IMG/VR virus record: IMGVR_UViG_3300030104_003079
Coordinates: 1 to 44,293 of that record
DNA length: 44,293 nucleotides
Direction: 5' to 3' (one strand)
Source: a virus
Every line of letters starts with the position of its first letter. The stretch's first letter is position 1. The notes under the pieces were generated by a model, which saw only the letters and a program-made list of their open reading frames with translations, had not been told where the DNA came from and did no database searches. The position numbers were made by a program, and so were the translations under genes. Shown in pieces: positions 1 to 44,293 of this stretch.

Positions 1-219
1 AACTCCATTTATTGTAATATTTTTTGTAGCCATACCTAAATCTAATGCGGCAGTAATTGATTCACCAGTAGCAATACCTGACAATGGGACAGGAAACGCT
101 GGAATAGTTTTAGATACCGAAACACTTACTCCTGTTGCTCTTAATGGAATAGTATTTTGTTGAATATTTCCAGAGTAACTCTGAAATTTTAAATATACAT
201 AGTGTGTAGCCGCCGTCAT
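1..219 (-). CDS. Partial gene after the tape measure, probable distal/minor tail protein
   Basis: This reading frame starts at 219 with ATG behind GGTGATTAA and is still open at the left edge of the window, giving 73 codons. The peptide starts MTAATHYVYLKF and is rich in Thr, Ser, Ile and Val, as expected for a beta-stranded tail protein. The stop of the tape measure (TGA at 224-226) lies inside its ribosome site, so translation is probably coupled. The gene directly after a tape measure in siphovirus-like genomes usually encodes a distal tail or baseplate-hub protein. That role is inferred from position only, since I recognise no domain in the visible part. Confidence 0.6.
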   Translation of the reverse strand, partial: MTAATHYVYLKFQSYSGNIQQNTIPLRATGVSVSVSKTIPAFPVPLSGIATGESITAALDLGMATKNITINGV

Positions 220-223
220 TTAA

Positions 224-2260
224 TCACCCTAATGTTCTAGAAGAAGTTCTTCTGTTAATTTTATTATTTACCATATTTCCAATCTTATCAGCAATACGTC
301 TTAATTCCGCATCAGAAGTATCTCTAGCATTTATTGTAATACTCATGTTATTGACTACTGTATTTGAACTTCCAGAAGTCATGTTTTTACTTACAGCATT
401 AGAATATACTGTGGAACCTCTCGGTAATTTTACTAATTCTGGGCCTTTTTCTCCTACTACTTGCATTGGAGTATTAACCTTTCCTCCTGATGAAAAGAAA
501 TCTATGTTGTCTAAAAAGTCTTTAAAATTGTCATAAATATCTTCTATCCAACCACCTATTTTCTTAACCCAATCAAATAAGAAGTTAAAAGGAGAAATTA
601 ACATAGCAGTAAACGCAGTAGCGTATTTACTATATACGAATTTTACTAGTGAATATAAACCTGCTAGAATAAATATTCCTAATAGTACAGGTGCGGCATA
701 TGTAGCAATTACTTGAAGTGCCATAAGTGCTAAAGTTTTTATCATATATGCACCTAATATTGCTGCTCCTATTTTTATTCCTATTTTTAATGCTCTTTCT
801 CTTAGTTCATCATTAGTGGCTAACGCATAAAAGAAGTCAATAATAACTCCAAATCCAGCGACTAATGTTTCCCAAGCAACTTTCACTAAAAGACCCAATC
901 CTGTTAATATTAATTTCATGGCTCTATCTAATATAGGTAATAAATCATTAAATGCTTTTTTATAATCACCAGAGATAAATGTGCCTATTACGCCTATAAA
1001 TGCCAAAACTACACTCCAAACTTGCATAAAGAAATCCTTTATTTCGGCTATCAATCCCATTTCTTGTAGTATTTTAAATACTTCGTATGCCCCTTTAATG
1101 AAAAGCAACCCTGCAATTATTCCCATAATAGCAAAGACAAAGAATTTAAATGCTAAATTTAATACGGGTGTCATAGCATTAGCCATCTTTTGAGCCTTTA
1201 ATGCTATTTTTCTTTGGTCTTTCGCTATTTTAACTAATCCTAAAATTGGTAGAAAGGGAGCCGCAAGTAATTTAAGTCCTTTGAAATCTTGTGCTAGACC
1301 CTTTTTACTAACTGTTTTCATTATTCCTTGCGCCCCAACAGTTCTTTGCTTACTAATTGCTTCTATTTGTTCGGCTTTCATTTTGCGCTTGCCTAATTTT
1401 TTTGCCTTTTTAACGAACTTAGAAGCCTTTCTTCCAGTTAATCCTGCTCTCTTTGCTTCTAATTTAGCGGCCTTTTCTTGTAATTCTATTCTTTTGGTAT
1501 CAAAAGCAAATTGTTCTTTTATTGCTCTTGTTCCTTCTCTAAGTTGCTTATTAGCATCTTTCTGTTTTTCAATCAGTTCTGCCTTACTTCTAATAAATGC
1601 TTTTTCTTCGCTTCCTGTTGCGGCTAAGGTATATTGATAAACGTCTAGGCTTTTTACTTGTTTTAAAAGTTCTTCTGAATTTTCTCCTATTGCTTTAGTC
1701 AAATTTCCTATTCTTCCTTCTAATTTTGCCTTGTTCTTCATATCTGTTTTTTGAGCGTTAATAACTAAGAGAGATACTGCATGACCATGTTTTTTATTGA
1801 ATATCATTTTTTCTTCTCTTTTTTCTATTCTTTTATCTAATGCATCTTTTTTTTCCTGTAATTTTGATTTTTGTTCAATTTGTCCAATTTCCATTTTTCT
1901 AATTTTACTTAAATCTTTAACAGTTTTAGATAGTTTTTTAGTAGCGGAAAAGTTCTCTAATACTCTTTTTCTTTGCTCTACCATAGCATCTGTATTATTT
2001 TTTGACCTTTGCTCAAATGAAGCAAGAATAGATAAATATGCTCTGAATTTATTTTGAATTGCCCAAAGCGGGCTTCCCGAAACTAAACGGCTAAATGTAG
2101 TCCAACCTTTACCTGCATCATTTAAACTGTATGCGGCTTTTGTTAAACTTCCTAGCATTCCTGAGAATTCAATACCTGCTTTAAATGATGCACGTTCTAA
2201 ACTTTGTAGGCTGTCATCTAATGCGACAACTCCTACCTTAGCCTCATCTAATTTAGACAT
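224..2260 (-). CDS. Tail tape measure protein
   Basis: The 678-residue product should set tail length and pass through the tail tube during genome delivery. The first half (to about residue 320) is Lys/Glu/Ala-rich and helical, typical of a coiled coil. The second half (about 330-590) carries several long hydrophobic stretches, for example near residues 370-395, 420-440 and 490-560. The C-terminus contains the phrase SSGGKVNTPMQVVGEKGPEL, a form often seen at tape-measure C-termini, followed by Asn/Ser-rich strands. It follows the frameshifted tail chaperone, the normal neighbour. At 678 residues it would predict a fairly short tail (about 100 nm at 0.15 nm per residue), an estimate from the usual rule. 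Confidence 0.88.
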   Translation of the reverse strand: MSKLDEAKVGVVALDDSLQSLERASFKAGIEFSGMLGSLTKAAYSLNDAGKGWTTFSRLVSGSPLWAIQNKFRAYLSILASFEQRSKNNTDAMVEQRKRVLENFSATKKLSKTVKDLSKIRKMEIGQIEQKSKLQEKKDALDKRIEKREEKMIFNKKHGHAVSLLVINAQKTDMKNKAKLEGRIGNLTKAIGENSEELLKQVKSLDVYQYTLAATGSEEKAFIRSKAELIEKQKDANKQLREGTRAIKEQFAFDTKRIELQEKAAKLEAKRAGLTGRKASKFVKKAKKLGKRKMKAEQIEAISKQRTVGAQGIMKTVSKKGLAQDFKGLKLLAAPFLPILGLVKIAKDQRKIALKAQKMANAMTPVLNLAFKFFVFAIMGIIAGLLFIKGAYEVFKILQEMGLIAEIKDFFMQVWSVVLAFIGVIGTFISGDYKKAFNDLLPILDRAMKLILTGLGLLVKVAWETLVAGFGVIIDFFYALATNDELRERALKIGIKIGAAILGAYMIKTLALMALQVIATYAAPVLLGIFILAGLYSLVKFVYSKYATAFTAMLISPFNFLFDWVKKIGGWIEDIYDNFKDFLDNIDFFSSGGKVNTPMQVVGEKGPELVKLPRGSTVYSNAVSKNMTSGSSNTVVNNMSITINARDTSDAELRRIADKIGNMVNNKINRRTSSRTLG

Positions 2261-2264
2261 AACA

Positions 2265-2839
2265 TCACTTTATATTTTTCTTATGCTTTTCGAGTTCTTC
2301 TGCTTTTAGTTCTTCAACATGGAAATGAATACTAAGTAAGTCCTTTACTAATGGGACTGGCATTTTGTATATCTCCAAAGGACTAATGCCCAATGCTTTT
2401 GATAACATATAAACAATCATCAAAGATGCAGTTTTAACGTCGTTAGTTCGACCTCTAACTGTATCTTTAATTATTCGTTTTTTTCTTCATCCTCCTGCAC
2501 CATGCTCATAGGATTAGGAAGAATTTCTTTTAGTTGATTTCCGACATAAGGACTTACTCTTAACATATCAATTACTGATAATGAGGGTTCTGTCTTTGAG
2601 ATGAAATTTTCAACCATATAGCGATACATCGCATTTAGGTCGAGGTCTAACGATTGTGTACGAGAATCAATCTTCATTACACTATTCAAGGCTTTCTCGG
2701 CTTCAAGCCAAGTGGGTTCTTTTACCCATACCTTGAGGTATTCTTTACTTTCGGGTGCTACTTTAATATAATGTAGCGTAGGCTCAGTTAGTGCAAATAG
2801 CACATTCTTATCTGTAACAACTTTTTTTTCGTTTAACAT
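2265..2839 (-). CDS. Tail assembly chaperone, -1 frameshift product (GT-like)
   Basis: This extended form of the preceding gene is made by a -1 ribosomal shift at the heptamer at 2477-2483. After the shift the frame reads Arg-Ile-Ile-Lys-Asp-Thr-Val and continues for 70 residues to TGA at 2265-2267, giving about 191 residues. The extension includes MIVYMLSKALGISPLEIYKM and ends EELEKHKKNIK. The extension has no ribosome site of its own at its upstream end. Its TGA lies inside the ribosome site (GTGAT) of the tape measure. In known tailed phages the T extension contacts the tape measure. The frameshift is inferred from the heptamer and open frame. Confidence 0.72.
2471..2839 (-). CDS. Tail assembly chaperone, short form (G-like)
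   Basis: The short product of a two-form tail chaperone gene should bind the tape measure and help the tube polymerise around it. The frame opens upstream to 2863, but ATG at 2839 is preceded by GGTGGAT at good spacing, so I place the start there (122 residues, MLNEKKVVTDKN). The protein is acidic and helical and ends DEEKNE followed by TAA. Just before the stop lies A-AAA-AAC, and the -1 frame stays open for 70 further codons. It sits between the tail tube protein and the tape measure, exactly where G/GT pairs occur. No sequence similarity to a named family is claimed. Confidence 0.75.
   Translation of the reverse strand: MLNEKKVVTDKNVLFALTEPTLHYIKVAPESKEYLKVWVKEPTWLEAEKALNSVMKIDSRTQSLDLDLNAMYRYMVENFISKTEPSLSVIDMLRVSPYVGNQLKEILPNPMSMVQEDEEKNE
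2477..2483 (-). promoter_or_regulatory. Slippery heptamer A AAA AAC for -1 frameshifting
   Basis: Read on the minus strand, the codons GAA-AAA-AAC-GAA-TAA end the short chaperone. They contain the canonical X XXY YYZ heptamer A AAA AAC in the correct frame, two codons before the stop. The -1 frame is open from before this point to 2265. I did not identify a clear downstream pseudoknot. Confidence 0.75.
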
Positions 2840-2888
2840 TTCATCCACCTTCAAAACCAACAAACATACAAACGGTGTTGGTGGAATA

Positions 2889-3008
2889 TTATTCTAACTT
2901 AGATTTTTTTGGAGTTTCTTTCTTTGCCTCTTTAATTTCTTTCTTAAGTTCTTTTTTAGTCTTAAGACTGTCAATATGCTGTTGTTGCTTAATCCATTTT
3001 GAAACCAT
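2889..3008 (-). CDS. Small basic protein between tail tube and tail chaperone (39 aa)
   Basis: A 39-codon gene starts with ATG at 3008 behind a clean GGTGATTAAA ribosome site and ends with TAA at 2889-2891. The product begins MVSKWIKQQQHIDSLK and is then dominated by Lys and Glu, so it is probably one charged helix. The stop of the tail tube gene (TGA, 3014-3016) lies in its ribosome site, implying coupling. I do not recognise it. An accessory tail-assembly role is suggested only by position. Confidence 0.6.
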   Translation of the reverse strand: MVSKWIKQQQHIDSLKTKKELKKEIKEAKKETPKKSKLE

Positions 3009-3013
3009 TTTAA

Positions 3014-4585
3014 TCACCCTTGTAAAATCCAATGTGAAACTAATGTGCAATTTGTTAAAGTTCTAGGCATTAATGTTGCTTCTACTGTGATTGCTCCTTT
3101 ATCATCAGGAACTGTCCATGTATTAGCACTAGTAAAGTAATCATCAAATTCCAGAGTTAATGATTCTCCGCTGTCTTTAGTTAAAACTAATTTGATAGAT
3201 TGAGCAGTATCATTATTTTCATCTTGGTTGAGTAACTCTGTAAACAATGTATCGTCTGTAACTAAAGCAGTAAGAGCGATTTCATAAGTTCTTTGAGCAG
3301 GAATTCCTTCTTTAAATCCTTTATCTCCAACACCTACAAATCTTTTATCTTGTAGATTATTATTGATAGTTAGAGTAAAGTTGGTAATCTTTAAGAAAGC
3401 ATTTCCATATACTTCAATGGTTCCATCAGAGAAGAAAAATGGTTCTAAGTGAGTAGGTTGAGCAGTAAAATTAAATAATCCTGAGTTAGTTTCTTGTCCA
3501 CCTCTTGCTTCATAAGCAGTAGTTTGAGGAATAGGAGTAACTGCCGCAGTATTCAAATCCATAGTCATTTTCACTTCTTCGTTTTCATTTGCAGTTAATG
3601 TAAATGTATTTACTCTATTACCTCTTGCAATACGAACAAAGTTTAAATCTTCTGCATCAGCGTCAGTATCATTAGCGTAGATGTTAGTTCCTGTTAATTT
3701 ACTTAATGTATATTCTAAGGAAAAAGAAGGCAAATCTGAATTTTCTGTCTCTTCAAATTTATATGTAGCATATTGACCAGCAGCCGCTACTGGGTAACTC
3801 ATAGAATCAATATCTGCAACAGTTTGGTCGCCAATCATTAATGGCGGCATAATATGGTCTACACCAGAAACAGAATTAACTCGGTAAATAAATGGTCCTT
3901 CATCTATATGTGAAGTAGAACTAGTTCCATGAAAATACAATCCATGAGCCTGTGTTCCAGTATGGTAGTTTGTTGGATGTTGCCCAGTATTAGTTCCACC
4001 TGCAAAAGATAATTGAGTACACTTACCTAAAGCATAATATAGCCAAGTTAATTGATGAGCAACGAGATTTAAATTACCACCGCTTGCAGTTTCAATACCT
4101 TTGTATTGATGAGTAAAGTTTCTTGAACCACCTAAAGAGAGATTTAATTGTTTCATTTCTACTTCTAAGTTAGGGAAAGTTGCACTTTCTACTAATCCAA
4201 TCCAATTATCTGCATTTAATCTAACTCTTCCGCTTCCATCATTTGCTGAATCTGGTGCTGGACAAGGTGCAGCAAATCTTCTTAATACAAATCCATCACC
4301 GCTTGCTACTGCTTCACCAATTGCAGGAGTAATAGTGAAAGTATCATGGTCATTTGCAGTAATTCTGTGAGTTGAAGTATAATTATCGCTATCGGAAGCA
4401 TTGTAAAAGTCTAAAAGACATCCTACATACATATCATCTACTAATTGAAACTGAACTGCATTTGCTGTTTCAATCTGAATTTGTGTTGTGCTTGAACCTT
4501 GAGCCCTAAAATAAAAGTCTAATTCTGGTACTACTGTTAAACTTGCGCCGCTTCCTAAAAATATATCTGTGTTTTCTACTGCCAT
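3014..4585 (-). CDS. Major tail tube protein (probable)
   Basis: The 523-residue product is rich in Thr, Asn, Ser and aromatic residues with alternating hydrophobic positions, indicating a mostly beta protein. It starts MAVENTDIFLGSGASLTVVP behind a strong GGAGAG ribosome site, consistent with high expression. It lies directly upstream of the 39-aa gene, the frameshifted chaperone and the tape measure, the standard place for the tube protein. It is larger than many siphovirus tube proteins, which leaves room for added surface domains (for example around residues 190-260). The assignment rests on composition and gene order, not on a recognised motif; a sheath protein is a less likely alternative. 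Confidence 0.7.
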   Translation of the reverse strand: MAVENTDIFLGSGASLTVVPELDFYFRAQGSSTTQIQIETANAVQFQLVDDMYVGCLLDFYNASDSDNYTSTHRITANDHDTFTITPAIGEAVASGDGFVLRRFAAPCPAPDSANDGSGRVRLNADNWIGLVESATFPNLEVEMKQLNLSLGGSRNFTHQYKGIETASGGNLNLVAHQLTWLYYALGKCTQLSFAGGTNTGQHPTNYHTGTQAHGLYFHGTSSTSHIDEGPFIYRVNSVSGVDHIMPPLMIGDQTVADIDSMSYPVAAAGQYATYKFEETENSDLPSFSLEYTLSKLTGTNIYANDTDADAEDLNFVRIARGNRVNTFTLTANENEEVKMTMDLNTAAVTPIPQTTAYEARGGQETNSGLFNFTAQPTHLEPFFFSDGTIEVYGNAFLKITNFTLTINNNLQDKRFVGVGDKGFKEGIPAQRTYEIALTALVTDDTLFTELLNQDENNDTAQSIKLVLTKDSGESLTLEFDDYFTSANTWTVPDDKGAITVEATLMPRTLTNCTLVSHWILQG

Positions 4586-4616
4586 GCTAATCTCTCCTTT
4601 CCTATTACAAAACTTA

Positions 4617-5126
4617 CTAAGGGAGTGTTAATGCGAATCTTTTTGCTTCAATGTTTAATTTATATCCAAATAATCGTTTGGCTCGGTCATTACTTTCACT
4701 TCTAGAACCTACAAAGATTTGATTGAATTTACTTCCATCACTTGCAGTATGTCCTGTGCGACCTCGCTCAAGTGCATGACGGGCAATCAAGTATAAAGCC
4801 CTTAGCCTATCACGGCCAAAATTGGCATCTGTGCCAGCCCTTTCATCGTGAATTGTTCTAATATGCATAGTAAATGAGTATGTTTCATTTCTAACATCAA
4901 ATTGAGTTGTTGGGTATTCTAAGTTTTGACTGTCCTCAAAGAAGATAATTACATCCTTTGATGATAAATCATATCTCATTCCTTTTCCTTTTTCTAATGT
5001 TCTAACATCAACAAAATTAGGAGTAGCAGTATGAGAAGAACTAATTGTTCCTGCTGATTGTAAAGTTGAAGCAGATGATGACCAATTGCTAGAAACTAAA
5101 TCAATAAGTAGGCTAACTTCATCCAT
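4617..5126 (-). CDS. Tail completion/terminator-like protein (169 aa)
   Basis: The product starts MDEVSLLIDLVSSNW and mixes an N-terminal helix with beta-like segments such as KDVIIFFED and YSFTMHIRTIH, then an Arg-rich helix (RDRLRALYLIARHALER). Short alpha/beta proteins of this size between connector and tube genes are usually tail terminators or tail-to-head joining proteins. The start has GGTGAAG upstream. The role is inferred from size, fold impression and position next to the tube gene. Confidence 0.5.
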   Translation of the reverse strand: MDEVSLLIDLVSSNWSSSASTLQSAGTISSSHTATPNFVDVRTLEKGKGMRYDLSSKDVIIFFEDSQNLEYPTTQFDVRNETYSFTMHIRTIHDERAGTDANFGRDRLRALYLIARHALERGRTGHTASDGSKFNQIFVGSRSESNDRAKRLFGYKLNIEAKRFALTLP

Positions 5127-5127
5127 A

Positions 5128-5322
5128 TTACTTCACCAGATTATTTATTTTATTTGCTATTTGTTGTTCGATATGTTTGATAGTTTTCTCTTCTGCGTTT
5201 TTGATTACTTCTTCATCGCTAAAAGATACGTCTATTCCTAATATCTGAGATAGTTCTTTTGTTGCTAACTGTCTTTCTTTTTCAATAGATAGCAGTTCTT
5301 TGAATACTTTAAGAGGTTTCAT
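5128..5322 (-). CDS. Small helical protein of the head-tail region (64 aa)
   Basis: A short charged protein, MKPLKVFKELLSIEKERQ onward, almost entirely predicted helix. Its ATG overlaps the TGA of the preceding gene (ATGA) and GGAGAAGG lies upstream, so it is translationally coupled. I do not recognise a family. Its place between a proline-rich connector-region protein and the tail terminator candidate suggests a head-completion or tail-assembly accessory. Confidence 0.5.
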   Translation of the reverse strand: MKPLKVFKELLSIEKERQLATKELSQILGIDVSFSDEEVIKNAEEKTIKHIEQQIANKINNLVK

Positions 5323-6245
5323 TGAGTCCTTCTCCTAATTCTTCCAGTTCTAGGCTCGTTAGGATTTTTTCTCCTAATTCTTGTAGTTCTAGGCTCGTTA
5401 GGATTTCTTAATGCAATACCGCCCTGTTCTTTTCCTCTTTGTAATATTTCCTTTACTCTTCTTGACATTTGTTTAGGTTGTTTATCAGGTTTAATACTTC
5501 CTTGAGGTATTCTTCTAACCTTTGGGGGTGTTCCTTTACCATATGCTATATCCCCAGTTGGTAGTCTCTTTGCCTTTCTTGTTCTAATTGTCTTTTTTGG
5601 AGTCATATCTGGAGTAGTAGATAATGATGTAGTATTCATAACATCTCTAAATTGAGTTCGTTTGTCTGGTTTTTGTTGTGTTTGTGGTGGTTTTTGTTGT
5701 GGTGGTCGTTGTATAGGTTTTGGTAGAGATTGTCTTGCTCTTTTATTTGCTTGAACTTGATTAAACATTTCCATCGCTGCCCGTTGTTTTTGATTTAATG
5801 CAGTTGGTTGTGGTATTGGTTTTGGTGGTTGTTGTGGTTTAAGTATCTCTTTAACATTATTAGTTAATTGTCCTGCTAAATTTTTTGTTTGTCTTGCTTT
5901 AATGCCTGAATCTGCAATAGCCTGTTGTTTTATTTTACCTGCTTCGCTTCTAAGTGTAGTCATCTCTTGATTTAATCTATTTAATTTTAAAGAGTTATTT
6001 TTTCCTTTTTGTTCATTATCTATTTCTAATTGCTTAGACTTAATTTTAGCAGTTACTCCTTTTAATCTATCTGTCATATTGGCTCTCAAATCTTCTTGAG
6101 CCTTCATTTGCTCTTGTCTTTGTCTATCTGATTGTGGAGTAACATTACTAGGTAAGCCAGTAATTAATTCGCTAGGTGCTAATTTAGTTGGTGTTGTAGT
6201 CATTGAACCGCTTTGGGTCTTTGCTTTTTCTATATCGTATTTCAT
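5319..6245 (-). CDS. Pro/Gln/Arg-rich low-complexity protein with C-terminal tandem repeats
   Basis: The 308-residue product is hydrophilic and largely disordered-looking. The first third is helical (residues about 40-110), the middle is Pro/Gln-rich with phrases such as QPPKPIPQP and RPPQQKPPQTQQKP, and the C-terminus carries two copies of a 13-residue unit NPNEPRTxRIRRx. The charge is strongly positive. It could bind nucleic acid or act as a flexible linker at the connector. I recognise no family. It lies between the connector protein and the tail terminator candidate, and a neighbour upstream carries a WW-like motif that could in principle bind its proline segments; that link is speculative. 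Confidence 0.55.
   Translation of the reverse strand: MKYDIEKAKTQSGSMTTTPTKLAPSELITGLPSNVTPQSDRQRQEQMKAQEDLRANMTDRLKGVTAKIKSKQLEIDNEQKGKNNSLKLNRLNQEMTTLRSEAGKIKQQAIADSGIKARQTKNLAGQLTNNVKEILKPQQPPKPIPQPTALNQKQRAAMEMFNQVQANKRARQSLPKPIQRPPQQKPPQTQQKPDKRTQFRDVMNTTSLSTTPDMTPKKTIRTRKAKRLPTGDIAYGKGTPPKVRRIPQGSIKPDKQPKQMSRRVKEILQRGKEQGGIALRNPNEPRTTRIRRKNPNEPRTGRIRRRTQ
5331..5408. repeat. Two tandem copies of a 39-bp in-frame repeat
   Basis: Two adjacent 39-bp units (5331-5369 and 5370-5408) differ at only a few positions. Each encodes 13 residues of the form NPNEPRTxRIRRx near the end of the proline-rich protein. Because 39 is a multiple of three the copy number can change without breaking the frame. 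Confidence 0.9.
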
Positions 6246-6251
6246 ATTTAA

Positions 6252-7553
6252 TCACCCTAAGAAATAAACTAAATCGCCTTTACCCGACAGTATATCCATC
6301 GCTTCCTTTCGCAGTATATCATACTTTTCCTTCAAGGATATGTTTCCACCAGTTTCAGCGATTAAGATAGTTTGGTCGTCATGTCGTATAATTTCAGAAG
6401 CAACAAGTTTTGTTGCCGCTTCATGAATAGCCGCAGGAACTCGACCATCTCCTGCAATATATGAAACAATAATAGAATTCTGAGTATGATATGGATAATC
6501 CTGTAAAAAGAATATTTTACCTTCTTCTCCAATAGTCCAGAAAGAACCCAATCTTCTAACATCTTGTTTAGCAGAGAAAGATGTAAGAGTACAAACCGTA
6601 GGAATAGATTCGGTAGAAGTAAATAAAACAGTATCGCTCATAGAACCAGTAGTAGTATGACTTAACACAACAGTAGTTGAATCAGTAATAGAACTTATTG
6701 TTGCAGATGAATTGATATTTGTTCCTGCAACTGCCATTCCTACAACTAATTTACTAGAATCTTGAACTGTTAAATTTGTTGTGGTTCCTGATGCTGAACA
6801 AGTTTGTTGGGTTTTTACTTTAATTATACAATCAGAGCCATCTTCACCTGCTAATAGTGAAGAGATAAATACTTCCTTTCCATTCTCAGTATTCTTTTGT
6901 GCATAGAAGAAATCTGAAATGTTTCTAGTGCTTACTATTAATTCTTTAGCCGCAGTAGCCCCAGTAAATTGTGCAGTTTTAGAAGGGTATTGTTCATTGA
7001 CCAAAGCAATAATTTCATTTACTGTGGTCTTTTCTCCGAAAGAAGTATTAAATTCTGTAACTGCTAAGGTTCCAGTATCTTCTGAAATCATTTCAAAAGA
7101 AGTGCCGCTATTTGGTAATTCCAATACTATTGAATAAATGTCTCTATAATTCTCAAGTAATTCTATCTTTGCTTGAGCAGATGCTAATTCAAGATAACTA
7201 CTTCCCTGCCATACTTGAAGAGAAACAATCTTTCTTACTTTCATTTGAGAAAGTTGTAAATATCCAACATAGCCACCATAGTATGCTTTTGCTGGATGTC
7301 TGATGAATTCAAAGTTATGATATTCATGTTGAGTAATAATTGGTCGGAAGGAACGCTTTACTTTGTCGTCTATGATTCCCTCAACCCGCTTAATGATGGA
7401 ACCGACTTGCGCTTGAGAGGGGTTAGTAGAACCTGAAAATGCCGAAACTTGAAGCAAATCAGAAACTGCTCCCTTATCTGTGTAAAAACCATTACCACTT
7501 GAATAGTCTACATTAATTGTTGTATAATCACTTGGCGAGCGAACTGTTCCCAT
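6252..7553 (-). CDS. Head-tail connector protein with an inserted beta module
   Basis: The 433-residue product has an N-terminal part (about 30-75: VSAFSGSTNPSQAQVGSIIK, then an IDDKVKRSF helix) and a C-terminal helical part (about 365-425) that look like the two halves of a gp6/gp15-type head-tail adaptor. Between them are beta-rich stretches, including residues about 250-310 (LTVQDSSKLVVGMAVAGTNI, then TTVVLSHTTTGS), a repeat-like beta module often found in marine phage virion proteins. It starts behind GGTGATTAA. The position between portal/capsid genes and the tail supports a neck role. The adaptor assignment is from general resemblance. Confidence 0.6.
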   Translation of the reverse strand: MGTVRSPSDYTTINVDYSSGNGFYTDKGAVSDLLQVSAFSGSTNPSQAQVGSIIKRVEGIIDDKVKRSFRPIITQHEYHNFEFIRHPAKAYYGGYVGYLQLSQMKVRKIVSLQVWQGSSYLELASAQAKIELLENYRDIYSIVLELPNSGTSFEMISEDTGTLAVTEFNTSFGEKTTVNEIIALVNEQYPSKTAQFTGATAAKELIVSTRNISDFFYAQKNTENGKEVFISSLLAGEDGSDCIIKVKTQQTCSASGTTTNLTVQDSSKLVVGMAVAGTNINSSATISSITDSTTVVLSHTTTGSMSDTVLFTSTESIPTVCTLTSFSAKQDVRRLGSFWTIGEEGKIFFLQDYPYHTQNSIIVSYIAGDGRVPAAIHEAATKLVASEIIRHDDQTILIAETGGNISLKEKYDILRKEAMDILSGKGDLVYFLG

Positions 7554-7563
7554 TTAATCACCT

Positions 7564-9318
7564 TCATAGAGTATCTAGTATTTCTTCTACATCTTCCAAT
7601 GCATCTATAAAATCTTCAATTTCTGTTGTTTGTTCTATATTCAAACTAGTATCTTTTTGTTCTAATACTGTATCGTAGTTGAAAGTTAATTTAACATCAA
7701 CGTGTAAATAGGCTATTATTTTTCTTAAGTCCTGTTCTACTGTACGGCCTCCTAATTCTTGTTGTTTTGCCGTAGTTCCTCTTTTATCATCAGGACTAGA
7801 AGTTTCTCTTAAAGTTCCAAAACTAGGTTGCCAATCAAATTGAACTGGTTTTCCTTCTTTTTTAAGTTCATCAAAAATACCTTCAAATAAATTTTTTCCA
7901 TCTGTAAATACTTTATCAATACCAGTTTCAGTAGTAAATGGTTGTCTCTCTTTTAATCTTTTACTGAACTCATTAGTACCAAAAGTATCTGTAATAAACT
8001 TATCTAATTGTTTTTTCTTTAGTTGAATAGTGTCTCCTATTTTAGTATCTTTATTAGTAGGTTCCCAAAAAGCATTTTTACTAGTAGTTAATGTGTCGGT
8101 TACTCCTTTAGTGAGTTTAATAGGTAATAAAGCAAGATACCTAAAAAATAATTTAAATTCATCAAAAGATACAGAAACATCTTTTGGTGCATCACCTAAG
8201 AGATTAGAACCTACTTGTGTTTTAAGAATAGGAATTGCCTCTAAAGTTATACCGCTAACTATTGAAGGATTATTTAAAATAGGTTTAAGGTATTCTATAA
8301 TAATTCTATCATTTTCTCTTACTGTTTCTAGAACCATTTCAGTAACTAATAACCTAAATTCTTTAGTATATAACATCTCTTTTATCTTTTTATCTTTAGT
8401 ATCGAGTTGTTCTATTTTCCTTTCATATTCATCAATATTTTGGACTTTTAGATTCTTTATTACTTTTTTATTTTTTCTAGAAGAACCTTTAGATTGAGTA
8501 AAAATACCTTCTGCCATTAATAGTCTTTTCTTAGTATTTTCCTGCCAATCAGAAAACTCTTTTTTTGTTTTAAATATTAGAGAATCTGCTTCATTAAATT
8601 TAACTTTAAGTTTATCATCTTTTTCATTGATAGTAAACCTTATCCCGCCATCGGCTAGTCTTGTTGTAATTGTAGCACCTTTATTGATAAATACTGCATA
8701 CTTATCTTCTTTTAGATTTAAATCTAAAATGCGGTCTTTTAAAGAAATACCTGCTTTTGGAAGCCCTCTTGCTACTATTTCTGGAAGATTAAATCTTTCA
8801 GGAGTAGTAATGCTATCATCTTTTCTTGCACTACCTAAATATCCTTTAGCAGTAGTAAAAGGAATTTCCATTATATCTAGTTCTTTTGGACTTTCACCAG
8901 AACTTTTTAATGCTATCTGTCTTTGAAGAAGCGGGTCATCTATTAAATCCTGTAATGTTTTAGTCTCTACTAATTTAATTACTTCCTTAATAAAACCCAT
9001 ATCAGCAGAACTTTTACCCTTGCTCATTCTATTGAAAATGTCAAAGATACTTCCTGCTTCTTTAGTTTTAATTAATTTAAAAGCGTCTATAATCTTAGTA
9101 TCTTCTAAATATCCTTCTACTACATTTCTTAACCAAGTTTTAACTTCTTCATTAGAGGCTGTTTTTTTTGCTTCATCAAAGCGACTTTCTAAAACATCAA
9201 TATTAAGTTGTCCTTTTATTAAGGACTTAATACTTTCTATAATTCTTTTTGAGTCATCCTCGTCTAAAGACCGAGTACTTCCATCCCAAAGAAAATTACT
9301 TTTTTTAGCAATAATCAT
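7564..9318 (-). CDS. Large helical virion-region protein of unknown function (584 aa)
   Basis: The product starts MIIAKKSNFLWDGSTRSL and is rich in Lys, Glu, Leu and Ile, mostly helical, without a signal peptide or membrane segment. Around residues 200-260 there is a more beta-like stretch (DRILDLNLKEDKYAVFIN). ATG overlaps the end of the preceding gene (ATG-TGA-GATG). I do not recognise a family. It is one of four very large helical proteins of similar composition in this window (with the genes at 20075, 31098 and 33848) and could be an internal or ejected virion protein. That is inferred from size, composition and place. Confidence 0.55.
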   Translation of the reverse strand: MIIAKKSNFLWDGSTRSLDEDDSKRIIESIKSLIKGQLNIDVLESRFDEAKKTASNEEVKTWLRNVVEGYLEDTKIIDAFKLIKTKEAGSIFDIFNRMSKGKSSADMGFIKEVIKLVETKTLQDLIDDPLLQRQIALKSSGESPKELDIMEIPFTTAKGYLGSARKDDSITTPERFNLPEIVARGLPKAGISLKDRILDLNLKEDKYAVFINKGATITTRLADGGIRFTINEKDDKLKVKFNEADSLIFKTKKEFSDWQENTKKRLLMAEGIFTQSKGSSRKNKKVIKNLKVQNIDEYERKIEQLDTKDKKIKEMLYTKEFRLLVTEMVLETVRENDRIIIEYLKPILNNPSIVSGITLEAIPILKTQVGSNLLGDAPKDVSVSFDEFKLFFRYLALLPIKLTKGVTDTLTTSKNAFWEPTNKDTKIGDTIQLKKKQLDKFITDTFGTNEFSKRLKERQPFTTETGIDKVFTDGKNLFEGIFDELKKEGKPVQFDWQPSFGTLRETSSPDDKRGTTAKQQELGGRTVEQDLRKIIAYLHVDVKLTFNYDTVLEQKDTSLNIEQTTEIEDFIDALEDVEEILDTL

Positions 9319-9319
9319 C

Positions 9320-9973
9320 TCACATCAACCATTTAGCCCAAGCCGCACCTTTTTGAATTGCAGAACCTAATCCTAATCCGCTTTGTGGAGGTTCATAACT
9401 TGTTTGACCTGTTTGTGGGTCAATCCAATATGGTCGGCCATATCCATCTGTTCCCGATGGAGGAACAGGATAACCTGAACCATTACCTACTGCGCCTTGC
9501 ATTTGCTGATATTGCTGAGTTTGTCCTGTTAATCCAGCGATAGCCATACCTGCTGTCGGAGCCGCCGCACCACCTGAGAAGCCTTGAGATTCTAGGTACT
9601 GCTGTTTTGCCATTTTTCTCTGATTAACTATTTCTGTGTTGATTGCTGAATCTAATAGGTTCTTTAAGTCTAAGTCGATATTTGCTTGAGTAATCTTTTC
9701 AAACTCTCTCATACTTTCAGAATCAACTTTCATTCTATTAGTAGTAGAGTCTTGAACAAATGCTAACTTTCCTAGCATCTGACTCATTACCCTTTCTAAT
9801 ACATCTTCCATCAAAGTTTCTAATGATTTAAAGAATTGTTCTCCATGATATTGAAAGAACTCTTCAACGTGATTTTCCTGCAAAGATAACAGATTGTTTA
9901 CTGTTTTAAAATTTGCTTCACCTTGTTGTTGAACTGCGCCCATTACTGTTTTGTTACTTGTTCCGAATACCAT
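9320..9973 (-). CDS. Helical protein with a C-terminal WW-like motif
   Basis: The 217-residue product has a helical first half (residues 10-125, with a run of regular heptads around 45-75), a Gly/Ala/Gln-rich linker (130-165) and a C-terminal segment around residues 168-197. The segment reads YPVPP, then GYGRPYWIDPQTGQTSYEPP. That matches the second half of a WW domain (GRPY-aromatic-I-D, then T-x-aromatic-x-x-P), but the first tryptophan of the family is missing. The gene has a strong AAAGGAGG ribosome site. A head-tail or neck structural role is likely from its position. The WW reading is tentative. Confidence 0.5.
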   Translation of the reverse strand: MVFGTSNKTVMGAVQQQGEANFKTVNNLLSLQENHVEEFFQYHGEQFFKSLETLMEDVLERVMSQMLGKLAFVQDSTTNRMKVDSESMREFEKITQANIDLDLKNLLDSAINTEIVNQRKMAKQQYLESQGFSGGAAAPTAGMAIAGLTGQTQQYQQMQGAVGNGSGYPVPPSGTDGYGRPYWIDPQTGQTSYEPPQSGLGLGSAIQKGAAWAKWLM

Positions 9974-9975
9974 AT

Positions 9976-10638
9976 CTATTCCTCCTTTTGATTAACTAAA
10001 AAGTCTAACTTCAAAGTAATTGCTTTTAGTTCCGTTGTTAGCCGCAATACTTCGGCCTCCTTCGACTCATCTTCTGATAGCGTGGGCGGCTTTATAATAT
10101 ATCCGACTGACGAGAGAGCGATAATATCTTCATTAGATAAAGCATAAATTGGCCCACTTTTCAACATTTGAGGCATTTTAGGCTTAGGAATAAATCTTTT
10201 GAAATCTAATCCATGTTCATCTGCTAATATTTCTTGTTGTAGCATTTCTAATTGTTTATGATAAGCGGCGTGTTTAGGACAATAAGTTCCTCTTAATGGC
10301 CTTCCACGTTCTACTCTATCTAAAGGAATAGGTGGTCGCAAATAATCTCCTGCTTCCCAAATATGATGCATTCCACATACTACGCATCTTTCTTTAAGAT
10401 TAAACTTATATCCATACTTAATGAATAATAGTTTCTTCTTCTCTGGAACTAATACTTTATGTAGTTCTTTTAGTTTCTTTTTAGGTTTGAAATTATCAAA
10501 CTTATATTCTTCTATTACCCCACTTGCTCTTGCCTGTTGTAGTTTAGGCAAAAATCTATTTGGTATGTTCTGACCAACCGTATTACCGACTGGTGCGCCA
10601 TTTGTTCCTACTTGTTGTATAATGTTGTTCTGATACAT
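9976..10638 (-). CDS. Zinc-ribbon-like virion-region protein (220 aa)
   Basis: The product contains CVVCGMHH near residue 82-89 and, after about 30 residues, a second Cys/His pair in TYCPKHAAYH, so a C-x2-C...C-x2-H type zinc site is likely. N-terminal residues 1-40 are Asn/Gln/Gly-rich and probably flexible. The C-terminal 60 residues form charged helices. GAGGCGAG precedes the ATG, which follows directly on the previous stop. No catalytic motif is visible. It lies with structural genes, so a structural or DNA-binding zinc protein is the best description. Confidence 0.55.
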   Translation of the reverse strand: MYQNNIIQQVGTNGAPVGNTVGQNIPNRFLPKLQQARASGVIEEYKFDNFKPKKKLKELHKVLVPEKKKLLFIKYGYKFNLKERCVVCGMHHIWEAGDYLRPPIPLDRVERGRPLRGTYCPKHAAYHKQLEMLQQEILADEHGLDFKRFIPKPKMPQMLKSGPIYALSNEDIIALSSVGYIIKPPTLSEDESKEAEVLRLTTELKAITLKLDFLVNQKEE

Positions 10639-10640
10639 GT

Positions 10641-10934
10641 TTACTCGCCTCTTCTTCTAATTGATTGAATAATATTTTTACTTAACATTTTATCCCAAAA
10701 TGCATCTGCTTCGGGTAGTGTTCCATCAGCCTCTATTTCTCCTTTTTTAATTGAAAGTAAATACTTAACCATTTCTTTTAGGTATTTTTCTCCTAATCCT
10801 TGCCCTTCTTGTGCATTATGTCCGAAGAACATAATTCCCCAATATCCAGCATAGAACGCATCTCCTTGTGCTTTACCATCTTTTGAATTCCAAGTAATTT
10901 CTAATTCTTCTGATTTAAGAATATTGAACCACAT
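10641..10934 (-). CDS. Small tagged protein beside the GTPase (97 aa)
   Basis: The protein opens MWFNILKSEELEITW, a version of the short M-W-x-x-I-L-K motif that begins about twenty proteins in this window, here far from the main cluster. The rest includes an aromatic/Gly stretch (FYAGYWGIMFFGHNAQEGQG) and a C-terminal helix ending in RRR. It has no membrane helix long enough to be sure. I do not recognise it. If the motif is a capsid-targeting tag, this would be a virion component encoded within the structural block. Confidence 0.55.
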   Translation of the reverse strand: MWFNILKSEELEITWNSKDGKAQGDAFYAGYWGIMFFGHNAQEGQGLGEKYLKEMVKYLLSIKKGEIEADGTLPEADAFWDKMLSKNIIQSIRRRGE

Positions 10935-10939
10935 AATAA

Positions 10940-11602
10940 TCAGTAATCCTTTATCATTGTAAATACGCCTTGATAAACTGCTTCGGGTTGTGATTTAGCC
11001 GATACAATATATTTGTGTGTTGGAATTCCTACATCATTTAACTTTTGCATTCCATATTTAAATGGTTCAAAGATAGGATGCTTTTCAATAGGTAAATCAC
11101 TTTTATGTTTATCTCCCCATATATCATACTTATTAGCCCAAATAGAAACTGCTAATGGGTAATCTACTTCTTTCTTCTTTTTACCAGTAGGCCATCTATC
11201 ATTAACAATTGTATCTACTAAAAACTTCCATGCTACTTGATGGTCTAAATTACCACCTTTATCTAAATGCCTATGGTCAATTAAAAAAATAATATACTTC
11301 ACCTTCCTACTTTGCATATCTTTAGCCCATTCTTTCCAGTATATTGCTTCTCCACCAATATCAGAAGTTTTTAAAGTATTCATTTCACCATCTAATTTAA
11401 TTGATTTTCTAGTGGCTCTATGACGACCAACAGTTCTTTTCTGTATTGCTGGCACTTCTCCCCTAGTCCTTAATTGATGATGTAAAGTAGTTTTACCTAC
11501 CATTGTTGCACCATAAATACCGAAGTTAATAGCATGAATTTTCTTATAAAAACCAATTACTGCTTCTGTAACAACAACTGCAAATCCTGCTAGTAATGAC
11601 AT
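10940..11602 (-). CDS. Ras/Arf-like small GTPase with an N-terminal hydrophobic helix
   Basis: This 220-residue protein has all the core GTPase boxes in order and at normal spacing: G1 GATMVGKTT at residues 31-39, a Thr-rich switch region near 57-64, G3 DIGGE at 81-85, G4 NKYD at 157-160 and G5 SAK at 201-203. The G3 box has Gly-Gly as in Arf-type proteins, with Glu in place of the usual catalytic Gln. The first 20 residues (MSLLAGFAVVVTEAVIGFY) are hydrophobic and could anchor it to a membrane. It lies directly after two small membrane proteins, so the three probably act together. A GTP-binding switch is well supported; its target is unknown, and such a gene inside a structural block is unusual. 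Confidence 0.85.
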   Translation of the reverse strand: MSLLAGFAVVVTEAVIGFYKKIHAINFGIYGATMVGKTTLHHQLRTRGEVPAIQKRTVGRHRATRKSIKLDGEMNTLKTSDIGGEAIYWKEWAKDMQSRKVKYIIFLIDHRHLDKGGNLDHQVAWKFLVDTIVNDRWPTGKKKKEVDYPLAVSIWANKYDIWGDKHKSDLPIEKHPIFEPFKYGMQKLNDVGIPTHKYIVSAKSQPEAVYQGVFTMIKDY

Positions 11603-11611
11603 ATAATAACC

Positions 11612-11827
11612 TCAATGCCATAATGATTTCAAATAACTAATTAAAGAACCCATGATATTGATGTCAAAGACACCCATGATATTCCCAATCAAAAATGCTG
11701 ATAATGTTGCACAACTGCCCCAAAAAATTAGTCTCATCTTAACAAAGAACATATCCGCAGAATGCGCTCTTTGTTGATTATAAGCATAATCAGAATCGCT
11801 AAATCCTAACCAATCAGATACGACCAT
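11612..11827 (-). CDS. Small membrane protein upstream of the GTPase (71 aa)
   Basis: A 71-residue protein with a hydrophilic N-terminus (MVVSDWLGFSDSDYAYNQQR) and one clear membrane segment around residues 32-53 (LIFWGSCATLSAFLIGNIMG), perhaps with a second weaker hydrophobic stretch after it. It starts behind GGTGAGTAA and is spaced 9 bp from the GTPase. A membrane anchor or partner for the GTPase is a reasonable inference. A holin is possible from size and single hydrophobic span, but no lysis enzyme is nearby. Confidence 0.6.
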   Translation of the reverse strand: MVVSDWLGFSDSDYAYNQQRAHSADMFFVKMRLIFWGSCATLSAFLIGNIMGVFDINIMGSLISYLKSLWH

Positions 11828-11835
11828 TTACTCAC

Positions 11836-12234
11836 CTATTGCAATTGGGTCAAGAAATCAGAAGAAACTACGTTTTCTGTTTCATATGACTGTGCAACAG
11901 GTGGCATTCCAGTATAAGGTGAAAGGTTGTATGATTTAGCAGTATCTTGAAGTTTCTTTCGTTGTTCTTCATCTCTTGCCATTCTAGCCCAGTAAGCAGT
12001 AATCTTACGGTCTAATAGCCAAAGTTCAATCTTATCATTTAATGATAGGTCAAATAATGCTTTCATGCACATAATAGTTCCTACTGTCATAAGACCAAAT
12101 AGGACTCCATGAGCAATCGGTGGATAAGGAAACGCTGAACCGTATTCTGCATAAAAGAATACGTTAGCACCACTTACTGTTCCAACAAAAAGAATTGTCA
12201 TAACTAATCGAGTATCTTGATTTAATGCTGGCAT
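11836..12234 (-). CDS. Two-span membrane protein upstream of the GTPase (132 aa)
   Basis: Residues about 9-28 (LVMTILFVGTVSGANVFFYA) and about 41-61 (AHGVLFGLMTVGTIMCMKAL) form two membrane spans joined by a short loop with YGSAFPYPP. The C-terminal 70 residues are soluble and charged (helix around KITAYWARMARDEEQRKKL), likely facing the cytoplasm. It has a clean GAGGTGATATA ribosome site. With the single-span neighbour and the GTPase it makes a compact membrane module set among capsid and connector genes. I recognise no family. Confidence 0.62.
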   Translation of the reverse strand: MPALNQDTRLVMTILFVGTVSGANVFFYAEYGSAFPYPPIAHGVLFGLMTVGTIMCMKALFDLSLNDKIELWLLDRKITAYWARMARDEEQRKKLQDTAKSYNLSPYTGMPPVAQSYETENVVSSDFLTQLQ

Positions 12235-12243
12235 TATATCACC

Positions 12244-12546
12244 TCAAGCAAATTCAACAGAAATTTCTGCTGTTGAAGAACCTGCTTCTGTAATCTCCAA
12301 AAAGATTCCACCACGACATAATACACCATGCATATCGTATTCAAGATTATAGTGTCCATTTACTGCATTAGTAATTCTAGCCACTTCTGTACCAGTATTA
12401 TCTTGCCCATCAAAAACTTTAACGGTTACTGCATCTCCACCAGAGATAATCAAATTAGCATGAATGCTAATTAATAACGATTGTCCTGTATTTACGATTG
12501 CACTTGCGCCTAAAACTCCGCTTGAACGACATACTTGATTTGCCAT
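12244..12546 (-). CDS. Small beta-sandwich-like protein, possible decoration protein (100 aa)
   Basis: The product (MANQVCRSSGVLGASAIV...) alternates short hydrophobic strands and turns with phrases such as TVKVFDGQDNTGTEVARI, and ends in ISVEFA, all typical of a compact beta domain. It starts behind a GGTGAT-type site. Genes of this size and composition near the major capsid gene often encode capsid decoration or fibre-related proteins. No exact family is recognised. Confidence 0.5.
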   Translation of the reverse strand: MANQVCRSSGVLGASAIVNTGQSLLISIHANLIISGGDAVTVKVFDGQDNTGTEVARITNAVNGHYNLEYDMHGVLCRGGIFLEITEAGSSTAEISVEFA

Positions 12547-12565
12547 AACATCACCTTCACTTTGA

Positions 12566-12583
12566 GCAGGGAGCGAACCCTAC
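12566..12583 (-). terminator. Hairpin in the intergenic gap downstream of the basic-tail gene
   Basis: In the minus-strand RNA GUAGGG pairs with CCCUGC around the six-base loop UUCGCU; one pair is G-U, so the stem is better on this strand. An upstream AACCC (within 12592-12597) could instead pair with the GGGTT of the same stem, giving an alternative fold. There is no T-run, so it may be a processing or attenuating structure rather than a simple terminator. Confidence 0.35.
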
Positions 12584-12597
12584 TTAATACTTGGGTT

Positions 12598-12960
12598 TCA
12601 ATCTTCACTTAAAGACGATTTCTTTGTTGTTTTTGAAGGTTTCTTAGCCTTTGGCTTAGGTTTAGCCTTTGGTAATTCCTTCTTTGGTAGAAGTAAATCA
12701 CACAAATCTTCTGCTGAACCTAATGGTTGGCCTAGTTCTTCAAAACCAATCTTTAATAATTTCTCATTAAGTAGTAAGATGTCTTTTCTATCTGATTCTT
12801 CAAATGTAAACATTAAGTTTTTATCTGATAAGCCAATGATAGCCCGACGAAGAGGAATAGAAGCGGAATCATTCTGAGTAATCTCAGTCATCCGTTCTAA
12901 TCCTTCAATCGTACACCTACTGCCTAAGCGACTGTTTTCAGTCAATTTGACAGAAACCAT
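12598..12960 (-). CDS. Small capsid-region protein with a Lys/Pro-rich tail (120 aa)
   Basis: The first 90 residues form a compact alpha/beta domain (MVSVKLTENSRLGSRCTIEG, then several helices). The last 30 residues are a flexible basic tail with KPKPKAKKPSKTTKKS. It starts behind GAGGTGATTAA. Basic tails of this sort can touch DNA or pack against acidic surfaces. It lies between two sets of beta-rich capsid-region proteins. No family is recognised. Confidence 0.5.
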   Translation of the reverse strand: MVSVKLTENSRLGSRCTIEGLERMTEITQNDSASIPLRRAIIGLSDKNLMFTFEESDRKDILLLNEKLLKIGFEELGQPLGSAEDLCDLLLPKKELPKAKPKPKAKKPSKTTKKSSLSED

Positions 12961-12969
12961 TTAATCACC

Positions 12970-13551
12970 TCAAATAAGACCTGTAACTCTTAAATCTACT
13001 GTTCCAATATCGCCACTAGGCAAGGATGCAGATGCAGTAGCCGAACTTCCAGTAGTTAATGCATATAGGTAGAAAAAGGTTTTATCTGCGCTTAATGCAC
13101 CAACAGTATAAGTTTTATCTAAATGTTCTTGACCAACAATTTCAACAGTATTAATTGTTGAAAGGCCAAAAGAAGAAGCCAAAATCTTTTCTCCTGCATG
13201 GGTAAATACTTCATTTCCGCCGCCTGTATCATCATCATCAACAAAAGATGCGTTTAAAACTGCACCATCAACGCTAACTACTCTTGCAATTAACGCATTA
13301 TTGTTGCTATGTGAACCTGCCACAACAAAGTGGTCGCCAGCGACAAAACCTGAAAAAGCCGTTGATGTTCCAGCAGTATCAGTATAATTATTTGCCACAT
13401 CAACTGCATTAGCGGTAATTGTTCCAGAAGCAGTAGTTCCTGTTCTAAATGAGGTAATAGCACATTGTCCTAAAACAACGTATTCATCGCCTAAAACTCT
13501 TGGTCTAGCAAAACCTTTGTGGTCTGCTAAAATAGTTACTGTATTTGTCAA
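12970..13551 (-). CDS. Beta-rich capsid-region protein, TTG start (193 aa)
   Basis: The product is rich in Thr, Ala, Ser, Val and Gly with repeated short strands (TNTVTILADHKGFARPRVLG; TGTTASGTITANAVDV), and has almost no long helix. A GAGGTGATTTAA site stands immediately before TTG, so the start codon is TTG rather than ATG. With the next two genes it forms a decoration-like set directly downstream of the major capsid gene in transcription order. A cement or head-fibre protein is likely by position and composition. Confidence 0.55.
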   Translation of the reverse strand: MTNTVTILADHKGFARPRVLGDEYVVLGQCAITSFRTGTTASGTITANAVDVANNYTDTAGTSTAFSGFVAGDHFVVAGSHSNNNALIARVVSVDGAVLNASFVDDDDTGGGNEVFTHAGEKILASSFGLSTINTVEIVGQEHLDKTYTVGALSADKTFFYLYALTTGSSATASASLPSGDIGTVDLRVTGLI

Positions 13552-13561
13552 TTAAATCACC

Positions 13562-13828
13562 TCATTGACCAATTGCAATAAATGTTCCCTTATCTCCAGA
13601 TGTTGCAACAATTGTTACGCTTCCTGATGCAAGAGGGAATGTTTCATTACAAACTGCTACTGCTGCTTCTGTTGCACTTCCTGTATGTCCTAAAACGCAT
13701 ATATCCACACGACCTAATCCTGTAACGATTTCTCCACCTGTTACAGAATCAGAATCCCATGTTCCATATACGATTCTCATATTTCCTTCTAAAATTTGTT
13801 CGTTTTCTATTGTAAATCCAAATGCCAT
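13562..13828 (-). CDS. Small beta protein next to the major capsid gene, probable decoration protein (88 aa)
   Basis: The 88-residue product (MAFGFTIENEQILEGNMRIV...) is made of short strands with Gly/Thr/Ser turns and ends TIVATSGDKGTFIAIGQ. Its ribosome site GGAGATGATT is one of the strongest in the window, matching a protein needed in many copies. It is the first gene after the major capsid gene, the usual place of a trimeric decoration protein. The assignment is positional. Confidence 0.58.
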   Translation of the reverse strand: MAFGFTIENEQILEGNMRIVYGTWDSDSVTGGEIVTGLGRVDICVLGHTGSATEAAVAVCNETFPLASGSVTIVATSGDKGTFIAIGQ

Positions 13829-13856
13829 AAATAATCATCTCCTTTCTTTTTTTTCC

Positions 13857-15191
13857 TCATTGTACGTTAGTAATCTTACCCTGTCCCTTAAAGAAAGAAC
13901 ATCCGACTTCTCCGATTGTTCGGTATAATGCTCTGTTTCCGAGAGTTCCTACACCGAATGGGTTTCCGTTGCCAATACCATCTTCAAAGTATTGTGTTGG
14001 CTTCATAACTGAAAGCCATAGATGGTCTGTATCAAGGAATAATAGGTCAGATAGTTTAGATGATGCACCACCTGTTGTAGCCATGTCCTTTACAGGAATC
14101 AATGGAATATCGTAGTATGTTGCAACTCTAAATCCAACTTCTTGACCCTTTGTTCCACGAACACCGTTTACAGTAGGAACAATTTCCTTTCTATCCATAA
14201 ATCGCTCTTGGCTTTGCAATAGGTCAGCAATTGCTTGAATTGTATCATATCCAGTAAGAATAACCTTTGGTGAACCACCTGCTAGTCTTAGGTTTCTAAT
14301 CATGTTATTCAACAGAGTTAGAGTTAATGCACGAACATTCCCCGAAGCATATCCAGCACCGAAATCAATTGTAGCATCTAAGTAAGAAGCCGCAGTAAAT
14401 CTTTCATTACCGTAAATCTTACCTAATGCGTTTGAAGCAGAGGTTGTATCAGTAGCAAGAACTCCGCCATCAATAGCGAGTAATTCTGCTCTTGAAGTAA
14501 TAACCTTATTTAATGAAGTCAAGTTGTTACCAATGTTAGGCATGGCTGCTACTTCACCATAATGTTCCAAAGGCATTACAAGCATTTTATTCTGAACTTC
14601 TGCATGGTGCTTACCCATATCTTCACGCATTTGCGCTCTAATATCGCCAATACCGTCATCAATTTGAGCCATTTCCATCGCTAATTCGCTGAAATCGAAT
14701 TGATGAGCAATAACCTTTGGACTCATGTTTAATTGAGCATATGTTGGTGCAATCGGCCCTAATCCATCTGCCGCAGTAGATAATCCTGCATTCTCTGGAA
14801 CACCACCAATTAAATCTGCTCTTGGAGTATCAGAACCTAATTCTCCTAAAGTAGCACTTCCGCTTGCATCAACAGAAAAAGTATTTCCGCTTCCACCAGC
14901 AGGTCTTGACTTTAATACTCTCCAACCGCTTGAAGTGTATGGTCTTTTTGAAATCATTGATAATGCGTTTACTTCACGGTTTAGCATAGACCAAACCTTT
15001 TGTCCGTAAACTACGTTGTATAGTGCTGAAACATCTGAAATGGCTGAACCACTAAATGTTGGACTTCCATCATGTCCTGTATGAATTCCACCGACCATTC
15101 CTGCTTGCTTTAGTAAAGAATTACCTGCAAAAGTTCCTGTTCCGTATGTTTGTGCTTCTAAATCTGCAATTGTGTTAATATATCCTGTCAT
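13857..15191 (-). CDS. Major capsid protein, HK97 fold (probable)
   Basis: The 444-residue product should form the capsid shell. It has a Gly/Ser-rich N-arm (residues 1-60), then an amphipathic helix around LYNVVYGQKVWSMLNREV, a Gly-rich loop (SRPAGGSGNTFSVDASG) in place of the E-loop, a long helical spine region (HAEVQNKMLVMPLEH), and a C-terminal beta domain with VILTGYDTIQAIADLL and a final strand region. There is no long N-terminal delta domain, which fits the separate scaffold made from the preceding gene. It follows protease/scaffold with a strong AAAGGTGATTTAAG ribosome site. Fold is inferred from pattern and order. Confidence 0.82.
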   Translation of the reverse strand: MTGYINTIADLEAQTYGTGTFAGNSLLKQAGMVGGIHTGHDGSPTFSGSAISDVSALYNVVYGQKVWSMLNREVNALSMISKRPYTSSGWRVLKSRPAGGSGNTFSVDASGSATLGELGSDTPRADLIGGVPENAGLSTAADGLGPIAPTYAQLNMSPKVIAHQFDFSELAMEMAQIDDGIGDIRAQMREDMGKHHAEVQNKMLVMPLEHYGEVAAMPNIGNNLTSLNKVITSRAELLAIDGGVLATDTTSASNALGKIYGNERFTAASYLDATIDFGAGYASGNVRALTLTLLNNMIRNLRLAGGSPKVILTGYDTIQAIADLLQSQERFMDRKEIVPTVNGVRGTKGQEVGFRVATYYDIPLIPVKDMATTGGASSKLSDLLFLDTDHLWLSVMKPTQYFEDGIGNGNPFGVGTLGNRALYRTIGEVGCSFFKGQGKITNVQ

Positions 15192-15207
15192 CTTAAATCA
15201 CCTTTCC

Positions 15208-15897
15208 TTATTGGTTTCCCCCGACAAAGCGGTGAATATCCGACCAATCCATTGATGCAATATCGTCAATAGATGGAGCCTTGATAATTGAATCTTCTTG
15301 AGCCTTTAGGATTGTTTCCTTCTCTGCTGTCAAAGACTTTCTTAGTTGTGTAAATTCATCCTTTAGGGATGCAATCTCGGAAGCCGCATCATATTGAGAC
15401 TTTGCGAGGGTATTTTCTCTTGAATTCTTTTCTTGAGCAAATCGTGCTTCAAAGGACTTTTGAAGATTATCGTAAGCAAGTGCTTCAAGTTGTTCTTGAC
15501 GGAATGCTTCATATGCCTTTTCAACATTTGAAACACTCAAATCAAGAGTTTCTAGTTCATTGTTTCCGAATGCCTTAACTACTGGCATATCAGATGAAGT
15601 AGGCTTACCGTTATTAATAACGATTCTATCAGCAGGTTCACCGATTTGATTACCTGCGCCGTCTAATGTGCGAAGATAAGCCTTTTCTTGCCTTTCATAA
15701 TCTGAATATTCAGAAGATTCCATTTCTTCTTCTTCATCTTCTTTCATTTCATCAGCCATTTCATAATCCCCTTTTTCTGCTTCTTTAGGCATATTTGGGT
15801 TATCATCCATGCTTTCTTCTTCTTCCTTTCTCAACGTATTAACTTCATCCATCAATGCGTCTAATTCTTCTAATGCTTTTTCTAATTTGTCAGACAT
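15208..15897 (-). CDS. Nested scaffold protein from an internal in-frame start
   Basis: ATG at 15897 (residue 180 of the protease-scaffold, MSDKLEKALEELDALMDEV) is preceded by AAAGGAGAGAACAAA, a strong ribosome site at suitable spacing, better than that of the full gene. It falls exactly where the protease domain ends. The 229-residue product would be free scaffold, as in lambda C/Nu3-type nested pairs. The product carries the C-terminal SMDWSDIH tag. Use of this start is inferred from the site. Confidence 0.6.
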   Translation of the reverse strand: MSDKLEKALEELDALMDEVNTLRKEEEESMDDNPNMPKEAEKGDYEMADEMKEDEEEEMESSEYSDYERQEKAYLRTLDGAGNQIGEPADRIVINNGKPTSSDMPVVKAFGNNELETLDLSVSNVEKAYEAFRQEQLEALAYDNLQKSFEARFAQEKNSRENTLAKSQYDAASEIASLKDEFTQLRKSLTAEKETILKAQEDSIIKAPSIDDIASMDWSDIHRFVGGNQ

Positions 15898-16425
15898 TTT
15901 GTTCTCTCCTTTATCTTGTTTTAGTATATCAAATCTCGCTTCGGGGTTAATTCCTTTTTCGCATATTGTTACTTCATGGAGTTCTAACTTACTAATTTCG
16001 TTATACTCTCCTAATTCAGTATGGTTTTTCTTAGACTTTTTTAATGCCTGTCCACCTATGCTAAAAGACCTTAATGACCCTTTGCGGATTCCTCTGCCAA
16101 CTTCTTTGGCTTTTTCTATATCATCTCTTAATTTGATAACAACAAAGAAACCGACATCATCAACTTCTGTTTTCCACAATCTCCCTGTTTTATCTCTATG
16201 TGAATCTACAACTTCGCCAACTTGAACATTTGAATGATTAGTCATTACATTCCTATATTCAGGTTTTGACATGAACTTCTGAACTGCTTCATTTAATGCT
16301 TTTAATGTGATTAAATCATTTTGCTTATCTACTATTTCAATAGAAGCATATCCACCAATCATGAGTTCATCGCTTTTGATGATATTGAAATCATCATATC
16401 TAGTAGGCGAAATACTGATACTCAT
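15208..16425 (-). CDS. Prohead protease fused to scaffold, ending in the W-x-D-I-H tag
   Basis: The frame opens with TTG at 16434, but ATG at 16425 (MSISISPTRYDDFN) fits the TATA box upstream better; numbering here uses the longer form. Residues 20-175 resemble the XkdF/HK97 type serine protease: His67 in MTNHSNVQVGEV, Ser125 in RSFSIGGQA, and Glu154 in LHEVTICEKGINPEA. After residue 180 comes an acidic coiled coil (EALEELDALMDEVNTLRKEE), then a helical region, as in a scaffold. The last residues, SMDWSDIHRFVGGNQ, match the end of the 80-aa gene at 19475 and resemble the N-terminal tag of many other proteins here. It should cleave scaffold and cargo during prohead maturation. Confidence 0.82.
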   Translation of the reverse strand: MSISISPTRYDDFNIIKSDELMIGGYASIEIVDKQNDLITLKALNEAVQKFMSKPEYRNVMTNHSNVQVGEVVDSHRDKTGRLWKTEVDDVGFFVVIKLRDDIEKAKEVGRGIRKGSLRSFSIGGQALKKSKKNHTELGEYNEISKLELHEVTICEKGINPEARFDILKQDKGENKMSDKLEKALEELDALMDEVNTLRKEEEESMDDNPNMPKEAEKGDYEMADEMKEDEEEEMESSEYSDYERQEKAYLRTLDGAGNQIGEPADRIVINNGKPTSSDMPVVKAFGNNELETLDLSVSNVEKAYEAFRQEQLEALAYDNLQKSFEARFAQEKNSRENTLAKSQYDAASEIASLKDEFTQLRKSLTAEKETILKAQEDSIIKAPSIDDIASMDWSDIHRFVGGNQ

Positions 16426-16453
16426 GTCGTTCAAACTGCTTTATCTGCTTTGA

Positions 16454-16463
16454 GTATATAATA
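16454..16463 (-). promoter_or_regulatory. TATA-like promoter for the protease-capsid block
   Basis: The 37-bp gap after the ligase gene contains TATTATATAC on the minus strand, about 30 bases before ATG at 16425. There is no GGTGAT-type ribosome site before that start, which fits a leaderless or near-leaderless archaeal transcript. It would give separate control of protease, scaffold and capsid. Confidence 0.45.
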
Positions 16464-16471
16464 CCCACGCT

Positions 16472-18982
16472 TTATTCGCTCGGAATGGTCAAAGAATTGA
16501 ACCTATCGTCGTAGATATTCCACAATCCTTTGTCGTCGTCGTCATCAGCAGGGGTCTGTTTATAGCCAGTCCATGCTATCCACATTTTATCGCCTTTACT
16601 TTCTACTACTCTAAAATGAATTTTAGTTTGGAATTTATTACCATCTAAAAAATATTCATGATAGCCTTCTTTTTGGACACCTAATTTCACAGAACCAGAA
16701 TCAACTACTTTTTCTCTTGATGAAGTCTTTGCTACTTCTGCTGGATATTTACCTGCTTTACCAAACAAATCAAATATACTATCTTTATTTTCTAATTTAA
16801 CAAACCAGTTGATATTCTCATCTGACAATTTCATACTGATATTTAGGTTCTCATCCTTTCTAAGATAAACTTTAAATTCTCCTTCTCTATACTCTTCAGG
16901 AGTTTTGTATGCTTTAAGTACTGGTTCTTTAATTAACTTATCTTCTTCTGCAAATAATTTTTTAGTATTATCGTCGTAAGAAAGACCATCTCTTTGTGAA
17001 AACCAATTCTTAACTTTGTCCAATTTACTTTCTAATATATCTTCGTAAACTGATTTATGATTTTTAATTAAGAAATTATGTAATTCCTTTGGTGTTTTAG
17101 AACCTGCTTCTTTGAGATAATTAAATGCAATCTGAGTTAATTTAGATTGTTTTGTTTTCATTATTTCTTCTGCTTGTGCTTTCCACATATCAATATCTGC
17201 TAAAGCATTCTTAGACATTAAATTACTTTCTTCAAAGCCATAAATAGTAAAGCCATCCATATCTGATTTGATAATAATATCTGCTTCTCCATGAACATAA
17301 TCAGTAATCCTTACTCCTTTTTCCAATGCCTTTACATCATAATTTAATGATTTCTTAGTATCTTGTGAAAGTAATTCTAATGTAACTATTTTGTCAGGAT
17401 AATCTACTTCGGGTACTTCAATAACCTTAGCAGAGAATAAAGTATATCTATCGTCATTCTTTTTGACTTCATCTACCTTTACTCGAATAATATCTCCAAC
17501 ATCTACTTCTATTTTAGTATTAAGTGCTTTACCTACATCCATGTAAGTTTGTCCTTCTATTTCTTTAAAGAATTTACCTTCTCCCTCAATTGGCCCTGCT
17601 CCTAAAGTATAAGAATTTAATCCTGATTTTGTAGTTTTCTTATCTAAAACAATTAAATCTAAATCTACGAATTTCTTCCACTTGACCCACTTAGGATTCT
17701 TCTTAGTTCCTATAAAATAAGTAGATGTAGAGTCTTTGATTACTACTCCTTCGGCAGTAGGCATTTCCATAATTGCCTCCGAATACTCCTTCACATCCTT
17801 CAAGTTATCAGCAGTTCGTGTATCTTTCTTAGAAGGGAATTCTATTGCTTCTGTTGAATGAGATGAATAATTGTTGAATAATATTACAATTCTATCTTTA
17901 AGTTCTTCTTCCACTAAATTCTGTTCGTTATGTCTCATAATATCAAAGACGTGCGCTCTTAATTTAGCATCGGGATATTTATTCTTAAAGACGTGAGCAA
18001 TTGTATCTGCTCGGTGTAGTGGTTCTTCTTTGTCGAATAGGATTAATTCAGCGTCAAGAATACAATCTCCGTATTTTTTCTTCTTCATTTCTTGAATCTG
18101 TTCTTTGCACTTATCAGATATATTGTTACCATTGTATGAATACACCTTTACGTTGTCATCTGTTTTATGTATCTGTATTCTCATACCGTCATACTTTTCT
18201 TGAACGATATATTCTCCACTAAATCCCTTTAGTTCGTTCATATCTTCAATGTCAAATATCCTATACATTGGTTTATTAGGAATTAAGAAATCAGTTTGTG
18301 CTTTTTCATCTTCTGATTTCTCAGCCTTTTCAATGCCTTCTATTTCTTTTAGGTCTAGAAATTCTTCTTTATCATACTTTGAGAAATATAATACTTCTAA
18401 TATCTCAAGGGCAGCATTTACTTTGCTTTCTACCTTCTTTGAGTCTTTTCCATCCCCATACTGTTCGATAATGTATAGAGGTATGTCATCCTCGTCTATG
18501 TCAAGTCCCGTTAGACCCTCTGTTATCGTGTCGGGTTTCATGTCTTTAATGCTCCAAATCTCTTCGGGTAAGGCTTTATTGTCAGCCCTTAAAGCATAGT
18601 GTACAAATTTCACCATAGTTTCTGGTGAATCCATTAATGCTTCAAGAACATTACCTTTAAATTTTTTAGCGAAAGGGTCTGATATTAATTCAGAACCAAA
18701 TCTCATTTCTTTAATACCGTTGTAAATCTTTTCAGCGATATTACTTGTTGGGTCTTTCGACTCTTTGTTTTCTAATTCATCTTCTTGTACGAATTGTTTT
18801 AATTCTTTACTTGTTTCAGATAAAGAATCATAAAGTTCTTTTATGTTATCAATTGCTTTACGCCACTTATTCCCATATTCTTTAGGGTCGGTGCGAGCAG
18901 ATAGATAAGCAACTCTTGTTTTCTCAAAAAGACGTATAATCTCTTCAGAAGAATCGTTATCTTTTTCAATAAGAAGAGGCAT
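16472..18982 (-). CDS. ATP-dependent DNA ligase with N- and C-terminal extensions
   Basis: The central part seals DNA nicks using ATP. Motif I EKYDGMRIQIHK has the adenylated Lys at about 263; motif III LDAEL is near 309-313, IIIa AHVFDIM near 343-349, IV AEGVVIKD near 410-417, and V WVKWKK near 432-437, followed by an OB-fold region to about 540. The form is archaeal/eukaryal. At 836 residues it is well above the usual 550-600. The N-terminal 230 residues include an ordinary helical DNA-binding-like region; the C-terminal 240 add a winged-helix-like segment (TPKELHNFLIKNHKS) and a beta domain of unknown role (about 690-820). It sits between structural genes rather than replication genes. Confidence 0.9.
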   Translation of the reverse strand: MPLLIEKDNDSSEEIIRLFEKTRVAYLSARTDPKEYGNKWRKAIDNIKELYDSLSETSKELKQFVQEDELENKESKDPTSNIAEKIYNGIKEMRFGSELISDPFAKKFKGNVLEALMDSPETMVKFVHYALRADNKALPEEIWSIKDMKPDTITEGLTGLDIDEDDIPLYIIEQYGDGKDSKKVESKVNAALEILEVLYFSKYDKEEFLDLKEIEGIEKAEKSEDEKAQTDFLIPNKPMYRIFDIEDMNELKGFSGEYIVQEKYDGMRIQIHKTDDNVKVYSYNGNNISDKCKEQIQEMKKKKYGDCILDAELILFDKEEPLHRADTIAHVFKNKYPDAKLRAHVFDIMRHNEQNLVEEELKDRIVILFNNYSSHSTEAIEFPSKKDTRTADNLKDVKEYSEAIMEMPTAEGVVIKDSTSTYFIGTKKNPKWVKWKKFVDLDLIVLDKKTTKSGLNSYTLGAGPIEGEGKFFKEIEGQTYMDVGKALNTKIEVDVGDIIRVKVDEVKKNDDRYTLFSAKVIEVPEVDYPDKIVTLELLSQDTKKSLNYDVKALEKGVRITDYVHGEADIIIKSDMDGFTIYGFEESNLMSKNALADIDMWKAQAEEIMKTKQSKLTQIAFNYLKEAGSKTPKELHNFLIKNHKSVYEDILESKLDKVKNWFSQRDGLSYDDNTKKLFAEEDKLIKEPVLKAYKTPEEYREGEFKVYLRKDENLNISMKLSDENINWFVKLENKDSIFDLFGKAGKYPAEVAKTSSREKVVDSGSVKLGVQKEGYHEYFLDGNKFQTKIHFRVVESKGDKMWIAWTGYKQTPADDDDDKGLWNIYDDRFNSLTIPSE

Positions 18983-18993
18983 GAGTTATCACT

Positions 18994-19473
18994 TTAATTG
19001 CTCTTTGGAAAAAATTGTATATTCTTAATAGTATATTTTTCTGAACTACCATCTAATGATTCCATCTCAATGTTTAATGCTCCATCTATCATTACAGAAG
19101 GGTAATAAGAAGAAGAAGAACCTCCTGAAGTTTTACCATATTTTTCAACCATTCTGGTAAGTTCATCTAGTGAACCCTTTTTTCCTATTAAATCGTTAAT
19201 TTTATCAATTTCAAACTTTTTAATTTCTGATTTTTTTAGGGATTCACCTGCTAAACCATAACCTTCTTTTTCTTGAGTTTGATTTGTAATCTTTGAAGCA
19301 TCTTGAACTTTAGGTCGCTTAATCTTTTGAACTTCTACTTCTGAATCAAACTCATTAACTTGAGTCGGTTCAATGTTCATTCGCTTTTTAGCACTTAATT
19401 CTTGCTTTGCTTTTCTTGCTTTTTCAATGGCTAAAGAAACCATTCTTTCTTCTCTTGTTACTCTTTCAGGCAT
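18994..19473 (-). CDS. Charged protein of the head-assembly region (159 aa)
   Basis: The product starts MPERVTREERMVSLAIEKAR behind GGAGGTCA and is a Lys/Glu-rich helix-forming protein to about residue 110. The end turns to a short beta-like stretch (PSVMIDGALNIEMESLDG, then YTIKNIQFFPKSN). Only 1 bp separates it from the 80-aa scaffold-like gene before it. I recognise no family. Position suggests a head-assembly accessory. Confidence 0.5.
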   Translation of the reverse strand: MPERVTREERMVSLAIEKARKAKQELSAKKRMNIEPTQVNEFDSEVEVQKIKRPKVQDASKITNQTQEKEGYGLAGESLKKSEIKKFEIDKINDLIGKKGSLDELTRMVEKYGKTSGGSSSSYYPSVMIDGALNIEMESLDGSSEKYTIKNIQFFPKSN

Positions 19474-19474
19474 A

Positions 19475-19717
19475 TTATTGACCTCCTACATTTTCTACCA
19501 TCTTATGAATATCTTTCCAATCCATACTTCCAACATCACCAACAGGTGAAGCAATCTTATTATCCATTGAAGGAGTAGGGCTTTGAGAAACAACTAAACC
19601 AGACTTCATTAGCAAATTATCCTTTGCATATACAGTCTTTTCTAATGTTTCAATCTTATCTGTTAAGGCTTTCAATATAGCCAAAATGTCGTTACTAACT
19701 TTGTTTTCTTCACTCAT
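19475..19717 (-). CDS. Small scaffold-like protein ending in the same tag as the protease-scaffold (80 aa)
   Basis: The protein has an N-terminal coiled coil (NDILAILKALTDKIETLEK), a Ser/Pro linker and an end reading VGSMDWKDIHKMVENVGGQ. That end matches the end of the protease-scaffold (ASMDWSDIHRFVGGNQ) at S-M-D-W-x-D-I-H-[KR] and at the closing Gly-x-Gln pattern. It is therefore probably a mini-scaffold or an adaptor docking to the same surface of the capsid protein. Its start overlaps the end of the preceding gene. Role is inferred from the shared end. Confidence 0.6.
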   Translation of the reverse strand: MSEENKVSNDILAILKALTDKIETLEKTVYAKDNLLMKSGLVVSQSPTPSMDNKIASPVGDVGSMDWKDIHKMVENVGGQ

Positions 19718-20078
19718 TTTTCTTTTCCCCCTTTTTACCTTTAGGATAAATTAAATCTCGCAATTGCCGATAGAGTAACTCGTACTCCTTACGAAGTTTC
19801 GATGCTGACGCTACAATATCAATGTTGCGCTCATCCATACTCTTCATCTTCTTTTTTAGTTTGTCATCTGATTTAATAAAGTTTAAAGACTTCAGTTCTC
19901 CGACTAAATCACCTAATTTAGTAAAGTCTTGACCAAAGAACTCAGTAGGTTCAGAGGACTGTAATACCTTTTTAATTCTCTTTCTTTCTTTAGGTGTTAG
20001 TGTATCTAGTAGTTCTTTCTTTACGTTTTTCTTTTCTTTGAGAATAAATTCTTCATCATCATAAAAATTCCATGTCAT
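19710..20078 (-). CDS. Small charged protein of the portal-ligase interval (122 aa)
   Basis: It begins MTWNFYDDEEFILKEKKNVK, a distant version of the N-terminal tag with Trp at position 3 and FILK at 11-14, then Lys/Glu-rich helices. It overlaps both neighbours (ATGA with the gene before and 8 bp with the one after), so all three are coupled. The WxxYDD part also resembles the start of the protein at 23062-23682. No family recognised. Confidence 0.5.
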   Translation of the reverse strand: MTWNFYDDEEFILKEKKNVKKELLDTLTPKERKRIKKVLQSSEPTEFFGQDFTKLGDLVGELKSLNFIKSDDKLKKKMKSMDERNIDIVASASKLRKEYELLYRQLRDLIYPKGKKGEKKNE

Positions 20079-23050
20079 TCTTCTTCATCTCCTGTTTTCT
20101 CTAATGCGCTTTCTAATGCGTTTAATCTTTCTTTGTATGTGTCTATTAGTTCTTGTAGTGGTTTATTAGAAATCTTGGTTGCTTCTAATGCTTCAACTGT
20201 TTTTGCTATTACACTTATTGTCTTTTGTAATTTATCAGATAATTTCTCAATCTCTTTTGCTTTGACTTCACTTCTTAATTCTTTTGTGCCAAATGCGCCT
20301 TCATACTTAGGAGTTTGTTCCGATAATGTTGCTTTTTGGTCATCTATTATTTTTTGTATAATCTTCATTCTATTACGACCAGAGCCACCATAGGTTGCGT
20401 CAAATAAATCAAATGCTTCTTGTAACTTATTCTGAATAGTAATTCTTTTTGTGACTTTAGATTCTATTGATTTAATTATTTCTTTTTCCATATTGCCTGA
20501 GTCAAAGGCTTGAAGCAGAATAGAATCAGAAAATGATTCTACTACTTTTAAGTTTAATTTATCTGTGCTTTTAATTACTTCCGCTTGTTTAGGCGTAACG
20601 TATTCTTTTAAGTTTATTTCTGGCTCTTTTGAATATATAGCGTCAATAGCAGCAATTGAATTCCCTACTGTTTCTGTAATTTTTAACTGCTCAATAACAC
20701 CCAGTAAAGAAAACAATTCTACATTTTTAATAGCCTTTTCTTCTAATTCCTTTAGATATATTCTAATATCTGAATTTCTTTGAAAGTCTACTTCTGGAGC
20801 ATTACTAGGAATTGTTTCTAAAGGAGTATCTTTGCTACCTACTTGACGCTTAGGTGTAATCTTCTGATACTTTAATTCTTTCCCAAATATGTCTTTATAA
20901 GTCTCTTTTATTTTATTAAACTTATCTACATTCTCTTTTACTGAACTAGAAACTCTACTCATTAGAGCATTGAAGTCTTTAATTAAAGTTTTTTCATCTT
21001 CTTCACTAACACTAAATTGTCTAAAAGCATCACGGGCTAATATATCGTTTAATTTACCTTTGACTTCTTCTGATGCTTGGCTTTTAGTTTGTTCAATAGC
21101 AGACTTAAACTTCGTCAAGATTGTTTTATTTTTTGATTGTTTAGTAGGTTGTGAAGTAGCAAGGTCAAGGAATAACTTTTTTTGTTCTTCTAATTCAGTT
21201 TCAATAAAATTTAAAGATTCGTATTTTAATTCACTTAATAATTCAGTAGTTAAATTATCTTCTATTGCGCTTATTAAATTATCTTTTTGATTTTTAGATT
21301 GTTGATTTAAGTCTAATCTAACTTTTTTAGCCTTGTCATCTTCTTCTTTAAAATCCCATACGTTGCTTTCTGGGGCTTCTTTTTCCGAAAAACTTCCCAT
21401 AACTTCGATATTTTCTATAATATCGGAAGCAAGACTACTTAGAATCTCTTCATCTAAGTTGTCATAATAAGAATACAATTCTTTAAAATTAGTTACAGAA
21501 CTTGAAGGATTAAGTAATCTTGCTAGGTTCCATGATTTAAATACAAACTCTTCTGCCATTTTTCTTGGATTACCTTTATCAATCTTATTCTTTAAACTAG
21601 TATTAAATTCATTTTCAATGTCTGCTGGTACAAGTTTATTTTCTTTTGCGTAGGCTTCTACTTCTTCTTCATATTCAGAGAAAACCTTTTCAATTGAGTC
21701 CAATAATCCATCTAATATCTTTTTATTGTTATTTCTTAATCTAGTATAGAATACATCTGGTTCTTTAATTTTTAAGTCTTTAGATTCTATTATTCCATCT
21801 AGTATCTTAGTATATTGTTTAATGATAGTAGCAACCTTTCCAGTTTGGTTTTCCCATTCCTTTTTATTTCTTAATGAGGTTTTTCTCAACTTTTTAAAAT
21901 CTATATTCTCTAATAAGTCTATTTTCTCATTAATAATATCTTTAGTATTAAGCCTAAACTCTTTGTCTGATAAAGTAAAGTTAGAAGTTAATGTGCTAAG
22001 TTTGGATTCTAACTTCTCTTTAGTTTTAACTATTATTGCATCTGTAATATTAAGTTCTTTGAAGAGGAATTCCTGTATTCTTTCTTCCAAGCGATTTGTA
22101 ATCATGTCGTATCTCTTTTCTATTTCTTCTTTAGGATTATCTGTCGTAAATCTTTCATTTAGTAGTCTTATTTGCTCGAATCCTGAACCGCTTATTTTTC
22201 TAAAGTTTGAAATAATTTCTCGTTCTAAAGTGTTGATTCTTTTTCCAATAAGTTTAAATCCTGTTTCTGCTTCTGTTCCAGAAACTCTTTTAACATCATA
22301 TGTTTTTTCAGGAATGAGTTTTCCTTCTTTATCTTTACGTTCAGGAATAGTTTGTTTTCCTTCTCCAGTAGTTGATTTAGGAATGCCTTTTAATCTTCTT
22401 GCAACTTTCATAGTCTTAACTAGTTCTTTTGCACTTCGGGCTAAAGCCTTTCTTGTTCTTTTGCTTTCTTTCATTTCTTCTCTAGATGCAAAAAGACGGG
22501 CTTTGTAGGTTTTTCTAAAGATATACTTTATAGCAATATCAAATCTAACACCGTCTATTTGTTCAGAACTTAATGCCTTTAAATCCTCAGTTAAATTAAT
22601 TAGCCCATAGCCTTCACTTAAAATATGTTGCGCTCCACTAGAAAACATAGCAGTATAAACACCAGTATCAGGAACATAAGAACCAAATCCTTCTAGTGAG
22701 GCTTGTAATCTAATTACTGTAAAATCATCATCTTTATCCTTTACATAATTTATAAAGGATAATAAAGTTTGCATTTCTTTTCTAGATATTTTACTTTTAA
22801 TATCTGTTTTTGTTGAAAAGGATGTTATTTTTTTTCCATCCTTAATAAATTCAATTCCCTCTATAATTTTGTCTAGTTTACCCAAAGTAGCATCAATACC
22901 TGTATAGAACTCTTTTGCTGATTCAAACGCATCTTCAAGGTCATCTCTTTCTACAATTAAATTATCAGATATTTCTGTATCTTCATCAATTACTTCTTCA
23001 ACTAATTCATCTAAGTCCTCTTCTTTCTTTATGATTTCAAAAAAGGACAT
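20075..23050 (-). CDS. Giant helical protein (991 aa), tag-like N-terminus
   Basis: The product opens MSFFEIIKKEEDLDELVEE, a form of the tag with Phe replacing Trp. The rest is mostly charged helix with several coiled-coil stretches (for example about 320-460 and 560-760). A short non-helical part near 105-160 reads LQASLEGFGSYVPDTGVYTA. There is no membrane segment, signal or catalytic motif that I can see. It lies directly after the portal and its small partner. Large helical proteins near portals are often internal core or ejection proteins. That role is inferred. Confidence 0.6.
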   Translation of the reverse strand: MSFFEIIKKEEDLDELVEEVIDEDTEISDNLIVERDDLEDAFESAKEFYTGIDATLGKLDKIIEGIEFIKDGKKITSFSTKTDIKSKISRKEMQTLLSFINYVKDKDDDFTVIRLQASLEGFGSYVPDTGVYTAMFSSGAQHILSEGYGLINLTEDLKALSSEQIDGVRFDIAIKYIFRKTYKARLFASREEMKESKRTRKALARSAKELVKTMKVARRLKGIPKSTTGEGKQTIPERKDKEGKLIPEKTYDVKRVSGTEAETGFKLIGKRINTLEREIISNFRKISGSGFEQIRLLNERFTTDNPKEEIEKRYDMITNRLEERIQEFLFKELNITDAIIVKTKEKLESKLSTLTSNFTLSDKEFRLNTKDIINEKIDLLENIDFKKLRKTSLRNKKEWENQTGKVATIIKQYTKILDGIIESKDLKIKEPDVFYTRLRNNNKKILDGLLDSIEKVFSEYEEEVEAYAKENKLVPADIENEFNTSLKNKIDKGNPRKMAEEFVFKSWNLARLLNPSSSVTNFKELYSYYDNLDEEILSSLASDIIENIEVMGSFSEKEAPESNVWDFKEEDDKAKKVRLDLNQQSKNQKDNLISAIEDNLTTELLSELKYESLNFIETELEEQKKLFLDLATSQPTKQSKNKTILTKFKSAIEQTKSQASEEVKGKLNDILARDAFRQFSVSEEDEKTLIKDFNALMSRVSSSVKENVDKFNKIKETYKDIFGKELKYQKITPKRQVGSKDTPLETIPSNAPEVDFQRNSDIRIYLKELEEKAIKNVELFSLLGVIEQLKITETVGNSIAAIDAIYSKEPEINLKEYVTPKQAEVIKSTDKLNLKVVESFSDSILLQAFDSGNMEKEIIKSIESKVTKRITIQNKLQEAFDLFDATYGGSGRNRMKIIQKIIDDQKATLSEQTPKYEGAFGTKELRSEVKAKEIEKLSDKLQKTISVIAKTVEALEATKISNKPLQELIDTYKERLNALESALEKTGDEEE

Positions 23051-23061
23051 GATAAATCACC

Positions 23062-23682
23062 TTAAAATGGAATGTTTTCTTTTCTTCCTCTTTTACTAGG
23101 AGGTAACAATACTACATCTGGAACATCATTAGATGATGTTTTAGACTTATGCGTAGTATCTGGTGGTAATCCACCAACAGAAAAATCACGGTTCTTTGCG
23201 ACTCTTCTAGTATCATTTGCATTCTGTGTTTTTAGTTGTGCTAATTCTTTTCTTAGCCTAATTTCTTTTTGTTTTGTATCTTCTTTCATTATATCACCTT
23301 TCATAAATTGACCTTTCGGAGATTTTTTTCTTCTTTGGACTTCTTTATCTAAATCTATCATTTTTGGGGCTAAGTTTAAACGCTTCATTTCTTCGTTTGC
23401 TATTCTTCTTAACTTATCTATTCCTATTCTATCAATTACCCTACTAACTTCTGCATCATGAGAGAGTATTTCTTTTAAAGAGCGAGGGTCGTTATTTTCG
23501 TCATATTCTCTTTTAATTTCATTTAACTCATCAATTAATTCGGGATTATTTATTAAATGGTTTATTACCCTTTTTTCATTATTTTTATTTAATTGTTTAA
23601 TGCCTAAAGCCCCTAAGATACCAACCCCAAGAGTCAATAAAAGACTTTTTTCTATTTTATCATCATACCAATCAAATGCCAT
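23062..23682 (-). CDS. Membrane-anchored charged protein after the portal (206 aa)
   Basis: The start is placed at ATG 23682 (MAFDWYDDKIEKSLLL), since the longer form needs TTG and lacks better support. Residues about 13-32 (LLTLGVGILGALGIKQL) make one membrane helix, and the remainder is Lys/Arg/Glu-rich and helical, with an Asp/Pro-rich tail ending RGRKENIPF. Trp and DD near the start recall the N-terminal motif of its neighbours. It overlaps closely with the portal stop. It may be an internal virion protein that inserts in the host membrane, but this is only suggested by the single hydrophobic helix. Confidence 0.5.
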   Translation of the reverse strand: MAFDWYDDKIEKSLLLTLGVGILGALGIKQLNKNNEKRVINHLINNPELIDELNEIKREYDENNDPRSLKEILSHDAEVSRVIDRIGIDKLRRIANEEMKRLNLAPKMIDLDKEVQRRKKSPKGQFMKGDIMKEDTKQKEIRLRKELAQLKTQNANDTRRVAKNRDFSVGGLPPDTTHKSKTSSNDVPDVVLLPPSKRGRKENIPF

Positions 23683-23683
23683 A

Positions 23684-25321
23684 TTAACCAACTCTCCTTT
23701 CAGTTCTAGTATCTACGTTTTGATTACCTGCATCTTCAGGTAATCCTTGAAATCTTTTATCTGGGCCAGTACTCATAGATGGTTTATTTCTAGTAGTTGC
23801 TGGGTTTTCTTGAGGTTTACTTCCACCTTCTGCAAATTGTCTATTTTGTTCATCAATATCTCTTTGGTCTAAATTAGACCCTGCTAATGGGTCATTTTCT
23901 ACATCTTCACCTTCTTCCGTTTGTTCGGGTTCTTCAGGTTCAGGTTTAGTATATGTAAATTGACCATCTTCATCCATTTCAATTTCAAATCCTAAATTCT
24001 TAATTGATGCTGCAATATTAACTTCTATTTCTCTCTTTCTTAATACTGCTATTTCATCTTCTTCTTCACTAGGAGGAAGTTTCAAATTCCAATCAGTAAT
24101 GCCAAATTGCTTGACTAAAAACGGAAATACATAATTATTGTAAACATTCTGAGCCATTTGAACTGCTCGATTAGTAACGAGAATTTGCATTCCTTCGTTA
24201 TTTAATCCACCACTTGTAGTATTATCTGCCATAAAGACTTTACTTACACCATAAAATGCTGAAATTCTATCTCTCAAATCATCCTTCACGGAAACGTAGT
24301 CCATTTCTTTCAGACTATCCATGAACTTAATCCATTCAACTGCCCCTTTACCGTTCTCAGCCTCGATTCCCATGACAGGAATGAAGTGCGGGTCTTGTTC
24401 CATCTTTTCTTTAACGGAACGCCAAAAAGAGCGCATAGACTCCATGTTTCTTGTCTGAACTGCAAGTAAACCTCTCGGCATTCTACTCTTAGTATAAGAT
24501 GAATTAACGTAATTCTCCATAGCAATCAATGTCATAATATGGTTATAGAGAGTTAATATAGGAGATAATCCGTATAAACGAGATGGACTGTATTTGCTAA
24601 AGTGAAGAACTTCTCCTTCTAAGAAATACTGGTCAGCACCTCCGACTCTATTTACATAATGAATAGGGAATAAATTACTTCCGCAAGTTTCACAAGTTTC
24701 ATGAGGTTCAGTAGCAATAATATCTCGATGATTTACGCAAGTAAACCCTTTAGTTCCTCTAACGCCATTTTCATCGGCATAGATATACATAGTAACTGGG
24801 TCGCCTCGATAAAGTTCCTTTACTCGATGCATACGAATTTTACCATTACCGTCGATAAAGTATTCTTTTACCATAATAATATAAGCATCATCCATTGTAT
24901 TCAAATCTTCTTCCAGTTCTTTAAGAACGTCAATGAACAACTGTTCTGATTTATTCACGTTCTGTTCTAAGAATTTTTCAATGTATTCTAATTGTTTAGG
25001 GTCTGGAACTCTTAAATTCTCAGAGCCGCATCTAGTACACTCAACAACAGGCTTTTGATGTTTCTTACCGCAATCTTGACAAAGCCCTTCATATGCTTTT
25101 TCCCAAACATATCCTCTTCTAAAGATTTCTTGCTTTAATTGAGTAACACAAGTTCTAACAATAACAGATTGTTGAACCATTGAATAAATGATAGGGGCGG
25201 TCATCATTTGCTGATTACGCCTTTCTTGAATACCAATGTTAAAGATTTGCCTATCAGCAGGTTTGGGAGTAGAACGTCTAAACAAGTTAGTTATGGAGAA
25301 TCTCTTCTTTTCTTCAACCAT
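23684..25321 (-). CDS. Portal protein with two inserted zinc ribbons
   Basis: The 545-residue product forms the DNA-entry ring. The portal core is seen in an N-terminal part around QSVIVRTCVTQLKQEIFRRG, the EVLHFSKYSPSRLYGLSPIL stretch, and the C-terminal TTSGGLNNEGMQIL followed by a long helix. Two metal-type inserts are visible: Cys81-x2-Cys84 with Cys95-x2-Cys98, and Cys195...Cys210-x2-Cys213. The last 80 residues are an acidic and Gln/Asn/Pro-rich tail. It starts behind GGGAGGCG. It is followed by head-assembly genes and preceded by small tagged genes. Zinc ribbons in a portal are uncommon and suit an archaeal virus. Confidence 0.88.
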   Translation of the reverse strand: MVEEKKRFSITNLFRRSTPKPADRQIFNIGIQERRNQQMMTAPIIYSMVQQSVIVRTCVTQLKQEIFRRGYVWEKAYEGLCQDCGKKHQKPVVECTRCGSENLRVPDPKQLEYIEKFLEQNVNKSEQLFIDVLKELEEDLNTMDDAYIIMVKEYFIDGNGKIRMHRVKELYRGDPVTMYIYADENGVRGTKGFTCVNHRDIIATEPHETCETCGSNLFPIHYVNRVGGADQYFLEGEVLHFSKYSPSRLYGLSPILTLYNHIMTLIAMENYVNSSYTKSRMPRGLLAVQTRNMESMRSFWRSVKEKMEQDPHFIPVMGIEAENGKGAVEWIKFMDSLKEMDYVSVKDDLRDRISAFYGVSKVFMADNTTSGGLNNEGMQILVTNRAVQMAQNVYNNYVFPFLVKQFGITDWNLKLPPSEEEDEIAVLRKREIEVNIAASIKNLGFEIEMDEDGQFTYTKPEPEEPEQTEEGEDVENDPLAGSNLDQRDIDEQNRQFAEGGSKPQENPATTRNKPSMSTGPDKRFQGLPEDAGNQNVDTRTERRVG

Positions 25322-25360
25322 AGACTACGCCTCCCTAATTAGGGTAATGAGATGCCCCTA

Positions 25361-25771
25361 TTAAGCCTTTTTGCCATCGACTCTAGTTTGATTTTCTTTT
25401 GATGTCTCATTATCGTCAATTGGGCCACCTTTAGCCCAAGTATAGCAAGTTCTTGCCGAATGACATTTAAAATGATGCATCCAACAATAACCTAAACGAC
25501 CATCGTCATCGGTGGTTAGTGGCATACATTTATCCATTCTAGGAGAAATATCAAATGCTACACAATTACTACAATTAGATTTTTTTGCTACATCAGCAGT
25601 AGTGTTCCACCGCTTTGCATACTGTTCCCAATAATCTTCATCATTAAGATTTAATGGCCCATATTGTATGTGTTTTGCTTTAACTGCGGCATCTCTGTTT
25701 TTAGTATTTAACTTCAAATCTTGAGTTGCTCTAGGACAAGCAAGTTCTTTCAAGATAAATTGCCAATCCAT
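25361..25771 (-). CDS. Tagged Cys-rich protein (136 aa)
   Basis: It starts MDWQFILKELACPRATQDL, with the common tag. The middle has C-x2-C in NCSNCVAFD, a further Cys in DKCMPL, and then GYCWMHHFKCHSARTC, a dense Cys/His/Trp cluster able to bind a metal ion or iron-sulfur cluster. I recall similar Cys-rich proteins with a GYC...FKC...TC pattern in marine virus genomes, some described as HiPIP-like, but I cannot verify this here. It lies just before the portal gene and follows four other tagged small genes. A packaged redox or metal protein is possible. Confidence 0.65.
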   Translation of the reverse strand: MDWQFILKELACPRATQDLKLNTKNRDAAVKAKHIQYGPLNLNDEDYWEQYAKRWNTTADVAKKSNCSNCVAFDISPRMDKCMPLTTDDDGRLGYCWMHHFKCHSARTCYTWAKGGPIDDNETSKENQTRVDGKKA

Positions 25772-26143
25772 TTAATCACCTTTCTTCTTTTCTCTTTTAG
25801 GTTCATGAGTATAGAAATCACCATCTTCATGTTCAAATATTTGTTTTCTATCTTCCATAGAAGATAAAGTTTCTTTAAGTTTATCTTTATCGGCAATATC
25901 CTTTAGATTCTTCATTCCTAAAGCACCGCCTTCATCTTCTACTTCTTCAAGAATTTCTTCTTCTATGTTCTTCTTTAATCTAAGCATTTTAAAATCCTCA
26001 GCATCTAACTTTCCATTCTTATTTCTGTCAAGTCTTTTTTGTTTAGGACTTAATGCTTTCTTTGTTTTTTCTCGACAAGTTGAACAATCGCAACCCATTT
26101 TTTCTGTACCACAATGACTTTTTAATATTTCTTTCCATTTCAT
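25772..26143 (-). CDS. Tagged protein with an EF-hand-like loop and winged-helix-like end (123 aa)
   Basis: ATG at 26143 follows GGTGATTAAA, so the longer open frame upstream is discarded. The protein opens MKWKEILKSHCG, then CDCSTC gives a Cys cluster at 18-23. Residues 39-50 (DRNKNGKLDAED) fit a 12-residue EF-hand calcium loop. The end (EEEILEEVEDEGGALG, then EHEDGDFYTHEP) resembles the end of the tagged protein at 28402-28908, probably a small winged-helix domain. Several binding modules on a tagged short protein suggest a packaged nucleic-acid or metal binding factor. Function unknown. Confidence 0.62.
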   Translation of the reverse strand: MKWKEILKSHCGTEKMGCDCSTCREKTKKALSPKQKRLDRNKNGKLDAEDFKMLRLKKNIEEEILEEVEDEGGALGMKNLKDIADKDKLKETLSSMEDRKQIFEHEDGDFYTHEPKREKKKGD

Positions 26144-26148
26144 TTTAA

Positions 26149-26409
26149 TCACCTTGTAAATCCTCTTCCACGACTTTTTCCTTTTCTTCTTGGATATGTT
26201 TTGCAAGCGGCACAATCTTCTCTACATCTTTGTTTTTTTCCTTTAGAAGCATCTTTACGACCACAAGGTTTTACCCCTTCTTTGTCATCTTCACAAGATT
26301 GACAGGCAACCCAACCTTTTACGTCAGGTTCTCCTTCTTCACCTTTAGCCCTTTTTCTATACCATTGGTGTAAATTACCTTCGGCTTTGAGAATTTCTTT
26401 CCAAGACAT
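26149..26409 (-). CDS. Tagged Cys-rich basic protein (86 aa)
   Basis: The start is ATG at 26409 (MSWKEILKAEGNLHQW) after GTGATTATT, in which TGA is the stop of the previous gene. The body has C-x2-C in ACQSCEDD, then further Cys in PCGRKD and RCREDCAACK, and ends in Lys/Arg/Gly (RRKGKSRGRGF). It can bind zinc and probably nucleic acid. It is one of a row of four small tagged basic proteins. No exact family claimed. Confidence 0.62.
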   Translation of the reverse strand: MSWKEILKAEGNLHQWYRKRAKGEEGEPDVKGWVACQSCEDDKEGVKPCGRKDASKGKKQRCREDCAACKTYPRRKGKSRGRGFTR

Positions 26410-26414
26410 AATAA

Positions 26415-26651
26415 TCACTTCTTTTTCTTTTTACCCCAATTAGAAGCACCTACTTTACGGCATTGAACTAAAGCCCCGCTTCCATAAGCAGAAGGCCATG
26501 TTCCGCCATCTTCAGTATATTTTGCTTTAACTTTATCATAACAGTCAGGGTCTTTTGCTCTCGCAGAAGATTTCTTTTTACCCTTCTTTCTTTTTTTACG
26601 AGCCTTTTTAGTGCGTCGTGGGTCTTTCTTAAGAATATCTTGCCAATTCAT
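26415..26651 (-). CDS. Tagged, highly basic protein, DUF5872-like (78 aa)
   Basis: It opens MNWQDILKKDPRRTKKARK, followed by a very basic stretch, then CYDKVKAKY, WPSAYGSGALVQCRKVGA and a Lys-run end. The WPSAYxSGALxxCRKxGAxNW pattern is one I associate with small basic proteins of large and marine viruses (DUF5872-like). The combination of tag and about a third Lys/Arg suggests a DNA-binding internal protein. It overlaps the next gene start (ATGA). Confidence 0.65.
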   Translation of the reverse strand: MNWQDILKKDPRRTKKARKKRKKGKKKSSARAKDPDCYDKVKAKYTEDGGTWPSAYGSGALVQCRKVGASNWGKKKKK

Positions 26652-26908
26652 GCTTTCACCCTTCTAGATTTACTGCCGTGACATTTCCATTTCCTACGGC
26701 TTAAGTTATTAGGACTATCGGGGTTACTTCTCCAATTACCTTTGATTTCATTTGACCTAGCGCAATAAGCATCTCCTTTAGAAGTTCCTGGACTTATTCT
26801 ATCTTTACCATCTTTTGCTTTACCTGCTTGACCATAAGAAGTTCCTTTCTTTGAAACAAATCTTTTGCCCTTGTTAGGTTTCTTTTTAAGTATATCTTGC
26901 CAACTCAT
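26648..26908 (-). CDS. Tagged, highly basic protein, DUF6321-like (86 aa)
   Basis: It opens MSWQDILKKKPNKGKRF. The body has a Gly/Lys-rich part (YGQAGKAKDGKDRISPGTSK) and then AYCAR and LSRRKWKCHGSKS, the pattern of two Cys flanking NxLSRRKWKC that I link to DUF6321-like viral proteins. It is strongly basic and has no membrane part. Its ATG overlaps the TGA of the 40-aa gene before it. As with the neighbour, a DNA-condensing cargo protein is a fair inference. Confidence 0.65.
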   Translation of the reverse strand: MSWQDILKKKPNKGKRFVSKKGTSYGQAGKAKDGKDRISPGTSKGDAYCARSNEIKGNWRSNPDSPNNLSRRKWKCHGSKSRRVKA

Positions 26909-27027
26909 GCTTTCACCCCTTCAGGACTACCATGTTTAATCCAACATTTTTCACAAAAACTGAAAGGTTTTGCATTTCTTTCAGACATAGCAATAATGCA
27001 ACAAGTGTGGTAAACATACTCCATCAT
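26905..27027 (-). CDS. Four-cysteine mini-protein (40 aa)
   Basis: A 40-codon gene read directly from the sequence: MMEYVYHTCCIIAMSERN, then FCEKCWIKHG. AAAGGAGG stands before ATG-ATG, and the frame ends in TGA shared with the start of the next gene. The TCC and CEKC pairs suggest a zinc knuckle. It also overlaps the stop of the preceding LAGIDADG gene. The good ribosome site and double overlap argue that it is real. Function unknown. Confidence 0.6.
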   Translation of the reverse strand: MMEYVYHTCCIIAMSERNAKPFSFCEKCWIKHGSPEGVKA

Positions 27028-28397
27028 TCTTCCTCCTTTAGAATAGTTCCGCCAATATTTTCTAAACTATCCATAGTAGACATTTTACAATTACCTTGTA
27101 GTTTAGCAATATCATCTAAGTATATTCCTTCTTTAGCCCAATCAAAACCTACATGGTCTTTATGGTTTTCCCACTTCATTAACTTGAAGATTTCGTCGCA
27201 ACGGTCTTTATACCAATCTGCTTTCTTATATGACTTCTTCATACGAATAAGTTCTAGTAATAACTTAGCATTACCTTTCTTTAATCTAAAAAATGGCAGA
27301 CATTTAGTTAGTAAATCTGTAACATCTGCTTGAGAATAAAAATTCAATCTATTAATTAGTCGAGTTTCTTGCGGTGATTTCTGGTCAAGATGCATTCTTC
27401 CATATCCAATAGATTTATGCATTTCTTCCATAAATGTCCTACCTCTCTGACCAGTTGCAACTAATCCTACTCTTGGATTCATATTACGGTCTAATGTAAT
27501 ATATCCATCGGAGTCAATGAAAGCAGCAGTATAAGCCCAAATGTTTTTCTTTAATAATGAAGGGGCTTTATAATAAGAACCGTTGTCATTAATAACATCC
27601 ATGCTTCTAACCATCTTAGAAATCATATTAGAATTAGTATGTCTATGTAAAGTACTCGGCATCATATCGTGAATTTTCTTAGCACCTATGCCTCTATTCT
27701 CACAAATAGTCTTTAAAACAAATTCCTGTACTCTTTCTTTTTTACTCTTTGTAATTGTCTGAGTATTAATCTTTGCTACTGTATCTTTGAATTCCTTCTT
27801 AGCGGCCTTGATTTGTTTCGATATTTGTGCATATTCTTTTGAATATGCCATATCTTGAATAGTTAAATCTTTCTCCCATATCTTGCAGAGAGTATCTACA
27901 ACCTTTCTTCTTTCCTTAGTAGTTTTCATTTTCTCTAGTTTTCTTAAATGCTTTTCATTAATATTAGATTTAAGTAGTGGATGTTTATATGGACTTAACC
28001 AATGAATAGAATCTATACACTTCATAATATGGTCAGTATATGCATCAATGACATTATCAATTGCTTTTGTCATTCTTTCTTTTTGTTCACCTTTTAGTTC
28101 TCTTCGGGCAACTCTCATTTTTCTTACGAGGTCTGGAATGGTCTGTCCATCTATGTTATATTCATTAGGGTATGTTAATTGCTTTCTTGCATCAGTAGCA
28201 TTAATATTATAATGCTTTGAGATATGTTCTATCTCTTCGTATTCTGATAATACATATCCTGTGTTTAAGAAAGATTTATTTGTTAGGTTTTCTAACTCCT
28301 CTTTCTTTTGATTAGATAATCTTTTTAGTCTAGCCTGTTCAGTTGCATTATCAGCAACTTCATCAATTTCTTCAGGATTTAGGCCGTCTAACTTCAT
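27024..28397 (-). CDS. LAGIDADG-domain protein with winged helix, homing-endonuclease-like
   Basis: The 457-residue product has a helical N-terminal 210 residues, a winged-helix-like segment at about 220-280 (QEFVLKTICENRGIGAKKIH), and a LAGIDADG-type motif at about 288-300 (AYTAAFIDSDGYI), followed by the usual basic beta-strand surface with NFYSQADV and a long C-terminal helix. One motif per chain means a homodimer if it acts as an endonuclease. It stands free, not inside an intron or intein. It could be a homing endonuclease spreading a neighbouring segment, or a domesticated DNA-binding regulator. The acidic catalytic residue (Asp of DSDG) is present. Confidence 0.75.
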   Translation of the reverse strand: MKLDGLNPEEIDEVADNATEQARLKRLSNQKKEELENLTNKSFLNTGYVLSEYEEIEHISKHYNINATDARKQLTYPNEYNIDGQTIPDLVRKMRVARRELKGEQKERMTKAIDNVIDAYTDHIMKCIDSIHWLSPYKHPLLKSNINEKHLRKLEKMKTTKERRKVVDTLCKIWEKDLTIQDMAYSKEYAQISKQIKAAKKEFKDTVAKINTQTITKSKKERVQEFVLKTICENRGIGAKKIHDMMPSTLHRHTNSNMISKMVRSMDVINDNGSYYKAPSLLKKNIWAYTAAFIDSDGYITLDRNMNPRVGLVATGQRGRTFMEEMHKSIGYGRMHLDQKSPQETRLINRLNFYSQADVTDLLTKCLPFFRLKKGNAKLLLELIRMKKSYKKADWYKDRCDEIFKLMKWENHKDHVGFDWAKEGIYLDDIAKLQGNCKMSTMDSLENIGGTILKEEE

Positions 28398-28401
28398 AAT
28401 A

Positions 28402-28908
28402 TCACCTATCCACTAAAGTATAATTACCTTCTTCTAACTGTTTGAATTGAGGACTATTATCAAGAACCGCTTTAAGTTCTTTTTCTGATACTATATTTGA
28501 ATGCTTATTTTCTACTGCTTCCACTAATTTACCTAAGTCAGCCGCACCGCCTTCTTTTTCTAAAGTTTCTTCCAGTAATTCTATTAATGAAGTTTCAACA
28601 TATTTGTCATAGTTTTCTATCCTTCTATCATCATTAACACCTATACCAGTATGAGAAAATTGTTTAGCGTATTCCCTTTGTTCTTCTGCTATTTTTGCCA
28701 TGTAACGAAGATTTGCCTTTTGTCTTTCTTTTTTATCCTTTCTCATCATTATGTTTGCATATATATTTGCATCTTCATGATACTGCCTTGAATAAAGATA
28801 GTCTTTAAGTTGTTTTTTAGTGAATAACGGGCTTTCCTTTATCATTTGAAAATACATTTTCATATAATCTGCTTCTGACAATTCTTTTTTAATAATGTCT
28901 TGCCACAT
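28402..28908 (-). CDS. Tagged protein with a winged-helix-like end (168 aa)
   Basis: It opens MWQDIIKKELSEADYMKMYF behind GGTGAATTAAT. The central part is basic helices (YSRQYHEDANIYANIMMRKDKK). The last 60 residues, EETLEKEGGAADLGKLVEAV, then NYTLVDR, look like a winged-helix with a beta wing, and resemble the end of the gene at 25772-26143. Two tagged proteins thus share a second domain. A DNA-binding cargo protein is a reasonable inference. Confidence 0.6.
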   Translation of the reverse strand: MWQDIIKKELSEADYMKMYFQMIKESPLFTKKQLKDYLYSRQYHEDANIYANIMMRKDKKERQKANLRYMAKIAEEQREYAKQFSHTGIGVNDDRRIENYDKYVETSLIELLEETLEKEGGAADLGKLVEAVENKHSNIVSEKELKAVLDNSPQFKQLEEGNYTLVDR

Positions 28909-28932
28909 ATTAATTCACCTATTCTATAAATA

Positions 28933-29139
28933 TTAATTATTTTGCCTAATGGAAATTATTTCTCGCATAACTTTAATTATATCTCGATTCATCATTTCAA
29001 ACTGTTTTATTTGAGTTTCAAGTTTCTTAGAATCGACACCGCTTTGGTTTCTAACCGCTTCATCAAAGTCAGAAAGAATCTCTTTTTGACGACCAATTAA
29101 ATCTATCACCTGTTGCCCAGTAACTCTCTTTTTTAACAT
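28933..29139 (-). CDS. Small coiled-coil protein before the helical/tagged gene (68 aa)
   Basis: MLKKRVTGQQVIDLIGRQKE begins a single long amphipathic helix with regular Ile/Leu/Met spacing and many Arg/Lys/Glu. It starts behind AAGGTGATTAT directly after the large terminase gene. Its size and place recall small terminase partners or head-assembly chaperones, but no motif decides this. Confidence 0.55.
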   Translation of the reverse strand: MLKKRVTGQQVIDLIGRQKEILSDFDEAVRNQSGVDSKKLETQIKQFEMMNRDIIKVMREIISIRQNN

Positions 29140-29148
29140 ATAATCACC

Positions 29149-30573
29149 TTAAAGATTCAATCCTATGAATGGCACTTTTACTCGATTCTTCGGAGTCGTA
29201 GGACTACCAAATATATCCATATCGTCTAAGAGTATGAAGTTTTCCGAGACTTGGAATGTGGCGGCGTTGGCTAACGCCAAACTCATCACCATGTCGTCGT
29301 GCGCCCCTATACCTTCAAATTTTCCACGCTCTGTAATTGCGAACATAGATAATTCTTCCACTAATGCTGAAGTAACTCTTCTACTCTCTTCATTACCGTA
29401 TGGGAAATTCATTTTCTGATTTTCTAGAGTCATTTGTAAATTAAGAATAATTTCTTCTTTTCTTTTTCTAGTAGTGTTAAAGTCATGAATATTTAAATCT
29501 GCTACGTTGCGTAGTTCTTGTGTAAATGATTTAGCGAAGGTATTTGTTTCAAAAAGAATAACTTCAGGGTTGAATATCTTTCCTATAATTTTAACCTTTT
29601 GAATATTTTCTCTAAACTCTACATTCTTTGAACGGTCTACATAGACAACGCTCTTATTATCATTTTCATCTACTTCTAATACAGTAATTACGTTATAATC
29701 TCCATCAGTAGAAATTGCAGGGTCTACTCCCACAAAATATTTATATCCTTCTCTTCTACTAGGTTTCAGAACTAAATCTTTATTCTTAGCATGGTCTAAA
29801 TATTCTGGATTAAAGAGAGAAGTTCCTGTTGAAATTGGCACACACATATATTCTCTCGTAAACATTAAAGACCCTGCTTTACGAGCCATTAGCGCATCAT
29901 AGTTCCATCTATCAGGCCATAACGGTTCATTAAGTGCATTTAAACATGGATAGGTTCTTACTGTATATGCTTCATTCTCTCCTAATTGTTGGTAAATATC
30001 TGTGTAACTGAACGGAGTCCCAATAACTCTCAAAGATGCAGTATGGTGAAGCGTAGGAATCATGTCTCCATAAAACCAATCAGTAACCTTTTGAATACCA
30101 CTAATACTGAATTCTTTCAAAGGGTCGTCAATAATAATTTCTTGAGGGTGAAGTCCACGAATCTGTGAACCAACGGAACGCTCTAAGATTTGATTACCAT
30201 TTGTCAAAGTAATATTACCAATAGCCCATCCTCTTGCAGGTTTAAATGCTTTTAGTAGTGGATGCTGAAACATCTTATCAATGTCTCTCATGTGAACTAA
30301 TGTCTGCTTTTGGTTAGAAGAAATATAAAGCATCTGATATGGAGGTGGTTGAAACACTAAATTCCAAACAACCCATGAATGCATAAATACGGATTTTCCG
30401 TGGTCTCTTGAACATATAATTACAGTTCTTTGAGTATCATCCATTAATTCATGCCATTCTTGTATGTATGAAGGAAAGTCAAAACCTAAAACATGTTGAA
30501 AGAAATATGGAAAAGAGTTTCTTGATAACTCCATATCCATTTGATGTTCTAAGTTAAAGGCTTCGGAATCCAT
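29149..30573 (-). CDS. terL: Terminase large subunit
   Basis: This 474-residue motor packages DNA into the prohead. Walker A is CSRDHGKS at residues 54-61, Walker B is EIIIDD at about 145-150, and the coupling motif region reads IGTPFSYTD near 184-192. The C-terminal nuclease has the first Asp in FVGVDPAIS (about 284), a Glu in VILFETNTF (about 342) and the AHDDMVMSL signature near the end, so both ATPase and nuclease look intact. The start is ATG after GGGATTGAA. Upstream comes a GNAT-like gene. The family assignment is firm. Confidence 0.95.
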   Translation of the reverse strand: MDSEAFNLEHQMDMELSRNSFPYFFQHVLGFDFPSYIQEWHELMDDTQRTVIICSRDHGKSVFMHSWVVWNLVFQPPPYQMLYISSNQKQTLVHMRDIDKMFQHPLLKAFKPARGWAIGNITLTNGNQILERSVGSQIRGLHPQEIIIDDPLKEFSISGIQKVTDWFYGDMIPTLHHTASLRVIGTPFSYTDIYQQLGENEAYTVRTYPCLNALNEPLWPDRWNYDALMARKAGSLMFTREYMCVPISTGTSLFNPEYLDHAKNKDLVLKPSRREGYKYFVGVDPAISTDGDYNVITVLEVDENDNKSVVYVDRSKNVEFRENIQKVKIIGKIFNPEVILFETNTFAKSFTQELRNVADLNIHDFNTTRKRKEEIILNLQMTLENQKMNFPYGNEESRRVTSALVEELSMFAITERGKFEGIGAHDDMVMSLALANAATFQVSENFILLDDMDIFGSPTTPKNRVKVPFIGLNL

Positions 30574-30574
30574 T

Positions 30575-31093
30575 TCAATCCCCTCTTAGAACCTTTTTCC
30601 ATTCGGGAAATTTATATTCCATCCACTTCTGAACTTGGTCTGAATATTGCTTTCCTTGAAGTTCTTCTTGTATGTCTTTAGGGAGTTCGTCTTTTTGCAT
30701 ATCTTTGAATCCCTTTCTTCTATATGATTCACCTAAACCCTCCTTTGCTACATTAATGTAAAGAGTTTTACTTCCTTTTTCAGAAAGAACTTTATCTACT
30801 AGAATAGAAAATAATCCCTTTTCTCTTTCATCTTCACGAACATGAATACCTGCACCCAGTAATACATTCTTATATTCTGAAAAACCTACTACTCCAACAG
30901 GCTTATCGTTATTGAATGCAACAAACATTTTAGCGGGTGCTTTAGCCCATTCTGAATCAGATGAGAGATTACTTCCATATCTCATACTTCTTTTAGTATA
31001 TTCATCATAGCCGTCTTTAACGAAAGTAGCAACGGCTTCGCCTTCGGACATCTCTTTAAATTCAATGTCATCTTTAGAATATTTTTCAGCCAT
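30575..31093 (-). CDS. GNAT-like acetyltransferase with a tag-like C-terminus (172 aa)
   Basis: The fold pattern is that of a GNAT enzyme, which moves an acetyl group from acetyl-CoA to an amine. Strand 4 and the CoA-binding part are seen in GIHVREDEREKGLFSILVDK (about 82-101), preceded by DKPVGVVGFSEYK and followed by TLYINVAKEG and the RRKGF turn near 125-129. Substrate is not predictable. The final residues EWKKVLRGD repeat the idea of the tag (W-x-x-[IV]-L) at the C-terminus, as in the gene at 37459. It stands directly before the large terminase. It could modify a virion protein. Confidence 0.7.
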   Translation of the reverse strand: MAEKYSKDDIEFKEMSEGEAVATFVKDGYDEYTKRSMRYGSNLSSDSEWAKAPAKMFVAFNNDKPVGVVGFSEYKNVLLGAGIHVREDEREKGLFSILVDKVLSEKGSKTLYINVAKEGLGESYRRKGFKDMQKDELPKDIQEELQGKQYSDQVQKWMEYKFPEWKKVLRGD

Positions 31094-31097
31094 AGTA

Positions 31098-33851
31098 TCA
31101 CCTAAAGTTAGCCTTCACTAAATATACTTCATCTGAACTAATTCCGTACTCTTTAGAGATATTCTCATGTGAATCATATGACTTTACAATTTCTGTAACT
31201 TCCATATGACTTAAATCTAAATCTTTCTCTTGATGCATCTTTGTAATAAAATCATCTATGTCTCTATACTGTAAAGCATAAAATCCTTGAACTACATCTT
31301 TACCTAGCATCTTTCTTATTTCATCATGAACTAATAACATCTTTGTTAATACCTGTGGGATATTTTCACTTGAATCATAGTAGGATTCTAAATCAGTAAA
31401 AATATTCTTGTAAGTGTCTTTAGTAAAACTTCTTTTATTCATAGTAAGCCAGTAAGGTAAGGCAAAGAGAGGAATTTCCAATCCACTTTCAATATCTTTA
31501 TTGTATTGTCTCTCTCTTGTTGAAATGGCTTTTCCGTTAAACTTAGAAACCATTCCAGCCTTCTCTTCATATTCCTTATATTCTTCAGTATTTCTCTTAT
31601 GAGGATTATCTTCTGGGAGTTTCCTCACTTTTTTGTTTAAAGCCGCTATAATTTTAGCAATAGTGTTGTTGTTCCTTTCGCTATACTTGCTACCAAATAT
31701 TTTAGTTAATGACTTACTGGCATTCTCCCCATCATTGATTAATGCATCAAAGTTTTTGGGGTTTCTAGTTTGAATTAAAAAGTTATAGATGTTTTGAAAA
31801 TCCTTCACCTTTATTTTCTTTTGCAAAGAACTTCTTTTACCTACTGTGCTTCTAAGAATCTTTTGATAGGATGAACCTAATAAATCATCTACTCCTAAAT
31901 CATTAGCAAGAAGAACTAATTTTCTTCCTTCTTTGCTTGATAAATATTTAGGTTTACCTCCGACATCTCTATTTTTAAAGAAAGGCTTAAAGTAATAATC
32001 TGACATGGCAGTTAAAAGAGGGGTAAATGCGTCTTTTAAATCTTGAGCCATCTCATTCTTGAATCTTTTACCTTTCATTGTTTGTAAAACAGATTGCTCT
32101 AAATCGCCTACCTTTACTTTATCTCTTTGACCAAAAGAAGCCATAGGGGTATCTTTTTGATAGCCTTCAATCTTTCTTGCTTTTTTACCTTGTGTCTGAG
32201 CAAATTGGAAAGACACATTCATAAACTCAGTTAAGAATTTAATCAGTTCAAATATAGCCTCATCTACTTCTGATGGCTCTACTTCCTTATTCTTAGTATC
32301 TTCCAATGCCCTTCTAAAAGCAGGTTCATAGGCAACAAATATAGGTAATATAAATCCTTCTCCTTCTAAAATTTCTTTTCCATATGATTCACTTTGTATT
32401 GCTTTTTCACCTTGAGTTAGTGCAAAAGTATCTTGAAGCGAATCTATGATTTCTAAATAGTCATCTCTATCTTCGGGGTCTAAATCATCATCTCCCCTAT
32501 ATTCGTTTACAAATGCTCTCATAAATTCAGCAGCATCAGTTTCTTCCCATTCTTTCTTATCTTCTTTATATTGAGAAATTGTTTTCTGTATTAAAACATA
32601 TGTCTTATTTACTTCCATATCATAAAGAAGAAGAGGGTCAATGTTTTCCATTGTTTTTTCTAATTCAATAATTTCATCTTGTTCATCAGATTCAATACTT
32701 TCTATGTATTCAGGTTTGTAAATATCAAAAGACGCTTTTGTTCCTCCACCGCCACCTGATTCAGTATCTGGAATATATGCACTATAATCACTAATAAAAT
32801 CTGCTAACTCCTGTGGGGAATCATCTTCAAATGCCTCTTCTTCTGCATCATGCTTTGCAGACTCAAAGGCTAGTATATTTAATAGCAATCCTAGAGGATT
32901 AGGAACTTCTTTCATTTCTGGGGAGAATGCTTTTAAGTATTTCAAATCATTAAGTTTGGAATCATCTTCATACAATTTATCAAACCGTTCTAATTTTTCC
33001 ATAAAGGCTCCTTGTTCAGACTTATCTATTTTTATTGCGGCCAAATCATTTTTAAATGAATCAAGTGCTTTAAAAAAGTCCTCTTCTTTTTTAACAACAT
33101 CTTGCCAAAACTTATAGATTTTTTTTCTTTCGGATGCTTTAGATAAACTAAACCCAGCAATTAGACTATCTGCATTTATGTTTATTCCTTCATAAGTAGT
33201 TGTTTCTTTTTCTTTCATTTCTTGCAATTTATTGACAATAATTTTAAATGCTGGATTTTTACTTTCTCTTAATTTAGTTATATCTTCAACACTTATAGTG
33301 TCTAAGTTTTTAAAAGTAGAATTTCTATATCTTGAAGGATTAGGGTGTTTTGCGAACTCTCTTCCAGTTAAACTTCCACCTTTGTATTGAACTTCTATAT
33401 CTTTGAGTATATCAAGAAGTAAGTCTCCCTTTTCTGTTCCAAAGATTTCTTTTATAAGTTTCTTTGATTCTTCTGGAGGAAGTTCTGTTAATGTTTCATA
33501 TTGAGTTTCTGATTCTGCGGCAGTTCTTTCAGAAGAACCAGCATTTGCAAAAAACCAAGAAAGATTCTTTTCTTTTCTTCTACTTTTAGGCACTTCTCTG
33601 TAAAATTGTTCTTCTATTTCTTTTATTTTAGAATCTCTTTCTTCGGGATTATCTTTATATTGTGATTTAATATCTTCTATTTTCTTAGTAGCCTCTTTTA
33701 AGGGAATAGAAATTGCCTCAGAATACAATTCTCTTAATTTACTTCTAATCTTTCTTCTTTTAATCTTAACTTCACTAGTGCTAGGATTACCTTCAAGAAA
33801 TATTTGAACTTCTTCCTTTAATTCATCAATCTTCTCATTTGAAATTGTCAT
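31098..33851 (-). CDS. Giant helical protein of unknown function (917 aa)
   Basis: Lys, Glu, Asp, Leu and Ile dominate and the product is mostly helical, with an acidic stretch and a Gly run (TESGGGGGTKA) at about 365-375, and a C-terminal helix-turn-helix-like end (EISKEYGISSDEVYLVKANF type arrangement). No membrane segment or enzyme motif is visible. It starts with ATGA overlap behind GGGAGG after the gene at 33848. With the genes at 33848, 20075 and 7564 it makes a set of four giant helical proteins; I cannot say if they are related. Confidence 0.58.
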   Translation of the reverse strand: MTISNEKIDELKEEVQIFLEGNPSTSEVKIKRRKIRSKLRELYSEAISIPLKEATKKIEDIKSQYKDNPEERDSKIKEIEEQFYREVPKSRRKEKNLSWFFANAGSSERTAAESETQYETLTELPPEESKKLIKEIFGTEKGDLLLDILKDIEVQYKGGSLTGREFAKHPNPSRYRNSTFKNLDTISVEDITKLRESKNPAFKIIVNKLQEMKEKETTTYEGININADSLIAGFSLSKASERKKIYKFWQDVVKKEEDFFKALDSFKNDLAAIKIDKSEQGAFMEKLERFDKLYEDDSKLNDLKYLKAFSPEMKEVPNPLGLLLNILAFESAKHDAEEEAFEDDSPQELADFISDYSAYIPDTESGGGGGTKASFDIYKPEYIESIESDEQDEIIELEKTMENIDPLLLYDMEVNKTYVLIQKTISQYKEDKKEWEETDAAEFMRAFVNEYRGDDDLDPEDRDDYLEIIDSLQDTFALTQGEKAIQSESYGKEILEGEGFILPIFVAYEPAFRRALEDTKNKEVEPSEVDEAIFELIKFLTEFMNVSFQFAQTQGKKARKIEGYQKDTPMASFGQRDKVKVGDLEQSVLQTMKGKRFKNEMAQDLKDAFTPLLTAMSDYYFKPFFKNRDVGGKPKYLSSKEGRKLVLLANDLGVDDLLGSSYQKILRSTVGKRSSLQKKIKVKDFQNIYNFLIQTRNPKNFDALINDGENASKSLTKIFGSKYSERNNNTIAKIIAALNKKVRKLPEDNPHKRNTEEYKEYEEKAGMVSKFNGKAISTRERQYNKDIESGLEIPLFALPYWLTMNKRSFTKDTYKNIFTDLESYYDSSENIPQVLTKMLLVHDEIRKMLGKDVVQGFYALQYRDIDDFITKMHQEKDLDLSHMEVTEIVKSYDSHENISKEYGISSDEVYLVKANFR

Positions 33852-35719
33852 GGTGAAACCTCCCTTATTAGTCCTGATGACGCAAATGCACTTAATAGTT
33901 TCCCTTTTGCATTATCACTTAAGCGATATGAAGGGTGATTTTCGATGAAATCTTTTAATTTTAGTCCAAATCCTTTCGCAATTCTCTTAGTATAATCATT
34001 CATCTTCTTAGGTAAAGCATTTTCTACTTCTTCTAACCTATCTTCTCTATCATCATCTTCAAAAATATCCAATAGTTCATCTTCTAAGTTCTCAAAAGGA
34101 GGGTCATTTGGCATAATTAGGCTCATTTCTATCACAATTCCTACTAAATTGTCTATATTTTTAGTGTTATAATTGCGATTTTTCTCTAAAAGTGAGTCTA
34201 AATATGCTTCAATACTGCCTTTTTGTGCGCTTTTTGACTGTAAATATGCAGAAAAACCACCTTCGGTAGCGGGTTTAACTGCTAAAAATTGCTCTATTTC
34301 TGATATAATTTCGGGTGTTAAATCTTCATCTTCTCTTATTTCCTTTAAAGTAGCAACTTCATCGTCTGCATCATAAATAGTTCCGTCTTTATATGTATAT
34401 TCTTGGGTTTTTGGAAATTGTGAATCTATTGCTGGCGGATTACCTAGTTCTTCTTGTAAATTATTAACAATAATTCCTTTTAAACTGTCTAATTCAGTAG
34501 AATAATCAGTTTTCATGAATTTTCTGAATTTATTTCGCAAACCAACGTAGTTTTCTGCCGCAGTTTGAATCATTTCTATATGATTACTTTTAGTGTATTC
34601 TGTATCGAAGAGTTTGTCGCCTCTTATTATTGTTTTTTCTTTTGTAACTACCTTTTTACGCAATTTTCTAAAGAACGCTCTAAAAATAGTTTCTAAATCA
34701 AGACTGTTTTGTTCATCAGTACCTAATTTTTGCAGAAAACTCTCTAATTTTGAATTAAAATTAATATCTGAAGATTTTTCAAATAAGGGCTTTACTAATT
34801 CAGCGTATATTCTGCTAATTAAAGTGTTTTTTGTAATTACTTGTCGAGTTGTAGATAATGTGAATGCCCTAGCCCACCATTCTTCACCAACATTTTCTTT
34901 CATAAGGTAATCTAAGCCTTCTACTAATGTAATACTATTCTTTTTGTAGAATTTAGCGGGCATAATGCCACCTCCTTCTAAATCTTTTGCTCTCATCACC
35001 TTAGATTTAATGCCAGTAAGGTTTTCTTCTACTGCTTTGGTGTATTTTTCCGCATCAGATTCAGTAAAATTAGAAATATCTGTAACTAATTCATATTTAG
35101 TTTTATTTTCTAGAATAGAAGCATAACTAGCAGTTTCTTCAGGTCTTTCTTCTTGTAAAAATTGCTCTCTAAAAGATGAAATACTCTGTTTTAAGTCATC
35201 AACTATTTTTTTAACTTTAGGAGTATCTCTAAATCCTCCCTCTCTTCCATATTGCTGTTCCATCGCTTTAATTTTTTGTTCAGATGTAGCAAGTCTTTTC
35301 CCAAAACGAGTTCTTAGTTCAGATAATTCTGCTCTTTTCCCTTCTTCTTCTTTAGTTTTTATTTCATCAGCCATTTCTCTTAAAGATGCGCTAATAGGAT
35401 TAATGATTCCTCGTATTCTTTTAAGTTGTCCAGCAGTTCCTGTTATGGAATCTTTAGATAACTCTTTTAATTCTTCTAAAGTAGCGAGAATTTCTTTCTT
35501 TTTTGATTTAAATATGCCTTGATTAAGAATAGTTTCTATTTGTTTATCATATTGATTTGTATTTAGTCCCTTGAATAGTCTAACCATAGAATCAGACAAC
35601 TTTGCTTCCTTGAAAATTGTAGCAATATCAGGACTAACTAGAATATATTCTAGTAATTGCTTCATAACACCTCTATTCTTAGAAGTGGCAGTTTCAAGAA
35701 AGTTTTTAATTTCAGACAT
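33848..35719 (-). CDS. Large helical protein of unknown function (623 aa)
   Basis: The start is ATG at 35719 (MSEIKNFLETATSKNRG), preceded by AAGGAGTAAGGC; the longer frame to 35752 is set aside. The product is helical with coiled-coil stretches (for example KRAELSELRTRFGKRLATSE near 150). It ends in a basic helix. It overlaps by ATGA with the next large gene, so the pair is co-translated. No known domain is seen. A virion-internal role is possible because of its place between terminase genes and cargo genes. Confidence 0.58.
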   Translation of the reverse strand: MSEIKNFLETATSKNRGVMKQLLEYILVSPDIATIFKEAKLSDSMVRLFKGLNTNQYDKQIETILNQGIFKSKKKEILATLEELKELSKDSITGTAGQLKRIRGIINPISASLREMADEIKTKEEEGKRAELSELRTRFGKRLATSEQKIKAMEQQYGREGGFRDTPKVKKIVDDLKQSISSFREQFLQEERPEETASYASILENKTKYELVTDISNFTESDAEKYTKAVEENLTGIKSKVMRAKDLEGGGIMPAKFYKKNSITLVEGLDYLMKENVGEEWWARAFTLSTTRQVITKNTLISRIYAELVKPLFEKSSDINFNSKLESFLQKLGTDEQNSLDLETIFRAFFRKLRKKVVTKEKTIIRGDKLFDTEYTKSNHIEMIQTAAENYVGLRNKFRKFMKTDYSTELDSLKGIIVNNLQEELGNPPAIDSQFPKTQEYTYKDGTIYDADDEVATLKEIREDEDLTPEIISEIEQFLAVKPATEGGFSAYLQSKSAQKGSIEAYLDSLLEKNRNYNTKNIDNLVGIVIEMSLIMPNDPPFENLEDELLDIFEDDDREDRLEEVENALPKKMNDYTKRIAKGFGLKLKDFIENHPSYRLSDNAKGKLLSAFASSGLIREVSP

Positions 35720-35726
35720 AGTAGCC

Positions 35727-35837
35727 TTACTCCTTCTTATTTCCAGTAACAAAGCATTTTTGAGTTTCTTTTTCTTTTTCGTCTAATTCCTTAGACTTTG
35801 CATCAAACCATTGGTCTAGTAATTTACATCGAGTCAT
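35727..35837 (-). CDS. Very small charged protein (36 aa)
   Basis: A 36-codon gene read directly: MTRCKLLDQWFDAKSKELDE and then a Lys/Glu-rich end. It has the ribosome site GGAGAG seven bases before ATG, and its last codons contain the AAGGAG site of the next large gene, so the two are linked. Its leader is a copy of the leader of the gene at 35854-36093. Only moderately certain because it is so short. Confidence 0.5.
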   Translation of the reverse strand: MTRCKLLDQWFDAKSKELDEKEKETQKCFVTGNKKE

Positions 35838-35855
35838 TGTAATCTCTCCTGCATT
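35834..35855. repeat. 22-bp direct repeat, copy 1 (leader of the 36-aa gene)
   Basis: This 22-bp stretch is identical to 36090-36111. On the minus strand it carries the ribosome site GGAGAG and the ATGA start of the 36-aa gene, directly after the TAA of the tagged gene before it. Confidence 0.9.
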
Positions 35856-36093
35856 AAACACCATCGGGGTATTCATCTGAATCTATGGCCTTTACTATTT
35901 CCATAAATAATTTAGTATAATATTCAGCGTTGGCTTTTAATATTCTTTTTTGTTCACTAGATGGTGTAAATTCCGAATCTAATACTAACATATCTCTAAG
36001 TCTACGCAAATGTCCATCTGCCACTTCAAGTTCTCGTAAGTTTCTATCAAACTCTTTAGAATCATTTTTCTTTATATTGTTCTGCCAACTCAT
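35854..36093 (-). CDS. Tagged small helical protein (79 aa)
   Basis: It opens MSWQNNIKKNDSKEFDRNL, then two helices (VADGHLRRLRDMLVLD; QKRILKANAEYYTKLFMEIV). ATG lies in an ATGA overlap with the small terminase candidate, behind GGAGAG. The tag is the main feature; the rest is unrecognised. Confidence 0.58.
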   Translation of the reverse strand: MSWQNNIKKNDSKEFDRNLRELEVADGHLRRLRDMLVLDSEFTPSSEQKRILKANAEYYTKLFMEIVKAIDSDEYPDGV

Positions 36094-36111
36094 TGTAATC
36101 TCTCCTGCATT
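36090..36111. repeat. 22-bp direct repeat, copy 2 (leader of the 79-aa gene)
   Basis: Identical to 35834-35855. Here the same bases also encode the last residues (MQERLQ) of the gene at 36090-36746, so this copy is probably the original and the other a duplicate. Confidence 0.9.
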
Positions 36112-36746
36112 TCTTTCTTAATTTCAAGCCAAACTTCAGGATTGTTCTGTGCAAGCACTTCTTGAACAATTTGCATTTGTGCGAATATAACTGTATCTTG
36201 TCTCTTATGAACCAATTTGCCTTTAAACTCCATAAGATACTTTAATGATTCACGAATCTCTCTAGCGAGTTTAGTTAAACTATCAATCACTTTCGGGTCT
36301 AAATCATCCATAGCGAATACATCATCTAATTTCATATCTAATCGCTTAACATTGGATGATAACAAATCAACTTCATTTACCTCCTTTTTCGCTATCAAGG
36401 AGGCCGCAGATTTCTGTACCAACGGTGTCAAGTGGTGCTTCATGTGTCTTTGTACCTGTTCTTTCGTGGTGTTTAGAGCCTCAGAAACCGCTTCACTTGT
36501 TATATTACCTTCGGAAAGCGCAACCTCGTAATGTTTTCTCATTGGGTCTGTGCATACTGCACAACGAGGATTAGAACTCATTTCATAATTACCCATGTGA
36601 TTTCTTTGATGTTGTGCCGCAGTACCACTACGCCAATCGTTGTTTGCGTCTAATACGTCGCAACTGATTTGTCCTGTCTCTAATAGAGATTCAAGTTCTT
36701 CTCTGTCCTCATGCTGACAAAAAGAACAACGCTTACGAGTTACCAT
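36090..36746 (-). CDS. Tandem zinc-finger protein, candidate terminase small subunit (218 aa)
   Basis: The N-terminal half contains two similar units: Cys7-x2-Cys10 ... His46-x3-His50 and Cys62-x2-Cys65 ... QRHMKHH around 99-105. Each has a helix-turn-helix-like stretch between the pairs (SEALNTTKEQVQRHMKHHL). The C-terminal half is a long helical oligomerisation region. DNA-binding N-terminus plus helical ring part is the plan of a small terminase. It is followed (after large helical genes) by terL. No sequence match is claimed, so another zinc DNA-binding protein remains possible. Confidence 0.6.
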   Translation of the reverse strand: MVTRKRCSFCQHEDREELESLLETGQISCDVLDANNDWRSGTAAQHQRNHMGNYEMSSNPRCAVCTDPMRKHYEVALSEGNITSEAVSEALNTTKEQVQRHMKHHLTPLVQKSAASLIAKKEVNEVDLLSSNVKRLDMKLDDVFAMDDLDPKVIDSLTKLAREIRESLKYLMEFKGKLVHKRQDTVIFAQMQIVQEVLAQNNPEVWLEIKKEMQERLQ

Positions 36747-36760
36747 TTTAAATCACCTCA

Positions 36761-37120
36761 TCACTTATAGAACTCAAAGGTAATCAAAGGTTCATTATCT
36801 AATTCTTCACTATCAATATAAACGCTTTCGGGTTCTAAATCTCCTAAGAATCCATTTTTTACATTTTGAAAATCTGCACCTCTAATTTGTATTAGATACC
36901 CCTCACCTAAACCTGTGAATTCAAATGGCTCAAAACCATCTTTAAATTCTACTTTGTGAACTTCTAATGCCATAGCAATAGTTTCGCTACTTCTATCAAT
37001 ATCCAAACTCCATGTAACAAAACATTTCTGCCCATCTTGGTCTTTGTATTTTTCACTATCTTTAGACATAACTCTACATTCAGTAGTTAATTTATCTTGC
37101 TTTAGTATTTTTTCCCACAT
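36761..37120 (-). CDS. Tagged beta-domain protein (119 aa)
   Basis: Start at ATG 37120 (MWEKILKQDKLTTECRV), with GTGATTAAT upstream. After the tag come about 100 residues of alternating strands (KCFVTWSLDIDRSSETIAMA; GYLIQIRGADF) ending LITFEFYK. The domain looks like a beta-sandwich or ferredoxin-like fold but is not recognised. It shows that the tag is joined to unrelated folds. Confidence 0.6.
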   Translation of the reverse strand: MWEKILKQDKLTTECRVMSKDSEKYKDQDGQKCFVTWSLDIDRSSETIAMALEVHKVEFKDGFEPFEFTGLGEGYLIQIRGADFQNVKNGFLGDLEPESVYIDSEELDNEPLITFEFYK

Positions 37121-37129
37121 ATTAATCAC

Positions 37130-37453
37130 TTAATTCCAAATCAGTTCATACTCACCATCATCATACTTGTATAATTCAGACGGGCCAGTTTTATCAAGAA
37201 TATCAGGAGTATCACTATTGAGATTTTCAATTTCTTTATCACTCAATTCTGTTTCATCAGGTAATATTACTTTAGTAACATAAACGCTAACTTCACGCAT
37301 ATATGTTTCTCTTTGCCCAAAACTAAATTCCCATTCAATTATTGCATCACCTTTTAGGGTTTTATGTCCATCAAAATTAACGGGCGTTCTAAAAGCAAAT
37401 CCATGCATTTTATTTGCAGGTTGTAATTGTTTCTTTATTTCATTCTTCCACAT
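37130..37453 (-). CDS. Tagged beta-domain protein (107 aa)
   Basis: ATG at 37453 gives MWKNEIKKQLQPANKMHG; the longer frame starts inside the preceding gene and is rejected. Strands follow (GDAIIEWEFSFGQRETY; REVSVYVTKVILPDET) and a final YELIWN. There is no clear GGTGAT site, and it begins just after the stop of the gene at 37459, so it may be reached by re-initiation. No family is recognised; similar in kind to the next gene and to the one at 40110. Confidence 0.57.
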   Translation of the reverse strand: MWKNEIKKQLQPANKMHGFAFRTPVNFDGHKTLKGDAIIEWEFSFGQRETYMREVSVYVTKVILPDETELSDKEIENLNSDTPDILDKTGPSELYKYDDGEYELIWN

Positions 37454-37458
37454 ACTAA

Positions 37459-38541
37459 TTACGCCCTCATAATCTCTTTCCATGACTTACTTATAACTTT
37501 GTTGTTTGGGCTTTTGGTATCTTTACCATAAACTTCTTTTCTTGTCTTTCTATAATCAAAAGCGGAAGAAGCCCAAGCCCTGTATTTATTATCAGTAGGT
37601 GCATTTTTTCTGTTTGCTCTCTTTAATGCTTTATCTACTAAAGTATTAATTGGAATACTTGCAGCAATCTTAAATGCAGTAATTCTGCCAGCAAGATTAT
37701 TTAGATTAGTTAATTCTCTAAGTATAACTCTTCCTGCTCTTTTTACTTCAAATTGAGTTGCTTTGAATTCAGCCGCTACTGCTGATGTTTTCAATTTTCC
37801 ACTAGCAGCCCAATATCCTGATGTTTTAACCACATTGTCGAAGAATTTTTCTACTGGATATATTGTATCTAATTGCTCTGCATTCTTTTTAGAGATAGAA
37901 TTAATAGTAGGCTGAACACTAATATTCCTAAAACTTTCTAATGCTTCTTTAATGATTTTAAGTAACCCATAAGGCTTACTATAATCTCCTTCTGTTTTTG
38001 AGAACAATGCTAAATGGGGAGGATTCTTTCCAGTAAGCCATTCTCCATCAACAGGCTCACCTTTAAAATTTTTATCTTTTTGTGTTTTACGGTCAATGTA
38101 ATTTTGAGTCATATAATGACCATATACTTCTTTCCTTGACCTAAGAATGCCTCTCTTATCATATTTCTTATCAGTAAATGAAATAAATGCTGGGTCTAAG
38201 CCTCCTTTACCCCTGCTTTTTTCCATCCCTGCAATATGTTTTTTCATAGCCTTAAGAGATTCAATATCTGATTCTTCTAGAATATCTGTATTTAGAATAG
38301 TTCTGATTTCTTTAATAGGCAATCTCCCACCATCTCTCTGAGAACCATCTCTTGCTTCATCAACGTGTTGAACTAAAAAGTCAAGTAAAGTTCCTTCCTT
38401 AACTTTAAGAGTATCATTCTTGATACTATCACAATGTTTTTCCCAATCGTCATAGTTCTTTTGGAAATCAGAACCTTCGATGGTTTGAGTAATTAATTGC
38501 TTATTGTATTTACTCGTCTTTTTCGTAATCTTTTTTGCCAC
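37459..38541 (-). CDS. Helical protein with a C-terminal tag, GTG start (360 aa)
   Basis: GGAGGTG stands before GTG at 38541, so the start is GTG (MAKKITKKTSKYNKQL). The protein is basic, with a helical N-terminal half and an Ala-rich helix near residues 260-300. It closes with SWKEIMRA, the tag motif placed at the end rather than the beginning. No enzyme motif is seen. The next gene follows with no gap. Its tag location parallels the protease-scaffold and the GNAT gene. Confidence 0.57.
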   Translation of the reverse strand: MAKKITKKTSKYNKQLITQTIEGSDFQKNYDDWEKHCDSIKNDTLKVKEGTLLDFLVQHVDEARDGSQRDGGRLPIKEIRTILNTDILEESDIESLKAMKKHIAGMEKSRGKGGLDPAFISFTDKKYDKRGILRSRKEVYGHYMTQNYIDRKTQKDKNFKGEPVDGEWLTGKNPPHLALFSKTEGDYSKPYGLLKIIKEALESFRNISVQPTINSISKKNAEQLDTIYPVEKFFDNVVKTSGYWAASGKLKTSAVAAEFKATQFEVKRAGRVILRELTNLNNLAGRITAFKIAASIPINTLVDKALKRANRKNAPTDNKYRAWASSAFDYRKTRKEVYGKDTKSPNNKVISKSWKEIMRA

Positions 38542-38908
38542 GCTTTCCACCTCCGTATTTTAAATTATATCTTGATTTATCATTACCATGTGCAACAAAA
38601 GCAGCACCACCCGCTTCTTTTTCAAAAGTATTATCTAAAGTACTCATATCAAAGTTCTTTAAATGATTCTCAAATACATTTGTAAATATGGATTGTTCTA
38701 CTCCCATTCTCATAAATGAATATTTATTCTCTTTATTTCTAGTCAAGATAAAGTCTCCGTCTTTATTGGATAACTTATACTTTAGAGGGCTATTTTTTCT
38801 GAGTGAAGTAACTTGGATATATTTTCCGCCAAACTTATCTTCTAATCTTTCCATGAATTCAATCATGATACCAGATTCGACTTTAAGTATTCGGAACCAA
38901 TTAGACAT
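38510..38908 (-). CDS. Tagged protein (132 aa)
   Basis: Start at ATG 38908 (MSNWFRILKVESGIMIEF) after GTGATTATT. The following 80 residues alternate strands and helices (YIQVTSLRKNSPLKYKLSNK; DGDFILTRNKENKYSFMR). The C-terminal part is Gly/Lys-rich (YGGGKRGKK). Its end overlaps the start of the gene at 37459. Not recognised. Confidence 0.58.
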   Translation of the reverse strand: MSNWFRILKVESGIMIEFMERLEDKFGGKYIQVTSLRKNSPLKYKLSNKDGDFILTRNKENKYSFMRMGVEQSIFTNVFENHLKNFDMSTLDNTFEKEAGGAAFVAHGNDKSRYNLKYGGGKRGKKDYEKDE

Positions 38909-38913
38909 AATAA

Positions 38914-39165
38914 TCACTCTTTATCTTTCTTTTGACGCCACTTACCGTCAGCATCTTGTGTAAAGCCAGCATTTCTTCTTACTCTATCTTGTGCTTCTTT
39001 AAAAGAAGCATCATATTTTGCTTTTTCTTCGGGTGATAGTTTCATATATCTTTCTCTTGTCCGTTTTATCGAAGCCTTAGCCTCTGCAATTCTAAGTCTT
39101 TCCTTAGCATCAGCCAATTCTTCACGGGTCATCGCCTTTCTCTTTTTTAAAGCATCTTTCCACAT
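38914..39165 (-). CDS. Tagged charged helix protein (83 aa)
   Basis: Start at ATG 39165 (MWKDALKKRKAMTREEL) with GTGATTATT upstream, where TGA is the stop of the gene before. The rest is a long Lys/Arg/Glu helix with an acidic-basic repeat and a Lys-rich end. No family is seen. The high charge suits nucleic-acid contact. Confidence 0.57.
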   Translation of the reverse strand: MWKDALKKRKAMTREELADAKERLRIAEAKASIKRTRERYMKLSPEEKAKYDASFKEAQDRVRRNAGFTQDADGKWRQKKDKE

Positions 39166-39170
39166 AATAA

Positions 39171-39965
39171 TCACTTCATTAATCTACTAGTAACATAGAA
39201 ATAAGAAGGATTTTCTCTGTTAATTTTTCCCTTAGTTCTGCCTAAAATCATTTCTGGGAAGCCTCCTTCAACTGCCAATCTATCTGCTAATTGATGTAAG
39301 AATTTATATCCGTTTAATCCTTTAGTTAATGATGACACGTTTGAGTTATAATCTCCTAATTTACCACCATTTTCTAGAAATTCTGCGGCATCATCGTATG
39401 CTTCTCTTAATGTTCCTTCAGGGTCGCCATCATATGCAATAGCCGCTAATACATGAGTAATAGGATAATTCTTTTTACCAATCTTCATCATCTCTTTACT
39501 TAGTTTCTCATTGAACTTATCTAATGTGAATTTATTAGAAGTTTCAATTGTTCTAAATAACTTTCCAGGACTTAATTTTTTATCTTCCGAAGTGCCATAA
39601 TTTTTTTTATTAAATAAATCAACTAGTTGAGTAGATAGATTTTGTTGTCTTTTTGCACCCTTTTCAAAATAAAACTCAGATTCGCTGGCTAGTCTATCAA
39701 CTAGTTTTTTAAGTTCATCGCTAAAGGAAACATTACTTATTCCCTCTAATTCATTACCTAAATCAAGACTTAAATAAGATTGCACTTTTTTGGCTTCTTC
39801 AGTTGCTTCTGTTTTCTTTTCCCTTTCTGCCTGTCTTAGATTATATGCTAATTGACCGCCCTCATCGCCAGTAATTTGTATACCGCCAAATTCTTCTTTT
39901 TTACGTTCTTTTTGAGCAGTTTGTCTGAGACGACCTTTTTTCCTTTTGAGTATATCCTTATACAT
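39171..39965 (-). CDS. Tagged helical protein (264 aa)
   Basis: ATG at 39965 (MYKDILKRKKGRLRQTAQK) follows GGTGAG; here Tyr replaces Trp in the tag. Residues 20-75 are basic and helical, then a globular helical domain to about 250 with KNYPITHVLAAIAYDGDPEG. The start overlaps the stop of the 50-aa gene before. No known domain. Confidence 0.57.
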   Translation of the reverse strand: MYKDILKRKKGRLRQTAQKERKKEEFGGIQITGDEGGQLAYNLRQAEREKKTEATEEAKKVQSYLSLDLGNELEGISNVSFSDELKKLVDRLASESEFYFEKGAKRQQNLSTQLVDLFNKKNYGTSEDKKLSPGKLFRTIETSNKFTLDKFNEKLSKEMMKIGKKNYPITHVLAAIAYDGDPEGTLREAYDDAAEFLENGGKLGDYNSNVSSLTKGLNGYKFLHQLADRLAVEGGFPEMILGRTKGKINRENPSYFYVTSRLMK

Positions 39966-40110
39966 TTTTCTCACCTAAGTATCTTTCTATTTCATTTAAT
40001 GCCGTTTTAATATATCTTGGGGCATCTTTTAAATAATCTTGTAAATTTGCTAAATTAGAAGCAGCAGAGGCTTCTTCTTGATTTTTAAGTATTTTTAACC
40101 AATTGCTCAT
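39958..40110 (-). CDS. Tagged mini-protein (50 aa)
   Basis: A 50-codon gene read directly from the sequence: MSNWLKILKNQEEASAASN, then a second helix ending RYLGEKNV. ATG overlaps the TGA of the gene before (ATGA), and its own end overlaps the start of the gene after it. It is nearly the tag plus one helix, which makes it a minimal form of the tagged proteins. Confidence 0.65.
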   Translation of the reverse strand: MSNWLKILKNQEEASAASNLANLQDYLKDAPRYIKTALNEIERYLGEKNV

Positions 40111-40631
40111 CAATAACTCCCCTGCCATTCAATTTCTGCCGATGTTTCCCAATTACTCGGACTTGTAGAATTTTTCATATCTATTTTAATAGAAACACTA
40201 GATGGATTGAACCTTTCTTTATGGTCATCATAATACTCATCTTCAATGTCAGTAATTGTAAAATCAACATCTTCCCAAATATCTTCACCTGCGTTCAAAC
40301 GATAATCTTCATTTCTATCATCCTCGTATTCAACGTGCAAAGTACAGTTAATTTCACTTGCCACACTAGAAATACCTTTGACACCCCATGTTCTAATATC
40401 CATAATAATGCCTCCTTCTATTGCTCTTGCACTTACTGTAAATTCAACATAATTAATAGTTTTAGAATATTCATCTGTGCCTTTTCCTTTATCGGCGGTA
40501 TTCTCTCCTTCCTTCCTAACCCATTCTTTAGGTATATTTAAAAGGTCATAATTATCAATATCTACGTTTTCCCAAGTAATATCATAATCTCTTTTAAGAA
40601 TATTTGTCTTTCTAATTGTGTCTTTCCACAT
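40110..40631 (-). CDS. Tagged beta-domain protein (173 aa)
   Basis: It opens MWKDTIRKTNILKRDYDITW after GGTGATATT. The remainder is acidic and beta-rich with strands such as NYVEFTVSARAIEGGIIMDI and CTLHVEYEDD, and ends AEIEWQGSY. It resembles in style the tagged beta proteins at 36761 and 37130. No family recognised. Confidence 0.6.
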   Translation of the reverse strand: MWKDTIRKTNILKRDYDITWENVDIDNYDLLNIPKEWVRKEGENTADKGKGTDEYSKTINYVEFTVSARAIEGGIIMDIRTWGVKGISSVASEINCTLHVEYEDDRNEDYRLNAGEDIWEDVDFTITDIEDEYYDDHKERFNPSSVSIKIDMKNSTSPSNWETSAEIEWQGSY

Positions 40632-40639
40632 AATATCAC

Positions 40640-40873
40640 CTATTGATTTTTGAGTAGTGTGCTTAATCTAATTAATCCATCCAAAGACTCGGTTGTAAAG
40701 TGAATAAAAGCCTTTACTAAATCCTCGTAGCCCTCTATATCAATCCTATTGTCTGAGTACCTATAAATGTTTTCGACTAAACTTGGTATGATGTCTTTGT
40801 GCATAGCCGTTAAGTTTTGGAGTAGTTCTAATAGTGCGTCGTCATCCAAATACAATACTGGTATTTCTTCCAT
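40640..40873 (-). CDS. Small acidic helical protein, untagged (77 aa)
   Basis: MEEIPVLYLDDDALLELLQN begins an acidic, Leu-rich helical protein without the tag. Start lies right after the stop of the gene before it with only a weak ribosome site, so coupling is likely. Possibly a partner or inhibitor of a basic neighbour. Not recognised. Confidence 0.5.
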   Translation of the reverse strand: MEEIPVLYLDDDALLELLQNLTAMHKDIIPSLVENIYRYSDNRIDIEGYEDLVKAFIHFTTESLDGLIRLSTLLKNQ

Positions 40874-40874
40874 A

Positions 40875-41237
40875 TTAATCGGGTCTTTTCATTCTTTCAA
40901 CCTTTGGTCGCTTAGTTGATGGACTTAATCTTTGGTCAATACTTAAATCATATTCTCTACCAGTAAAAGGGTCTTTACGTTTTTTCGCACCAAATGAAGC
41001 ACCTGTTTGTTTACTAAATAGTTCAATGTGTCGTCTAAGTCGGCTCATTCTGTATAATATTTCATCTTTATTCGATTGTGGAAGATTTTGAAATTCCTTT
41101 GTTTTAGTAAACTCTTCGTTCTTTTTTAGTTCTTTTTTCAATTTAATCATTTCTGAACGAACTCTAGCCTCAGCCTTAGTTCGATGACCTTTTACACTAG
41201 GGTGTATTTCTTCACCTTTAATGATGCTTTTCCACAT
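40875..41237 (-). CDS. Tagged basic helical protein (120 aa)
   Basis: Start at ATG 41237 (MWKSIIKGEEIHPSVKGHR) after AGTGATTATT. Long Lys/Glu/Arg helices follow (EARVRSEMIKLKKELKKNEE), then a Lys/Pro/Arg-rich tail. Net charge strongly positive. A DNA-binding cargo role is plausible; no family seen. Confidence 0.58.
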   Translation of the reverse strand: MWKSIIKGEEIHPSVKGHRTKAEARVRSEMIKLKKELKKNEEFTKTKEFQNLPQSNKDEILYRMSRLRRHIELFSKQTGASFGAKKRKDPFTGREYDLSIDQRLSPSTKRPKVERMKRPD

Positions 41238-41255
41238 AATAATCACTTTTTTATC

Positions 41256-41483
41256 TTATTCACTAATAAGTTTTAACAAATCAAACTTAATGTTATGCTT
41301 TTTGAATATTTTTGCTAGTTTACCATCCGTTACTCTACCACTACTTATTGCTTCTTGTAAATCAGCAATGAAATCTTGCATTAATTGTGCTAAATCTTCT
41401 TCCAACGCTTGAGCATTATGTTCCATTTCAGCCTTATCTCGACTGTAACCTATATATCGTTTCTTAATTTCGTCTTTCCACAT
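41256..41483 (-). CDS. Tagged small helical protein (75 aa)
   Basis: Start at ATG 41483 (MWKDEIKKRYIGYSRDK), after ATGATTGTT where TGA ends the gene before. Two helices follow, one acidic (QALEEDLAQLMQDFIADLQE). Not recognised apart from the tag. Confidence 0.57.
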   Translation of the reverse strand: MWKDEIKKRYIGYSRDKAEMEHNAQALEEDLAQLMQDFIADLQEAISSGRVTDGKLAKIFKKHNIKFDLLKLISE

Positions 41484-41488
41484 AACAA

Positions 41489-42943
41489 TCATTTTTTCCT
41501 AAGTTCTTCAATAAGTTCTCTAATATCATCTTCATCCATATATGGATGTTGGTCAATAACTTTATTATTCTTCATAACTCCGACTTCCCATTCTGTATAT
41601 TCATCACCATCACCTAACATCTTTTCAGGTGTGCTATTATAATAAGCCCCACCAATAATAGATAAAGTTATATCATCATTTACTTCATATTCTGCTCTAA
41701 ACATTCCCATTGGAAAGTTCTCTTCAAAATATAAGTCTTTAATGCTGAATTCTTCTGCCTTTTTTACATCTTTAGTATAAATATTTGGTAAAGTAGGTTT
41801 CTTTATTTGATTTTTTCTTGTATGTGGGCTTTTAGGGTCTGTTAAACGATTACCACTTGCATCATCTTCACAATGCATACAAAAACCAATACCATCAGTT
41901 CCATTGGCAATTCTCAAACAACCGTCATTTTCGCACTTTGGTTTAAATTCACTTTTTAAAATATCTTTCCAATCCATTTTTTCCACTTCCCCGCTATCTA
42001 ATTTTCTATTTCTCTCTCTAATTGCATCTATTGAATTCTGTAATTGTGTTACTTGTTTAGTGTTTCCTGCTCTTTCTGCCGCAGATAATCTATTTTCTAA
42101 CTGTTGTATTTGTCTTTGTTTAGTTTTTCTACTTTTTCTTCTTCTAGTAGCAAGTAGTTTATTTCTTTCTTCTCTTGCTCTCTTTTCTTTTTCTTCCAGT
42201 TCTTTCTTTTCTTTATTCATTATATTAACAACTGGCTTTACAATATTTTGCTTAATCCAAAGGTCATTTATCATTAATTTTTGAGATAAATACAAATCAT
42301 GCTTATTTCTTCCAAACGCTTCTGAAAGCATCTTTTTAGTTCTTTTAGAAACAACATCGGGATAATCTACATCAATTTTAGCATTTACAAATTTTGCAAA
42401 TCCTTCAAGCGTATCTAATTTATTATCCTCCTTTTGTCGATTCCAACGCTGAATATCTTCGACTTTTCTTTGTCTATCGGGCATTCTAACAGATTTACCT
42501 TTATACTTTTTCCTTTGGGCTTCTGCAATTTTCGGAGTAACACCAATAATATGTGCAACCGCTTCATCAGGAACGGTAATTCTACCAATTTTTTCTCCAT
42601 AATTTTCACGAACCCATTTACTGCCCAAAGTAGTAATAGTATATCCTTCTTCTCTTAATCTATTCTTAAGTCCTGTAATATCATCAATTGGTCTATCAGT
42701 AATAAATCTAAAAGCATCTTTAATGAACTTTTTAGAACCTCTTGGAGCAAAACGAATACTTTCATCATCCATTCTCATATCGGGGTCAGGTGTTGAAGGT
42801 GCTTCAATATGAATTACTTTTGCAGGATTATCTTTATCCCAATCTTTTACGATTTGTTCTAGCAATTTAGGATTATATTCAAAATACCTATCTGGTTCAG
42901 GAACATCCACTACGGGTCTTTTAAGAATACTTTCCCAATTCAT
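41489..42943 (-). CDS. Double-tagged protein, apparent fusion of two cargo genes (484 aa)
   Basis: It opens MNWESILKRPVVDVPEPD, and at about residue 331 a second complete tag appears, KMDWKDILKSEFKPKCEND, preceded by a coiled coil (about 235-320, KRAREERNKLLATRRRKSRK). The first part has helix-turn-helix-like stretches near 140-185. The part after the second tag has Cys-x4-Cys ... FCMHC, a zinc-type site, then a beta domain (DDITLSIIGGAYYNS). A second ATG coincides with the inner tag, so a separate product may also be made. Best explained as two tagged genes fused by loss of a stop. Confidence 0.65.
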   Translation of the reverse strand: MNWESILKRPVVDVPEPDRYFEYNPKLLEQIVKDWDKDNPAKVIHIEAPSTPDPDMRMDDESIRFAPRGSKKFIKDAFRFITDRPIDDITGLKNRLREEGYTITTLGSKWVRENYGEKIGRITVPDEAVAHIIGVTPKIAEAQRKKYKGKSVRMPDRQRKVEDIQRWNRQKEDNKLDTLEGFAKFVNAKIDVDYPDVVSKRTKKMLSEAFGRNKHDLYLSQKLMINDLWIKQNIVKPVVNIMNKEKKELEEKEKRAREERNKLLATRRRKSRKTKQRQIQQLENRLSAAERAGNTKQVTQLQNSIDAIRERNRKLDSGEVEKMDWKDILKSEFKPKCENDGCLRIANGTDGIGFCMHCEDDASGNRLTDPKSPHTRKNQIKKPTLPNIYTKDVKKAEEFSIKDLYFEENFPMGMFRAEYEVNDDITLSIIGGAYYNSTPEKMLGDGDEYTEWEVGVMKNNKVIDQHPYMDEDDIRELIEELRKK

Positions 42944-42948
42944 TTAAA

Positions 42949-43203
42949 TCACTTCTTCAATTCAATAAGTTTATCCATCAAACTTTCAAATTCGTTTCTT
43001 TGCTTATCGGTTCTAAGATGGTATTTAGACCTACTCTTTATTTCCTCTAATTTTTCTAATGAATGAGAATTAACCTCTTTAGGCAAGTTAAAAATATCAT
43101 CAAGCATAGTAGTTCTCCAATCGGTGTTTCTCCACATAGCCAAAACATCTTCGGCAAGAGAGCGCATTTCGCTATCTTCTTTAATTATGTCTTTCCATGT
43201 CAT
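42949..43203 (-). CDS. Tagged small helical protein (84 aa)
   Basis: Start at ATG 43203 (MTWKDIIKEDSEMRSLAEDV) after GGTGATTATT whose TGA is the stop of the gene before. The rest forms three short helices with acidic and basic residues mixed. No family seen. Confidence 0.57.
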   Translation of the reverse strand: MTWKDIIKEDSEMRSLAEDVLAMWRNTDWRTTMLDDIFNLPKEVNSHSLEKLEEIKSRSKYHLRTDKQRNEFESLMDKLIELKK

Positions 43204-43208
43204 AATAA

Positions 43209-43448
43209 TCACCTTTTACCAGAAATTCTATCAATCCTGTCTTTCATGTTTAGGTTTTTACCACTTGGGCCACCTAACTGTAAAAAATCTTCTAATCTTT
43301 CAATTAAGTCCTTCAATTCCTTGTCATCAGTTCTTCTATTTTGAGCAATAACCATGTCAATTCCCATAAGAAAGGATTCCATATCTTTACTTGGAAGTTT
43401 ATCCTCTCCATAAATAAAAGGTTTTTTAACTATATTTTCCCAATTCAT
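43209..43448 (-). CDS. Tagged small helical protein, first of the tagged string (79 aa)
   Basis: Start at ATG 43448 (MNWENIVKKPFIYGEDKL); the longer frame needs TTG. Two helices with many charged residues follow and the end is DRISGKR. It follows an AT-rich gap of about 110 bp that probably holds the promoter of the tagged string. Confidence 0.57.
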   Translation of the reverse strand: MNWENIVKKPFIYGEDKLPSKDMESFLMGIDMVIAQNRRTDDKELKDLIERLEDFLQLGGPSGKNLNMKDRIDRISGKR

Positions 43449-43457
43449 CTTAATCAA

Positions 43458-43568
43458 CTCGTTTTTCTCAAATTTTGGGCTGGAATTTTTTTGGCACTTG
43501 CGTTTTATTTTTTTTTATTATTTTTGTATTCCCAGAATAAAAATCTTTTATTTATTTATTATTTTATT
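43458..43568 (-). promoter_or_regulatory. AT-rich leader/promoter gap before the tagged string
   Basis: This is the longest gap within the minus-strand block. It has long A/T runs including AAAAAAAAATAAAA on the minus strand around 43501-43520, which could hold a TATA element 30-60 bases before ATG 43448. No hairpin is clear. Confidence 0.35.
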
Positions 43569-43793
43569 TTAAAATAATGTTTCTTGTTTAGTATTTGTTT
43601 TAATATTTAATACATCAGTTGTTTCTTTAATTAATATTTGAATCTTACTTTGTATATTCTTTAATATTTTTAATTCTTTATTATCTACTGTTTTCTTATT
43701 ATTCTTTATTATTAATAATACTTTTCTTAATTGACTAGTAATAGTATCTATGTTCCTATTAATCTGTCTTTCTAGAGTATCTGAATTAGTCAT
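43569..43793 (-). CDS. Small coiled-coil protein at the divergent junction (74 aa)
   Basis: MTNSDTLERQINRNIDTITS begins a long helix with regular Ile/Leu spacing and many Lys and Asn; the second part is a further helix ending TKQETLF. It is the first minus-strand gene after the divergent region and probably the first of its transcript. It lacks a GGTGAT site, and a TATA-like box about 33 bases upstream fits a leaderless or near-leaderless start. Function unknown. Confidence 0.6.
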   Translation of the reverse strand: MTNSDTLERQINRNIDTITSQLRKVLLIIKNNKKTVDNKELKILKNIQSKIQILIKETTDVLNIKTNTKQETLF

Positions 43794-43822
43794 CAGTCTC
43801 AGTACGCTCTAGTATCATCTGT

Positions 43823-43830
43823 CTTATAAG
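43823..43830 (-). promoter_or_regulatory. TATA-like box of the leftward transcript
   Basis: CTTATAAG centred about 33 bases before ATG 43793 matches the spacing of an archaeal TATA box with a very short leader. A second A/T stretch (AATATATT, 43850-43857) is a less well placed alternative. Confidence 0.45.
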
Positions 43831-43929
43831 AATAGCGTAGTATGCGGGATAATATATTGACCCACTTAGGTTAATATTAACTAATTAACCGTTTATTCGT
43901 TAAAATGAATAATAAATAAAAAATTGGAA

Positions 43930-43978
43930 CAAAGCCATATGGTTGTGTAAATCCTAAATTTACAATCATATGCTTTGG
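43930..43978. other. Imperfect 49-bp palindrome in the divergent region
   Basis: The arms are CAAAGCCATATGGTTGTG plus TAAAT on the left and ATTTACAATCATATGC plus TTTGG on the right, around a five-base centre. They pair with two small bulges and one mismatch. It could be an operator for the two divergent promoters, an origin element, or an RNA hairpin. Confidence 0.7.
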
Positions 43979-43988
43979 CAAATTAATG

Positions 43989-43996
43989 TTATATAT
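43989..43996 (+). promoter_or_regulatory. TATA-like box of the rightward gene
   Basis: TTATATAT is centred about 23 bases before ATG 44016, with no GGTGAT site between. This is the arrangement of a leaderless archaeal promoter. It lies 11 bp from the palindrome. Confidence 0.5.
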
Positions 43997-44015
43997 GTAA
44001 TGATATAATATAATC

Positions 44016-44225
44016 ATGTTTGAAAGAAAACAGGCATCGTTAGAGTATGCGATTAACTTAGCGGCATTTAAAATGACAAAAAACGTCGAAAGAAATAATA
44101 GAACAGAATGGTCGGAACATGATAACTTCTTACTAATATGGATGGTAAGAGATGCCGTCGATAACATCAACTTCTCAGTATATTGTGATGAAAGACTTCA
44201 ACCAAATGAAGGGTGGTTTTACTAA
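44016..44225 (+). CDS. Small soluble protein on the plus strand (69 aa)
   Basis: The only gene read left to right in the window. MFERKQASLEYAINLAAFKM begins a mixed-composition protein with two helices and a short beta end (NINFSVYCDERLQPNEGWFY). Its balanced composition, the TATA box and the hairpin downstream support a real gene, whereas the opposing frame is hydrophobic and runs across the promoter region. Possibly a regulator of the divergent region, but no DNA-binding motif is obvious. Confidence 0.65.
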   Translation: MFERKQASLEYAINLAAFKMTKNVERNNRTEWSEHDNFLLIWMVRDAVDNINFSVYCDERLQPNEGWFY

Positions 44226-44249
44226 ATAGTCAAATAAAGGATGAAAATT

Positions 44250-44272
44250 CAGGGCTAAAGTCCTGTTTTTTT
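44250..44272 (+). terminator. Hairpin plus T-run after the rightward gene
   Basis: CAGGGC pairs with GTCCTG (one G-T pair) around the loop TAAA, followed at once by seven T. It stands 25 bp after the stop of the plus-strand gene. Confidence 0.6.
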
Positions 44273-44293
44273 AGGGTGCGAGTCAAGTTCAAT

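Follow-up and report, generated by a model that had tools for sequence, protein, structure and literature searches.

A short W-x-x-I-L-K tag on unrelated magrovirus proteins, a candidate prohead-docking peptide

The capsid-targeting sequence of phage T4 is a short N-terminal peptide of ~10 residues, sufficient for foreign proteins to be loaded into the T4 prohead (PMC9026906). The window analysed here, the whole of a 44-kb (44,293-nt) stretch of viral DNA, encodes proteins that resemble T4 IPI, IPII and IPIII in that one short N-terminal sequence is common to otherwise unrelated proteins, which are often small, basic and poorly conserved. The two tags have no sequence relationship, however, as ipI, ipII and ipIII start with MKT[YF].EF and lack W..I.K, whereas the tag described here reads W-x-x-I-L-K. 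They also differ in distribution, the T4 tag being N-terminal and restricted to few proteins, and the present one occurring on about 6 to 18 proteins per record by the strict definition given below, and also at C-termini and internally. Moreover, the T4 tag is removed after L/I-x-E, a motif that is not enriched here: [LI].E or A.E cleavage motifs, which are of T4 type and may differ from the virus's own specificity, occur within 22 residues downstream of the tag in 22% of cases, versus 20% after shuffling. The termini of T4 gp21 and gp22 do not carry the T4 cargo tag, and because the T4 protease and scaffold thus lack it, the sharing of a tail and a tag proposed below has no T4 parallel.

The antirestriction protein DarB of phage P1 is packaged by means of a short N-terminal signal, with residues 6-10 implicated and 30 residues sufficient (PMC9024508), and DarA and Hdf line the interior of the P1 capsid (PMC12810830). 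In P1 the signal is reported for one large protein, in contrast to the many tagged proteins seen here, and the parts of the P1 literature that were searched do not report a tag shared with the protease or scaffold. In phage lambda, an internal in-frame start in the protease gene produces a scaffold with an identical C-terminus (gpC/Nu3), although we know of no lambda cargo set with a related tail. The protease gene described here has a lambda-like trait, an internal ATG that is conserved and preceded by a ribosome site, from which a nested product is predicted. Basic residues of the C-terminal helical tail of the P22 scaffold attach it to the coat N-arm on the inner capsid surface (PMC9965877), and engineers have used the tail for cargo loading (PMC9962691). 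Here a related peptide is apparently found on unrelated natural proteins, and the likeness to P22 is meant as one of architecture. Encapsulin cargo-loading peptides are likewise short, are found on unrelated enzymes and dock inside an HK97-fold shell. Encapsulins, however, are genome-free shells, and their peptides are of other sequence and mostly C-terminal, unlike the mostly N-terminal tag described here. By analogy, the tag is best explained as a counterpart of the T4 and P1 capsid-targeting sequences that is unrelated to them in sequence and carried by far more proteins. In agreement with the original prediction, which knew of no description of such a system, a search that covered part of the magrovirus literature found none.

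Magroviruses are widespread in surface seawater, none has been cultured, and most of their genes have no known role. The best database matches for the portal and capsid proteins of the window are HCTV-5 and its relatives, with the portal 29% identical to that of HCTV-5 and the capsid protein matching at 24% identity, identifying the window as a magrovirus-like fragment. Resemblance of the portal and capsid to those of tailed haloviruses (Druskaviridae) is a trait of Magrovirales (PMC12999244) and is found here. A second trait, a 90-110 kb genome whose morphogenesis and replication modules are oppositely oriented, is found as well: near-full relatives are 91-96 kb, their genes are about evenly divided between strands, and head and tail genes lie on one strand, as do nearly all genes of the window. 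A Poseidoniales host is presumed from the relationship of the virus. Of 120 IMG/VR loci with the tag pattern, 99 match the magrovirus set; among the remainder, those loci with several tags that were retrieved complete are also magrovirus-like (portal identity 67-77% where a portal is present). Neither tags nor the protease tail were found in the more distant relatives HCTV-5 and vir335.

Distribution of the tag

All 20 tag starts and peptides listed in the original prediction lie where it placed them (Table 1), and a gene caller blind to the tag, scoring only start codon and Shine-Dalgarno sequence, chose the same 20 starts. The list is correct but incomplete, having missed the C-terminal, internal and W-to-F copies and a related motif, W-x-[DE]-I, with which the head protease and the 80-aa protein 19475-19717 end. 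A search of related genomes also enlarged the set. With a strict N-terminal tag defined as M-x(0-3)-W-[KEQF]-[DEN]-I-[LI]-K, 179 tagged genes were counted in 14 related records, of which 178 are among the 895 genes of the morphogenesis strand and one among the 891 of the opposite strand (Fisher p about 3e-56), so that carriers make up ~20% of morphogenesis-strand genes. A profile built from the 20 tags was run over the genes called in the window and in eight related records of 91-96 kb and matched 129 N-termini, of which 109 are independent, the window's own 20 being circular; shuffled proteins gave 0.6 matches. At the DNA level, a degenerate tag pattern matched 68 times on one strand and twice on the other in ten related records, with a single match for the reversed control pattern.

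Table 1. Tag copies, related C-terminal motifs and head genes in the window
Feature	Position	Strand	Gene or remark
Tag MNWENIVKK, N-terminal	43422..43448	-	43209-43448
Tag MTWKDIIKE, N-terminal	43177..43203	-	42949-43203
Tag MNWESILKR, N-terminal	42917..42943	-	41489-42943 (484 aa)
Second tag MDWKDILK, internal	41954..41977	-	also in the 484-aa protein 41489-42943; W near residue 325
Tag MWKDEIKKR, N-terminal	41457..41483	-	41256-41483
Tag MWKSIIKGE, N-terminal	41211..41237	-	40875-41237
Tag MWKDTIRKT, N-terminal	40605..40631	-	40110-40631
Tag MSNWLKILKN, N-terminal	40081..40110	-	39958-40110
Tag variant MYKDILKRK, N-terminal	39939..39965	-	39171-39965; weak taken alone
Tag MWKDALKKR, N-terminal	39139..39165	-	38914-39165
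Tag MSNWFRILKV, N-terminal	38879..38908	-	38510-38908; family tagged in 6/6 records
Tag SKSWKEIMRA, C-terminal	37462..37491	-	37459-38541, 360-aa core protein without N-terminal tag
Tag MWKNEIKKQ, N-terminal	37427..37453	-	37130-37453
Tag MWEKILKQD, N-terminal	37094..37120	-	36761-37120
WLEIKKEMQERLQ, C-terminal, motif-like, equivocal	36093..36131	-	36090-36746; pattern in 6/9 records
Tag variant MSWQNNIKKN, N-terminal	36064..36093	-	35854-36093; weak taken alone
Tag PEWKKVLRGD, C-terminal, probable	30578..30607	-	30575-31093, GNAT acetyltransferase-like; small family, 4 records
Tag MWQDIIKKE, N-terminal	28882..28908	-	28402-28908
Tag MSWQDILKKK, N-terminal	26879..26908	-	26648-26908
Tag MNWQDILKKD, N-terminal	26622..26651	-	26415-26651, basic, DUF5872/phrog_727-like
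Tag MSWKEILKA, N-terminal	26383..26409	-	26149-26409
Tag MKWKEILKS, N-terminal	26117..26143	-	25772-26143; family tagged in 7/7 records
Tag MDWQFILKE, N-terminal	25745..25771	-	25361-25771; family tagged in 5/5 records
W-to-F variant MSFFEIIKK(EE)	23024..23050	-	20075-23050 (991 aa)
Motif MDWKDIHKMVENVGGQ, C-terminal	19478..19525	-	19475-19717 (80 aa); 64 distinct C-termini
Head-maturation protease	15208..16425	-	scaffold-like C-terminal half
Probable nested scaffold, 229 aa	15208..15897	-	internal ATG at protease residue 177, ribosome site upstream
Motif MDWSDIHRFVGGNQ, C-terminal	15211..15252	-	common to protease and nested scaffold; 56 distinct C-termini
Major capsid protein	13857..15191	-	conserved N-arm YIxTxxDLEAxTYG; proposed receptor
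Tag MWFNILKS, N-terminal	10911..10934	-	10641-10934, within head-tail gene block

The original prediction that unrelated proteins share one short N-terminal sequence is borne out. By a looser definition, 219 tagged proteins fall into 150 families once the first 10 residues are removed, 121 of them singletons, and an alignment of 93 tagged proteins has the consensus MxWxxILK with almost nothing conserved beyond it; common descent of the tagged proteins is therefore rejected. The tag is also conserved as amino acids: K is found at W+5 in 175 of the 179 strict tags, which are encoded by 167 distinct 18-mers, WKDILK alone occurring in 18 copies with 14 different spellings, and W is at residue 2, 3, 4 or 5 in 29, 141, 6 and 3 cases, respectively. 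Copies are not confined to starts. In the 360-aa core family, K352 and W354 are each conserved in 90% or more of 43 sequences (21% mean identity), and further C-terminal tags there include KSWNEILKVN and KSWIDILRN. Internal copies occur in several other proteins, and where they follow an N-terminal extension the region beyond shares 52-92% identity with homologues tagged at the N-terminus.

These observations bear on two explanations in which the peptide itself does little. One is that AT-rich early codons beside the ribosome site happen to read W-K-D-I-L-K as a side effect of translation initiation, consistent with the position of tags at starts and with a slight preference of tag codons for A-ending forms (AAA 0.76 vs 0.66; GAA 0.92 vs 0.81). 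The TGG that defines the tag, however, is not AT-rich, only one of the 891 replication-strand genes in these genomes is tagged, and C-terminal and internal copies exist; together with the codon diversity, these points led us to reject such a side effect, which retains virtually no probability. The other is a mobile 5' cassette of ribosome site and first codons, spread by recombination and kept by descent. Many tagged starts are indeed preceded by GGTGATTA-type ribosome sites, and the tagged genes turn over quickly, as seen from the numbers of families and singletons, but a cassette does not readily accommodate 167 different 18-mers among 179 tags or four distances from W to the start, offers no source for C-terminal and internal copies, and does not account for retention of the tag in all members of three cargo families (5/5, 6/6 and 7/7). 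We consider a cassette very unlikely, and a tag acting as a peptide the better reading.

The tag is not a general feature of host proteins, as the strict DNA pattern had one match, the seed genome itself, in 145 host-phylum genomes, a set defined by phylum rather than by membership of Poseidoniales. Among the matches listed for genome contigs searched with the tag pattern, there is one match per contig, in scattered taxa.

Tails of the protease and other proteins

Across 60 core families, which total 19,022 aa, just three have a conserved W-x-[DEN]-[ILV]-x-[KR], always at 11-14 residues from a C-terminus: in the head protease, in an 80-aa protein of the head cluster, and in a 218-aa zinc-binding-like protein. 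The motifs of the protease and of the 80-aa protein are still present in clades at 64-77% portal identity, and the protease-tail motif is invariant in every magrovirus clade examined, with the K at W+5 lost in distant clades. The residue at W+4 is L/I/V in the cargo tag versus H/N in the protease tail; because the two peptides are similar rather than identical, a shared receptor is put forward as a proposal. In the protease model, which is of low mean confidence (pLDDT 52), a long helix and a short helix are followed by a helix beginning at W394.

An internal ATG with a ribosome site is present in the protease gene in 13 of 13 records, and its ribosome-site score (4.8) is close to that of true starts (5.0) and above that of other internal Met codons (2.8). 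This conserved start suggests that a nested scaffold, in the style of lambda C/Nu3, is probably made and shares the protease tail.

A third alternative accepts the tag as a genuine docking peptide but for some other hub, such as a membrane or replication site, the packaging motor, the tail or a host machine, in which case the carriers would work inside the infected cell and need not be virion proteins. The motif-like C-terminus of the 218-aa protein, which may not be a head protein, would fit such a hub, as would the few tagged genes among tail genes (10641-10934 in the window) and tagged bodies similar to PAP2 phosphatases and GNAT proteins, which could work in the cell. However, a protease that must enter the prohead has the related motif as its invariant tail, and the replication strand is nearly free of tags (1/891). 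Another hub is, in our estimation, unlikely, at perhaps one chance among several.

Docking in the prohead and its cargo

The reading that we favor, and think probable, is that the tag is a short prohead-docking peptide that brings proteins into the assembling magrovirus head, with a scaffold probably nested in the protease gene. The original prediction of a protein-level targeting signal carried by unrelated bodies has strong support from the codon diversity and variable start distance, and further from the C-terminal and internal copies and the restriction to the morphogenesis strand. The proposed destination of the signal, the prohead, has indirect support, in that the protease, the probable nested scaffold and the 80-aa head-cluster protein all have a related motif as their conserved C-terminal tail, and in that T4 and P1 provide precedents. 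In the proposed mechanism, the tag would fold as an amphipathic helix centred on W-x-[DE]-I-[LI]-K, and head assembly would use the nested scaffold, which would share with the protease a helix-loop-helix tail whose C-terminal motif is M-[DS]-W-x-[DE]-I-H-K. This tail would bind the inner capsid shell, as the P22 scaffold tail does, possibly at the conserved capsid N-arm, which is the proposed receptor of the tag as well. The cargo peptide, mostly N-terminal and at times C-terminal or internal, would dock at the same or an adjacent site during shell closure, so that the cargo would be trapped alongside the DNA and, presumably, reach the archaeal host by injection. The sequences themselves show the tag, its conservation as protein, its occurrence at either end, its strand restriction, the related protease tail and the conserved internal start, and from these we infer docking, receptor, packaging, tag cleavage and injection. 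Because eight residues would be enough, unrelated genes could join the cargo by gaining a tag, and the set could change fast.

There is, we judge, about an even chance of a broader arrangement, an open loading port across Magrovirales, an order of abundant marine archaeal viruses, in which any protein bearing an eight-residue scaffold-tail-like peptide at either end is packed and injected, giving each lineage a fast-changing effector arsenal. It would be the first of its kind among archaeal viruses, and its cargo would be more varied than that of any system known to us. If the tag does mark virion cargo, one motif search would place ~20% of morphogenesis-strand genes in a single functional class and forecast which proteins reach the host first, and the tag would be a ready-made means of bringing proteins into HK97-fold shells. 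Short-tag capsid targeting would then have arisen independently beyond T4- and P1-like phages, with cargo loading tied to the scaffold tail in magroviruses.

Comparison of the tagged bodies with Pfam and PHROGs gave few matches, mostly weak, the PAP2 phosphatase-like and GNAT-like proteins being included among the bodies. The 360-aa core protein yielded a confident fold model (pLDDT 89.7) with no match in the PDB and three viral structure matches. Where the 991-aa protein of the window has its W-to-F variant, large proteins of the relatives bear MSFMDILK or MDWEDILK.

The shared tag and its conservation

All 20 starts of the original prediction, which had read a tag common to 20 proteins as a prohead-targeting signal, were verified in the sequence, and the same starts were chosen by a gene caller blind to the tag. 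Applied to the window and eight relatives of 91-96 kb, a profile built from the window's own 20 tags gave 129 N-terminal matches. Of these, 109 came from the relatives alone, compared with 0.6 matches in shuffled proteins. The strict tag, M-x(0-3)-W-[KEQF]-[DEN]-I-[LI]-K, is found on 179 genes in 14 records, with 178 of 895 genes on the strand that carries the head and tail genes versus 1 of 891 on the replication strand. A looser definition gathers 219 proteins, which without their first ten residues form 150 families (121 singletons, single ones of which could be miscalled by the simple gene caller used, with totals independent of any one), and the bodies behind the tag are thus unrelated, as had been proposed. 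In an alignment of 93 of these proteins MxWxxILK is common, and almost no common sequence was found beyond it. One rare exception to the strand rule is a loosely tagged JAB-like protein on the replication strand of the related record G008 (L099:17422-17910).

Conservation in relatives was tested and found at the amino-acid level, as the 179 strict tags are encoded by 167 different 18-mers, and 18 copies of WKDILK by 14 spellings. The W stands at residue 2, 3, 4 or 5, the fifth residue after it (W+5) is K in 175 of the 179, and three families of tagged proteins retain the tag in 5 of 5, 6 of 6 and 7 of 7 members. Judged from these sequences, the tag works at the amino-acid level.

Nor is the N-terminus the tag's only place. 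One core protein of 360 aa is without an N-terminal tag and ends in SKSWKEIMRA; K352 and W354 are at least 90% conserved in 43 relatives (mean identity 21%), whose tails include KSWNEILKVN, KSWIDILRN and KSWVELLRV, and the predicted structure has a low-confidence helix (354-359) behind an ordered body. The GNAT-like protein ends in PEWKKVLRGD, the window's 484-aa protein has one N-terminal and one internal tag, and proteins of four related records (G001, G004, G006 and G012) have an internal tag, GYV[KG]K.W[KR].[IV]LK, at residues 40-44, followed by sequence 52-92% identical to proteins of other records that bear the tag (loose definition) N-terminally. The predicted fold of the 360-aa protein is confident (pLDDT 89.7), with no PDB match and only three viral matches.

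C-terminal motifs and a probable scaffold

Within the 19,022 residues of 60 core families, a conserved W-x-[DEN]-[ILV]-x-[KR] is seen at only three places, each 11-14 residues from the C-terminus: in the head-maturation protease, in the 80-aa protein and, with less clarity, in the 218-aa protein. The tail is retained in 91 matches to the protease (56 distinct C-termini) and 117 to the 80-aa protein (64 distinct C-termini), and both persist in clades with 64-77% portal identity. The 218-aa protein has Cys-His clusters and is present in 9 of 9 records; it may be a DNA-binding protein of the head or a small terminase.

Features of the window, with C-terminal motifs of the three carriers
Feature	Position	C-terminal motif
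Capsid protein	13857-15191
Head-maturation protease	15208-16425	MDWSDIHKMVGG
Ligase-domain protein (836 aa)	16472-18982
80-aa protein	19475-19717	MDWKDIHKMVENVGGQ
Portal	23684-25321
Very basic tagged protein	26415-26651
Homing-endonuclease-like protein	27024-28397
Terminase	29149-30573
GNAT-like protein	30575-31093
218-aa protein	36090-36746	less clear
360-aa core protein	37459-38541

Tags and protease tails have W-x-[DE]-I in common, whereas W+4 is L, I or V in tags and H or N in protease tails, and tails of distant clades are without K at W+5. This mismatch is the main weakness of the link to head assembly, and the two kinds of sequence may bind at one shared site or at adjacent ones, or may have different partners altogether.

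Within the protease gene, an ATG near residue 177 (156-180 by called start) is preceded by a ribosome site in 13 of 13 records with the gene. Its score averages 4.8, whereas other Met codons inside the gene average 2.8 and true starts 5.0; from this a nested scaffold bearing the protease tail is predicted. The arrangement would resemble that of lambda, in which C and Nu3 are a nested protease/scaffold pair with a common tail. In the protease model, poor overall (pLDDT 52), residues 298-379 form a long helix (about 85); a short one follows, and then a separate helix, 394-401, starting at the motif W. Among 68 capsid proteins the N-arm, YIxTxxDLEAxTYG, hardly varies, a partly circular result in that Y and T were used to locate the start. 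In P22 the coat N-arm is the binding site of the scaffold tail (PMC9965877); in the present viruses the capsid N-arm is the proposed receptor.

Proposed docking model and known systems

Tagged proteins would dock within the growing prohead, beside or replacing scaffold tails, would remain after scaffold removal, and would presumably be injected along with the DNA. They are like the T4 internal proteins, some of which serve host takeover and antirestriction (PMC9026906), in small size and fast turnover; behind the tags there was no enrichment of a T4- or SPN3US-type cleavage motif. Capsid-targeting sequences exist in T4 (PMC9026906) and P1 (PMC9024508), but the T4 tag, MKT[YF].EF, has no sequence relation to W-x-x-I-L-K and is absent from the T4 protease and scaffold. 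By analogy, the present tag would behave like a capsid-targeting sequence, and is not assigned to the T4 family. Neither tag nor tail was found in the halovirus HCTV-5 or in vir335, and a non-exhaustive literature search yielded no description of such a tag in archaeal viruses.

Two tagged PAP2-superfamily phosphatase-like proteins (L095:14366-14941, 1.2e-12, and L109:18610-19185) are candidate enzymes for delivery with DNA. The very basic tagged protein (+20) has a DUF5872/phrog_727 module, also present within far larger phage protein families.

Genome context

The window (44,293 bases, 33% G+C, with almost every gene on its minus strand) also encodes tail and tape-measure proteins. Its portal and capsid match those of the haloviruses HCTV-5 and HVTV-1 at 24-29%, and 238 IMG/VR stretches hold closer portal relatives. 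These matches fit Magrovirales, viruses of marine Poseidoniales with 90-110 kb genomes and oppositely directed morphogenesis and replication modules (PMC12999244).

The untagged 836-aa protein contains the adenylation domain of ATP-dependent DNA ligases (PF01068, 1.6e-30) and is flanked by head genes in 9 of 9 records, with another ligase-like gene in the replication arm. The protein adjoining the terminase weakly resembles homing endonucleases (HNH/LAGLIDADG) and is perhaps domesticated, since it is kept in 9 of 9 records. At 184,733 bp, the contig IMGVR_UViG_3300021958_000021 (loci L052, L144 and L147) is roughly double the normal size, and its tagged regions lie ~90 kb apart; it is perhaps a concatemer or joined assembly. 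In G012 (IMGVR_UViG_3300030430_004034), an identical tag sequence near both ends, at 268-285 and 87906-87923, suggests terminal redundancy.
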